Of a stretch of 64,000 nucleotides of DNA, positions 1 through 64,000 are shown one piece after another. A program made the position numbers and the translations under genes. How positions within the stretch are numbered: position 1 is the stretch's first letter; each line of letters starts with the position of its first letter. Below the pieces are notes generated by a model. That model worked only from the letters and a program-made list of their open reading frames with translations. It ran no database searches and was not told where the DNA came from. The stretch is from Polytrichum commune. Its lineage: Eukaryota > Streptophyta > Polytrichopsida > Polytrichales > Polytrichaceae. The DNA is taken from contig OX485803.1 of assembly GCA_950295325.1 (NCBI GenBank), forward strand, positions 61,393,554-61,457,553. The letters run 5' to 3'.

Positions 1-604
1 TTAGGATGTTAGCATTAAAAGTTAGAATTGATAGGAAATTTAGGGAAAATTAATTCAATTAGTAGTTAGTCTAGAAGAATGAAGGTGGAGTACTAAGGAC
101 TTCGGGCCTTCAACCGGAAGTAACAAAATTCTAGTGAATGGTAAGATTGGTTAAAATGAAAACTAAGTAGTGCTAGAAAATAACGAAGTAGAAAAAATAT
201 GCTAGCTAATAAAAACTGCTAGCTAAGCAAATGTTAGTAGATGCTAGTTAAGCAAATATTTGTTTATTAGTTAAAATGATCACACACAACTATTGGAGGT
301 GTTTGGCGTAAGAAGACGAAATCGGCTTGAAGACTTTTGAAGAAAAAATAAAAAGAGAGCAAGGGGGCTACTTGCCCACTAGCCCCCTTGCCAACTCAAT
401 GGCAAAAAATTAGAAATGTTCTAAAGTTCCCCATCGGAGCCACCTCGGCGAGAGGGTGGCAACCTCAACCGGGAAAAAACCCCAAACCAAAATTTCGGGA
501 AAGGGTTCGAAGAATGGAGCCGGTGGCGGAGGGGTCCAACCATTTTTTGAGAGGGTTTAAAAACCTCCTCTTCCCCTTTCAATCTCTCTCTATATTTTCA
601 TTTT
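1..604. other. Gene-free AT-rich flank
   Basis: I see no gene here. The 106-codon open frame at 388-708 has no recognisable motif and low-complexity composition, and it runs into the tandem repeat that follows. Confidence 0.5.
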
Positions 605-1190
605 TAGCCCTTGATTTTAGCTTTCCAAAAAGCCTAAGATTGTTAGAATCAGAATTAGGGAGCAAAAGTTATAAGTGTTTGACTGAAGATGTCTTAGCTA
701 CCTTTTAAATTACAAGCGCTGACTTTGCAAGCGCATAACTAAAAGAAAAATGATCCAATTGCTTTGATATTCAAATGCGTTATATTTCTTGTTGTTAGCT
801 TTCTAGAAAGTATAAGTTTGTTGCAATCAAATTTAAAGAATGAGAGTTATGAATGTTTGAATGAAGGTATCACAGCTGCCTCTTAAAATATAAGAGCTGA
901 CTTTGTAATCTCATACCCGCAAGAGAAACCTTCAGTTGTTTTGATATTTGGGGTAGCTGTAGATCTGATTTTAAGGTTTCTAGAAAGTCTAAGCTTGCTG
1001 GAATCTAAGTTAATAAGCATAGGTTATGAATGTTTGAATGAAGGTATCCCAGTTGCCTCTTGAATTCTAAGAGCTGACTTTGTAAGCTCATATCTTTCAG
1101 AAAATCCATACATTTGCTTTCATAATTGGATGAGTTAGCTTTCTTGTAGTTAGCTTTCCAGATTACTAATAATTGTTCCAATTAAAGCTT
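605..1190. repeat. Diverged ~178-bp tandem repeat
   Basis: Three diverged copies can be followed by the shared marker GCTGACTTTG, whose GACTTT occurs at 721, 899 and 1076, a period of 177-178 bp. Each unit also carries versions of AGCTTTCTAGAAAG and of TGAATGTTTGAATGAAGGTAT. The copies are strongly diverged, so this is an old array. No coding potential is apparent. Confidence 0.75.
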
Positions 1191-4100
1191 GTGAGCAAAA
1201 GTTGTGGCCGTTTAAACGAAGGGTTATTTGCTGCCTTACGAGAAGAAGTTCGTCCATCCAAGGTTGGCGGGATACGAGTTGGTGTTGTGGGCAACCTAAC
1301 GTTTGAGTAGGGGTTCCCCACTAACCTTCGCCAATCCAATATAGGAGTCAATCAGTAAGTCTTTTAAGCCTACACCTTTCAATTTAGAATTGGAGGGAGC
1401 GCAGCAAAGCTAAATTCTCACCCCAACCCAACTATCCATGTAAGGGTAGGGGGGCATCACCCACCTAGCCGCCGAGGGGGATTCCAACTCCCATGTGTGC
1501 GAAGTCTTTCGGTTAAATGTTATGATAGTAGCTTTCCATTTATAGCTCGTTCGTGTGTGGTGAAGCCGGGTTAATCACCAGCATGAACACTCTGTATGTT
1601 TATAGGTGGTAAGGTGAGAGTAATGACTCACGAAACCACCATCATGTTGTTGGCCCCAAGGGTTGGAGGTGATGGCCCCAACCCTTGAAGATTGTGCAAT
1701 AGGTTGAACACACATGTTGCCTTATTCTCCAGTCCCATCAAGTTGAATTTTCGTGGTCAAACCGTGTTCAACTAATTAATAATAAATAACATTCGTACGA
1801 CTCCCATGGGAAAAAACCTACCGAAAACTTAACTCGGAGGATTGAGACTACCCTCCAACAGCAAAGATCGGAGGATGTAAGTATCAATCAACCTTCAAGA
1901 GACCCGCACAGGGCCTTGAAAGGTTTGGGTTAAGGCGTGCACCAAACAAGTAGATGGTGATGTCATATATTATGAACTTAGTAACATAGGCTTTGTTCAA
2001 TCAACCATAAACTAAAAATGAAGGTTGAGAGGGCGGGACTTAATTAACGTCCCTCCGTTTAGAGAATTTAATATATAAGAAGTAAAGAATCAGAGGTGGC
2101 CCAAGGTAAAATGTAAGGTTATTTCATTCATTAGGGTTATGTTGCCTTGATCCCAAGCCTAGTGCGTCTGCGCTTAGACTAGGATAAATTAGGCATTAAG
2201 TTAGGGAACTTGATAATTACCTTAGGCATTTAAAATCTAGGTACAACCTATCGGAAGGATACGACGTGATTATCAAAACCCTCCACAAACACAAAACACC
2301 CATTAAATGTCGTAACAACTGGGTTCGGCTTGGGCACCTGCCAAGGCAGGCCACCCTCACCGAAGGGCTTGTGCATTACTTTTAGGCTCCCTCGGAGGGG
2401 GGTGCCCAAAAACACCACAATCATGTCCACACTTAGAATATAAATAAATAGAATTTAATCATGTCAATTACCTTGAAGGATATAACAACATGAGAGAAGT
2501 TTTATGGACATTATTATGTGAATTGAACTCATATAAATTTGTAAAGCTATTTTGATTTTTTTCCAAAATAAATTTTCTAATTTGTTTTTCCTCCTTCCAT
2601 CATAGACCATCACAAAATACTAGGTAGAATGATTTCTAATATATGATGTTACATACTATATCATCCCTTATAAACTAATGTATATCATACCACACCGTAT
2701 TAACAAATATATTTAATATTATATATATAAAACAATTTGATAAAATATAAAATATTAACATTTGTATATTCTATTAAAACTTAGGGTGTCTGTGATAATA
2801 TTAAAGTTAATATTGGATACTATAGTAAAGTATCCACTTAGTCAAGGTACATGTTGTATATTATTTTGTAAAATAAAATGATCATGATGTAGATAAGATT
2901 TAGGATTGAGGGTTTTATAATGATTGACCTCAACTTTTGGATTTTAAAATTATTGACATCATATGTTAAAATAATTTGGCGATTTGGCCAAATACAATAA
3001 TATTTCTTTGTTTGAATCCTTATAGGTAATTCTACTTTTTAGCTAAATATTGTTTGACATATGTGTTTACCAATAATTAATGAATTTTTTTTGGAGCTAC
3101 AAGTACGCAATGAAAAAAATTGAATTTCCATAAATACATTACACTCTAGCTGTAATATTGATGCTTAGAATATAGGGTCTAAATAATGGGATTTTGGGCC
3201 TATTGGATATTTAGAATATGTTTAACATTGACACCGTAGAGTCATCCAAATGATTAGAGTGTTCAATAGATCCTAAATTCCTACTACGAATTTATAATAT
3301 TATTTTATTATTATGGACGAGAAAATATTTTTATCTTACATTCTATGAAATTTAAATGATCAAGGTATGGTAATTTTTTATATATAAACGGTCATCATTG
3401 ATAAAATTTATGTAACTAATATTTTGATCATAAACAAAGAGAGTGTTAAAGAATAAAATATATACGTGTACTTAGCACCACTCATTGAGGAACTATAAAG
3501 GTTGTGGAAAGTCGTGAAAACAATTAATTAATCACTATTGAAGAAAAAAAAAAATGAAGTAGAAAAAAATTACTAGATTCCAAATTTTAAGTTTCAAATG
3601 ATTCTTATGTGGAGCATCCATGACTTTCCAACTTATAAATTATTTGTTGGGCAAGTTACAAAAGGATGCAGAGGTTGCTCCCCATATGGGCCAAATGTAT
3701 CAACAACTCTATGTAGTTGTATAATTATAAGACATTATATTTATTGTAGAATTATATAAAATTTTGTGATATTTTGTCATCTTGTATTTGATATTAATCT
3801 ATAGTTAACATGATATGTTTTGGTGGAACATGACCTCCTTATACGTAATATACTAGATGTTATGCATTGTGAGAAAAAATTAATAGAAAGTCTTATGAAA
3901 ATATATTTTGGGAGAAAAATACACTGAAGGTTCGAATGGATTTGAAGAAAACCAACATACAGCCATATTTGTGACTCATACCAAGGAAAAAACCAAGTAG
4001 GTTGATTTTGTCGTAAGCCTCATTTTTGCTCACAAAGAAAGAGAAGGATGTTTTGTGGATGATGTATGACAATTGAAAACTCCAACTTATTATGTTGGCC

Positions 4101-7100
4101 AATTGCGAAAAATCATTTACATGGATGGTAGCCTCAATGTATTGAAATTCCATGATTACTATGTCCTTATGTAACAAATTTTATATGTACGCACAATCAT
4201 ATCCAAGAAGGTTTGTATGTGTATGATAAAACTAAGTCGGATATTCAAACGTTTGTGTGCATAAACCATTGATCCATCATAAATGATTGAATTATAAGAG
4301 AATATAGTCATCACCGTGTGCATGTTTGTAAAAGAATTTCTACCGGAATGTTTTGATGTGATGACCTATTTGTTGGTACATTTTATTGAAAAATTAGATA
4401 TTTGTCGGCCCGTACATGCCCGTTGGATTTATCCTATGGAAATGTACTTGAAGACATTGAAGGGCTATGTTCAAAATTGCGCAAGACTTGAAGCAAATAT
4501 GACAGAAGCATATGTCATATACGAAACTCTTGGTTTTTGCACAGAATACATGTATCATTACAAATCGTAGGGTGTGGAATGGTAAAGTTGATCCTACAAT
4601 GAATGATGAAATACTTAAAGGTGTAGGACGACGGAGCATATTAACACTTGAACTATGTAATTGGATACATTAATTTGTGGTGAATAATGTGACTCCCCTA
4701 GAGTCATGGAGAGAATAAGTAACTTCATCCCATTGATATTTGTAAAAAAAATTTGGCACTAATAAAATGGAATATCGTTTTTGAGTTTTTTAACTGGTAA
4801 TAAATTTGGTTAGTGATTTGAAATAATAAATGTAATTTATTATATTACTTTATATATATATATATGTTATAACTAATATTTAAAACTACTGTCTAAATTC
4901 ATATTTGTGCATATTATACATAATGGGATAATATTTGATATGCACATATTTTCAAAATATGAGATGCATAAAAAAAAATGTTCTATTTTATAATCGTCAC
5001 ATTACAATTATGACAGAATACAGATTGGGACGTGAAGACTTTCGAAGATAAAACAAGGTAGTAGAATTGTATATCCCGATGTGAAGGGTTATTTTGATTC
5101 ATATCAAATTAACTTAGTAGTATTGACAAATAAGTGGTAGATAGTAAAACATTAGATAAGTCGGTTGGATAAATTTAGATTTAAAAGTTAACATAGTAAA
5201 TAAATTCCTAAAAGGACAAGCGATAATGAATTATTAGATGATTATTTGAAGATTGACTAAACTAAACTCAATAAGTGAGTAATTGATAAGGCTAAGATTT
5301 AGAATATTCCAATGATCCAAAGACGACTAAACGCTAAAATAATCAAACGGGTGGAGTAACGACCTTGACTATTGAATATGCCTTTTGACTTAGCCAATTC
5401 GCTTCAACGATGTAAGATTCATCCTAAGTAAAAAATAAATGAAATCTAAACGAGAAGGGTCGACAGTGGTTAAAATGATTCACTGCAAGGGGTTATGTGG
5501 CGAAACAAACTCAACAAAGAAACTCAACCCAACTGCTTAAAACAACCCTATTTAAGTGGTGTTGAAGGTTCATTCAAACATCGATTTCTTCCCCTTCAAC
5601 TCCTTCTTGATTTCGAACCCCCGGTGATCAAAACTCCTTGAAGAGTAATATATCTCTTCTCTAACATCAACCACTTCCATTTCGATCGATCTTACATTTG
5701 AGCAAAATACTTATAATTAGTCATTTGATAGTTTGGAATGTGAATATTTCTTAGAATAGACCAAGGTGTTTTTCATCATTTAATAAATACGTTTTCTTGA
5801 AGTTCATGTAGTTATTATTTTTTGTAGTAAAATTACACTTTGATTTTTTTTTATAATAAAACATAAGTAGTTTCTATAGAATGCGAACTTAATTAGTGAT
5901 TATGGAGTTAAAAGGGACATCAAACTTCAAAAGCTCACTACATCTTGATGTAAAGTCAAATTCTAAAATATTTTATATGCATAGATAGTTTTTAAATTTT
6001 TCTTTCTAACAAAATTAGTTTTACAAAAATCTACAATTTTTATTTTAGAAGTTGTAGGCATTTGTCTAGGCCACATTCAACCCCCAGCTTTAGACGGTGT
6101 AACCCGCTGCTGACTAGTTCACATATACACTATTCCTATCCAAATTATATTATTTATACATTTCCACTCTAGAAGGTGGTTTGATACACAGTATTCCTAA
6201 TAGTTAACATGATGTCTTCTCTTAGTGAATTTCTAATGAGAAGTTGCCTTAGTTTTGAAGCTTATGTTTCCCTAAATCCTAATATCGAGGTTAAGTGTCT
6301 TAGGGAAAATCCCATTTTGGTATACAATATCTTTTAAAGTTTGGATGATTAAAACTTTTCTTATTCTTTTTAATATTCCGATAATGTTTTATGATGAGCG
6401 CTCTAAGTTTTGTTTATAATTTCAAGCATACTCTCTCACTAAATGGATATCATGAGAATTTCCTAGTTTCTCCAACATCCATTAAGAACTTGATACTATA
6501 TTATTTTGTAATAACATCCTTGGCTTCTTATGAATTCCAAACCATCATTATGGAATACATACATGCGCCCAACAACTTTGCACATGTATGTAACGGGATT
6601 AAGGTAACAAGTCCTCTAATCAAGTCCAATTAAATTCGACGAGAAGAATTTCGGTTATAACAGATATTCCGGACCTTGCGGATCCATTCCCAGGAACTCT
6701 CCAATTATAAAGATTTAGAGTAATTACCTGCTTCATTACAAAGGGGATGTCTCAAAGAATATGCACGTGATTGAAGCTTTCATTTGGAATCCAGTGTCCC
6801 CCTTTTATGCCCTTAATTTACCTTAGCTTGGCTTTGCCATTGTGTGATGAATAAAGAATCTACTGACGGCAAGTGTGATTCGGCCGTTCGCCGGTATACT
6901 CAAAACCCCCCTTCCTAGCCATGCGTGGCTACGTTTACTTTGATGATTTCATTTCCTCATTCGGCCGGCTTGAGTCCATGGTTAGGGAATTTACTCGAGT
7001 GTACCGTTGAGTAATTTTGCAACCTTTACCTTCTATCAAGGTATCTCCCATCACCCATACCGATGTGAGCCATTCTATAATTTACCTTGATGCTCCAAAT

Positions 7101-7270
7101 TCCCTTTTCCTAAGTCCTTTAAGATTCCAACTTCATTGCGTTCTTCAAGTCCCCTAGTTATAAGGGTCTTCAAAAATGTTGATTTTCTTATCGAAGTCTT
7201 CGACCTTCCCGTATTGCTCGGAATGTTTAATCTCTTCCGTAGTGTATTAATACTTCGTGGAATCCATCCG
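1191..7270. other. Gene-free repeat-rich DNA
   Basis: Only short random open frames occur. AT-rich tracts dominate 2.5-5.9 kb. I see no recognisable domain, RNA gene or bounded element; it is probably old decayed repeat DNA. Confidence 0.5.
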
Positions 7271-7272
7271 AG

Positions 7273-7473
7273 TGCACCACGGTTGCCTACCCTAAAGTTG
7301 AGTTTATTAATGCACCGCGGGTGCCTATGGAGAAACTCTAATGCACCGCGGGTGCTTATAAGTTGTGTGAAAATATTCTAGTGCACCGCAGGTGCCTATA
7401 AGCCAAATAGAATTTGCTAGTGCACCGCGGGTGTCTATAAGCCAAATAGAATTTGCTAATGCACCACTGGTGC
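7273..7473. repeat. Cluster of GCACC-GCG-GGTGC palindromes
   Basis: Six copies of a 13-bp interrupted palindrome (consensus GCACCGCGGGTGC, variants with CAC, GCA or ACT centres) lie at about 7273, 7312, 7343, 7383, 7422 and 7461, spaced 31-40 bp. Several are followed by CTATAAGCCAAATAGAATTT. In size and CG-containing centre they recall the palindrome families of the transposons downstream, but no matching element ends were found around them. Confidence 0.7.
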
Positions 7474-8830
7474 CTGTAAGAGCTTTGGTATGCTAGGAGG
7501 CTTCGACACTCATGTAGAGCCTTTGTGTTAGAATCAAGTGTATTAGGGCCCTTTACCTTGGCCTCTTAAATAGTCTTTGGCATCTATGTTTTGGTAGAAT
7601 TTAATTAATGTCATATGCGTCTAAATCTAGGGCTGCATGTGTTAAGAGTCTGTATTTAGAGTCTTAAGTCTATTTGTCTAGATCTACCATCCATAAGATA
7701 TCTCTACCAACTACATAACTTTTAGTATGTGGTGGTTACATTTTCATTACGAGTACATCCATCCAATTCTATTGTACATATGTCTTTTAAATACGGGTAG
7801 ATGCCTCTTCGCCTCCTTCACTCAACTCTATTCCCACTGGCCTCGGGGCCATTTTTGAGTCAGGAGGTGTTCCCCTCCCAGCCGTGCTCACGTTCCCGCG
7901 CTTACATTCGCGTTCCCTATGGCCGCTCTCATTCCTACGTCACTATTGTTCACACCGCCACCGGCCCGGTGGCTTTCTCTTCTTCGCAGCTGCTTGGGCT
8001 TCTTGCCCTCCGGCCTCCCCTTTGGCTTCGGGGGAGGCAAGTTCTCAAGCATTTTCGTGACACAACTTTTGTTTTGATATTGGTCACTTTGTAGCTTTAC
8101 CTCGGCTTACTACGGTGTTTATTTTTTGTTATTTTTATATTTCTAAATAGATCTTGAAGTTACTTTTTTCCTCCAATTAGTTTCATTCCGTTCTAAAAAA
8201 TTGACTAGAAGTTATAAGCAATTCTGTGAGGCAGCTTATAAAAACATTTTCTCCTTATTTTTTTCTCAAATAATTAGAAATCTTTAAATGTCATATTAGG
8301 TTTTAGACCACTTTGTATTAAAATTTAGTAAGATAACTATATTAGAAGAATCTAAATTGCCTATTTTATGGCAATTACGTTTGTGTTGGACTAATTACAT
8401 TTTTAGAAAGGCTAATTGTAACATTTTCATCTGCAAGGCTTACGAATCTAGAAAGTGTTATTTGTGAACTAATTAAAGGTAAGTGCAACACAACCCTTTG
8501 GCTTGGAAACCTAAGGGGTGTTTACTTTATCTCACACTCAAAAATCTCCGAGATCAACAATTCCCAAATGATTCAAATCATATGTTTTACATGCCAAACA
8601 AGCAAGTCAAGAGATTGACTATTTGGGGGAACATAGTGTATAACGTCTTTGGCAACAATAAATTTATCTACGCCACATTTTGGTAAATATCATCTTTTGT
8701 TTGTTATCAGACATGTTATGAATGCGTGTCTGCAATGTCATTTGTGAACATCCATCACATGGGAGTTACGAACACGCATATGTAACTCCCATACGATGTT
8801 ATTGGGAGGGACAATTTACGGACATACATC
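7474..8830. other. Gene-free stretch
   Basis: No supportable gene. The open frame at 7801-8094 lies in a local GC-rich patch and has no recognisable domain. It could be part of an old retroelement terminal repeat, but I found no second copy in the window. Confidence 0.4.
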
Positions 8831-11160
8831 GGTATGTATCTATGTAGTCAACAAATGATTGTTTTTGTGTTACTTTTTCAAATGCTTGGGTTTCTCGTGA
8901 ATGTTTTTGTAGAGACTTCAAACTATAACAACGTTGATGAACACAAGGCTGAAGTATCCAAGATAGACATCTTGGACATCCTTTGGATGCTAAGTGCCCA
9001 AAGCGTCACCCCCTTGGCTTCCCAAAGTGAGACAATTTTGATGGACACACATTTTGACATTGAAGCATGTCCATCAAACACTCTCCGCCATCAAACCACA
9101 CCGTAGGGAGAATTTTCTACTGTTGTATGGGATCCTCTCACGGGGTTGTACATTATGGGTGTTGGTCAAGACCTCCAACATGAGGCACATGTGACAATTG
9201 ACATGCCATTCGAGAATCCCACTTCACGGGTGGGCTTGCCGTCCACTATGTTGAAGTCTGATCATGGGCGGCTCCATACTGACAATAGCATTGGGCCTTC
9301 ACATGCAAAAGATTACTCTGCTTGATTGGGGGAGGAAAAATTGCCCATAGCTAAATATAAATATAAATATAAATAAAACCTCAATTGCGGGCCATTGACG
9401 TGCTTGACATGAGGCCCAACCAAATCTTGAATTCTATCAAGAGGATTTTGGGAGCTAGAACAAGGCCCCCTACATGGAGTTTGGAAAAAACAACATGGTC
9501 TTCATCTATGAGGAGGAGGAGGAGGAGAAGATCAAGATGTATGACATGGTGCATGGCATGCCAGGGGGGCCAATCACGATGAAGAAAAAGGCCATGACCA
9601 TGGCCGAGTTGGATAAGAAGATGTCCAAGGCATGAGTAAGCGTTGAAAATGGCGGCCATCTAGTTGGAGCTAGAGAGACAAAAAAACAACAACCAAGAGA
9701 TGCACATCCAACTCATGGATATTTTGTGGCAATGAGTGTGAGACCGCTTGTGGTCTATGCACCTCCCCTTGATGGCTCCCAAATGCCCACCTTTGCCATG
9801 CCACCTCTTGTTGCCACAAATACTATGTTCTTCCACCCCCGCGGATGTATACCCCACCTATAGTGCTAGTCCAACCCTCAATCCCAATGGTGTTGCAGCC
9901 AAAATGTCAAAGCAAAGAGTTACAAACACACATAGGTCACTCCATAGGTCAATCCCCTTTCTTTTTGTTTCAGGTCCAACCCTGTAGTTCTTCCTAGAGA
10001 ATATGACTCTACTTGTTCCATCATTGTCGGGAGGGGTGTAGATAGGTTGGGCCATGACACTGCAAAACACATTGAAAGTGTGGAGGAATCATAGGAAAAC
10101 CTGACACATGCCACTTAAGCTAATGAGGAAATGCAAGAGGGACTTGATGATCACTTACATATGTGCAAAAACCAAGAGGAGGGAGGGGAACAAGGTGGGT
10201 AGGAGTATGTCAACATCCAAGAATCTCAAGCACCTTCCAGGAGGATCCAAATGGACACAAAGATATTGGTTGAAGATACGGATGCGCATTCGCAAGTTGC
10301 CTAGGACACCAACAAGGGGGCATTGGCGGTGCATCACCTCTCCATGCTGAGGTTATCACACGACTCTTGTTTGAGAACCATGCAAAAGCTCAAGAAACCA
10401 CAAAAGATGAACCTATTGATGGGCTCCATGTTGTCTAACACCATGGAGCTCCATACAACAACGTGAGCTAAGTTGAGCACCTTGCGGAGGAAGGTCCACA
10501 AACTTGGGCATGCTCAAACAATTTTCCGGTTAACGAGAGTGTCCAACGCCTCGTCATAGTGCATATTGTTTAGACTTTGGCGCACTCATCTCATGGCGTG
10601 ATCAACTTCCAATTGCCCTCAATCTACCAATTCTCAGCGGCGGGTGTACCCTCCGTTGTTGATTACTCCAAGGATGTCAAGGTCAATGACAATGTCGTGG
10701 ACAACCCACCCGCAATAATAGTCAACCTCACATATGCTCCATTGCACTCTCCTTATGCAAGGAGAAATGAACACTCGAACGTTGCCAAGACACCTCGTCA
10801 TCTCGGGATGACAACAACGCTCGTCAAGGGCCTAGTAGGTGCCTTGACATGGAGGGTCCCCCGTGCGACGTCCCCGTCAATCCCATTCCTTGTTCATAAA
10901 CCTTCCTCCAATCATGGAGCATGCATGCTTTAACGCCCCCTATTGCCCATCATCGTACGCCCTCCTGCATCAACTCCTTCCATGGTTGGCCGATTTGAGT
11001 CCGATTGTTGTCTCGCCTTTCGTTGAAATGGGAGACATTCCTCTTCAATGTTTGGGCCCGCATGCATGTTTGTTGGCCCGATCGAAACTGTGACCCCTAT
11101 CCTAGAGCCCTCAACCGATAGACCCACAACAAAGGTGCGCTCTCACTTCCTCAATCCATT
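8831..11160 (+). pseudogene. Decayed coding-like region, identity unknown
   Basis: Composition is less AT-rich than the surroundings, and several short open frames on the plus strand (8834-9106, 9385-9582, 10108-10350, 10577-10933) look like pieces of one or more old reading frames broken by stops. One piece near 9480-9630 would read as a Glu/Lys-rich segment with repeated Met, as seen in gag-like proteins, but no zinc knuckle, protease, reverse transcriptase or integrase motif could be found. I do not recognise the source. A decayed retroelement is the most likely explanation. Confidence 0.3.
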
Positions 11161-12339
11161 TTCCAACATATTAATTCTTGAAGTTGCATTCAAAAGTTAA
11201 ACATTCGCTAACTTCCATTGTGGTTACATTTTTCTCAAAACTTGTTGGCCTTGATCCAAGGTTATGGACTCGCAACCCAAACTAGCAAATGTTGGTAAGA
11301 TATGTTCTTTACTCACACTGACTAGTGAATCTATGTTGCCGGCTTTCATCCTAAACACAGATATTATGTGGTGTTGAATAAACCTTATAGGTCTCTACTC
11401 TAACAATAGGTGGCCCATTAGAGTTTGAGCATTTTCTTGCACTTTGTTGAAGTGTTAGACATTCCTCAGCATAGGTTACACCAAGCGACGGATCCTCCCA
11501 TAGTGTGGTCTTCCAACAAAAATATTTGAATGCCCTCGGATCAATGGGCCCAGTCCGCTTCAAAAGTTATAGTTGTAAAGAAAAGATTTTTAGGGTTGTC
11601 AAGGCACAACAAGAAAAAAGAAAAAAAGAAAAAACCGCAAAGCCTTTTGCAACTAATAAGTGAATTACTAAGCTCCTTAGTATTTAGATAGATAAAGTGA
11701 ATTCAAAATGCAAATTTGGCATTCAAATCATTTGTTAAAGATTGCCCCTTATGTTCTATATTGTGTATATAATAGATATATCTTCCATTTTGGCTCTCCA
11801 CATTATGATTTTTTTAAATCTTATTTTTTATTTTATTTTATTGTATTGTATACATTTGGATGCATCCTTATTGTCTTCAGTGTTTGGTAATTGGATTTGG
11901 ATGCTATACCATAGGTGCAATCTCAAACATTTGATACTTTTTAATTTGATTTTATGGTTGTCAATGATTGATTTCATGTGATTGGTTTGTCTTTCTTGTA
12001 TTTTGTATCATGTAATTTAAAATTCAAGTCCTTTATTAGTCTCTAAATCATGAAATTACCAAATATAGTGTTCAACAATAATGATTTTAAGGGACCTCTT
12101 TCTCTTGCCACCTTGCCATACATTTTGCAATAATCCCAAATGAGGTATTTGACCTTCATCTCATCCCATTGGGTTTTGTTGAAGGTCACATCGTGTCTCC
12201 ATCTAAATTGTCCAAAGGATAAGTTGCCCCAAGAAGGAGGTGGTAGATCTCCCTCTATATATCAAATTTTTTTCACATAAGGTATGTGGGTGCTATTCAA
12301 TTGTTTTTCTTAGTTTAACATGTATATTTGAGCGATGTG
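11161..12339. other. Gene-free stretch
   Basis: Nothing recognisable. The AT-rich segment at 11.7-12.0 kb gives long but hydrophobic, biased open frames that I regard as chance. Confidence 0.4.
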
Positions 12340-13015
12340 CGCAGTTAGGCGACGTTCAAAAAACACACACCGTAATGAAACATAATTGAAAAGAAAATGG
12401 ACTATGTCTTCAAATTTTATCAAGTACCAAGCACACTCGAATTGAGAGGACCTATGAATTCAATCAAGGAATTAACATATAACATGCACTTATGACAACC
12501 ATAAACAAATTAAGGGAGGTCCAATTTTTAGGGTTATTTTGATGATGCTTTATTGTACATTGTTGTGTGAATCTAAGCGGTAGAAGTTGAAGAACATGAA
12601 AGACAACCCAAATACCACCCACATACCCTATGTGCGCCATTTGATGATTTTTGTCAAGCTTGAGTATTTTTAACTTGAATATCAATCCAAGAAGCATGCC
12701 AACTTGAGACAAAACTCCACAAGTTCTAGAAACATGCAAGGGTCGAAACTTTTCTACCTTGGCCCACCAAAGTTTTGCAAAAGCTTGGGCTTGGGCTCAT
12801 GCTCAAGCTACTTATGTATGCATGGCGTAAGTTATGCGGGTGTTACACCTATATTTGATTGGTGTGTGCTAGGGCAAGTGTCAAAGAACAAGCACCATAA
12901 AGACACATTTTCAAAAGAGATTGAACTATGTCTTTCAAATTTTATAAACTATTCCACACAAAAAGAGGGAACAAAAATGGAAGGACCTATGTATTCAATT
13001 AAGGAATCCAAAAAG
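12340..13015. repeat. Two copies of a dispersed repeat
   Basis: Segments near 12,345-12,480 and 12,870-13,010 are alike. Both have a run resembling CATAAAGACACATTTTC, then GAACTATGTCTTCAAATTTTAT, then a GAGAGGACCTATG/AAGGACCTATG-type run and ATTCAATTAAGGAAT. Related but more diverged copies lie near 56,340-56,420 and 57,385-57,500. No coding sequence is evident, so this is an unclassified dispersed repeat. Confidence 0.6.
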
Positions 13016-13129
13016 CGTGCACTTCCCTTAACCATAACTGAATCATGGGGGTCCAATTCCCAGTCTGGCTATTGTTGATGTTTCATCATAGATTTGTTAA
13101 CGCAACAAAGAATTGAACACCTAAATGAT

Positions 13130-14040
13130 CTGATCAATTGACGAAAATAAACAAGAAAAATTAACCGAAGAACACCCACATACACTTAAGGAATGCCCAC
13201 TTGATCCAAATCGCAATTCGGTGTGCGTGCAAGTGCGTGCAGAAAACCAACAGGTCAGCAGATCATCAGTGGAAACAGCCTCGGAGAACAGCCGCAGAAT
13301 TGCAAGTAATTAACTTACATTCCTGGAACGTTGACGCCAGATCACTGTCATGGCCCGCAGATTAAACTAGCTTCCCCAGCGTATTGCCACTGGGTTATTG
13401 TAACTTATCTGCTCATGTCGGTCGAAGTCAAAGTACACACATGAGCCATGTGCTCACTTGAGCATGCTTACTTCTAAAACTGGCAAAACAGTTGTCGCCG
13501 CACAGCGAAGAAAGGGAGATACTGTAGTAAGAAATGGTCCCGTGGAGCGTAGTAGGTACCTGCGGGGCAAGGATCATCAGGATCGGCGAGAGGTGAGGAA
13601 TCTGCAAGTTGGGTCCCCCGCAGGATCGACCTCAAGGCGAGAGGACCCAGGTCGTCGTGATGTGGAACTGACTTAATTACAAGCGCGTGGTTCAGGACCC
13701 CAATCACACAATACCAACTACAGTAGAAGTTTATACCCACAGCATTCGGCTTGCATTGCAGGGCGGTAGAGCTGGGGTTCACCGGTTTGGGAGTAGGTGC
13801 GATGTGAGGAGAGAGACAAAGTGGTGGTAGGCAGTTGCAGCCTGGACCTCGTCTTATACAGTATATCGATCGGCCGCTCGCTCGATCCCTCCCTCCCTCC
13901 CTCCCTCGCTCGCGCCGACCTGCAACTTGACCTGCAAAATCCCCGCGGGCTGAGCGGGTGGGAGTTCTTCCCCTACTCTACTCTGCCAGGCCGTTGACAG
14001 TGCTGTAAAGGTGGCCGCACGTGAAGTCACTAGGGCACTT
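13130..14040. other. GC-richer segment, no gene recognised
   Basis: Base composition is clearly GC-richer than its surroundings, and a (TCCC)n-like microsatellite lies near 13,886-13,910. The open frame at 13,458-13,676 is rich in Arg and Gly but has no domain I know. The contrast with the flanks suggests an inserted fragment, perhaps a solo terminal repeat. No second copy is visible. Confidence 0.35.
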
Positions 14041-15636
14041 ATGTGGAGACCTAGAACCCTCTACACTCTACGCTCCGTAGTATCACACCTGTGGCAACCA
14101 AAGTGCACATGATATTACGGAGTTTGGTAGTGTTCACATGGATGCGTGATACTATAGAATTAGTGAAGTGTGTGGCGTTATGGAACGACACAAAGCAGAT
14201 GTGAGGACACTTTGAATTCGTTCTCCTATCTGTCACCTACAGTAGTGCGGTCCACTCCACTTGGCCTTCCTGGGTGATGTGGCGGACGCATGCACCAACA
14301 TCCAACATATGGCATAGGAAGAAGAATAAGAAGGAGAAGGAGAAGAAGGTGACACTCCACATGTTGATACATGGCGCAATGCGAGGGTGTGGGTTGACTT
14401 CTTCGGTGGTTTGCATTAATGACACATTTCGTGATATAAGGGAGAGAAATGTGACGATAAGGAGCGAGATTTGAAATATGAACATCCGCTCCCTAGGGTT
14501 TTGGAATATTAGAGAGTGTGAGACATTATGGGGGTTGATGTTATGGAGTTTAGTGTACTTTTTGAGTGAAATGAACTGAAAGTGATTAAAAAACTATGGT
14601 ATGTTGATTTTCATTTGATTTGAATGGTAAGGTAGCCGACCCATTTCTGATCAATTAAGCAAATTAGCATAGATTTGGCGGTTTCATGACATTACTAAGC
14701 AGTGTGTGTTTGTTTTGTGGGCCCTGGGAATATAGCCATGGGACGTAAAACTTTGTGGAAAGGACTCGGATTCAGATTAAGCTCCTAACATCCCGTGGTT
14801 ATACTATTAGGGCCCATAGTTGCTTATGCCCCCTTCCCACCTGACTTTAGCTTAGCCCTAAAAGTTTGTTCTATAAACATGGCCTTCATACCATTGACAC
14901 TATCTAGTCCCGAGCCTAGTTGGCAAAGGACGTGGCAAGGTTTAAAGGCAAAGGTTTTAAACCCCAAGCACCAACCCTCCCATCAATACCTAGCGATGAG
15001 GCAAGAATGTAGGACCTTTAAAAGTGTGGCCTTTATGCCTTGTGATTGGTTCCTTTTAGTCATAGCGAAGAGGGCATGAGGAGCTTCATTAACAAAACCC
15101 CTTGGTTACAAACCTACCCTATTTCCAATCGCCAGTCGGTTACAAACCTAAGAGTACTTGATTCCCGTAATCGTTAATTGTGACACCTATATATTCCTGC
15201 AATCTAAACCTAGGTGTCAACTTAGGGCTCCAACCTAAATATAGATTTTGATAATGAGATGTCAACATTGATGAGAGGTTCATATTGTGCTGCACGATTT
15301 TGGGTTAGCCTAAGCTACAAAATTGGGATGGTGGTTAGAAATGAATTGGCTACCTTACACGACAAGATTTGTAGCATGCCAAGAAGACACATGTTACAAT
15401 GACATTGGACTATGTGCTAAAAATAGAAGCATCGTCTTAAGTTCAATAGTTCAATAGGAGGACCTTGAAGGATTGGCCAACACTAGACACCAGTTGGTGT
15501 TCCTCCCATCGGTGTCAAAAAGCTCAGGAAGTCTGGATGACAATAAAATGTAGATCTTTACATATTTACTAAGCATTTCTACCATGTTGGTCTTCACCCA
15601 ACATTCAAGGACCAGTGTCAGGGTAGTAGTCCAACA

Positions 15637-15652
15637 CCCCCCCCCCCCCCCC
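15637..15652. repeat. Poly-C tract
   Basis: A run of 16 C. Similar G or C runs occur near 16,555, 32,714, 52,010, 52,426 and 54,462. Such runs are prone to length error in assemblies. Confidence 0.95.
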
Positions 15653-15896
15653 GAGGTACGAGGGGATGACTTGCCAGCCAAGGCATGAATTATTAAAAAA
15701 TAAAATAAGAAAAAAATTGAAAAAAAAGAGGGACTGTGACGTGTGCCAAAAATGGTTGCAAGGGCTTAGGTTCCTCCTTGTTTTGGAATGATATTTGATT
15801 TTCAAGCTCAAACCTGAACTTGAACATGAAGTCATCGGATGTGGACATTGTCGATCTACAAGCTTGAAGCCTTGAACTGGTAAATTATCCCCCAAA

Positions 15897-15941
15897 AGCA
15901 AAAGCAAGAGCAAGAGCAAGAGCAAGAGCAAGAGCAAGAGC
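15897..15941. repeat. (GCAAGA)n microsatellite
   Basis: About seven near-perfect copies of a GCAAGA hexamer. On the minus strand it reads as poly-Leu, which explains the spurious open frame there. Confidence 0.95.
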
Positions 15942-17060
15942 CTTGAGACAAAAGCTCCTGGACCAGCTTGGGCACATGTAAGAGCTTAAATTCTTCTTCA
16001 TCCAGGCCCACTAACATAAGCTTGAGCTTGACGCTCTCGAGTTGTGTGTGGCAACTCCATGTAAGTTGTGTTGGTCAGCCATCCCAGATTCACTAGAATC
16101 TTCCTAACCTCTTAGAGAACGGTGCCCTAGAATGAATCTCGTGTAGCTGGGACTGGAAGTTGTCAAAGTTCAGGATAGCGTATTTACCCTGCGGCAATTA
16201 GCTAGGCAAGGCCTGCCATATTTCTCTCTCACCCAAACTTTTACTTGATCAATTCAGTGCACAATCTGAACGAGTCTAATAAGAGAAACACCCTTCCATG
16301 ATGGGTATTCAATCAACTTGGTAGCTACACCAACTATGATGTTTAGTGTCATGTGGTAGCTTTTCAGATGACACTTCTTAATATGATTAAGTGAGCAAGT
16401 TTTGTCATGGGCGAGGGATGAGTTCATCCATTGGCCAAAACCCTACCTTCTATTGTCAGCAATGTGTGATGAAATGTTGTCATGGATGATTAAAATTTTG
16501 GATGAAAAGTCATTTGGTAAGTGACAGTAATTACAACACTGTAAATCTATAATCCCCCCCCCCCAAATGTGCAAGGCATGACAACTAATGTTGGGTTAAC
16601 ATTTTAGTGTTGGTGACACTATACCGTGGTTTACAATTAGTATTGAGCAAGACAAGTAGAATTGGTGACACTCAACGTCATATTTGGTGTAGTACTCTCT
16701 GAATTGGGGTGGGTGTGTTTTGGCGGCAAGTCATTACCACTAGAGATATATGACCCCATTAGAGATAAGTTTCAATCACTACTTAAGAAGGTAATGAATC
16801 AAGGAGTCTCAGATCTTTCTTTTAATTGGATCGTCAAGTTGAAATTACCTCACGGAGGCCACCATACTCCAACACTCTAGGGAATTAGCCGGTTTGACAC
16901 CATCTTGATACACTTTTAGTCCCATTAACCTATTGACTTCCCGGACTCTAATTTCAATTTCCATTCATTTCATTTCCACTAGAGCAGGGTAGGCTATATG
17001 CCTTCGAACACCAAGGTGGATCGCTCTTCTCTCATGTCCACCGAAAGAAGCTTCCAGTCA

Positions 17061-17090
17061 GTATATACATATACATATACATATTTATAT
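17061..17090. repeat. (CATATA)n microsatellite
   Basis: Short ACATAT-type simple repeat. Confidence 0.9.
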
Positions 17091-20000
17091 CGACATTGAC
17101 GCTTTTGGCAAGAAAACTGTGCATTGCTAATGAAGGTTCTAGCTAGCACCGCTTGAACAAGCATGTACTGTACTACTTATACAGAGCCTCTAGCTCAACC
17201 TACGGTGTAAGCTTGATTATGTGCAAGCTTCTATGTGTATTTCTACCTAGGCTTAAGCCTATAAGTCTCTAGTATCACCTCAATCAGAAATGACCTTCAT
17301 TTGGGTGCTGGGTGCCTGAAATGGATGGGAAAGTCATGCATTAGCTGCAGTGCCAAGAATGTCAACACCAAAGATTCAAAGTTTTCAAAGAAGATTCAGC
17401 GTTCAATTCTAAGCAGCGTTGGCGAGAATGAAGAAATTGTATCACACATGAGCAAGTTAACTTATAATATACAGTGGTGGCAGAATATCATCCTGCCTAT
17501 TGCTCACTTTACGTGTCCCAGACTTCGACAAAGGTTCAGAGTAGATTCATTTCAACTACTATATTCAAAGTAGATTCACCATCATCAAGATTCAAAGCAG
17601 GTTTACCATCACCAAGATTCAATGTAGATTCATCATCGGCAAGATTCAAGTTGAATTCGGTCTCCGATTCTGGTCGTTGTACATGACCACTTGTGAAGTT
17701 AGCTTGAAGAAAAGTTGCAACAACTATGTTAACATATAGAGAGAGAGGACAGTTTCTGGCAGTGGTGCCATGGCCGAATGCCCAAGAACTTCCTGCTCAA
17801 TTTCCACAAAAAAAAAGGTCTAAGACTAGATTCAAGTGGAGGCCACAAACCAAAACCGGGAGGTTTTCATGAAAAGCCGTCTCGGACCGGAGAGGTGAAA
17901 CCATGTGTTTTGAAACTTGCGGTCACATTACATGTGCAAGTGAGTTGTCCTATTTCATACATTTGACGACATTTGTGGGGTTGAAGAGCCACAAGGTCTG
18001 ACACACTTCAAAGTTTGAGTTCTTAACAAATAGACCAAAATATTGATTTAGAGTGTATACAAACCGATGTTGCATTCTCATTGGCTCCCAAAATGGTGGG
18101 CGGTGTTTTTTCCCCAATAATTTTTCAAAAATGCCAATATGGTGGTGAGGCAAACCCCCATTCCCCCAATTCAATAGAGGATTTTTCAAAATGCTAAGAC
18201 GGGTGGCGTCACTGAGGGAAATCAACATTTTCAAAGCCTATGTGCCCCGCCCCCCTTCGATCCTTGTATACATATCCACATCATGTTGTGTTGTTGTAGT
18301 TGTACTCGTCGACTTGGGGCGCAACCATGGTCAACTACACAACTCCATTACCTTGCATAGGTTTAAGTGAAAGTGATTCAAAACTATATACTAATTTGAA
18401 TTTTGTGAAGGAAAAAAATCATAAACATTTGAAAAACACATTCATCTACACAACCAAACAATTTATGTTGACAAAAAGAATTCCAAAGGAGGGCCTACAT
18501 ATTTCTGAAGACGGTGCAAATAGTGTGCAAGTAGGTATATTGAACATGTAATTGTCTAAAATATGTTTGAAACATGATAAAATAACATTATATGATATTT
18601 TTGCAGAATTTTGTAATGGTGCCCTCACGGTACTAATGAATTCAAGTAATCTAAAAAAGGAATCCACCTTCAAAATATTTAAGGTCATGAAATTTACGTC
18701 CAAAACCAAATTTAGTCATTACCTTTTGAACAATACTTTTGATGATAATTTCTAAAGCTCTCATCTTGATATTTTATATTTGAGTACCTAACACAACAAT
18801 AGAGGGCATCATGAAAAGAAAATCCAATTTAAACAACAATTTGCTACTACTTTGAGGCGTTTGACCAAAAAACACAGTATATAGTACACATAGGGGAGAG
18901 GTATTTCTTTTCTCATGTGTGTACCTAAAAGCCTATGTAGAATTTTGAAGTAAAGGTATGCATGTACAAAGGTGACCCCTAAAGTTAGAGAAAAATTGAC
19001 ACTATATGTGATAGTTTCATCCAATTTATATTTTTCTCCAAAAGACATAGGTTTGAAGCTTTAGGGTCAATTTATTATGAGTTACATCATGTGAATGAAA
19101 AAAATGTTCAATGGTTTTGTTATTGAAAAATGAAAGTGAAAGTGTATACCAAAGGCCTTGTTATTTTCATCATTTATAGTTTGTGCATATAGTGGAAGCA
19201 AATATCACATTGAATTGAAAAGCTTGGTATAAAAAATACATCGATCCATTTTCTAGCCTATCTTTGGTACGTATACATTTTTTTTTTCTCATAAATTTCT
19301 TGTATATAAAGGAGTTTTGTTTTACAATCACCCATGCACATCAACTAGGTTTCAAATGAAGAGTCCAAGCCCTACAGTCTAATTTGCACATAATGAAGAA
19401 AAAAATATCATTTAGGATATCCAATGAGCATCAATTCAAGAACATGAAACTTGATATTCATCTTGACTTCAAAAATAGCAAGCTCGACTCCAATGATCCT
19501 CATTCGGGAAGTTTGATTTGATCAAGAATGCTTTTCTCTTTTCTATGGATTTGCAAACTCATGCATACTCTAAAATGCAAAAAATGCCCACAATTATACA
19601 CACTAACACCTTCATTATAATAAGACCCTTATGGGTTGTAGCATAAAGAAATTTCTTATATTGTACAATTGGGCTAGTTCAATATTAGAATTGCATATAA
19701 TAGGTGCACCACCCACACCAAACCCCCATTCATACCCAACCCTAATTTAGAAGTAAAAACATTTGGGTTTACAAAATGCAACAATGGATTCCCAATGGCT
19801 TCCATGCCACATGGACAAATATACTATACTCCAAACCCTACTATCTCATCAAGGATGGGAAATACTACACCATCATCATTACAACTGGCATAGGTGGTTC
19901 CATTTAGCCCACAACCACGAGAAGTTTCCTTGACCTCATACAAGGTTCACAAACCCATGAAGACTTCTCACACCTTGCCATCATATATTCAACTCACATA

Positions 20001-20299
20001 ATCTTAAACAAAAGAAGAAGAAAAAAGAAACAAAGAAACAAACCCCAATCCTTTTAGACGAAAAATCACTAAGCTTCCATAGATTCAATCCTCACCCATG
20101 GTCGACCTATTGACAACTTGGACAAAGCTATCCCCACCCCCCTCCTACCCATGTGGGCAAGGGTAGGAGATGGCACACGGACATTGTCTATTAGTGTGAA
20201 AGATATTGACATTCTATTCTTTTCTTCTCCCCCTCCTCCTCCGCTATTGTTGCTTATCTCATTCGACACAAAAAACACATAAAATTTGAATACAAAATT

Positions 20300-20303
20300 C
20301 CAT
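20300..20303. repeat. Left target-site duplication (CCAT), outer element
   Basis: CCAT directly abuts the left inverted repeat, and the same four bases abut the right one at 63,739-63,742. Four bases alone could match by chance, but the inner element also has a 4-bp duplication at exactly equivalent positions. Confidence 0.65.
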
Positions 20304-20331
20304 AACACGATATTAAACATTATGGGACTTT
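20304..20331 (+). repeat. Left terminal inverted repeat, outer element
   Basis: Starts AACACGATATTAAACATTAT and ends GGGACTTT. It matches the reverse complement of 63,711-63,738 at 27 of 28 positions (C versus T at position 5). A TGGGACT heptamer at offset 19 recurs directly at 20,342, exactly 19 bp on. The inner element has the same arrangement with TGAGACT/TGAGACA. Confidence 0.9.
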
Positions 20332-20363
20332 AGGGTAATTTTGGGACTTTTGTGATGTAAGTC

Positions 20364-20413
20364 GGGAACTTATTGAGAACCCATTGGGAGCTTATTGGGA
20401 ACTCACAGGGAAC
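20364..20413 (+). repeat. Left subterminal GGGAAC repeats, outer element
   Basis: GGGAAC occurs at 20,364, 20,397 and 20,408, with related GAGAACCC and TTGGGAGC between. The right end has the same motif in the opposite orientation (63,461-63,660), so both sets point inwards. Such subterminal repeats are usual transposase-binding sites in DNA transposons. Confidence 0.75.
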
Positions 20414-20732
20414 ATGCTGGGCAGAACACATGCGACACAAATACTGTTTGATTCCAATGGTTGTTTGCATTAGCCATTTGGGTATCCAATGACATGCAGC
20501 CACTGGGGACCTTAGTGATGGGTCCCCACTAAGTGCCATAATGGTGAGACTCATAATCATAAATAAATTGTCATACAATATGGGAATTGCACCCACAAAT
20601 GTCCTTCAATGAAACACTGGATCTATGCTGGGAGATATGTAAATTTTTCATGTTGTGCTAAGTATAAAATCTTGCAAATTGGCTGATCTGGAAGTACTCT
20701 ACATTTGTACATTGGCATTCGTAAACTATGAA

Positions 20733-21596
20733 TTACTGATTGGCCAAGGACTCAAAGATGTTCTCCAAATGAGGCTTGATTTCTAAAGATTGTTCCCACG
20801 TAACTTTCTCCATGAACACCAAGTCTGGGATCCTGCTCTCGATATATGCCAATTGTTGAGAGTCAAACCCAATATTTTGTGCCGCAAGCACCACCATCTC
20901 AAGGTTGTATATGCGATCGCTGAGCAACAGACACTTCGTATATCTCTCTAGAGCAGTGGTCATGGTCGTTTGTAGTCTCATAAACTTACCCGTAACTTCA
21001 TCAATCTCCGCAGCTAAGTAGTTAAACTCCTCATGAATTGTACGCTCTCCCATTGGGGGCTCCATCAGGCCTCTTTCCTCATCATGACGTTGTGCCAAAT
21101 GACATGATTCCAACATCGCTGTGATTGGGAGGTTCTCCTCCCTATTGTCATAGACATGGTTCACCATTGCTTCTGAATGAGGATGGAGTAGGTCATCTAA
21201 ATGAGGTAGGATTTCTTGAGTGGCTTCCCACATAGTGTTCTCTATCAAGTACAAATCTGGTACACGTTGTTGGAGGAACTCCACTTGTGGGATGGTGAGC
21301 CCTATATCAATAGTTGCATGCACCAATCTCCCAAGCATGTGTGCATCCATTCCAACCAAGCGGCATCCTTGATATCTATCTAGCGCAGTGGTCATATTCG
21401 TTTGTAGTTGCATGAACCGTTCCGTGCAGACATCAATTTCATTGGCTAAGTTGATAAACTCGTCGTCCATACTTCTCATTTCCATTGTAGGGTCTAACGG
21501 GCGATCCGGATCAACTGTTTGCAATCTCCGGATCCACTCCCCAAATCCAGTTGGCCGGGGAGCTGGGGAGGGGGCGGGACGCCCATCCACGACTTC
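20733..21596 (-). CDS. Outer giant gene, last exon: duplicated helical domain
   Basis: This is a 287-residue open exon on the minus strand; the start is set by a good acceptor (AATCAG then GAAGTC). It contains two tandem copies of a roughly 100-residue, probably all-helical unit. Each copy has the pattern D/EEF..LA.EID....RFM.LQT.MTTAL.RY, followed about 50 residues later by a VPDL..(I/M)E...WE segment and a PHL motif. I do not recognise the domain. No counterpart was found in the inner element. It may be the last exon of the giant gene or a separate small gene, because its link to the preceding exon (22,104-22,583) could not be fixed. The frame is intact. Confidence 0.6.
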   Translation of the reverse strand, partial: EVVDGRPAPSPAPRPTGFGEWIRRLQTVDPDRPLDPTMEMRSMDDEFINLANEIDVCTERFMQLQTNMTTALDRYQGCRLVGMDAHMLGRLVHATIDIGLTIPQVEFLQQRVPDLYLIENTMWEATQEILPHLDDLLHPHSEAMVNHVYDNREENLPITAMLESCHLAQRHDEERGLMEPPMGERTIHEEFNYLAAEIDEVTGKFMRLQTTMTTALERYTKCLLLSDRIYNLEMVVLAAQNIGFDSQQLAYIESRIPDLVFMEKVTWEQSLEIKPHLENIFESLANQ

Positions 21597-21689
21597 CTGA
21601 TTTGTACGAACACATGTGATTAATGCAGCAACATATAAGGGCAGATTAACAGGGTCCACACATCTGTAGCTACCGTGGACGTGTTTAGG

Positions 21690-21975
21690 CAAGACATACA
21701 TGCTTTATACATTGCGACCAGTCATGCCAGTGTTTGGGCAAGACACGTAGGTTCCATACATTGGGAGCTTTTGTGTGAAGTATTGTTGCAAGACAAACAA
21801 GAACCATACATTGCGACCAGTCATCGAAGTGGTTGGGCAAGACAAATAGGTTCCATACATTGGGAGCTTCCGTGTGAAGTATTGTTGCAAGACAAACAGG
21901 AACCATACATTGGGAGCAATCATGCACTTGCGATTGAAGGACAAATAAGTTCCATACATTGGGAGCATGGTTGAC
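21690..21975 (+). repeat. Tandem repeat between exons of the outer giant gene
   Basis: Units of about 50-105 bp are built around AAGACAAAC/TAGGTTCCATACATTGGGAGC and AGGAACCATACATTG. GGTTCC and GGAACC alternate, resembling single arms of the family A palindrome. The tract lies in a probable intron. Confidence 0.7.
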
Positions 21976-22103
21976 ATCTGTACCGACTTGGCGGAAAACA
22001 ATGCATTGGGTAGTGGAAGTGTTTGGCCACCTTGTATATATCAAGTATTCCATTAACAACTGGGTACAATATGTATTCCCGCACACATTTGACACATGAT
22101 GGT

Positions 22104-22583
22104 TCAACTTCTAGCATATTTAGGGTACAAACGGAAGATTTGTCCATCACAGGGAAGGCTCCCCTTTAGGGCATCTAAGGTGAGGCTAACCATTGGCGGA
22201 CCGGGTTGAGGGGGTGTGATGTTGGCAAGGTCAGCCAATCCAGCCTGCAATAGATGGACACCTCTTGAATTAGGGCCTCGTGACTCGATAAGAGCAATTT
22301 GATGCTCGCGGGTAGCAAAGGGTCGCGGGGGGGTCATATTGACGTCAGCAACCTGTGCGTTCAAAACAATCGTTGGTACTGTGGTAGTAACGGGTTGTGG
22401 GTCATATGTTTTGCCAATGCTCGCCAATCCAGCATGCAACATTTGAACACCCCTTGAATTAGGGCCCCTTGATTCAATAAGAGAAATTTGGTACTCGCGT
22501 GTAGAGGTGGAGCGTACGATGGGCAACGTATCAGAAGGGGGTGCAGACTCTTCCACTGCGGGTTCCATGTTGAGATCAACACC
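22104..22583 (-). CDS. Outer giant gene, exon 8: duplicated SRG-containing repeat
   Basis: Begins after the acceptor GTGCAG in the same phase as the preceding exon. The encoded segment holds two nearly identical copies of a roughly 30-residue unit, TRE(Y/H)QI(S/A)LIESRGPNSRG followed by V..L.AGLA, separated by about 30 residues. The inner element's final exon has a single related YSRGAEIF..VEAMRAKEAA segment, so the duplication seems specific to the outer copy. The function is unknown. The open frame ends at 22,104. A donor that would join it cleanly to the exon at 21,596 was not found, so this may be the natural end of the gene. Confidence 0.55.
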   Translation of the reverse strand, partial: GVDLNMEPAVEESAPPSDTLPIVRSTSTREYQISLIESRGPNSRGVQMLHAGLASIGKTYDPQPVTTTVPTIVLNAQVADVNMTPPRPFATREHQIALIESRGPNSRGVHLLQAGLADLANITPPQPGPPMVSLTLDALKGSLPCDGQIFRLYPKYARS

Positions 22584-22831
22584 CTGCACGGTGACAAAGG
22601 GACAAGCAGGCTCTGATTTACTAATTTACATTTTTGTCGCCATACATACATATGATTTGCAACTGAGCCTGATTTTATGCCCCACACACACTGGTGCAGC
22701 TGAAGCACAATTCCATACACATTCACAAAAATTTATACAAATGAGCCTCAATTGGAAATGAAATGTGTGTTTGATATTACAATAACATGTACACAATAAC
22801 ATTGTCAAAGTGTGAAATAACTTAAAATTAC

Positions 22832-23026
22832 CATAGGGGATCCATGAGTCCATTGCGAGTGGTGCAAGTGGTCTTCAGAGTGACAGGTCTTCACTGGTGG
22901 CATCTCCAATGTCTTGCTGGATTATGAAATGTGTTTCGCCGCGATTAGACTGCGTGAATGCCCCGATGTCGGGCAGACAAAAGCAGAGGGCGTGGAACTG
23001 GAAGGTGTGTACCCAGCAGAAGGAAA
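22832..23026 (-). pseudogene. Outer giant gene, exon 7 with in-frame stop
   Basis: This short Ser/Pro-rich exon of 65 codons is bounded by TCTCCAG at its start and ATG|GTAATT at its end, and is phase-compatible with the exons on both sides. One in-frame TAA lies at 22,922-22,924. A single C-to-T change from CAA would explain it. Exon assignment rests on splice signals and phase only. Confidence 0.45.
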
Positions 23027-23086
23027 CTGGAGATACCATAAAATACAATGTTACATGCCATACAATACTACTTATTTATTTCCTAC

Positions 23087-23946
23087 TTCTAGTGGAGCGA
23101 GTTCTAGAGGTTGCAACTCAAGGTCCATTGAACCTACTTATTTAGGTACTATTTCCATTGGCTTGAGTTCTACGGGTTGCAACTCGGGTCCATTGAACTT
23201 GTTGGATTGCATAACTGCCATCTTGACTGCATCGTTATGCGGTATAGGTTGTTGCCCAAATCTATGTCTGACCACAAAATCGCGTGTGTCAGACATTGGT
23301 GAGTAGTACAATGATTCAAAGAAAGGGAGGAGAACCTTCATCATGTCTGCGTCATGGACCCGATTATTTGTGAACGAATTCGGAAATATACCACACTCGT
23401 CCGGATTGCAAACAGATTTGTAAGGGCAATCATCTACTAGAATGGTGTTTGACTCTGCAGCTGTAATCCTCCCATAATCGAAAGATATAGGTGGCCACCA
23501 AAACTTCCTGACCAAACTCTTCAAAAACAATGGAGTTGTTGGCTTCAAAGGGTTCGTCACGACATTGTCCCACATGTCCTTGAATGTGGTGCAATCCTCT
23601 TGGCCAAGTACTAAAGCTGGTTTTGGCAGCCCAGCAAATAGATACTCCACCACAAGGTCGACAGTTGATTTTTTCATGGATGACCATATGCAAAGATGAA
23701 ACATTGTGGACATCCGGTACCAAAACACCTTGTATCCCAGTCTAGGGAGGACAACCTTGGGCCCTACCAAGGCAGGAAGTTTGTCCGCCGCACGATCGTG
23801 CATTACCCAAGTGGGGACAGTCCCCATATTGCTGTGACGGGGGGTACAGTGGCAAAATATGCCGTTTAAATCGAACACCACAATGAACCTCTTGGCGGGC
23901 AATGCAGCAGGCGCCTGCCGACAAGAATCCAATGTGAGCTTCTGAA
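23087..23946 (-). pseudogene. Outer giant gene, exon 6: FCP1-type HAD domain
   Basis: This is a recognisable FCP1/NIF homology domain of the HAD phosphatase fold. Motif I is VVFDLNGIFCHC, with the nucleophile-position Asp kept but the second Asp of DxDx(T/V) replaced by Asn. Motif II is WSSMKKSTVDLVVEYLF. Motif III is NTILVDDCPYKSVCNP, followed by GIFPNSF. The DLNG form and the LVDDxPYK block match a plant FCP1-like group I know, related to RNA polymerase II CTD phosphatases. Loss of the second Asp makes phosphatase activity doubtful, so a binding role is possible. A TAA at 23,138-23,140 interrupts the tail; the frame continues beyond it with a repeat of the G-x-ELQPxEL segment. The upstream splice boundary is uncertain. 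Confidence 0.75.
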
Positions 23947-23959
23947 ATTTGCTAAAATG

Positions 23960-24331
23960 AACTAAACAAAGAATGACCTTGCAAATCTAGGCATGATAGA
24001 ACAGACCATTAATGACTTGATTGTGCTGATTTGTAATCCACGTGTGGTATGCGAGACGTATGGGCGAACTCGAACGTGCATGGATTTATGGGCCCGGACC
24101 AATACCTCGTAGTGTATCGGATTGAATTCCCATCGAGCAGAGTACCCTAAGGAAGGATCTTCAGGATACTTAGACATTAGTCTTTTAGCACACGCAATTC
24201 TCATCTCCCTTGTGAATACGCGGATAGGCCTATTGACCTTTGGGTAGGTGTCATCGTAAACAAAGAGCTTATCATAGGACAATGTGTTTTGGTATAGGCG
24301 CATCCACAGGCGTTATCGAGTGTTGTGGACC
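23960..24331 (-). pseudogene. Outer giant gene, exon 5 (probable frameshift)
   Basis: After the acceptor GTTCAG at 24,332 the phase-0 frame reads 19 codons to a TGA. A second frame, open from about 24,303, then carries a well-composed sequence including LSYDKLFVYDDTYPKVNRPI and ARWEFNPIHYEVLVRAH. I infer a frameshift near 24,290. No homologous segment was found in the inner element, and no known domain is recognised. The end of the exon and the short gap to the FCP1 exon are unresolved. Confidence 0.4.
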
Positions 24332-24438
24332 CTGAACCCAAAACTACGCGACGATAAATTAAAGAGAAGTGAAAACGTTGAAATAGGAATATGTAAATCA
24401 ATATTAATAACCTTGAGTCCGGGATGGAGGAAACTTAC

Positions 24439-25116
24439 ATTAACATGACTAGGCACCACTTTGGCAAGAGCGGCACGCCGTTTGTCCTCATCTTGATTGT
24501 TGTGCATCGTCCGGAAATCGTGGACATCGGTGTTGTCAAATACGGGGTGGGGAGCCTTGTCGCCGCGTGGCCAACGTGTCAAATACCTCTTCACTGCTTG
24601 TGGGGCATTTTTAGTGGCTTCTGGACTGTGGCAGTCCAACGGGATGATATTGACGGCACTCGACGATGCCTGCACCTTCGGAGGAATCTCTGTATTACCA
24701 ACCACTACGGCGAGATTTGATACGTTGTCGACGACAGCTAGTGTTGGCTGGACAGACTCCAGCTCGGAGGGCCTAAGTGGAGGCTCAGTACAATGTGCCA
24801 CTGGGAGGACATAGTCCGTCCCACCAGTTGGTAAGATTTTCCTCCGCGGTGATCGTATTGGCGATAATGGACTATCACTCATAGTGATGATTGATGGCAC
24901 ATCTTGACTGGGAGAGGGGTCTAAGTCTGTAGGTGGAGCACGCTTCTGCACCGTTGCTGTTGTTGCGTTTACGGGACCCATAACGGGCGAGAGTGGCATG
25001 GGATCGTCGTTGATAGCAGGTGACGTTCGAGGAGACAATATTGCAGAGTGTGGTGGATCCACTTGTTCTGGGTTCTGCAAGGAAGCCTGTGAATTGCAAG
25101 ACATCATTAAAGACAC
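24439..25116 (-). CDS. Outer giant gene, exon 4: Pro/Ser-rich linker
   Basis: An intact 226-codon exon between acceptor GCATTCAG and donor AAT|GTAAGT, both consensus and both phase 0. The encoded segment is Pro/Ser/Val-rich with repeated SP motifs (for example LSPIRSPRRK) and a basic-acidic end (RWPRGDKAPHPVF then DEDKRRAALAKVVPSHVN). It appears to be a disordered linker ahead of the FCP1-like domain. SP dipeptides beside an FCP1-like domain recall CTD-type phospho-sites, but this is speculation. Confidence 0.6.
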
Positions 25117-25384
25117 CTGAATGCAAAATAGATACTACATGTCCAAGCTAAAAGATTATACTTTATTTATAATAAATTGTGGCACATATGGCCTCATCTT
25201 CCCACAAGGGATGAATTCTACACTATCCTATCTAAATGTATTGAAGAAATAGGCGTCCTAGTCGACAAGAGGCTTCAAGATGCCGCGCCGTCTCCGACCT
25301 GGATCAAACATCCAGGTGGAGATTCAGTCACTTGAACAGGGTCAAAAGAAAGTAATTAAAATGAGACGGGGTTTGAATACTTAC

Positions 25385-26551
25385 ATTGGCCTCTTCGTCG
25401 TCGGGGGTGTCCTCGGTTGCAGGTTCAGCTTCCATATGCGTGGCTCCATCCACGCGATCCACCTCCATTCCTTGGACGCCAACCTCCACTTGTGTGATAT
25501 CCCTCTCGATCTCGGCAGCTCCGACGGCGACTTCCACTGTAGGGGCTGGTTGCGGCACCGGCTGAGGGGTCTGTTGCCGAGCAAAGCTCATTGCTTCTTG
25601 GAGCAAGCCCGATAGCATGGTGGGCAGTGTTCTGCTCATGATGCCCACGATTTTCTCCTCCACCCACGTCTCTGTAATCGCGGGCTCTTGAGACCGTGTA
25701 CTATGTCTCTTCGACTGCCGGTCTTTGTGCTTCCCTCGCTTGGAAGCCTTGGGTTTCGGTGGACTAGGGGGTGGGATATCTTCGCCGCTCTCATGGCGAT
25801 GTGGTGGCGACGGTGGTCCTGAGGTAGTTGGAAGATCGGGTGCGGGTGTGCCCACAACGTATTCGGTTGTGTTTTCTTCGACAGGGGCCTCGCGGTCGGC
25901 CTCTTCCCCTTCAGTAGGGTCTTCTGCTACGGCCTCATCAGGGTCCTCCTCGTGGACCTCCTCAATTTCCTCCTCCACGCCCTCGTGTTTGTCCCCGCCA
26001 TCATCATCGTCATCGTGGGTGTCCGCCTGTTCAACCTCCTGATGTGGTTCCTCTAGCGGGTCATCCGCCAGCGAGGTGACATGATCAGGATCCTCAGCAA
26101 AGTCGAGCACCTTGGCCTGCAAAGGGGAAGGTGAATGACGAAAATCGTGCGGTCGCCTTTGTGAGTGAATGGAATCGCTATCCGATTGCGATTCCAACTG
26201 CTGCTCCTCCCCTCTGCTAGCAGCCTCGTCTGTATCCTGCTCGCTAGGCGCCTCTTTGTCGTCGTCGTCCTGTTCAGGCTCTTTGTAGTCGTCGCCCTCT
26301 AAGTCGTGTCTATCAATGTCCATGGCATCGATATCCACAGCGGGTGAAGGATCTCGGGGGGCATCCTCCAACAACAGTGCTGGGGTTGCATGTTGTTGAC
26401 GATGAGGTTGCGAAGCTCTGCCGTGCGCAGCGTCATCCTCCTCTTCATCTTGGAAGTCTACTGCCCGAAGGGGACGAATGTGTTCAATCTTATCGGGCAG
26501 CGTGTGCACAAAGCAAGAGTCCATATACAAAAACACATGTTGGTCGTTCAT
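25385..26551 (-). CDS. Outer giant gene, exon 3: acidic low-complexity region
   Basis: An intact 389-codon exon (acceptor GGGCAG, donor AAT|GTAAGT, phase 0). The first 30 residues (MNDQHVFLYMDSCFVHTLPD onward) align with the start of the inner element's exon 3 (MSGLNIYSYVEDTNVQFYRT). Then come very acidic Asp/Glu stretches, a basic nuclear-localisation-like patch (KPKASKRGKHKDRQSKR), and a predicted amphipathic helix with VEEKIVGIMSRTLPTMLSGL, before a PQP-rich end. The helix has a counterpart in the inner copy (QADLITQVIQGMLAQGL). The layout suggests a disordered, nuclear, protein-interaction region. Confidence 0.7.
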
Positions 26552-26742
26552 CTGCCCACATGAACAATATAAATGTTATGTAACTTGACCCATTTAAAAC
26601 AAGAACTTCAACCCTCTAAAACTTAAAGTCCTCCCCACTTAAAATCCTTCCTGCAGTGTACAAGGGAGTATATTGCAGGGAAGATTTTAAGTGGGGAAGG
26701 AGGCAGTGAGGGACTAGGTGTAGGGTGTTGCAGAGAACATAC

Positions 26743-28130
26743 CAATGCGGCAGCAATTGGCTTCAAGCCGCCGAATAAGTTAATCACGACTCCTCCCGTG
26801 CTTCCAAGGAAGCTGAAAAACGACATATAAACCTCCATTCGCAACTCCCCCCGGGTCACTTCGTATGAAAGTTCGGACCACTCCTTGGGGTTCACATTGT
26901 AACGCCGAGCTTCAGGCGGCATCATTGGACATCGGAAGATTTTGTGGCCCGGGAGGATGCTCAGGCAAGTAAGGAAGTCCACGTAAATCATCGGTGACTC
27001 CCTCTTGCAGTCCACTTCCTTGTATAATGGATAATTCTCGGCGTGACAAGGTAAATACACCGACGGGGTATTCAGGAACGTCTGCGGATGCTTACGAATT
27101 ATGGCTGAGATGAATTCCTCAGCTGCGTTGTGGTTTCGCAAGTCAGAGACAATCATCCAAGCTGGGATGGTCTTGAGTCCGGGAGACCATATTGGATCCG
27201 TAAAATACTTCACCAAGGACTCCATGATTGAAGAGGACACTGGTTGATCGACACAACCTGGAATGAATCTAAAGTCCATGACCCCCCCTGTTATGGTGAA
27301 CTTCGACATCCAATCAAGATCACGCTTATCTTGCACAGGGATCAGCAACTTCCTTTTGAGAGCGTTGTACTCGACATATCGTGTAATCACTTGTCCGTCA
27401 GTCTCTTCAAGGTCCGTATGATGCCACTCATTCAACAAACGAAGACATGCTGGGGGCGGATCTAAGAACTTGTTATTGGGCATCCGCTTCTTGTTCAGCC
27501 AACTATCAGTAGTAACCTGGTAAAGCTTCACCACTTGGCCTTCGAGATACAGTGGTCCTTCTTGAATTTAGACCAAACGGATCGGTTGAGATACTCAGCA
27601 CCCTCCGTGTCCTTTTCCCAAATGCCAAGATCTTTTGGGTCACGTGCTGACAATTCTTGCAGCAGTATGTTTTTCCACTTCCTAAAGATACACCACGACT
27701 TCAAGAGTGACACATTAGAGTTCTTTGTTGACCTGAAAGTCACTCTAGGAACCTCTTCGCATGGCCTCACTTCGAGTATTCGTTTTGCACACAAAAGATA
27801 GTCAGACTTAGTCAAACCGGCCAAGACCCTAAAAGTTTCTCGAGTCAATGGTTTGCAGACATAAGGCTTCTCCTCGAATGTGGTTGCCGATTTCTTCTTC
27901 TCATGACGCGCTCGTTGTCTCTGTTGCGCTTCGAGGTATTCATCCAAATAGGTTGATCCTGGCTTGTCGGGATTCATGAGGGTCCCCTTCTCATGCGCAA
28001 TGAAGATCTTCTTCCACAACCTGGCAGTCTCATCATCGGCCATGATGATTACGAGCTCAACATTAAGGTCCGCGTGGGTGATACCTCTCGCAATGGCAGT
28101 GAACGAAGCCTCCATGCTTGTTGTCAAATT
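26743..28130 (-). pseudogene. Outer giant gene, exon 2: uncharacterised middle domain (frameshift)
   Basis: The exon runs from acceptor CATTGCAG to donor TTG|GTATGT. Its length (1,388 bp) is one base short of a whole number of codons. The reading frame switches near 27,557, where FKK is followed by a frame reading PLYLEGQVVKLYQV; this aligns with the inner element's FIKEKKIVRFEGEAHFNLVS, so a single-base loss is inferred. The conserved core has a DFR.IPG motif, an IPAWMIVSDLR block and LRMEVYM ending in INLFGGLKPIAAAL, each matched in the inner copy (DFRNIPG, VWLWIVEDRR, LRMDFYL, FNVFGGSKPVFAAM). I do not recognise the fold; alternating hydrophobic strands suggest an alpha/beta domain. Confidence 0.7.
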
Positions 28131-28523
28131 CTGCAATGTGGAAGTGTTAGAATACAAACATAAGGGAAATAGACAGGAGAGATGGAGTGGGAAAGAAATC
28201 AACCATGGCATCATGGTAGCTAGCTATTTAGGTAGTCATGTCTTTTTAGGTATGTATCCCTCCCATGAAGTGCTTAAGGGAGGTTCCTCTCGGCCGAGAG
28301 GAACCTCCCTTGAGCACTTCATGGGAGGGATCCCTTGAGAAATACATGGGAGGTTCCTCGCGGCCGCGAGGAACCTCCCATGATCACTGCAAGGGAGGCT
28401 CCCTTAAGAAATATATGGGAGGTTCCTCTCGGCCGAGAGGAACCTCCCTTGAGAACTACATGGGAGTGAGGGAGTTTGAAAGGAGGGAGTGAGGAAGTGC
28501 ATTGTATGAATATGCATACTTAC
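28131..28523 (-). other. Intron 1 of the outer giant gene, holding family A palindromes
   Basis: Donor AAA|GTAAGT and acceptor TTGCAG|AAT are both consensus and both phase 0, giving a 393-bp intron. Three long palindromes (below) occupy it. Intron 1 of the inner element's gene is filled with family B palindromes instead. Confidence 0.8.
28256..28445. repeat. Family A palindromes, intron cluster (3 copies)
   Basis: Cores at 28,281-28,306, 28,351-28,376 and 28,420-28,445: arms GGTTCCTC and GAGGAACC around TCGGCCGA or GCGGCCGC. The first extends to a near-perfect palindrome of about 76 bp (28,256-28,331) and the second to 38 bp (28,345-28,382, CATGGG arms). They could form strong hairpins in DNA or in the transcript. 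Confidence 0.95.
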
Positions 28524-29951
28524 TTTCCATGCCTCCATCATTTTGGGGTCGAGCGTTGCCTCAGCTTTGTTAACCCTTTGCTTTTGGGGCCTGCCTAGTT
28601 TCACCCACACTCTATGACAATACATAATATGGGTTGTCCAAGTAGGGGTGAACTTGTTAAATGAATTGGAGTTATTTAGGGTATAAGATAGGCGGACTGT
28701 CATGCTTGGATCCTCGCTCCAGACAATTGTACAAGGCCATGTCTTCAATTTATCTTTAAATGTTTGTTCTGTATCTTTGTGTCCTATAATTTCCCTTGAT
28801 GCAGCCACGCTGTGTTGACCGTTGATAATAAGAAAATTTCCATTCTTGATGTCGTCCCAAGTCATCTCTTCTCTCCATCTTTCACCCTTATTGAGCTTCG
28901 GCATTAGGCAAAGATTGTGATGAGGCCATGCCGATGGAGTCTGTATAAGGTAGTTCTTCATGAGTGCTACCCCGGCTTCATCCAGTGGGCGAGTAACCTG
29001 ATAAGATTTAGCTTGCATCATTTTCTTGATGTGGACATGGAAAACTTTCTCCACACCGAAAGGGTAAAGGTGTCCAAATAATTGGACAAATTTTTTCCTG
29101 TCCGCTGCAGCTTCCTCCAAACTTGGTTCCTCTCCATGCGCGATAACTCTCCCCTTCTCTGCTGCAATGAGCACTAGGGGAGTTTCATCTGTGTCATCCG
29201 TCGCCTTCATCTTCTTAGCCTTGGTCTTCCTGGGCTCATCAGTTGTCCTCTTCGTGGTCGGGGGTTTCCTTGGGCCCGTTGTCTCCTCGGGATTGTTGTC
29301 AAGAATTGGCGTTGGGTTGAGGGTCCTGGCCAACGGACCAATGTCACCTGAAACATTCTTAGACCTCTTAGAAGTCTCTCGTGTTCCTCCAGCTTCCTCT
29401 CCGGGTCTCTGTTTCTTTTGTGTCTTCTTATTTCCTCCATCATCATTCCTAGAAGCGACAAGAGTCTCCGCTTGTTTCTTCTTTTGCTTCTTTAGCGCCT
29501 CCTTCTCGGACGCCTCTCTTGCATTGATATCACCTATTGCTTCAAGTATAAAATTTATGGCCTTCTTGGAAATGCCAGAACCCATCACTCTCTCCATATT
29601 TTCTTTGTCCGCAGTAGGGAGCGTCGAGATTGATTGCGTGAACGACTCCATATGGAATCTGTGTCTCTTGCAATCGATGGACAAAATTCGTGTTTCAAGT
29701 CCTTCGACGACCGACACGTTTAGTTTGTCGCTATCACCGATAGCAGCCGAGGTAATTGCATTTCCCGGGTTTGGAATCCAGCTTTTGTCCACCCGGTACG
29801 CGAATGTTAATTTTAGAGGCGATTCATTATCTTTTCTATGTACTTGCAGCGACCAGTGTCGCAAGTGGGTGTCCCTTAATTCCCAGTGGACACCCTTCGG
29901 CCCCACTTGGATATCCCCAACAAGATCGGTCCATAAAACTTCTCTCTCCAT
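28524..29951 (-). CDS. Outer giant gene, exon 1: ParB/DGQHR-like N-terminal region
   Basis: An intact 476-codon exon. The ATG at 29,951 follows an acceptor-like GTGCAG, so an upstream untranslated exon is likely. It holds an N-terminal beta-rich part, a Lys/Arg-rich stretch with KKQKKKQ and KKTQKKQRP (probable nuclear signals), then a domain whose key block is NGNFLIINGQHSVAAS around residue 375, followed by W(P)CTIVWSEDP and a conserved Asn/Phe-rich segment ending in KLGRP. The inner copy has KGDFWLIDGQHSVEAS and VVWSDNE at matching places. A GQH(R/S)xxA block is the hallmark of ParB/DGQHR-type domains, which bind DNA or nucleotides. The assignment is by motif only. I infer a sequence-specific DNA-binding role. 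Confidence 0.7.
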
Positions 29952-30076
29952 GTCACCTGCACGAATCATTGAAATGGTTAGTGTGTGTGGACTGCATGAA
30001 AGAATGTGAAGTCTCAAGAGTGTGGTGTGAAAGAGAACCTCAAGAGTGGTGTGATAGTGTTTCTACATGCGAAGGG

Positions 30077-31059
30077 GAGGAGGATCCTCTCGCCCGCGAG
30101 GAACCACCTCCCCCGCTCACAGTGAGCCCTTGTGAGGTTATCAACCTCACAAAGCCAGGGCTCAGTGATGAGGGGGGGAGGAGGTTCCTCGCGGGCGAGA
30201 GGATCCTCCTCCGCCCCTCATCACTGAGCCCTTGTGAGGCAGGACTCAGTCATGAGCGGGGGAGGAGGTTCCTATCGCCCGCGAGGAACCTCCCCCCCTC
30301 ATCACTGACCCCTTGTGAGCGGTGACCCCTTGCTAAGGTATGGTGGTACCAACATTAGATATAATCAAACACTTGATATCTTATTTAGTGGTGTTTAGCG
30401 TTAGACCTCGGATGAAAGTGAAATAGATGACGGACATACCTATGGATGTATATCCTTTAAGGAACACTAACCAAATTTTGGATGAATAAAATCGGATGAG
30501 ATTGCAGGGGATGCAATGGAGTCTCATGGCACATCTAGGCATATGGTTAAATAAACCGCATGTCCTCCACAAGCACATCTATATAGTACAAGATGTGGTT
30601 AATTCTAAAATTAAATGACATCAAAAATTTAGAAATTGGAAACCTACATCACTAAAAATAAAAAACACAAACATTCGGCCGCAAGGCTTGACCTAAATAA
30701 CTTAGGCACGGTCAAGTTGAAGACCCTTGAGAGCCAGGGCTCAGTGATGAGGGGGGGGGGGAGGTTCCTCGCGGGCGAGAGGAACCTCCTCCCCCGCTCA
30801 TCACTGAGCCCTGGCTCACAAGGCGTCACTCATGAGGGGGGAGGAGGTTCCTCGCGGGCAAGAGGAACTTCCTCCCCCCCTCATGAGTGAGCCCTGGCTC
30901 ACAAGGCGTCACTCATGAGGGGGGAGGAGGTTCCTCGCGGGCGAGAGGAACCTCCTCCCCCCCTCATGAGTGACGCCTTGTGAGTCCTTGTGAGCCCTTG
31001 TGAGCCCTTGTGAGTGAGCCCTCGCCTGGGAAGAGGTTCCTCTCGACCAAGAGGAACCT
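30077..31059. repeat. Family A palindromes upstream of the outer giant gene (7 copies)
   Basis: Cores at about 30,081, 30,182, 30,266, 30,762, 30,845, 30,928 and 31,034. Arms are conserved while the centre varies (CGCCCG, CGGGCG, CGACCA and others). Several sit inside longer inverted repeats with GCTCAGTGATGAGG or GTCACTCATGAGG arms; the stem around 30,762 extends to about 80 bp. They lie just upstream of the leftward gene, so they occupy its promoter region. Confidence 0.95.
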
Positions 31060-31185
31060 CCTCCCCCAAAGCTACTTGTGTACGGATGGGAATTCCGTAC
31101 AATTCGGACCACTCATTACATTCATCGATTGATTTGATGTGATTCTATGTTTATGTTAATGTTTTACATTGGATTTAACAAGGGC

Positions 31186-31569
31186 ATGAACATAAGTATA
31201 AGCATGAGCATAAACACAAGCATGAGCATAAACATAAGCATGAGCATAAACATAACACATTCAATCAGATAACACATTCAAACACTCAGAGCACACAAGC
31301 TCTTATACAGATTGAATACAACCCCTAGGTACTCAAACACAACCAAAAAGCACATTCAAACCCTGCCTACATTCAACCAGAAAGAAAACATCACACATTC
31401 AAACACATTCAAACAAACTAAACCAGGTTCTATGAGTTTCAACACAAACACACACATTCAAACACATTCAAACAAACTAAACCAGGTTCTATGGGTTTCA
31501 ACACAAGCACACATTCAACACAAACACACACATTCAACACAAGCAGAATCAATGTAGGATTCACCACAA
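31186..31569. repeat. A/C-rich tandem repeats split by the inner insertion
   Basis: First (CATGAGCATAAACATAAG)-type units (31,186-31,260), then CACATTCAAACACATTCAAAC-type units to about 31,550. The same CACATTCAAA repeats resume at 48,686 on the other side of the inner element, as expected if one repeat tract was split by its insertion. Confidence 0.8.
31566..31569. repeat. Left target-site duplication (ACAA), inner element
   Basis: ACAA abuts the left inverted repeat and recurs at 48,682-48,685 directly after the right one. Confidence 0.8.
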
Positions 31570-31597
31570 AACACTATATTCGTTAAATTGAGACTTT
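31570..31597 (+). repeat. Left terminal inverted repeat, inner element
   Basis: Starts AACACTATATTCGTTAAATT and ends GAGACTTT; identical over 28 bp to the reverse complement of 48,654-48,681. TGAGACT at offset 19 recurs as TGAGACA exactly 19 bp further on (31,608), the same spacing as in the outer element. Confidence 0.95.
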
Positions 31598-31639
31598 TTG
31601 GGCATTTTGAGACATTCATAGAAATAAGAACAAGGATAA

Positions 31640-32130
31640 ATGGAACACATATTGATGAAAGTTGTAAGATGCGAACACTTTGAAGCGGGTGCTTAGACCA
31701 AGAACCCCATTAATAACTCATATTTGTGATGGTATAGGGTGGGCAATCGAAACCTTAGACCAAATTGAAGGGGACATCTTAAAACATTCATATTAATGCA
31801 CACAAAATATGAGAGCTTGTATGAATATGGTTTAGGTAGGGCAATCCAAACCATAGATCTTATTGAAGGGAAAATCTTAAAACATTCATATTAATGCACA
31901 CAAAATATGAGAGCTTGTATGAATATGGTTTAGGTAGGGCAATCCAAACCATAGATCTTATTGAAGGGAAAATCTTGAAACATTCATATTAATGCACACA
32001 AAATATGAGAGCTTGTAATGTATGGTTTAGGTAGGGCACTCCAAACCATAGATCTTATTGAAGGGGAAATCTTAAAACATTCATATTAATGCACACAATA
32101 AGGCACTCCAAACCTTAGACCATATTGAAG
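31640..32130. repeat. Left subterminal ~98-bp tandem repeat, inner element
   Basis: About four units carry AAAACATTCATATTAATGCA and GGTTTAGGTAGGGCAATCC followed by AAACC. The latter (31,831, 31,929, 32,026) aligns with the 20-bp family B palindrome at 14 of 18 defined positions, so these may be degenerate binding sites near the end of the element. Confidence 0.75.
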
Positions 32131-32282
32131 GCAAAATCATGTGACACTTATATTATTGCAAAAAAACAAAAAAAACAAAGTATGGCACGTAAAATGCATA
32201 GCATGCTAACACCACACATCCATTGGATAGTGCGACCCAAAATCATATTGCCTATGGTCCAAAACCCTACGCCTACTATGGC

Positions 32283-32600
32283 CTATCTAGCCTCGGAGAC
32301 TGCCTCTATCTCTTTTGCCTTTTTTTCTTTTGCTTCTTTTGTTTTTGCTTCTTTTTCTTTTGCTGCGGCTTCTTTTGCTCGCATTGCTTCAACATTCCTG
32401 AAAATCTCCGCCCCGCGACTATAGCCATTTTTGGGTTGACCGCCCTCTATAACACATTTTGGATTCCGTCGGCCGCCCGAATTATACAACAAAGAATTCG
32501 AATACGATGAAGTGGACTGTCTTGCATTTCTGGTCATGGAGTAGAAATGCTCCAACTCGACGGACACACTAGACCGCATAGGTTTACGGGTGGGAGCAAC
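32283..32600 (-). CDS. Inner giant gene, exon 6: C-terminal tail
   Basis: The exon starts after acceptor GTTGCAG, phase 0 with exon 5, and ends at a TAG. It encodes a Ser/Asn-rich segment, a YSRGAEIF block resembling the SRG repeat of the outer gene's exon 8, and a long Lys/Glu/Ala-rich charged helix (EKEAKTKEAKEKKAKE) likely to be a single helix or coiled coil. The frame is intact. Confidence 0.6.
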   Translation of the reverse strand, partial: VAPTRKPMRSSVSVELEHFYSMTRNARQSTSSYSNSLLYNSGGRRNPKCVIEGGQPKNGYSRGAEIFRNVEAMRAKEAAAKEKEAKTKEAKEKKAKEIEAVSEAR

Positions 32601-32731
32601 CTGCAACGCGTGAATGCAAGAACACACGTGTTAGTTTAGGGAGGAAGACCCAAACGTGTCACACGTTCATTTTTTAAGTGCTGGATGATTGTAATGCGCG
32701 GATAACCATGTTTGGGGGGGGGGGGGTTCAC

Positions 32732-33085
32732 CTTGTCACCGGGGGCGTTCCCGTCGGAGTCGGCGAGGAGGGGCAATGCGTCCCGCAAAGGAATAGGAAG
32801 GGTTCCACTCTTCGTTGGCCGAGCGTCCATCCGTTGCCGCCGTTGAGGTGTACTACTGCCGCCGGGCCGAGAGGGGGACGTCCGGACGCATTTGCGATTT
32901 ATGCCCTTGAGCGGCGACGGGGACGCAGATCGCCGGAAGATTTGCTTGGGTGGGGGGCTATCGACGACGCCGGCGTCAAGAGGCTCCTTGGAGTAGTCAA
33001 TGGTCGATGCGGCGTCGTAGACGGTCTCGTAGAAGAAGCTCCCCAAGTCTGACTCGCTGACGATGTCAATCGAGGGCTCCAAACG
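32732..33085 (-). CDS. Inner giant gene, exon 5
   Basis: A 118-codon exon between acceptor GCGCCAG and donor AAG|GTGAAC, phase 0 at both ends. It encodes an acidic start (IDIVSESDLGSFFYETV) and then a Pro/Ser/Arg-rich, probably disordered part with several SP dipeptides. I recognise no domain. A poly-G run lies just inside the following intron (near 32,714). Confidence 0.55.
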
Positions 33086-33187
33086 CTGGCGCAAAAAAGG
33101 AAACGAAACATAACCCAAGGGAGGAGGGTTTGATAGAGCGCGTGAAAATCAAGATACATATGAAGCATATATTACACAAAATGAAAG

Positions 33188-33246
33188 GGTGCGCGCGCGC
33201 GCCCACACACACACACATACACACATACATACACATACAAACACAC
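33188..33246. repeat. (GC)n/(AC)n microsatellite
   Basis: GCGCGCGCGC followed by ACACAC/ATACAC repeats, in or next to an intron of the inner giant gene. Alternating purine-pyrimidine DNA of this kind can adopt the Z form. Confidence 0.9.
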
Positions 33247-33258
33247 GTAGTGTCTCAA

Positions 33259-34067
33259 ATGAGCTTGTTAAATTTCGCGTGAGATAACAACTCTCTGTAC
33301 AAATGGTCTCGTGGATCCAAGTATATCTCGCCTATCGGATTGTTCCTAACAAAATTGTTTACGGGCAGTCCGCTTCCTCAGAGCGCCTGGAGGTATTTAC
33401 CAAGGTCTAACAAAAATCGGTCCCAGACCTTCTCGACCGTCCAGGTAGGGCAAACTATGAGGTTGGCCGTCGGGTTCAACATGTTCTTTGCGGCGCTGTC
33501 GTCCACCATGAGCGTGTTCTCGCGGGTGGGACGGACGTCGTAGGGGACGCCTATCAAGGACGGCCGCTGGTCCCAAAAAATGGGCTTCAAGACCTTGAGG
33601 TATTGGGGGGAAGCGGGGTTGTTTGGTTTTTTGACGACTTTGCCGTCCGGTGTGTACAATATTCTACAGGCTTCCTGTGCTAGGACCATGCAGGGGGGCT
33701 CGATGCCCTTGAAGATGAACTCCACGACGGCATTGGTGTTCTCGGCCGTCATGGAGCTCCAAACGACCACCCACCATCGTTGTTGGGCCATCTGGAGGAA
33801 GGTCCGAAGCCACGGGCGGAGGTGAACTAGCTTGCTCTTTATGAACGTGGGCGGGCCGTCGTAATTCGCGTCCTCGGGCTTGCAAAAGGGCACCGTGGGG
33901 GTCCTCGGGCAATGAACGCATTGGACGAGGACCCCGTTCAGGTCTAACACCAGGAATCGTTTCTTCGGCCGCGGGGGCGGGGCGGGTAAAATCGGGGGCG
34001 CCGCCGCGCTGCCCTCTCTGCTCCTTGGAGAAGAGCGTCGGGGAGCCGCTACGCTATGCTCCGAGCC
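33259..34067 (-). pseudogene. Inner giant gene, exon 4: FCP1-type HAD domain
   Basis: The exon begins after acceptor ATCCGCAG in phase 0. It encodes a Pro/Arg/Ala-rich lead, then an FCP1/NIF domain with motif I LVLDLNGVLVQC, motif II WVVVWSSMTAENTNAVVEFI, and motif III ENTLMVDDSAAKNMLNP. As in the outer copy, the second catalytic Asp of the DxDx(T/V) motif is Asn. A TGA at 33,378-33,380 interrupts the sequence, but the same frame stays open for about 40 more codons (NNFVRNNP, then SHAKFNK) and aligns with the outer copy (RDFVVRHRF, then QSNKFNG). The TGA is therefore probably a premature stop. The donor of this exon was not located. Confidence 0.75.
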
Positions 34068-34582
34068 CTGCGGATACGATCGAGAGAAAACGGTGGGCGA
34101 CTTATGTCATGCTATGTCCAAACGAAGCATTTAAAGAAACGAGTGTTCTCGGTGCAAACACAAAACCATTTGATTCATTTTTGGAGGGGGTGCAACAAGG
34201 GACACAAGAGAGGCAAGAGCATACAACATACATTCAAACACAGGATACAAGTATATAGGAGTAAAAAATGGTGATTATATTGTATACAATGCTCTATGTA
34301 CATCTTGATTGGGGGGAGCCGCGTTGAACGATGCGTTCAAACTAGCCTACTTCTACATCTAGCAAAAATTGAAGAGACGGGCCGCCGTGATGAAGACTTC
34401 GTCGCAAGCCGGGGGGTATGTGGACGAACGAATGGTCGGGGGGAAGTGGCGAAGGGCGCGAGTGCCGGGGGGGTGACGTGTGCGTGAGTTTAGGGTAGGT
34501 AGGGGACACGACCAAGGCAAGAAGTCAAAGACCCAGGGAGTTTGGGTCGACCGACCCAAACTGAGTGGGGTCAGTGCATTAC
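34068..34582 (-). other. Intron 3 of the inner giant gene
   Basis: Donor GAG|GTAATG and acceptor CCGCAG, phase 0. One family B palindrome (34,541-34,560, centre AC) lies 22 bp inside the donor. Confidence 0.65.
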
Positions 34583-36041
34583 CTCGCCTTGGTCGTGCCT
34601 CGACGACGTTGAGGCCGGCATCGCGTGCGTTGCCCCACCTCTGTCACCGCCGCCTCCGACGACGACGTCAGCCGCAACCTGCTCCTGCAAAGGCTGACTG
34701 TCAGGCCTTTGTCCCAACCCAACCTCCGCATGCGCATCATGCATTGGTTCATCGACTGGGTTAGGAATAGAGGTATCACCAGGCACTTGCGGGCCTTCAA
34801 CGTCTAACATGGGCTCGTCCACCGGGGTCTGGTCGGGGACGGGGTTTGGGTCGGCCGACCCAAACCCTGCAGGTTGGCGAGCGTCGCTCTGGGACGCTGC
34901 AACGTGGGCACTGTTTGGGTCGGACGACCCAAACGTGTGGGGGTCGTCCCGCTGGTGTTGTGGGGGCGAGAGGATGGGAGGCCGGAGCGGCGGGGGTGCC
35001 AATGAGCTGGAAGCTCCGGGGACGAGCCAAAGGTTGGGGTCGTCCACCTGCTGGACGGGCGGGCGGCTGCAGCAAGTGCGCGAAGCTGAAGGACTGCTGC
35101 GGCGCCGGCCACGGGCGGATATCCTGTGGAGGGAAGCCTGCGGGCAAGTGAGGGAATGAACTCGGGGGAGCCATCACCAATCCCTGCGCCAGCATGCCCT
35201 GGATCACTTGCGTGATCAGGTCCGCTTGGGACGGAGGTGGGGCCATCGCCCTTTGCCGCTCTTGCTCCAACAGGAGAGCCCTCAACTCCGCGACTTCGTT
35301 GCGGACCGAGGGCTCCTCGGCGGCGGCCTTTTGCAATCGGACGAGTTGCTCCTCGTCCCGGAGCATCTTCGCGTTGGCCTCCTCCACGGTGAGGACCTCG
35401 GGTTTCACCCTCACCATCCCGGCGAACGCTGTGGGGGAGGCAGGATCCGACCTCAGCCTCTTCGCGAGCTCCATGTCGTCCTCGTCCTCGGAGCTTATGG
35501 CGATCGTCTCCTCCACCGCATAATCGCTGTATAATTTCTTCCCCTTCAGCATTCGCCGCTCCCTGAAGGTGGCCGTCGCGTCCCTCGAATACATGTCCTT
35601 CGCGTCGGCCACCGTGAGGACGGGCACTAGCTTGCTCTGCGGCGTGGCAGCTCGCATGGCCTTCTTCCGCTGAGGGGCCTCGGATTCTTGAGTGAATCCT
35701 GTTGCCCCTTCCTCCACCTCCCCCTCCACTTTCTCTGCTTCCTCCTCATCCTCCTCTTCCTCCCCCTCCTCCGCAACCGCGCCACCTGCTCCCATAGACG
35801 GATTGCCCGGATGCAACCCGATGAGCGGCTCTGGCAATTGAACGGGGGCGCGCATGGCGAATTCACCCGGGTTGATTCGCCTCGCCATATCCAAAGGATT
35901 CTCGCCCCCCTCGACGATCTCTTCGACGTAGGATCCGGGTATCCAGTCAAGGATGTCCATTCTCTTCGCTAGCGCCTTCTGGGTCCTGTAGAATTGAACA
36001 TTGGTATCCTCCACATAGGAGTAGATGTTCAACCCAGACAT
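34583..36041 (-). pseudogene. Inner giant gene, exon 3: acidic and Pro-rich region (frameshift)
   Basis: Runs from acceptor TGTGCAG to donor GAG|GTAATG. The length leaves one surplus base, and the coding frame switches near 35,060-35,090, from one ending LLQPPARP to one reading VDDPNLWLVPGASSSLAPP. The start matches the outer exon 3; then come an acidic run (GEEEEDEEEAEKVEGEVEEG), a basic RKKAMR patch, an amphipathic helix (QADLITQVIQGMLAQGL) and a long Pro/Gln-rich part. Two family B palindromes lie inside the coding part (34,845 and 34,914) and are read in frame as FGS(A/S)DPN. The function is unknown, probably disordered interaction sequence. Confidence 0.65.
34845..34933. repeat. Family B palindromes inside coding sequence
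   Basis: Perfect 20-bp palindrome arms at 34,845-34,864 (centre GC) and 34,914-34,933 (centre GA). Both lie in exon 3 of the inner giant gene, in the same frame, so each adds FGSxDPN to the protein. Confidence 0.9.
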
Positions 36042-36282
36042 CTGCACAATCCAAATCAATAGTATTAGTATCACCAATGAAGAATAAGGAAAAATGACAC
36101 CCAAAAAAACAATAATAGTTAGTTTGGGTCGCTCGACCCAAACTGTGCATGCCCTAGTTTGGGTCGAGCGACCCAAACCAAGCATGCCCATAGTTTGGGT
36201 CGATCGACCCAAACTGTGCATGCCCTAGTTTGGGTCGCTCGACCCAAACCATGCATATACATCCACGAGGTTAGTTTCTTAC
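36042..36282 (-). other. Intron 2 of the inner giant gene, with four family B palindromes
   Basis: Donor ATG|GTAAGA, acceptor TGTGCAG|ATG, 241 bp, phase 0. Palindromes at 36,123, 36,158, 36,194 and 36,229 (centres CT, AG, AT, CT) are spaced 35-36 bp with GTGCATGCCCTAG-type spacers. Confidence 0.8.
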
Positions 36283-37613
36283 CATTGCTGCAAAAACCGG
36301 TTTGGAGCCCCCGAAGACGTTGAAGATGAAGTCCCCCTCTTCGTGAGGGTCCTCATCATTCGCAGGTAAAAATCCATCCGCAGCTCATCCGCGGGGTAGT
36401 TGGCGTACTTCGCCTCGTCGTACAAGCTTCTGCTGGTGCCCAACCCTTCTGGGACTTGGAAAAGCTTTTCCATCCGGGCTATAGGATGGTTTGGCACCTT
36501 CAGCAGCTCAGCTTTGTACACGAAGTACAAGCACAACACACAGACTATCTTCGTCTTCTTGTCTTTCAATGAGCTGTACGCCCCCTCCGCCGGTGCAGCA
36601 ACGTAATGAGATTTTGAGACGGCGTACTCTGGTTGCAATTTACGCACGATCTCGTACACCTGCTCCGCCCTCCTGTCCTCGACAATCCACAACCAGACGT
36701 CGACCTCCCTGAATTTGGGGCTGGTGTAGTCCACGAACTTGTTGAAAAACGGCTCGTAAAACGGGGTGCTCATTGTCCCCTCGAATGATGCTCCAGGAAT
36801 GTTCCTGAAGTCTATCATTCCGAAGGGGAAGCGGTCCCCGGCTGCAGTCCTGATCGCCTTCCTAGCATCAGAGCCCGGCCAACCTTGGATCTTTAGAGGC
36901 TCGAGGGAGACCAAGTTGAAGTGAGCTTCGCCCTCGAACCTGACGATCTTCTTCTCCTTTATAAAGTTGGAGAAGGCACGCGCGGAGTGTTCGGGAAGCG
37001 CCCGGTTCCTCCCACCCTTCACGAACTTGGACTTGAGGAAATCGTCTCCCGCCTCCCTCATGAGTGCCGCCATGGACGCACTGGTGAACTTGTACTCGGC
37101 TTTGAATGCCCTCCAGTGCGCCTCGTCAACCTCTCCGTCCACGATGAGCTTCTTCTCGGGCACCAGCTTGTGCAGCTCTTGGACGATGGTCGTCTTCTTC
37201 TTCCTGTTCTCCGTCCATTCCTTCAAGGTGTAGCATGAAGGGACGAACATCTTAGGCTTCGTGAAGACGATCTTCGGGTGAACCCAGCATCTCTCCGCCG
37301 TCGGCTGCATGTGGAGGATGTGGGACGCCGCCTTTCTCACCTCTGTCTCCGAGAGACCTTGAAGAGCTCTGAAGAACTCCCTCACCAGTGGCTTCATTTG
37401 CTTGAAGCGCGTAGTCTGGTTGTACAGAATGCCGGTGTCGGGATCGATGAGGTCTCCCATCTCGTGTTTTTCGAAGACAGTCTTTCATTTTGTCCACACG
37501 GAGTCGGACGCTGTGATCAAGTAGATTTCTCCTCTTAGCTCGTTATATTTTTTTTGTTTGTGGCTAGCGTTGTCAATAGAGGAGAATTTATTGATCATCT
37601 GATATTTGAAGTC
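36283..37613 (-). pseudogene. Inner giant gene, exon 2: uncharacterised middle domain (stop and frameshift)
   Basis: Bounded by acceptor TGTACAG and donor ATG|GTAAGA, phase 0. The length is one base short. A TGA at 37,485-37,487 falls where the outer copy has Trp in LWKKIF, so TGG-to-TGA is inferred. A one-base loss near 36,333-36,345, at a run of five C on the plus strand, shifts the frame; beyond it GDFIFNVFGGSKPVFAAM matches the outer GGVVINLFGGLKPIAAAL. Core motifs are DFRNIPG, VWLWIVEDRR and LRMDFYL. The domain is conserved between the two copies but unknown to me. Confidence 0.7.
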
Positions 37614-37930
37614 CTGTACATGAAGTCAAGAACATATGTTAGAGAACACATCATGAAAAAAATGGAACAGCAGTTTGGGTCGATCGACCCAAACTTTAAA
37701 TCTGATGAAGACTATAAGACAATCCAGCAGTTTGGGTTGATCGACCCAAACTTTAAATCTGATGAAGACTATAAGACAATCCAAGAGTTTGGGTCGATCG
37801 ACCCAAACTTTAAATCTGATGAAGACTATAAGACAATCCAAGAGTTTGGGTCGATCGACCCAAACTACAAAACTTGCGAAGAAAATAAAACAATACAAGA
37901 GTTTGGGTCGATCGACCCAAACTTACTCAC
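37614..37930 (-). other. Intron 1 of the inner giant gene, with a 57-bp palindrome array
   Basis: Donor GAG|GTGAGTAAG, acceptor TGTACAG|GAC, 317 bp, phase 0. Almost the whole intron is the array listed next. Confidence 0.8.
37674..37921. repeat. Family B palindrome array, exact 57-bp period (5 units)
   Basis: Palindromes start at 37,674, 37,731, 37,788, 37,845 and 37,902, all with AT centres; the second has one arm change (GGTTGA). The spacer between copies is nearly constant (TTAAATCTGATGAAGACTAT and so on). The last palindrome begins only a few bases from the splice donor. Confidence 0.97.
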
Positions 37931-39256
37931 CTCCCATTTTGGGTTCTTGTCTTTTGCATTCTCCCTTTCCTTGGGAGGCCTGCCATAGAACTCCCACACA
38001 TCCCTCGAGGCCATTATATTCCTAATCCAGGATGCCTGATACGCCCTCTTTTTATTCCCCATGTTGAAAAACCTGGAGATGTCACTGAGGACGGTCTCGT
38101 TGTCCGACCAAACCACCAGTGCCTTCCATACCTTCAGCTTCTCCTTCTGGTTGTTGGGGTCGTCCCATTCAGTCATCAGCTGGATTTTTTTGGAGGCCTC
38201 GACACTGTGCTGGCCGTCAATCAACCAGAAATCTCCTTTAGAAATCGCCGGCCACATATCAGCCGTAGGCATTCTTTTTAGCCCCTGGGGCATCACGACA
38301 ATTGTCTGCCTGTCGTCCTTGAACTGCCCGCCCAAGATTTGAGCGACCATCCAGTCAACATAGGCATCCTCCTTGGCTCGGACACACTTTTCAGGTGGCG
38401 CAAGGTGGCATTGTGCAATGTTCACCTCGAACTTGAAGTCCCTGCCCATGAAGAAGCAATGGAGGCATTTCGTCTCAAAATTGTCGTTGATTTTCTGAAT
38501 TTCCCCAGCATCAACCTCTTGGCCAGGCTTGGGCATCCGCAACTCTGGCGAAACTGGCTCGGTGGTCATGACTGATGACTCCCTTGCCCTTTTCGACGGG
38601 GTCGTCTGCCGGCTTCCTGAAGGAGTTGGCGTCTCGCTGTCAGCCGGAGTCGAGGTAGTGCTCAGTCTTCTAGAATCTGCCGGAACTGCCAGCGGAATCC
38701 TCACAGATTGGGGTCTGGAGGAACCTGCTCCTTCTTCTGTCTTGGCCTTCCGCCTGACAGGCTGTTGCGTTTTTGGTTTGCTTTGCAATGTTTTATTCAA
38801 AACCGTGATTGCTTGTTTCAGTTTTGTGAACCTGCTAGCGACCTTGGTGTTCGATACAGTGCCATCTATGAAGATGGTCTCCGGTTTTATTATCTCCGGG
38901 TCAACGCACGTCTCCTTGGCGTATAGGGGGTCGAAAGCCTCGGAGAATTGGTGCATGAACATATGCACGTTCTGCACTGCGGAGTTTTCTAGAATAACGT
39001 CAACGTGCTCCCCGAGAGCTTGGACGGAAGCAACCTCCCATCCCGTCAGCGTTGCCCAGGTGTGTTGCTCGTGGGTCCCCACTTTCACCACGAACAAGAG
39101 CTTGTACTGGGAGGCTTTCACAACCTGAACGGACCACGCAAGAAAGATCCCGTCCTTTGGGACGTATGAGTCGTCCTGTGGAGTTTCGTACTCCTCCCAA
39201 AGGTGGTCTGGGGCGAGCATGAACCACCTCTCTCCAGGTCTCTTTTTAGTGGCCAT
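37931..39256 (-). CDS. Inner giant gene, exon 1: ParB/DGQHR-like N-terminal region
   Basis: An intact 442-codon exon. The ATG at 39,256 directly follows an acceptor-like TTACAG, so a non-coding upstream exon is likely. The N-terminal part is beta-rich (IFLAWSVQVV, LLFVVKVGTHEQ). The middle is Lys/Pro/Ser/Thr-rich with a possible nuclear signal (PSKRARE). The C-terminal part carries KGDFWLIDGQHSVEASKKI near residue 348, VWKALVVWSDNE and RDVWEFYGRP. This matches exon 1 of the outer gene block for block, although overall identity is low, so the two proteins are old paralogues. I infer a DNA-binding ParB-like role, perhaps on the element's own palindromes. Confidence 0.7.
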
Positions 39257-39283
39257 CTGTAAGTCCAGAAACAAAATTGTTAG

Positions 39284-39732
39284 TTTAGGTCGATCGACCC
39301 AAAGTTTTTCAACTTGGATTGAACATCAGTGCAAATTGAAGGGTGCTCTACTGGCCATCATGAATAGGTTTGGGTCGACCGACCCAAACCCAAGCCTCGA
39401 ATAGCCTAATCGTATAAGAATTATTGGTAGAGTTCGGGTCTTCAGAATATGAATATATTGAATATTGTGTAGTGGTCAAATTATCCAACAGGAGAGCAAT
39501 TTTTGGTGACCTTCTAGGGCTGCGCTGGACGTATGTGGACATGCCAACAAATATCAGACGATTTCAAATTATAGCCATTTGAATATAATTTCTTGTTGAT
39601 GGTGGGAAGGATGTTTATTTTGGGATATTGGATTTGTAGGTTGCAGAGTTTGGGTCGTTCGACCCAAACCAGCTGCAGAGTTTCGGTCGAGCGACCCAAA
39701 CCAGCTGCAGAGTTTCGGTCGAGCGACCCAAA
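39284..39732. repeat. Family B palindromes upstream of the inner giant gene (5 copies)
   Basis: At 39,284 (one arm change), 39,369 (centre AC), 39,649 (TT), 39,681 and 39,713 (both AG, TTTCGG arm). The last three are spaced 32 bp with CAGCTGCAGAG spacers. They lie immediately 5' of the leftward gene, as in the outer element. Confidence 0.95.
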
Positions 39733-39960
39733 CTAGCTGCCCAGTTAATTCTTTATGGGTTTGGGGTTTTATATAGAGGTTTCGGGCGTCTACCGAAACC
39801 GTAGTGTTTCAATATTCACCCATAATGTTTTACGCTGCATATACAATGCTTATGCATTGTATATGCATGAAGACCCTAAAGGCTAAGAAGCAGGTTATGT
39901 TGAGTGAGATAAGTTACCTTGATGCAAGCTCTGCCAATCTGATTCTTAGAATCAGATTAC
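39733..39960. other. Probable promoter or leader region of the inner giant gene
   Basis: No gene is seen. On the minus strand this lies upstream of the gene's first exon, between its palindromes and the tandem repeats. No specific promoter element could be fixed. Confidence 0.3.
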
Positions 39961-40545
39961 ACCTGAACACTCAGATATCACTAACATTCACTAAAATTCC
40001 ACTCACTAGATTTCACAAACAACTCACACACACTTCAAAACAACAAAAACACTCTGAAATCACTACAAGGGCGCACTTTAAAACAAAAACACACTCCTAA
40101 CCAACAAACACACTCTGAAATCACTCAATGCTCGTATTTTTAAACAAAACAACACTCCTAAACAACAAACACACTATGAAATCACTCAATGCGGATACTT
40201 TTACACAAAAACACTACCCTACTACAATCACTCCTAAACCCTTACAAGAAGAAGAGAGAATGAGAGACGGCGAGAAGAATGAGAGAAGAGAGAATGAGAG
40301 TATGAGAGAATGAGAGAATGAGTGTAAGTCGAAAGGCGCCACTTCCAGTCCTAACCAACAAACACACTCTAAAATCACTCAATGCTTGTATTTTTAAACA
40401 AAACAACACTCCTAAACAACATACACACCCTGAAATCACTCAATGCGCATATTTCTACACAAAAACACTTCCCCAACCCGTAAACACACTCTACAATCAC
40501 TCCTAAACCCTTACAAGAAGAAGAGAGAATGAGAGAAGAGGGTTA
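39960..40545. repeat. A/C-rich tandem repeats
   Basis: Units with AACAAACACACTCTGAAATC followed by ACTCAATGC recur about every 60 bp, with AAACCCTTACAAGAAGAAG occurring twice (near 40,237 and 40,505). They sit at the same relative place as the CACATTCAAA repeats of the outer element. Confidence 0.8.
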
Positions 40546-42260
40546 CAAGAATCAGAGAGGTGGAAAGGAATGAGAGAGAGAATGTGGGAAGCGGCGTTAG
40601 GCGGAGGCGCCGCTTCACGACAAGGTGAGAAATGAGGGAGAGAAAGGAGGGAGCTTGGCGCGGAGGGAGTTAAATAGACAAAGCGAAGGGTCGCCATGGG
40701 ACCCAATCTGGGCCATGGGAGCGCCCCGAGCCCATCTACGGCTCACAAGCCTCGCGGGCAGCCACCCTGCCATGTGTCAACACCTTATTGGTGATGGTGG
40801 CTACCCGAGGCTTCTGGGGTGCACACTTGGCGCCTAGCGGCCACCCGGCCTCCTGCCCGCCGAAGCCCGGCCCCGGCCTTCTAAGCCGCTATCTATAGCG
40901 GCTTAGCCCAAAAATCGAAAAGCAACATAGCCTAAGGTATTGCACAAAATTAACACCATCACCAACTCTGATTTTAATGGTGTTCAATTCAATGGTCCCG
41001 CGTTGGAATTGCTTACATCATAGAATGAATCCATTATTTGTTTTAGTATTTGAATATTGTAGTCATATGGAGTAAGATGAGAGCGATACAAAGTCTAAGA
41101 GGAGTATTTCATAAGTATATTGCAATCCTCAAATGCAATTGCACGGTGCAACAATTAAAATATGGTGACAATTTACATGGTCAAGGGTTTAGACTAAGTG
41201 CTCTCTATTGTAATTTCTATAACCCAAGTTCGTAGAAGATAAGGCTCTAGCCTACAATGGATATTACCCACCCAAGTAGCATTAAATTCAACATTTATAT
41301 CAGTACATAGAAGTTGACATTTGAAGTACATGGGAGATACACAAAGATTACAAATTTATCTACTGCAACCCCATGGAGTTCAACATCATATGAAGCCATG
41401 TAAGCATTAAGCTTGATGTTCGATGATCCCTCCAACCTAAACCCTAAACCCTAAACACCGCAAGCCTTAAATGAATGGCACATAAGGTTAAATGACAGGG
41501 CCTTAGTGCTTGTAGTTTCCAATACAAATGTATATTGTCTTGACAACATCCTAATCATATGTGCTCACGATCATGTCAACCAATATTAAGTTATAACAAT
41601 GTCTGTCTAAAAAGAAGAGTATAATAACTTGATTATAGTATATATGATCTTCATACTAGATTTCAAATGGACTTCATGATAGTTTCAAACATCCTTGAAA
41701 GAGTGAACTAAAAAGTCTTATTCGTGATGGAATTCCCATTAATGCCTTTCACATAGGTTATCCATTGCCACACTTGTATGTTGGACAATGGATCAACGTT
41801 GTGTGCACACATTACAAACGTCACATGTTCTTTTAAAGTTTTTCTCATTTTATTGTTGCAAATTGAAAGTTGGCCAATTTATTCAAATTTGTCATGAGAT
41901 CAATTCCTTGTTTTCAATGTATAAGTCCTCATGTGAAAGTCTTCATAACGACATAAACTGTAATTGTATTTGGTGGCTTCAGCTATATGAAGTTTCATAA
42001 TGTTGCCACATATATTGTCAAGATATTATTTGAAATAAACCATAATATTTGAGTCCAAGTAGAGTAATATCCTGGAAGTACATAATTTAATTTGTATGCA
42101 ATGCATCAATGTGAAGTTGTGGAGGATGGGTTCTCAAAATCAGTTATCAAATATCATTTTCTTCCCAATGGTGCATGTCATAGGCACATAAAATGAGACA
42201 GTCTACCCCCATCAACAATAATTTTAATTTTTTTGACAAATATTGTTATAGGATATTGGA
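40546..42260. other. Gene-free intergenic region of the inner element
   Basis: A GC-rich patch at 40.58-40.91 kb is followed by AT-rich DNA. The open frames are short and without motifs. A telomere-like tract is listed separately. Confidence 0.5.
41436..41456. repeat. Telomere-like (CCCTAAA)n tract
   Basis: About three copies of the plant telomere heptamer. Similar interstitial tracts lie at 43,012-43,031, 51,712-51,736 and 59,629-59,646. Confidence 0.9.
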
Positions 42261-42264
42261 AGAT

Positions 42265-42690
42265 ATATTGGAGATCTTTCTTTATCATTTTTTTTCCATA
42301 TCCTTACTAACACTATATTCAAACATGTAACTTCAACATATTACCATAGATAATATTGAGTGTTTGAGTTTACAATGTTTGATGTTACTTACTTTCATAG
42401 TGGTATTAGTATTGAGTAGATGCGTTCGTATTTAGTGTATCAAACTCTAAATATGTTATGAACTAAACTCCTAAACCCAACTACACAAAATATGATATCT
42501 AGTGTTTGATACCCTATATACAAGCGCATGCACTAAATATCAATAACCATATGAAAGTCAGTGACATAAAATGTAAACTCTCACAATAAGTATCATCTAT
42601 GGTAATATGTGGAATTTACATGTTTGCAATTAGTGTTAGGAAGGATGTGAAAAGAAAAAATATACGTGAAAGTAGAAGGTAAGCGACACA
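42265..42690. mobile_element. Foldback miniature element
   Basis: The left arm (about 42,290-42,480) and the reverse complement of the right arm (about 42,480-42,670) align over roughly 180 bp with scattered changes. Examples are CATATCCTTACTAACACTA versus CACATCCTTCCTAACACTA, and CATATTACCATAGAT in both. There is no coding capacity. Exact ends and target duplication could not be fixed. Confidence 0.75.
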
Positions 42691-43735
42691 TTTATGTGTA
42701 ACAGTAATTGTCAAAGATTTAAAAATTAATGTTGAGCATAGTAGGGTAGTAACAACACTAAATATAATGAAACACACACCCCATATTTTGTGTAGTTATT
42801 TCATCACGGAATTAGCAATGTCATTTGATGGTTGGCGCCACGAAGAGCCACGAAGGCCACACATTAGTAAACTTGAAGTGAACTTCAAGATGGATTCAAA
42901 TATCATTAACAGATTGAACTAAAAAGCGACATTGGTAGTTAGTATCCCTTTAACAACGTCCACATACGTTCCTCATTGGCACACTTGCATGCGAGATAAT
43001 AGAGCAATGTTCTAGGGTTTAGGGTTTAGGGGAGACAAATAAATAATTTTATTCATCACGACAATGGCCTCAAGCCTTGGAAACCCTTTCATAATTGCAG
43101 CCTCCAAATGGCCCAAACCCCACCTAAATAGGTTTACACTTGAAAGCATTGAATGGAGTTAAAATATTTGTTAAAATATACCGTCATGACACTTGAAAAA
43201 ATTAATGTGGCCGCCACCCTTCCTCCCAACGGCGTATGTCATATCCACACAAGACAAAAATAAATAAAAAATAAAAAATATCATAGACTAAGTCATATGA
43301 CGGCTGGGGTATCAGAGGGGCATTGAAAGATGCGCATTTTCTACTATAAAAAAAAAACGGGGAATTATGTCAGGAGGTTTGAAATAACCTCTGTAGGAGA
43401 ACAAGGCGGGAAAGGCATCCAATGAGGAAGTCCGAGAAACGGAGGTGGATAGTATAAAGGGACGCACCCCCCAAAAGTCTGTCCTTTTTTGCTCTTCTCC
43501 CACTCTTGAATTCGTAGAGAGAACTCTTAGTCGGAGCTATACTTCAAGGTTCGTGCATGCTGCCGTTCATTAGCACTTATCCACAGCATGCAAGTTCATT
43601 AGCACCTACCCACAGCATGGAAGCCCATCGTGAACTTTGCAATGAGCTTAAAAACAACACATTTCGGATTATCCGCCGCATTATCCGCCGCATTATCTGC
43701 CGGATTTTGAGGGTTTTAGCGTGACTCTTATCAGG
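42691..43735. other. Gene-free region left of the 79-bp array
   Basis: No supportable gene. It includes a telomere-like tract at 43,012-43,031 and a small GC-rich repeat (ATTATCCGCC units, 43,668-43,702). Confidence 0.5.
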
Positions 43736-44873
43736 TTTGGGTCGGTCGACCCAAACCCCTCCGCTACTGTGGGCGGGTTTCAGCCTGACCCTGATCAGGT
43801 TTGGGTCGGTCGACCCAAACCCCTCCACTAGTGTGGGCGGGTTTCAGCCTGATCCAAACCTATCCCCTCGTGAGGCAGGTACTAGAGTGGACAAGGAGCC
43901 CATCCTGGCCCTCAAGGTTTGGGTCGGTCGACCCAAACCTATACCCTCCTGAGGCAGGTACTATGGTGGACACGGAGTCCATCTTGCCCCTCAAGGTTTG
44001 GGTCGGTCGACCGAAACCTTTACTCTCATGAGGCAGGTACTAGGGTGGACACGGAGTCCATCCTGCCCCTCAAAGTTTGGGTCGGTCGACCCAAACCTAT
44101 CCCCTCGTGAGGCAGGGTCTAGAGTGGACAAGGAGCCCATCCTGGCCCTCAAGGTTTGGGTCGGTCGACCCAAACCTATCCCCTCGTGAGGCAGGGTCTA
44201 GAGTGGACAAGGAGCCCATCCAGGCCCTCAAGGTTTGGGTCGGTCGACCCAAACCTATACGCTCATGAGGCAGGTACTAGGGTGGACACGGAGTCCATCC
44301 TGCCCCTCAAGGTTTGGGTCGGTCGACCCAAACCTATACCCTCATGAGGCAGGTACTAGGGTGGACACGGAGTCCATCTTACCCCTCAAGGTTTGGGTCG
44401 GTCGACCCAAACCTATACCCTCATGAGGCAGGTACTAGGGTGGACACGGAGTCCATCTTACCCCTCAAGGTTTGGGTCGGTCGAGCCAAACCTATACCCT
44501 CATGAGGCAGGTACTAGGGTGGACACGGAGTCCATCTTACCCCTCAAGGTTTGGGTCGGTCGACCCAAACCCACCCCCACGTGAGGCAGGTACTAGGGTG
44601 GACTTTGAGCCCTTCATGCCCTATAAGGTTTGGGTCAACCCAAACCTTATCCCACAGTGGGCATGTACTAGGTTTGACACATCCCATTGCCCTTACATAA
44701 TTTGGGACGGTCTACCCAATCCATCCCCACTGTGTGGGTGCTCTCTGTTATGAGCCTGAACCCATCTTGCGAAAAGGTTTGGGTCGGTCGACCCAATTTA
44801 TCCCCACTGTTTGGATGGAGTCTGGATGACCATGATCCCATCGTGCCACAAGGTTTGGGTAGGTCGACCCAAA
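43736..44873. repeat. Family B palindrome array, 79-bp period
   Basis: Palindromes start at 43,736, 43,800, 43,918, 43,997, 44,076, 44,155, 44,234, 44,313, 44,392, 44,471 and 44,550 (79 bp apart from 43,918 on), then decayed copies at 44,629 (16 bp, centre lost), 44,701, 44,778 and 44,854. Nearly all have GT centres. Spacers carry GTGAGGCAGGTACTAGGGTG and similar. The array ends about 210 bp before the start codon of the DUF7869-type gene, so it covers that gene's promoter region. Confidence 0.97.
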
Positions 44874-45086
44874 CCCAAACCCACTGTGTGGATGGGCTCT
44901 AAATGATAGTGTGTCCACTGGCCAACCCAAACCTTTACAAAGCCAATGGCATAGCATTCATATGAACATGTATGAACACTGTGTATTTGCAATATTGTTT
45001 ATATAAGATGGTTTTTGTATTATTCGATTGGAACCTACAATTTTGTGGTTTCTTGATAAGGTTCAATGTTCATGTGTGTAGGCAGA

Positions 45087-46530
45087 ATGAATGGGTTTAG
45101 TGAAAGAGGGGATTGGTCATCTGAAGATATGGCCACTTGGCCATCTGCATCTGAGGATGAGATAGACATTGTCGGGGAGGATACTTTGGCTGACAGTGCA
45201 GATGAAGATCATTTGGATTTACCTTCGCCTTCCGTACCGCAATGTCCCATTGCTGAATGTACGGGACTCTCAAGGGCTTCATGGGTGAATTTGGAGGTGG
45301 TACTTCTTAATGACAGTGGAGTTGTTGTGGCGGAGGGGATTTGTCGCAACACCCATCCACAAGATTGCATTGATGAAAACCCGCTTGGCACCGAGGACGT
45401 TGGGGTTGTCATATTGGAGTCGCTCGTTCATTCCGAGGTGGATCCCACTCATAGGTTCTCCCTCCGGAGGTGGCCATTGAGGAATGTCACGATTGATGGT
45501 GTTTCCTTGTGTGAACATGAGCAACGACACTTGCAAATCCAAAAAGAGCAGCAATCAAACATGCGGCCACGCAAGGGTCAAAGAAAGTACGATACATTGG
45601 CACGTCCTGCTCTGTCTGCAACTGATTGTAAACGTCAAAGGTTGCTCGGGGAGGAGTCCATTAGAGAAGTTGCCACAAAAGATTGTTGTGTGCATCGTCG
45701 TTGCCAATTGTTTCCCCGGGATAAATTGTTGGCCATCCGCGAAGAAATGTGGCTTGGTGATTTCCGTCTAAGATCCACCAAAAAACTTGATGTGCATAGG
45801 GCGATACATATGAATGGGGCGGGTCGCAAGGTCATCACCATTGAGAGCATAGACGTGTGTTGCAAGGCATGGTACACCATTCATGGTGTGTCGAAAGCGG
45901 ACTTTTATAGACAAGCTGCTTATGCCAAGGAAGGCCGCCGGTCCCGTCACCATGGGAACGTGGGTTTAAAGAAACCTAGGGAAGCAACAAGGCAAGCAAC
46001 GGCCACTCTAGCAACCATAATTGTCCCACTTGCCGATGCAATGCCGCACAAAACACGCACACTCACAACTGCTGAAAAGGTTGTGGAGAAAGTTCTTCCC
46101 ACAGGCACAAAATGGAAAGACATATTGTTGGATGTAAATGCAGTTGGGGAGAAGATTGGGTTGGAGCCAATTTCATCGTCAAAATTAAGTGCAATCAAGA
46201 AAGCAAACTTCAGCGAATACATTACAAAAAGACGAGGGGACAAATTTGCAAGGTGCTCTAATTGCGAGAAGTTGAAGCGCCTTCGGGATGCACACACGAT
46301 GGGTACCGAGTCGTTTGCGGTGCATCAATTGAACTATTTCAAGCACGTAAACATGCAAGAGGCACACCGTAATGATTACTACACAAATAGAGCGTTGTCC
46401 ATCTCCAGGCCCTTGGAAGTTCTTACGGTCATCCATGACAAAATGGACCATGCCAAGACAGCCTCCCCATGTTTTGCAAAACGAATCAAGGCCACGGATG
46501 GGTTTTTTAAATTGCATGTATCGGTTACAG
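45087..46530 (+). CDS. Inner DUF7869-type gene, first coding exon (transposase candidate)
   Basis: The start is the ATG at 45,087, just after an acceptor-like TGTGTAG at 45,081; the donor is ACAG|GTGATC. It encodes an acidic N-terminus, a conserved module (EGICRNTHPQDC, then DVGVVILE), a Cys-rich region with CCVHRRCQLF, VCCKAWYTIHGVSKADFYR and a CSNC pair (probable zinc-binding DNA recognition), and the first motif of the catalytic-like core, VIHDKMDHAKTASPCF. All blocks recur in the outer copy. The frame is open throughout this exon. It probably acts in the nucleus on the element's ends. The transposase role is inferred from the domain pattern and from its presence in both elements. Confidence 0.75.
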
Positions 46531-46662
46531 GTGATCTTCGAAACAATGTTGACATACCCTAAATATTGTTGTATTTTATTATGTGATGTACTTGAGAACA
46601 TTGATTCACTCAAAACGATTTAGACATACATAGATACTAATCACTTTGGGTTGGCATTGTAG

Positions 46663-48150
46663 GAATGATTGCACATGGACACGGTGATGTCAAGTTTGCC
46701 CATTATGCTCTTGATTTGTATCCAGCAGATTCAAACCACACGATAGGGTCATTTGCAAGGCTTTTGCGTGATTTAGAGAAACCGCCAGCCTATTCTTCAG
46801 GATTGTTATTTGAAAATACGGGTTCAATACCTTTATATGAAGCAGTGATGGATGGAAAAGATGTATGCTTGCATTCGTTGCCCGAACCACCCAGTGAACC
46901 CGTGATAGCCAAGAAGTTGCCCCCCACTTTGCGTGTCCAATTGGACAATTGTGCCAAGGACAATAAAAGTAGATATGTATTTGCATATTGGTCGTTGTTG
47001 GTTGCGAAAGGCATTTTCAAGGAGGTTTTTGTGTCCTTCCTATTGGTAGGCCACACGTACGACGATATTGATGCATCTTTTGGACGGTGGAGCATGAAGT
47101 TGCAGGGAGGAGGATTTTCCTACAATCCCGTTATTGATGAAGTCGTACATGGATTTGGAGAACGTTCCCGTCATCCCCCATATGATTGAGGAGGTGCCAG
47201 ACTTCAAGGCATTTATAGAACCTTATATTCGAAGTGGAGCTCATCGATTGATTGGCCATACGAAGGTACAACAATTCCGGTTCTACATGCGTGACGATGG
47301 TGTCCCGGCCATGCAATACAAGTTGTTGTGCACGACACAAGACTGGAGCCCGCCAGAGGGTCTCCTTGTGTGGTGCGTGGATGCGGATGGGAAGACCATG
47401 TTACCGGATGGAGAGCCTAGGCCTTGCAAGCCAATAGCCATGAAGAATTTGGAGGATATTTTGAAAGGTATATCAGGCTTCATTCAATATTGGGAGAGTT
47501 TGAAGATAGCGGATGTTGGCGGATCATGTTGGCATCGTTATGGGAGTTGGATACATTATTGGACACGTGTTCGTGCGGCCTTGGCAGACCTCCACCAAGA
47601 TAGCCCTCATCCTTTGAGGCACGGATTTTGGCCACAAACTCGTATTGATGTACAAGCTTCGGAGGCTAGTCTTTTGAGTAATGGAGAGGTTCGTGAGGAG
47701 TTTGATATGGACGACCATTACGTTGGGCCTGCTAGTCAACGTCCCCCACCATCTTTCCGCATTGCAGTGGATTGTCATGAAGGTTATATGCTCATTTTGC
47801 GTCCTGGAGATGAGACATATGCAAAGCCAGTGTGGGTGGCAAGAGCTTTGTCCAATCCAAATTTTGTATCTTCCAGCCCTCATTTTTGACAAATACAAGT
47901 AGAGTACTACCGACCGACAGCACGGAATGAAGATGTTGTTCGGCATTATACAGGCTGGGATACAAACCAACACTTTCGGTGGAAGGTGGATTCTGAGCAC
48001 GGTCCATCTTGGGTAGATACAGATTCCATATTCATAGCATGGAAACCACGGAAAAATCATAGTGGATCAGTGTCCATCCCTCAAAAGTACATAACTTTTG
48101 CAAAAGACAACCTTGCTCGGATCGCAGAAGAAGCAACCCACGTTGAATGA
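46663..48150 (+). pseudogene. Inner DUF7869-type gene, last exon (frameshift and stop)
   Basis: Begins after acceptor TTGTAG; the split Gly codon is completed across the intron. Core motifs are IAHGHGD, RVQLDNCAKDNKSRYVFAYW and LVGHTYDDIDASFGRWS, so the Asp-containing blocks matching the outer copy are present. One extra G in the run at 47,105-47,107 shifts the frame; after it FPTIPLLMKSYMD aligns with the outer protein. A TGA at 47,887-47,889 stands where the outer protein has Arg, so CGA-to-TGA is inferred. The frame then runs on to a TGA at 48,148. The gene is thus broken twice, or once if the extra G is a sequencing error. Confidence 0.8.
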
Positions 48151-48653
48151 GAAGTTGGTAGGATTGTGTTAGCATGATTATAGTGTAAACAGTAATTCGA
48201 CGAATATATATTACTCATATGTGTGCTCCTCAAACTTGGGGCAAAGTTTGGGTAGAACTTGTGAATGCTATATTGTTTGGGGTTGGATGAATATCCATTT
48301 ACTATATTTCAATACAATTGTGAAGTTCATTTTTTTATTAAATTTGGGACTAAATTTTCCATTGAAGAAATATGCATTTATTGCATGCACTTTGTATGTT
48401 GCAATGTCTATATTTTATTGACCATGCTAATAATAGAAATCCTTTTATATGTTTCTTGGGTGAAACTAGTTTGGAGTGCTCTACCCAAAGTGTTTTTGTT
48501 GATGAGGTTGGTGTTGAGTGCTCTATCATATGTGCTTATGTCCACACATAATAGATTTGGGATATTAGAACATATAATATATTTGAGATTGTTCGCAATA
48601 TAGTTTCGGAACACGGAATGTTGTTTGATCCATATATTAATTTGAGACTAGAG
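48151..48653. other. Right subterminal region, inner element
   Basis: No gene is seen. It contains TTTGGAGTGCTCTACCCAAA at 48,470-48,489, which matches the family B palindrome at 14 of 18 positions, and a weaker echo near 48,509. Confidence 0.5.
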
Positions 48654-48681
48654 AAAGTCTCAATTTAACGAATATAGTGTT
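48654..48681 (-). repeat. Right terminal inverted repeat, inner element
   Basis: Perfect 28-bp inverted copy of 31,570-31,597. Just inside it TGAGACT occurs in inverted orientation (48,643-48,649 against AGTCTCA at 48,656-48,662), 13 bp offset, exactly as TGGGACT/AGTCCCA in the outer right end. Confidence 0.95.
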
Positions 48682-48830
48682 ACAAGCACATTCAAACATA
48701 TTCAAACACATTCATACTGAAGATAAACCTAACACATTCAAACACATTGATACACATTCAACACAACCACATTCATACTGAAGATAAACCTAACACATTG
48801 AGTTGAGAGTTACCACAAGTTGCTGGAAGG
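48682..48830. repeat. Target duplication (ACAA) and resumed CACATTCAAA repeats
   Basis: ACAA at 48,682-48,685 is the right target duplication of the inner element. It is followed by CACATTCAAACATATTCAAA-type repeats and a doubled CATTCATACTGAAGATAAAC unit, continuing the tract found left of 31,566. Confidence 0.8.
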
Positions 48831-51800
48831 AGGGTTGAGGATTGTGGGAGACTTGGCTATGGAACTCAGCACCCCAACCTAGAGAGAAAAGGCGAACAAT
48901 CTGGATTAGAGAAAAGTCGAACTGGAGTGCGACCAGGTGTAGAGAAAAGTCGAACAATCTTGTTTAGGATGTACAATTCAATCTCAGAATCTGAGAGCGT
49001 GGAAGGTGTGAGTGGAACTTGGAAGGAAGAGAGGACAGGAAGACACAAATGAGGAGTCGCCCGACATTCGAATGGACGCCACCCGGGCGGGTACGGCTAC
49101 TGGCCGGAATCGATGGTTCAGATTAAGCCGTCATCATGGATGGCCGGGATTAACTCACCTTCCCATGATGACAAGTGTACCGACTAGTAACAACTGCCTA
49201 TGGGACATGTGTTGATTGAGTACCTTTTCCCCGGTTGCTCTTTCAACTAATTTTATTTTGGCCGTTGGATGCGTGTGTAAACCCTATGGCTCCATCTGCG
49301 ACATCTGATGTCAAGATGGGAATGAGATTACAACCTCTTTTCCGATGCGGTAATGAGAAACAATTGTCATAATTGAATCCATATCTTATATGTCAAATTA
49401 CAAAATTACATCATGGATCATATACATATTGGAATTATTTTATAAGCAACTAATTAAATACTAACACACACACACACGCATTAAGTACTACATATATGTG
49501 GATTTGTTAACATTTTCATGTAAGTTTTGACTTAATTATATGAAAAGATTGGATTGAAAACTCAAAAGATAACACTCACCATGAGAAAACGATTCGTATT
49601 ATTATAAATCAACGGTATTGTCAATTTGATTATCAAAACTTGTCTCAAAAGGTGTGTTAACATGTGCACAAAATATATACAATTTTGATAGAAGAATTCA
49701 ACATGTTGTTGATCATCATACACATTTGGAAGTTTGTTGAGAAGGGTTGATACCAATAGCGGAAGTGATGTGGTGGTCATATATGGGTCCATACCAATAT
49801 CGGAAGTGTTGTGGTTGTCATATATGAGTGTACAAAACACAATCACTATTCACTCCAATAGTGATCATGATTCACAAAATCTAATCTACGCACTCATGTA
49901 TATGTCATATTATGCGACGCGACTCACACAACCAATGATTAATTCAATCTTTGTCCTCGTTGAACCCTAACAATAAGCACTAATAATAATCACTAATAAC
50001 GTTTAAATTTTATTATATCAGTATAAAGATATAACACCGTGTAAATCCCAATAGTAAGTCACACAAATATCATATTTGGTCTAGTTGTTAAATGTTGCTG
50101 AAACCGAGATGTTTCTCATATGATCATCAAGTGTGTGGGGAGTTTCTTACATAGATTTGATTAATAGGTGTGAATACCATATGATAGTAGATCGTTCATT
50201 TCAAGCGAGGCATACCAAATATTCAATCACAAACATATACGAGTTAATGAGGCATTGTACTAATTTGTATTGTTAACTAATGTTTTTTTATGATGCATCA
50301 TGCAACATCAAGTGTCTTAATATGCCACTTGTCTTTATTTTCTTATATCATTATTGATTCCTTTAAAACTAGGACATAAAGTTCAATGATTGTAATTCTT
50401 AAACGTTCCCTATTGGCAAAATATTTAATACCTACATATGATATAGAGCATGGTAGAAGATACGTGTATTTTGTATTTAAAAGACACTCATACAGCAACA
50501 ATGCTCCTCAAAAATGATTTATTCATTTATTTTCTTTGTTGAGGTGCGATTACATAGTGACACGAAAGAAGACACCCATTTTGGCCGTTGGATGCGTGCT
50601 TCATAGCAAACTTAGGATGGTTAGCATATTTTGAGCACATAATCCTCATCTTTGCTAACACGTGTCTTCGTGCCGCCAATTCCAGGTCTCGACGTTACAC
50701 ACTACTCAAATATATAGGTGTCCAAATTATTGTTGTGGTTGATTTAGGCACATCTACCTTATATTATCAAGCTGGATAATATTGTATGAATAGTCAAGTA
50801 ACGGCCGAATGTCATGTGCGTCAAAGGTGGTGAGAGTCAGTGGCAACAAATATGGTTGTCCTAATAAGGATCAATTTCGTTTGGTAGTAAATACATTCTA
50901 TCCTTCCATGTGATAAACATCAACTCGGGCCTAATTCAGTTAATTTTTTTCATTAGACACCTACCATAGAGGGCGTTCTATTTCATCAAGTAATGCCATA
51001 ATGTACATAAACTAAAATTAATGTTACTTTACATAAAAAGAAGCACAAAATACAAATAATTAACCACATTAAGATTTGAGCAATACAATGAATGTGGCTT
51101 GCATTGATTTTCTATTGAAAAATAACTTCAAACAAATAGTAATGTAAATCATTATCATAGTAGTGGTAATGTTTCTTGCACACACTTGTATGTCAATCAC
51201 CTAATATACTAATTCATTTTGCTTCTAGTAATGGACCCCAAAAGTAGGGCGTGAATTTTTACTACCCAAGATGTGTTATTACACAATATTTCCAAGTGTT
51301 TCTTGACAACATCAATAAAATGGGGTCTCATGGTCACAACTAGTATTATCTTATAATACCCATTGTTGTTCATAAAAACAATTGAAGATGGGGAAAGATG
51401 TTATTTCATCACCCCTGGGCCAATAACTAACACATGACCCATTTCCATGTATTAAACATGTACTCAATACTAAAATTGTGGTTAGCAACACTCAAGGTTG
51501 ATTATGTTTTTAAGATGCACCCATGGCATTGTGGACCCATAACATTAGTGGAATCCGAGCCAATGATTTGTTGGACCGACTGTCACAGTGAATTTAGAAA
51601 GTGGGTGCGAACCTTCCATGATGGTGGGAGTGGCCGGTCTAATTTTTGGGCATAATCGGTCAACATCCCAATGTTTCCAAGTCCAGCCGGTTCCATAATG
51701 TGATTGTTTGGTTTTAGGGTTTAGGGTTTAGGGTTTGGCAAATACATGAATTTTAATTTTTAAAATAATAACCATAAAAACACCACGCAAATATATGACC

Positions 51801-54800
51801 CTATTACATTTAACCCTAAACCCTATTAGAATTAACATTATTTTACATTAATATTTGGCATCGCACCATGTACTGTTATTCCATTGGGTAATTCAAATGT
51901 ATTACTTATGAGTTCATAATCACTCATGTTGAAAAGGTTGTTTGGACGTTTAGGGCCTTCACTTATTTGTGTCACTGAATAGGTGTGAAGCTAAGAAAAA
52001 CCCACCGCCCCCCCCCCCCCCCATAGGTAGAAAGAGAGTGTGTAGAAAAGATTGGACTTATATGTGCTCAAATATGGACATTAGGTAGGTTTAGTACTTA
52101 AGACATATGTAGAGACTTTGTAAGCGCTTTGGCTTTTCAATAATTAAAGGTTGACCAAGTAATCATTGTGAAAGATTGACATGCAAATAGATAAATAGCA
52201 TCACCAACTTCTTATGCAAGCGAGCAAATGTAAATAGAGAGTCTCTTCACATGTAGGTGTTTACTGCCTTTTGGTGGGGAACTTTGTGACCGTGGCTTTA
52301 TGAATGGTTTTGTATCTTAGGTAGGGATTGATTAGATGGGACATTTGGGGAGAGGTCTTGGTGAGAGGTTATTAAGTGTGTTAATGAGGAGTTGGGTTGG
52401 GTGTGACTTCAACTTAGTGTTCTTGGGGGGGGGGGGGCGTGTGGCTTTTTGTGAGATGAAGATCGAGGGTTTGAAACCTTAATAGACGATAATGAGAAAC
52501 ATGATGACAAGAAAACACTATCCTTTACCATAAATTGGGCGTTCTTTGGGGGTAGTTGAGTTTGGGTGACCAACCTACAAGGGATGCTCTCTCCATCAGT
52601 CAATTGTAATGCAGCTTTCAAAGATGTTTAGTTTCTTTTGCTAGGGGTTTGTTAAATGAAATCAACTCATTGCCAAGCTCTTGGGTGGGCAAATAGTGTG
52701 AATTGAGAGACAACCACGATTGCATGTATTGTTGTAAGAGTTTGTAAGACTTTATCCTATGAATCATCATCCAAACACCGATTCAAAACCAAAACAACCT
52801 TAATTAATCATGTGAATGTCTTAGTGAAATTAATTTGTGACACCAAGATGATATCGGAATCACCTTTGAAGTCTTCCTTGAATATTTCATTGGCTTTATG
52901 TCTTATTTAAAATCCTAACTACACACCCAAGTGTCGTGTATTACAATGTAGCATGCAAGAGGAAGATAATTGTGAGCAAGTATGGAATGTAGAATATATA
53001 TTAAAAATGTTGAAACATTGGTGTTCATGCACTAAGGTTGATGAGGCTATTGTGGAAACCTCTAGCTTACTTAAAATTATCTAGGTGATGGATTCGAGCA
53101 TTAGAAGCTTGAGCAGGATAACAATTGCGAATCATGACCAAGCAATCTAAAGTTGTTGAAATTGGAGTTGAGGAAGGTGTTCGTCTAGGCTCTGGAATCA
53201 AAGATTCTCTACTTTCCAATTTGATTTTAAAGCAAGCAACTCTTACATTGTTCAATGTTGTGTAAGTGGATGGCGACACTAGCAAATTCTACATGGGTCA
53301 TTTGTCAATGAAAACGAAGTTTAATGCCAACATTTGTTGTGTCATGTTTTTAAAGTGGTCATGAATAAGATGAAATGTTGCCAAATTAGGTTATCATTAT
53401 AAAATACCCACTATGCAAGTGGTTGGCACCTCACAACCATATGCAACCTCTTAATTTGCCCACTTCACTTACAAAATCAAATGTGTCATAGGTTGGTGGA
53501 TAAACACTCCTAATTATGAAGGATGATAGGTGTAGTTTGTTTTTTGCAAAGGTGGCTAAATCAACATGTATTACTCACCCTTTCAATTAAAGCAACAATA
53601 CTGCCAATTCCAAGCCAAATATAAGTGTCCAATAGGAAGCTAACTTAAGTGGCCTCCTCTTACCTTAGCGTAAATATGAGCCCATTCTCCTAACGTAGAT
53701 AATGGGTGTCCATGATGTAAGGTGAGGTATCTACCCGTTTTTTTTTTGAAAGGTGGGCTCTATGTGGAAGTTTGAAGAGAGGGGTGGGGGCGTAGTTGAG
53801 GGTGTGTGGGTGGTATTGAGGTATTTTAACAGGGTTCTATGGTGGTTTGTCAATGGACTACTTTTAGTTTTATTTTGTATATGATTGAATAGGTGAGGTA
53901 TTTTATGGCAAGTTGGTATAAGGATTTCATTATTTTTTGGGTATGTTGAGGTTCTTGAGTTTTTCCATTGATGGCTCATGTATGGGGGCCTTTTACACCC
54001 ACCGTGATGGTTAGTAGGGGACTCAGGTTGATCACCTAGCACTTAGGACCCATGCGTTTAGAGCTTAATTAAAAGGGGAGAAGTTTGGTGCATGGTAGTA
54101 TATATACGTCATTTATTGATTTCAAGATACCGTATAGTTAGTTAGAAAAATTGTACTGTTGCATAAATTGAGGGATATGTTTGTTGAAAAAACCCCACCC
54201 CTGAAAACCTCATCAAAGTCATTCAAAATGCATAGTGCCATGCGAACGAGCATGATAAATACACAAAATGCAAAAGCCACTAAAATGCAGAGGCAAATAT
54301 CCTAGGGCTGACAAGATAAAAATGTGTCCTATAAAACCATCCATGATAGTGGATGAAGATGAACCATTTTCATTTGTCTATACCCTTGTACAAGGAACCA
54401 GTTGTCACATGTAGCTAGGTATAATTTCCCTCATTTTGTTTTTTCATGTGGAGAAGGCAAGGGGGGGGGGGGTCACTCCCATATTTTACAAAACTATGTG
54501 AGAACCATATGGAGTCCACTTTGAAGTTGCTACATACAAATTATAAAACCTATATTTGTAACAATGACCAAGTTATATATTGAACTTTGCAATACAAATA
54601 AATTAGGGTGGTTACAAATTGACCATGTTAGAGAATTTTCAAAACTAACATACCATAAGGTTAAGTAGGGTGGGGTGTTATATATATATATATAAAGGCC
54701 CACACACTTTGGGAGAGACTTTAATCCCATCATCCCAAATATTGAGACTAATTTTATTTATAACATTCAATATTTCATGCATAAAAGGAAACCCTTAGGG

Positions 54801-55416
54801 AAGGAGGAATGCCCTTCCCAAAATGCTAAAGAGGACTCATTTTCGCCCCATCTCTCTCAAGTGTAGTGTGGCTAAAAAGGGTGTGTGAACTCCTAGGGGT
54901 GTGGTAGTTTTGAGTGTGTTGTGATGGCCTGGTTAGGTTGTGATTACACAAGTGGTGTCGTGGCATGGCTAGGTTGTGAGTGGCTCTCTCTCTTTTTCTT
55001 TTGAAATGTTTTGAAGATTGCTTATAGAGTGTATGAATTTAGGGTTTAGGAACATGATGTGTGAGGAAGATACGTAGCACGCTAATGTCCAAGGGATTTT
55101 TGGGCATGATCGGTCAAAATGCTAGTGTTTGCAAGTCCAACCGGTTATTTCTCAAACTCAACTCTACAAGATCGGTAGCTTCAAAACATCAACGCCACCA
55201 AATGGCCTTTGACGTTATTTCACAAGATCGATAATTATGTTGCAGCGTTGAACTTCAAACATTTATTTCTCAAACTCAACATGTGCATTTGTAACTATTG
55301 GTCAGTTCTCCCGTATCATTTCAGCCGATCATGTGTGCGCTTCACTAAGGATAGATCTCTCTTCCCAATTGGATAGACGATGATATTTTGCAATTCTCCC
55401 ATATTTATTGGTGCTC
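48831..55416. other. Gene-free interior of the outer element
   Basis: AT-rich, no supportable gene. Holds a 41-bp direct repeat (49,750-49,831, ATACCAATA(G/T)CGGAAGTG units), a doubled TTTTGGCCGTTGGATGCGTG at about 49,256 and 50,579, a telomere-like tract (51,712-51,736), C and G runs near 52,010, 52,426 and 54,462, and a TA run at 54,679-54,695. Probably several old insertions. Confidence 0.5.
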
Positions 55417-55746
55417 ATGATAGTAGAAAATTATGTCCAAAAACACCGTAGCCAAAATCGGCTGAGATTCTTTTGACTAGCCTTATCTGCAGTTGCTAAA
55501 CAATTACATATATATTGTTTTACAACAACAATTTCATGACGTTTAGAGCGTGTAATATACCATTGGAAAGGTGTTTTCAAGACCTTTCCAACAATTTATT
55601 ACACAAATACAAATTACTTAAAATTTTGGTTGCTTAACCAATAAACAAATATGTAGTGTTTAAGCAACTGTTGATCACGCTGGTCAAGATAACCGCAACC
55701 AATTTTGGTTGCGGTTGTTTTTGACATAATTTTCTACTATGATGTG
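55417..55746. mobile_element. Foldback miniature element with TAGTAGAAAATTATGTC ends
   Basis: The two halves are inverted copies of about 160 bp. The ends share ATAGTAGAAAATTATGTC, and the centre is TTGGAAAGGT, a 9-base loop, then ACCTTTCCAA. A perfect 26-bp inner palindrome (AACCGCAACCAA arms, TT centre) lies at 55,691-55,716. No open frame. The target duplication is unclear. Confidence 0.8.
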
Positions 55747-58332
55747 TCTATTTGAAAGTAGTTTGGTGAAAAGATACGATGTTGTTTTGCTAGTTAGTTG
55801 TAGTAGCTATTGGGATGCTAGAGTCTTCTTGTTAAAGCAAAACCCCAGAGAAGGGCCCTAGAGTGCTCACTAATGTTTGAGCAGTGATTTCTCTCTATAA
55901 AATTAAAGTGGTAATAATATTAATATAATGGGTTGATAAATAGACTTGTGGAGCCACTTCACATGGGACGTCTACTAAATTTGTCTACGTCATGGTAGAA
56001 TTGAAGTTCATGAAATTGGTTTCAAAGATCCAAAAAGCTGCTAGAATTAATTTAAGGCCCCCTACCATGAAATCGATAGAACACTTTGCTAACGTTTATT
56101 AAGTCCATGAAGTAGCTTGGAACCTTCATGAAATTGAGTTTGTACTTCTACGAAGTCATCTTACTAGGAGTATGGTTATTTATCATTCTTGCGTCATCTG
56201 AGTCATCTGCCTCCGACAAAATTGAGGCACAGTTAGGAGGCACTGGCATTTTTGTCCATAAGGTACATACTAAGTCTTAAGTGGCACATTTTCCTAATTG
56301 GACACCTAATATATTTGATTGGACCAGGTATGCAGATCAATGAGGATCACAAAGCAAACATCATGAAGACACATGTTTAAAATACAATGGATCGCGTCTT
56401 TCTTCCAATATTAATAACTAATCTACACTTGCTAGTGAACACAGTTCGGAGGATTTGTATATACATTAATTTCCACACAATCCAACAAACATAGTTTGCT
56501 AAAATAGGTCATACTTTAATAGTTCGACATTTTAATTAGAAACGGAGTATTTGCTTCAATATAATGGAAACTTCGACATTTTAATTGGAAAGTTCGACAT
56601 TTCAATTAGAAACTAACGTTGGGGATATGACCCCACGTAACTTCTTGATGATTACATATATAAGATGATACAATGGTTTTGCTTACATAACATATACCTA
56701 ATCATCTTGTGCGATAGGTATTTATAATGTAGCCAGGGTAGCAAAGAAGAATCACAAGACCATCATGAAACTTGACTACACGTGACCATGCTAATTGGGC
56801 CTGCAAAGCCAGTATGTCATTAACTATAGCCCATAGAGGCTTCAAAGCCATGCAATGCGATGTGCACAAGTAGTTTGTTCTAACTTGGTGAAATTTTAAT
56901 ATATAACTAATAATTGATTCCTATGCCGCCGTTCTTCATGACTTCCCACCCATCCGCATGCAAAGGGTAATTGTGCACCTTCCTGGAACAACCTTAATAA
57001 TTCTCAGTGTAGCAATCTTAATAATTAAGCATGCAACACACACAAAGCACGGCAAATGGTTGTGGGCCCCATTAACTTCACTTAAGTGCCCAAATTTGTG
57101 GGTGCAAAGCCGTTCTTCTTTGATGCCCATCATCACCCCTTACCATTGGCTCTTTTTCACTATACACGTTTGAAATGCATGAATATGGACTCAAGTCTAT
57201 GGAGTAGGGTATTGTGCTAATTCAAGTAGTGGTAACACTTATCGATTCCACATAGGTTAGAAACTCGACCCCCTTTTGATGGGTGGCAACATCATCAAAG
57301 AGGCGCTAGACTAACGTATGCATGTGTTATTCAATAATTTCTCTTAATAGGACCCCCATAGTTGGTCGGTCCCTGGTTCAACGAGGGTCAAAGAACAAAT
57401 ACCATAAAGACATGTTTTAGGGGAAGTGGACTACATCTTCAAATTTGATCAAACTACTCCATGTTCAACAATGAACACATTTGAGAGGATCTATGTAGTG
57501 CCACCCTCTATAAATGTTACACCTATAAGTGTTAACCCTCTCTAAATGTTAACTTTCTTCTACTGCCCACATATTGCACACTATAAATGTTAAACGAGTC
57601 AACTATTAACAAAATAGTACTCCCTTTGTAAATTTGACTCTGCAAATGTTAATGAATGAAATACAACCACAATATGGTTTTCACCAAAGAATCATTGATT
57701 CATACTTCACCCGTGATTTGTAAACTTTATTGAATAAAGTATTGATTGGGTTTGTATACATTCATAAACTTAACATTTGTATATTGGTCAAAAAAGAAAT
57801 TTACTAATTTTCTAATTTTTAATTATTAGCACCTTTATAAATGTTAACTTTGATCTACTCCCGAGGGTTAACATCTACAGAGGGTAGACTGTACACTCTA
57901 AATTTCGTTGTATCATGCCGTTGGCAATCAAAGGAAGGTAATGGAGAATGTACATTATAAGTACTATCAACTAGGGAGCACATCAACTCGCCAAACGATC
58001 ATTCTCTACTACCACACCTCAAACCATGATATCTCCTACAAGAGAGGACCCCGTACAATAGGGAGGGAAGCTTCAAATATTTTAGTACCCAAACTTAGTC
58101 TCCCACCAAACCAAATTGACACTACTATATAAGGTCCATACCTCCAACCGTTTGTGGCTCTCACTCTTCAAGCATTTCCATATCTCATTGTTGCCATTCC
58201 ATGCGTTCAGAACCCACACATGCTGGTTTTAGCAGGTGCCGGCCCAAGTAGCTCATGCTTTGCCTGAGCCACTGCTCCCCGAAAAAATATGCCCTACGTG
58301 TAGTACGTACAATTCTAGGATGCAAGCGTGTA
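55747..58332. other. Gene-free interior of the outer element
   Basis: No gene is seen. It includes diverged copies of the dispersed repeat also found at 12.3-13.0 kb (near 56,340-56,420 and 57,385-57,500), and ATAAATGTTAAC-rich DNA at 57.5-57.9 kb. Confidence 0.5.
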
Positions 58333-58333
58333 G

Positions 58334-58351
58334 TCCGTACAATTGTACGGA
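58334..58351. repeat. Perfect 18-bp palindrome TCCGTACAATTGTACGGA
   Basis: Followed by CCAC. A partial relative, CCGTACAATTCGGACCAC, lies at 31,095-31,112 next to the other gene's palindromes, so this may be a further shared site of the outer element. Confidence 0.8.
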
Positions 58352-58363
58352 CCACTGCGATAG

Positions 58364-59128
58364 GGTGCCGAGGTTCCTCTCGGCCGAGAGGAACCTCCGT
58401 TGCCAAGGGCCAGCCTTGGATATCCAAGGTTCCTCTCGGCCGAGAGGAACCTAGAGGCCAGATTGTATGTGACATGGGCATTTCATGTGGGGAACATGAA
58501 GGACAACTTAGACCCTATCTCCAATGGAAATATTTTTTATAATTTGAACCTCGATCTTGACTACATCAAATGTCTTCCAATGCAGTTGTACAGGAGTGAA
58601 GTTACACTCGGAACTGTGATTTCAAATTCCTATATGGGATCAGACAGGTCAACTAATAGCTCATTCGGCTAATTTTGTGATGGAACACTTGAAGGAGAGT
58701 AACAAATAGATAACATGGAGGCATAGCAGATTGTGCTTGTATAGTTCACCTAATTGACTATCTTAATTTCCCAACCACGGGCTTGTGTAATTGCTGTGGG
58801 CCTATATTGGGAGAAAGGGAATATAGACTTTGACCTGTCATACGTTTTGCATCTCAACTCCAATTCTGGAAACTACAACTGACCTAGAACTTGAAGTGAT
58901 TGTCTCGCCGTATTGTATGGATAGAGGGTTTAGGGTTTTGTGGACAAGTATTATGTTTAGGGCCAGCCTTGGATATCCAAGGCTCCTCTCGGCCGAGAGG
59001 AACCTAGAGGATATCTAGGTTCCAAGGATATCTAGGCTCCAAAGAGGAACCTAGAGGCCAGATTCTGGATATCCAAGGCTGGCCCTTGGCAACGGAGGTT
59101 CCTCTCGGCCGAGAGGAACCTCGGCACC
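58364..59128. repeat. 765-bp inverted-repeat segment with family A palindromes
   Basis: The outer 63 bp of each end (58,364-58,426 and the reverse complement of 59,066-59,128) are identical and start GGTGCCG. Family A cores lie at 58,371, 58,427, 58,980 and 59,096, with TCGGCCGA centres. Internal GGATATCC and CTAGAGG blocks are repeated. No target duplication was found, so it may be a resident regulatory structure rather than an insertion. It lies 0.7-1.5 kb upstream of the outer DUF7869-type gene. Confidence 0.9.
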
Positions 59129-59590
59129 ATTTTAGGTGTCAGGGTCGTGTTAAATGGTGCCGACAAAAGATGTCTCGTTTAACATGACCTCAAAAGACAC
59201 CTCAAAAGACACGTTTAACATGTCCTCAAAAGACATCTAACCCTTCATGAAGGGAAGGCATGGTAAAATAAAGGCCATAATTATTCGAACATTAGTGAAA
59301 CGTGGCGGATGCAACTGGGTTATGTAATGGGTAAAATAAACACGGGTGGAGTTAGGTCTGATGCGTGTCAGGAGCAACACCCATAAATAAGAATGATTTT
59401 TTAAAATTTGTAGTCGAATCTTGGCAATTCGTTATGTTTAGTACTTCGAGTTAAACATGGTTTAGGGTTTAGGCTATTTTAGGCTATTTATTACCTAAGG
59501 TTGTTGATACGAGTGGATGATCTATCATGTATTAATTGGGTGGAGTTGGTTCTGATGGGTTGTAGGACCAACAAACACTCAGGGTAAAGC

Positions 59591-59616
59591 AGGTTCCACT
59601 CGGGCGAGTGGAACCT
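59591..59616. repeat. Variant family A palindrome
   Basis: Arms AGGTTCCACTCG and CGAGTGGAACCT around GG: 26 bp and perfectly symmetric outside the centre. Both arms have the same T-to-A/A-to-T change relative to other copies, as expected from compensatory change. It lies about 210 bp before the start of the DUF7869-type gene. Confidence 0.9.
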
Positions 59617-59822
59617 CAATTCAGAGCGTTTAGGGTTTAGGGTTTAAGTTTCTAGGTAAGACACGGTTAATAAAAGGCTATATTTTTGGTCATATTAATA
59701 TAGGTTTCGGATGCAAATGGGCTATCTATCAGGTTAGGTAGATATTGTGGTGTTAGTTCTCGTGCGTGTGAGGGGCAACATCTTTATTGATTAATGAAGT
59801 TACGTGTGTTGTTATCAGGGTA

Positions 59823-59861
59823 ATGGAGCAAATGGAACTAGAGCATTTGAGTTCCGAGGAG
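59823..59861 (+). CDS. Outer DUF7869-type gene, exon 1
   Basis: A 13-codon first exon (MEQMELEHLSSEE) ending GAG|GTGAGT, phase 0. The 98-bp intron ends ATGCAG. The acidic character fits the start of the inner protein. Confidence 0.6.
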
Positions 59862-59959
59862 GTGAGTTATTGTTGTAGTTTGCAATGTGATGTAAACTTA
59901 ATGTGGTATTAGGGGTTTTACGTTAAGGGTAAACATATTAACATGATTCTACAATGCAG

Positions 59960-60919
59960 GGATCATCACTCTCTGAAGCGGTATTCACGGAAGACGAGGC
60001 CGATGTTGGCATTGAGGACATTGATGTAGATTGCAGCGGGCTTAGAAGGGAGGAATGGCTGAACATTCCTGTGATGCTTGTAAACGCGACCGGACAAAAT
60101 GTGGCAAAAGGAATTTGCCGTAATGTCAATCCAATGGATTGTGTGGAAGACAAGTGTCTTGGAGAAGATAATGTGGGTGTGCTTATTATGGAGCCATTGG
60201 AGGGAATGATGGACATGGGATGGGTGTTCTCCTTACGAATGTGGCCCCTTACTTGTGTTTATCACCAGAGGTATACTCTTGCACACCACCTCCTAGTGAG
60301 CACACGCAGGTTGCGTGTGCAAACCACATTGCTAGAAAGACGGAAGAAAGATGGGAAGAGGGCATATGTCACATCACGCACGACCTCCCAGAGTAGACCG
60401 ACAAAAAAATCCCAGATTCTCAATAATAATAGCATCCAACAACTATCAGCCAGTGAGTGTTGTGATAGGGAGTGCACTAGATATTTTCCCAGGGAAGAGG
60501 CACTTGCGCTACGAATTGAGTTTTACACTTGTTCTCCACGGATGAGACATGCTAAACAACTCGAGGTCCATGGCCAATTACATGTACTACCTGGATGCTC
60601 AACGAAGGTCGTTACCTTGTGTGGTCGCAATGTGTGTGAAAAAGCATGAAGACACATATTTGCCGTCTCCAAAACGACGTTCTATAGGAACCGTTCAGAA
60701 TTCAAGAGCGGTATGCGTCCACGCGATCATGGGAACCTAAACATGAAACGGAATCGAATATCCACCCAACAAGCTACTGCAACACTTTCGACTTTATTGG
60801 AAGACAAAGCAGATATGATGCCTCACAAGGCTCGCACATTGCCAAATGACACACGTGTTGTTGAAATAGTATTGCCTCGCGGAACAAAATGGAAGAAGTT
60901 TCTGGTTACAATCAATGAG
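59960..60919 (+). pseudogene. Outer DUF7869-type gene, exon 2 (in-frame TGA)
   Basis: Bounded by ATGCAG and GAG|GTAAGC, phase 0, 320 codons. It encodes an acidic start, the conserved KGICRNVNPMDC and DNVGVLIME blocks, a basic middle, a CCDREC(T)RYFPREE block and NVCEKA. At 60,647-60,649 a TGA replaces the Trp found in the inner protein (KAWYTIHGVS versus KA-stop-RHIFAVS); downstream the frame stays good (QQATATLSTLL, DMMPHKARTL, LPRGTKWKKF). A TGG-to-TGA change is inferred. Confidence 0.8.
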
Positions 60920-61089
60920 GTAAGCATTCGATATGACCCAATTATCCGCTTTGTATGTGTCGGTCAACCACGAGGTGTGTTTGTGGGTATTTAATAGACA
61001 CGAATGGGTAATCATTAACATATCATATACGATATGGATCGAGAAGCATGTGAAGTATTATTAATGTTAAGTTATTTCTATATGTGCAG

Positions 61090-63072
61090 GTTAATGAGAA
61101 ATGTGGTGTGCTCCCAATCTCTCTTTCAACTTTGAGCAAAATTCGGAATACCTACTTTAAACACTACATAAAGAAGAGGGTTGGTGACAATTTTGCTCGT
61201 TGTGGGAAGTGTGATTCGTTTTCCGCGATTATACTTCAACATGTGAAAGGTTCAGCTGCACACACAGGGTTTTCGAAACAATTGGAGAAGCACCAAGCGC
61301 AGCAAGAATCAGCTCGCAATGCATACCGTTGCATGAGGGCTCTTTCAATTGAGCATCCCCGAAAGGTGTTGACGATTATTCACGACAAAATGGATCATGG
61401 TAAAACTGCATCTCCTTGCTTTGCCTCCAAGAACAAAGATACCGATATGTTTACAAAGCTACCACTTTCTGTAACAAGCATGATGGCACATGGACATGGA
61501 GATGAGAGATATGCCCACTATGCACTGGACATGTACCCTGGAGATTGCAACCATACTGTAGGGTCATTCGCGAGACTTCTACGTGATTTGGAGGAACCAC
61601 CAATGTCATCATCCCGGAGTCTTTTTCATGGTGTTGGGCGGTCACCTCTTTATCGTGTTGTTCTTCATGGGAGCGAAATATGTTTGCAAGGGTTACGAGC
61701 CCCACCCACGGAGCCCATACCGGCAATTCCTCTTCCACCCATTCTGCACGTTCAGCTTGATAATTGCTGGAAGGACAACAAGTGTAGGTTCGTAAAGGCA
61801 TTCTGGTCTATGCTCACGGCGAAAGAAATATTCACGGAGGTACATGTGTCTTATCTATTGGTTGGCCACACCCATGACGACATCGATGCATCATTTGGAA
61901 GATGGAGTATGGACCTACGCGAACACGACTACCCCACTATCCCCCTTCTCATGAAATCATACATGGATATGGAAAAGGTTCCTGTCATTCCACACATGAT
62001 AGAGGAACTTCCAGATTGGAGATCATACGTTAGTGAGCATATCCCAAGTGGTAAGGAGAAACTCATTGGGCACACAAAGGCTCAACAGTTCAAATTCTAT
62101 GTCCGAGATGATGGTTGGCCTGTTATGCAATACAAAGTGCTTAGCACGCATGAGGAGTGGTTGCCCAAAGACGGTGTGAAGATGTGGAAATCCAATATAA
62201 AAAGGGAGCCCTGTCTTCCATCCGGGGACCCCTTTCCTGCACCACCGCGCGGTATGGCAAAACTAGAGGAAGTGGTTGTGGGACTGCAAGGGTTCATTGA
62301 CTATTGGCAATCAATATGTGACCATGATACGACAGGAGCATATATGGGTTCACACATGCATATTTTGCAGTACTGGATAGGGGTGAAGGAGGCATTAGAG
62401 ACACCTCTCAGAAATGTATACACTGCTGGGCATGCATTATGGGAGGGATTCTGGCCACGGAGTAGGGTCGAAGCAGATGCACATCCATTCATGCAGAATG
62501 GAGAGCTTCGGGAAGAGCACCAACCGGACAACCATTATGTTGGTCCAGCAAACCTTCGTCCTGCAGCTGCTTTCCGCATTGCGGATAATGTGCACGAGGG
62601 GCATATGCTAATATTGTGTCCCCAAGAACAAGATATAGGTAGACCCATTTGGGTTTGCCGTGCTTTGTCTGGACCGAACTTGGCGGTCACGGGAGAGCAT
62701 CCACGTCAAATACTTGTACAATGGTTCACTCCCACTTCAACCGCCAGAGACCTATCAAAGAAATGGAATGGCTGGGACTCAAATCCTAACTTCAAGTGGA
62801 AACGTGATTTGAAGTACTCCGTTCCCGAGTGGCAGCCAATTGATTGCATTTTGGCAGCTTGGCCTCTGCCAGAACATGAAGATGTGGAGCCCTTATAGGT
62901 TACAATCCCAATAGAGCAAATTGGATTTGCCAAAGATAATCTTCGACGTTGTTCAACAGCTGAGCGTGGGAACATGGTGGGTGGGGTGGACGTCGAGGAG
63001 CCTAGTGGGCAACAGGGAGGCCGTGGACATGGAACTGGTAGACGTAAGTCTGGGGGACGCGCATCCCGGTGA
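61090..63072 (+). pseudogene. Outer DUF7869-type gene, exon 3: catalytic-like core
   Basis: Begins after acceptor GTGCAG, phase 0. Open for 602 codons to a TAG at 62,896-62,898. Motifs: a CGKC pair, IIHDKMDHGKTASPCF, MMAHGHGDERYAHYALDMYP, HVQLDNCWKDNKCRFVKAFW, LVGHTHDDIDASFGRWSMDL, PTIPLLMKSYMD and IGHTKAQQFKFYVRDDG. The Asp residues in IHDKMD, LDNC and HDDID are candidates for a DDD catalytic triad of an RNase H-like transposase. After the TAG the frame runs 57 codons more to 63,072, with FAKDNLRR matching the inner FAKDNLAR, then a Gly/Arg-rich tail. The TAG is therefore probably premature, possibly CAG-to-TAG. Confidence 0.82.
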
Positions 63073-63460
63073 TCAAAGACACCAGAATCCAAGGGCATAC
63101 GGAATTAGAGGAGCAAGTGTGAAGATCCTAGTGTTTTGTGGTAGGTGATAGGGCGGTCCTTTTTTAACCGAACGAAGGGTTTATTTGTTGATACTTGCAA
63201 TATTGCTATATGTGCACATTGCAACCAATGACATACCTCCATGTGTGGTGTACACGCATTAATGTAATGTATACAAACCACAATGTAGGGCTTTTGAACA
63301 TTAATTTCCTCGCATTTTCGAGAATGTGTCATGCCCCAAGCTACATATGTGTTGTGTAATGTTGTACTTTGCCAACTAATAATGAATATTGTGAGTATTG
63401 TGTGTAAGCGGTGTACAATAGTCAACGTTATGTCCCAAACACGGGCATTTGTACGAAGAA
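63073..63460. other. 3' flank of the outer DUF7869-type gene
   Basis: No gene is seen; presumably untranslated region. AT-rich with no clear polyadenylation landmark. Confidence 0.4.
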
Positions 63461-63660
63461 GTTCCCGATGAACGTTCCCACGTTCATCACATTCCCAACT
63501 GAGTTCACACACACGTTCCCATGTTCCCAATCTAGTTCCCCTGCACGTTCCCATGTTCCCACTGAAGTTCCTATACACGTTCCCATAAACGTTCCCATGT
63601 TCCCACTCAAGTTCCCATGAACGTTCCCGGGGTCCAGATGGCGTTCACATACACGTTCCC
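63461..63660 (-). repeat. Right subterminal GTTCCC repeats, outer element
   Basis: More than a dozen GTTCCC copies in 200 bp, often as ACGTTCCCATGTTCCCA. On the opposite strand they read GGGAAC, the motif found inside the left end. The array is denser than on the left, so the two ends are asymmetric. Confidence 0.85.
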
Positions 63661-63710
63661 ACGTTGAATTTTGGTCAAACTTCACGTGTTTTGCAATTTT
63701 GGGACTCCCA

Positions 63711-63738
63711 AAAGTCCCATAATGTTTAATATCATGTT
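63711..63738 (-). repeat. Right terminal inverted repeat, outer element
   Basis: Reverse complement starts AACATGATATTAAACATTAT and ends GGGACTTT; 27/28 to the left end. TGGGACT at 63,700 faces AGTCCCA at 63,713, the same 13-bp offset as in the inner right end. Confidence 0.9.
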
Positions 63739-64000
63739 CCATGTGTCGTTATGGAGTTGGTTGGTACCCCACATTCTCACATAAAGTTTCACATTCAAGC
63801 ACTCAAACTATGTGGTTTCAATAGTGCTTTACAATAATAAAGGTGTGCTCACATGAATATATGGGTCCAAGAAACGTGAGGTCCAAAACATCTTTCAAAA
63901 CACCTTAAATTTTTGAAGCGAGGATTCGTTTCTCCAACCAAGAGTATTTTTCAAGAAAATAAATGATAAAGCAAACGTGTGAAGCACTGCTCGGGGAGAA
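63739..64000. other. Right target duplication (CCAT) and flank
   Basis: CCAT at 63,739-63,742 matches 20,300-20,303. The rest is AT-rich flank with no gene. Confidence 0.6.

Follow-up and report, generated by a model that had tools for sequence, protein, structure and literature searches.

In the bacterial ParB/parS, Noc and KorB systems, palindromic sites lie near genes, and in the bacterial ParB family a GERR motif binds CTP. Accessory proteins with ParB-like and DNA methyltransferase parts have reportedly been described for algal transposons as well, by Iyer and colleagues in 2011, and Sola1-type DNA transposons are marked by a 4-bp target site duplication (TSD). The element Sola1-1_Ec32 of Ectocarpus, as presented in the main text of its report, is a giant DNA transposon of 21.5 kb with a ParB-like and N4C/N6A methyltransferase-like gene that runs opposite to the transposase gene, and its authors suggest that the ParB-methyltransferase protein binds and modifies its own transposon (PMC12477816). 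A second point of reference is provided by the VANDAL elements of Arabidopsis and their anti-silencing VANC proteins (PMC10398659): VANDAL motifs are described as tandemly repeated in introns and upstream of genes, and the VANC21 motif as the 9-mer YAGTATTAY, which is arrayed in a single orientation (PMC5735166).

We analyzed a stretch of 64,000 nucleotides from the moss Polytrichum commune (the window), which holds two giant transposons, one inserted within the other (Table 1). The two elements have the terminus type and 4-bp duplications in common, and the insertion point of the inner element is vacant in another copy of the outer one (L051). The TSDs of three elements, ACAA, CCAT and TTTA, all have the 4-bp length of Sola1-type duplications; the giant elements of this genome measure 17.1, 22.6 and about 26 kb. 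Pfam searches of the window elements matched DUF7869 and NIF and found no Mutator family. Exons 2-3 of the outer giant gene are split into two open reading frames in different frames, which form a single frame in the A67 and A59 copies. The observed/expected ratio of CpG is 0.79 in the inner element versus 0.55 in the left flank; this contrast may be an effect of age, and we draw no conclusion from it.

Table 1. Features of the outer and inner element, in positions of the window.
Feature	Position	Strand	Remarks
Outer element, A95 class	20304..63738		inner element inserted within; TIRs AACACGATATTAAACATTATGGGACTTT / AACATGATATTAAACATTATGGGACTTT
TSD of outer element	20300-20303 and 63739-63742		CCAT
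Inner element, B class	31570..48681		17,112 bp; 28-bp perfect TIR AACACTATATTCGTTAAATTGAGACTTT; TSD ACAA
Outer giant gene, NIF/HAD phosphatase-like exon	23138..23986	-	PF03031
Outer giant gene, exons 2-3	26623..28223	-	DNA-methyltransferase-like
Outer giant gene, intron 1: family A array	28276..28448		3 perfect palindromes
Outer giant gene, exon 1	28527..29951	-	ParB-like part (INGQHS), preceded by variable N-terminal part and linker; fold predicted via inner homologue
Outer giant gene, upstream region: family A array	about 30080..31060		central 8 bases incompletely symmetric
Inner giant gene, NIF/HAD phosphatase-like exon	33378..34106	-	PF03031
Family B sites in or beside later exon of inner giant gene	34539..34934
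Family B array	36122..36249		after methyltransferase-like exon of inner giant gene, at start of next open frame
Inner giant gene, exon 2	36279..37484	-	methyltransferase-like; fold predicted via homologue
Inner giant gene, intron 1: family B array	37672..37923		57-bp unit
Inner giant gene, exon 1	37928..39256	-	with ParB-like part (IDGQHS)
Inner giant gene, upstream region: family B array	39282..39734
Inner DUF7869 gene, upstream region: family B array	43734..44875		79-bp unit
Inner DUF7869 gene	45060..47889	+	several open stretches; probable transposase
Outer DUF7869 gene, upstream region: family A array	58370..59616
Outer DUF7869 gene	59942..62898	+	probable transposase

According to the original prediction, each element has a palindrome family of its own, family A occurring in outer and family B in inner DNA only. 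A scan of the window for the family B pattern TTTGGGTCGNNCGACCCAAA at up to 3 mismatches yields 32 matches (22 exact), which are confined to 32222-44873 and hence to the inner element, versus a mean of 0.03 and a maximum of 2 in 100 shuffles; the match at 32222 is solitary and has 3 mismatches. For family A, 30 GGTTCCTC arms are observed versus 1.8 expected, and all nine complete 8+8+8 palindromes (28282, 28352, 28421, 30763, 30929, 31035, 58372, 58428 and 59097) lie in outer DNA, where longer or imperfect palindromes are also present. The predicted partition describes the full palindromes of the window, but not the single stray A arms (15769, 26046, 29125, 37004, 38718 and 61591), two of which lie in the inner element. 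Both elements do have sites in front of the giant gene and of the DUF7869 gene, as well as in intron 1 of the giant gene (taken as the stretch that separates the exon 1 and exon 2 homology blocks, with approximate splice sites). The predicted conservation of position is confirmed, but to say that sequence differs completely goes slightly too far: families A and B have TCG in common, and a CGNNCG centre is common to the classes (CG is part of the search rule, and an unrestricted scan agrees). The clusters 34539-34934 and 36122-36249, which overlap the open frame 34797-36224, exist in the inner element only and have no outer counterpart.

The stronger evidence for the proposed link between palindromes and a class-encoded reader comes from comparing the arrays of one element with each other. 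Across seven element sets (one element per class, A76 being composed of two copies, L046 for the DUF7869 array and L006 for the others), all 31 comparisons made between arrays at distances 2-9 from the dyad centre show agreement, although two of them, at distance 6, hinge on a 3:3 tie; at distances 15-25, only 46 of 205 letters agree. A letter was counted here if present in at least half of the half-sites, and since half suffices, the A67 intron array of L007, with three TCCACTCG and three TCCTCTCG, was scored as agreeing at distance 6. When the upstream and intron 1 sites of 34 loci are compared, with more than half required, agreement is 31 of 33 at distance 6 and complete at the remaining distances 2-9; past distance 15, it is 33 of 89 letters, which is above chance. 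In the A67 copies L008 and L032, the upstream array has TCCACTCG and intron 1 has TCCTCTCG, so that one position differs. A footprint common to the arrays of one element is therefore set in otherwise unrelated DNA. That the palindromes are RNA hairpins of 5' leaders and introns, or cruciforms, would suit arms of up to 102 bp (L001) and the placement of the arrays in regions expected to be transcribed as leaders and introns. Nevertheless, this is very unlikely: Apart from the A95 upstream sites, most dyads are perfect up to a centre of 0-2 bases, which leaves no room for a loop, the conserved part is fixed at 18-22 bp while the neighbouring DNA differs, and a hairpin has no need of class-specific letters. 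Hardly credible is an account without selection, by which tandem repetition, together with gene conversion between arrays, carried an arbitrary palindrome along each lineage. The arrays are indeed tandem repeats with changing numbers of units, but past about 13 bp from the centre, units taken from different arrays mostly show no relation, both palindrome arms change together, and 307 of 310 sites fall outside the nominal exon-1 span 1320-2600 (three fall inside; the exons of L018-L020 begin after the nominal 1320, at 1355-1455).

The sites accompany the element family throughout the genome. Among 37 copies, examined by way of the ParB-like exon, other copies turned out not to lack palindromes: 35 have upstream sites and 34 have both upstream and intron 1 sites, the exceptions being L016 (without sites), L031 (without upstream sites) and L035 (one site). 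Genome-wide, the B pattern is found 9731 times and the A pattern 104 times, the reversed controls 0 times, and the 50 listed A95 sites as well as the 50 listed A59 sites all have a match to the matching class within 20 kb. Comparing palindrome arms with ParB-like proteins over many members, as the original prediction had proposed, gave a rank correlation between protein and motif distances of 0.85 for 36 loci (L016 being omitted here and from the tree) and 0.56 within the A clade (n=22), and in neither case was a value as high reached in 2000 permutations. On the exon tree of 39 rows, which also includes L055, L056 and L059 as neighbours of B or C sites, the five core half-site types require a minimum of 4 changes, compared with a mean of 23.6 after shuffling; the core labels were assigned by hand, with the variable base of A95 merged (TCCTCNCG), and those of L031 and L035 are based on one or two sites. 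Such clustering is, however, also expected from vertical descent alone, which makes the footprint common to the arrays of one element the stronger evidence. Moreover, A95 and A76 have one core in common, so type and class do not correspond one to one. We also draw no conclusion about hypomethylation from the decay of CpG. Transitions in sites with up to 2 mismatches number 5 at 4 CpG positions versus 13 at 8 other C/G positions for B, and 2 at 4 versus 5 at 8 others for A59, so there is no excess; but the copies are young, and C-type sites have 16 at 8 positions.

A candidate for the protein that would read these sites is the product of the giant gene. Its ParB and methyltransferase domain names rest on predicted folds, because searches of the A, B and C ParB-like and exon 2-3 proteins against Pfam, PHROGs and PDB sequences found no such family; the best PHROG is a family of unknown function (E 0.0046), and two queries of viral contigs found no relatives. 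The model of the ParB-like exon, made for the inner homologue, has a mean pLDDT of 43 (about 60-70 in the domain). Foldseek returned 0 matches at E <= 0.001 and nothing convincing among the 50 rows listed, and the top five VIA rows for residues 261-405 of this low-confidence model are Noc, ParB, Noc, KorB and KorB (Z 5.9-4.3), the fifth being level with unrelated rows (3.9); a Z below 8 may reflect just a common structural arrangement. For the exon 2-3 model (mean pLDDT 64), each of the 50 listed rows (Z 8.8-7.6) is either a DNA N6A/N4C methyltransferase or an MT-A70 protein. In a ParB-methyltransferase accessory protein of this kind, intact DPPY and FxGxG catalytic motifs are expected; aligned by eye, the columns in question read DFRxIPG, plus FGGLK in the A clade, so the motifs may be degenerate.

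Further constraints come from elements of another kind, termed M, which have other transposase-like ORFs (named by eye; a Pfam family was not found for them), their own ParB-like and methyltransferase-like gene and their own palindromes. Three M copies contain B arrays alongside their own sites, and L057/L063 has B arrays at both genes. Family B, said to be specific to the inner element, is therefore so within the window but is not limited to this element type genome-wide, and the palindromes are not strictly tied to the proteins of one element: The tree speaks for a distribution of types that follows the encoded proteins, the M copies against it, and a strict private code is countered. At least seven clusters of B sites exist on C1, and three of those listed contain a B-class ParB exon (616 kb; L055, L056). 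In the sequence examined of L052, L053, L054/L061/L062 and L057/L063/L064, a B-class exon was not found; to judge by their sequence, these clusters look like M elements or fragments. Four of five C clusters, lone sites excluded, have a C-class exon, and L058 has none.

The M elements also bear on who reads the sites and to what effect. It is improbable that the DUF7869 protein, with its variable first exon, binds them as internal regulatory or transposition enhancer sites. Its gene, too, has sites upstream, and its first exon diverges like the ParB-like part, with identities of 87, 75 and 71% for A76, A67 and A59 compared with 84, 82 and 75%. On the other hand, the DUF7869 main exon is strongly conserved (91, 90 and 85%, versus 76, 67 and 59% for the ParB-like exon), the sites nearest the inner termini are 3.0 and 3.8 kb away (disregarding the solitary match at 32222), and M elements with other transposase-like ORFs still have a ParB-like gene and palindromes, in some cases B arrays. 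The ParB-like part is linked to a methyltransferase-like domain whose exon 3 changes faster (75, 63 and 55%). Rates of change therefore do not single out one domain as the reader, and the ParB-like domain, the original candidate, is a possible one. Equally doubtful is a giant protein acting as autorepressor or copy-number control in the manner of KorB, which would shut its own and the transposase promoter. The evidence for binding would be identical, both genes have sites upstream, and the putative fold matches include the repressor KorB; B arrays would, however, hardly be retained in other-kind elements, at both genes in L057/L063, if binding silenced them, and one A59 copy has 14 sites in succession, which likewise speaks against repression.

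We regard a class-encoded reader as the best account of the palindromes and the giant protein as the best candidate for it. Classes that differ in their sites are present side by side in the same genome, which makes it unlikely that one host factor reads the sites of every class. With somewhat better than even confidence, we propose that each transposon class encodes a dimeric DNA-binding protein for which the palindromes would be cis-acting recognition sites. The reader would most probably be the giant gene product with its ParB-like, DNA-methyltransferase-like and NIF/HAD phosphatase-like domains; its binding to the arrays before both genes and in introns would most likely keep promoters open or counter host silencing, like VANC, and reader and site would change together as classes diverge. 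The co-evolution of protein and sites that the original prediction had envisaged is, as a whole, partly supported. A more specific version is possible, though we hold it only tentatively: A bacterial-type ParB and an inactive methyltransferase may have become a class-specific palindrome reader with half-sites changing stepwise from TCCACTCG to TCCTCTCG or TTCACTCG, which would protect or activate its own class and would be exploited in trans by other-kind transposons that acquired another class's arrays. If this is true, the arrays offer candidate target sites for transposon ParB-methyltransferase proteins, which are absent from the main text of the algal report (PMC12477816), as well as a footprint with a natural series of specificity changes within one genome. 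Next to VANDAL/VANC, they would constitute a second such system, and the symmetry of its sites would be of practical help in binding assays and structural work. Because two kinds of transposon have sites in common, it could be tested whether one of them cheats on a public good supplied by the other.

Compared with bacterial ParB/parS, Noc and KorB, the moss elements have palindromic sites near genes and a tentatively predicted ParB-like fold, but GQHS replaces the GERR arginines, and a partition role is unexpected in a chromosome-borne transposon. VANC and Mutator-type transposases are probably other proteins than those of the moss elements; by analogy, the moss system may be said to work like a VANDAL, not to be one. 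With Sola1-1_Ec32, the moss elements have in common that a giant transposon carries, opposite to its transposase gene (in moss, the probable one), a gene with methyltransferase-like and, by tentative prediction in moss, ParB-like parts; they differ by the additional NIF/HAD domain, the seemingly degenerate methyltransferase motifs and the candidate palindrome arrays, the main text on Sola1-1_Ec32 containing neither 'palindrom' nor 'binding site' (PMC12477816). The VANDAL precedent is apt in anatomy: As far as the account of VANDAL goes, short motifs that are specific to a class form tandem arrays within introns and ahead of genes in both systems, and motif and protein change together, the reader being element-encoded in VANDAL and proposed to be so in moss, but the moss sites are dyads of 18-22 bp with a CGNNCG centre instead of a one-orientation 9-mer (PMC5735166).

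The window (C1:61393554-61457553, in a genome of 408 Mb with seven large contigs) contains two nested elements (see the table). The empty site of the inner element is visible in another outer-element copy (L051), and without this insertion the outer element amounts to about 26.3 kb; a relative on C3 spans 22,565 bp with the duplication TTTA. In both window elements two genes diverge: the giant gene runs on the minus strand, and on the plus strand lies a DUF7869 gene, the probable transposase. The outer copy looks decayed because exons 2-3 of its giant gene are split over two frames (26623-28223); they occupy a single frame in copies of the A-clade identity classes A67 and A59. Left of the outer element, at about 3400-4570, lie degenerate CACTA/EnSpm remnants (Transposase_21, DUF4218).

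Coordinates and features of the window elements and of the M elements or fragments
Feature	Position	Length	Characteristics
Inner element (class B)	31570-48681	17,112 bp	28-bp perfect terminal inverted repeat AACACTATATTCGTTAAATTGAGACTTT; 4-bp duplication ACAA
Outer element (class A95)	20304-63738		ends imperfect, same kind as those of the inner element; duplication CCAT
NIF-type phosphatase domain	23138-23986		DLNG at DxD position
NIF-type phosphatase domain	33378-34106		DLNG at DxD position
M, L057/L063/L064	C1:2151600-2166600
M, L054/L061/L062	C1:470300-482600
M, L052
M, L053
M, L065

According to the original prediction, each element carries its own palindrome family at matching places. Within the window this holds: all 32 family B palindromes with up to three mismatches lie in the inner element (shuffle mean 0.03) and all full family A palindromes (9/9) in outer DNA. 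Both families have sites in intron 1 of the giant gene as well as upstream of this gene and of the DUF7869 gene; two additional B clusters follow further along the inner giant gene.

Protein searches with exon 1, which encodes the ParB-like part, yielded at least 98 B-like (95 of 1091 candidates scored), at least 92 A-like (90 of 914) and at least 97 matches of the third class, C (97 of 1086). We examined 35 exon loci fetched across the identity classes together with the two window copies. In a scan demanding CG at the centre, palindromes, whose absence from family copies had been named as evidence against the prediction, were found upstream in 35 of these 37 copies and both upstream and in intron 1 in 34, compared with mean counts of 0 to 0.15 in 20 plain shuffles per locus; an unrestricted scan of the first 20 loci recovered the same families. 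For each of the first 50 of 104 A95 sites there is an A95 match no more than 20 kb away, and for each of the first 50 of 183 A59 sites an A59 ParB exon at no greater distance; such places account for at most about 0.14% of the genome. Genome-wide, C sites number 2909 (exact) and B sites 9731. Arrays expand and shrink, since one A59 copy has 14 regularly spaced sites upstream of the exon (C1:63200912-63201896) and another, L012, has six. Many copies in the B-94%, A59 and C-88% classes share identical query scores, which points to recent transposition bursts of giant elements. At C1:640864-646099 and locus L058 (C1:645900-648400), 26 exact C-type palindromes, with centres mostly GG or CC, cluster next to a fragment that is NIF/HAD-like (37% to its inner-element counterpart); the 2.5 kb fetched there contain no C-class ParB exon.

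Five half-site cores were distinguished, each with one free base between core and centre: TCCTCNCG in A95 and A76, TCCACTCG in A67 and loci L015 and L034, TTCACTCG in A59, TACGAACG in C, and TTGGGTCG in B. On the 39-row exon 1 tree they require 4 changes, the minimum possible (shuffled mean 23.6; 0/200 as low). Within the A clade, TCCACTCG extends across several branches and the other two cores occupy one branch each, as would result if a single change to TCCACTCG had given rise to either. The expected correlation between palindrome arms and ParB-like protein was indeed observed (protein against motif distance, 0.85 over 36 loci; 0.56 over the 22 A-clade loci; 0/2000 permutations as high), with common descent contributing to the tree fit and to both correlations.

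A better argument is the footprint shared within single elements, where the surroundings of the arrays are largely unrelated. In seven element sets, array consensuses agree in 31/31 comparisons at every distance from 2 to 9 from the dyad centre (two of the agreements at distance 6 depend on a tie), in 27/31 at distances 10-11, and in 46/205 letters at 15-25. Upstream and intron 1 arrays of 34 loci agree in 31/33 cases at distance 6, fully at the remaining distances 2-9, and in 33/89 letters at 15-25. Both misses (L008, L032) combine TCCTCTCG in the intron with TCCACTCG upstream, and in L007 three sites of either type stand in the intron, a pattern resembling a tolerant intermediate between A67 and A95/A76. 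Because both arms and separate arrays change together, something acting in trans is called for. As classes with different cores coexist in one genome, this factor should be class-encoded.

Two encoded proteins come into question, one rival reading being that the palindromes are transposase sites. In A76, A67 and A59, identity to A95 is 91/90/85% for the DUF7869 main exon and 87/75/71% for its first exon, versus 76/67/59% for giant-gene exon 1 and 75/63/55% for exon 3. Exon 1 itself is uneven: 75/67/52% in the N-terminal part, 63/39/33% in the linker and 84/82/75% in the ParB-like part. These rates favour the giant protein as the candidate reader, without singling out its ParB-like part, which is better conserved than exon 3. 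For residues 261-405 of the exon 1 model, the top structural matches are Noc, ParB, Noc, KorB and KorB (Z 5.9-4.3); the next, unrelated row has Z 3.9, tied with the fifth ParB-family row. Exons 2-3 matched exclusively DNA N6-adenine/N4-cytosine methyltransferases and MT-A70 proteins among the 50 matches listed (Z 8.8-7.6). No catalytic motif can be made out by eye (the columns read DFRxIPG, and in the A clade FGGLK), so this part may act as a reader rather than a writer. The subsequent exon is NIF/HAD phosphatase-like (PF03031). Such phosphatases usually carry a DxD motif, and its replacement by DLNG makes activity doubtful; the transposon may thus carry a pseudo-phosphatase belonging to the RNA polymerase II tail family.

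A reverse search from B sites led to a second kind of giant element, M. Its divergent ORFs are different and by eye transposase-like, with no Pfam family matched; opposite them lies one more ParB-like (WDGNHR, by eye) plus methyltransferase-like gene, whose ParB-like protein gave no match to the A, B and C proteins and whose methyltransferase-like part has DNA methyltransferase as best PHROG (E 5e-5). The M palindrome, TGTGCG-4-CGCACA (TGTGCGttaaCGCACA), differs from that of B. Exact CCTGTGCGTTAACGCACAGG occurs 490 times genome-wide; among the first 50, 45 have an M ParB match no further than 6 kb away and the other five have one at about 16 kb. B arrays are present in three M copies, namely L057/L063 itself, where they accompany both genes, L065 (97%) and L061 (83%), as well as in fragment L053. 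They were not found in L066 and L067 (82, 81%) nor in the six loci L068-L073 (76-41%), each examined over about 2.1 kb. Consequently, the confinement of family B to inner-element DNA applies to the window but not to the genome, and a strictly private code is contradicted. B arrays in M elements would be expected if the B reader were diffusible and its binding useful. In the 41-42% M branch (L070, L071, L072), the region upstream of the ParB exon has two short palindromes, GTGTCTCGGtcCCGAGACAC and GGGTTCGGgaCCGAACCC, that are perhaps further site types.

By analogy, the giant protein probably binds the arrays and thereby keeps promoters open or prevents silencing: As a dimer, it would occupy the arrays before both genes and in the introns, and bound arrays would keep element promoters accessible or block silencing in a VANC-like manner; besides transposase sites, the rival readings are an autorepressor, hairpins and mere repeat drift. 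The proposed VANDAL/VANC precedent fits in placement, as the VANDAL motifs at which VANC acts lie in upstream regions and introns (PMC5735166), where the arrays are likewise found here. The main text of PMC12477816, on an algal Sola1 element with a ParB-like and DNA methyltransferase accessory protein, does not mention palindromes, and in the literature surveyed, mostly by titles and abstract openings, cognate palindromes of elements like these were not reported. Compared with this known kind, the new parts are the site specificity, the footprint, and the cross-use between element kinds.
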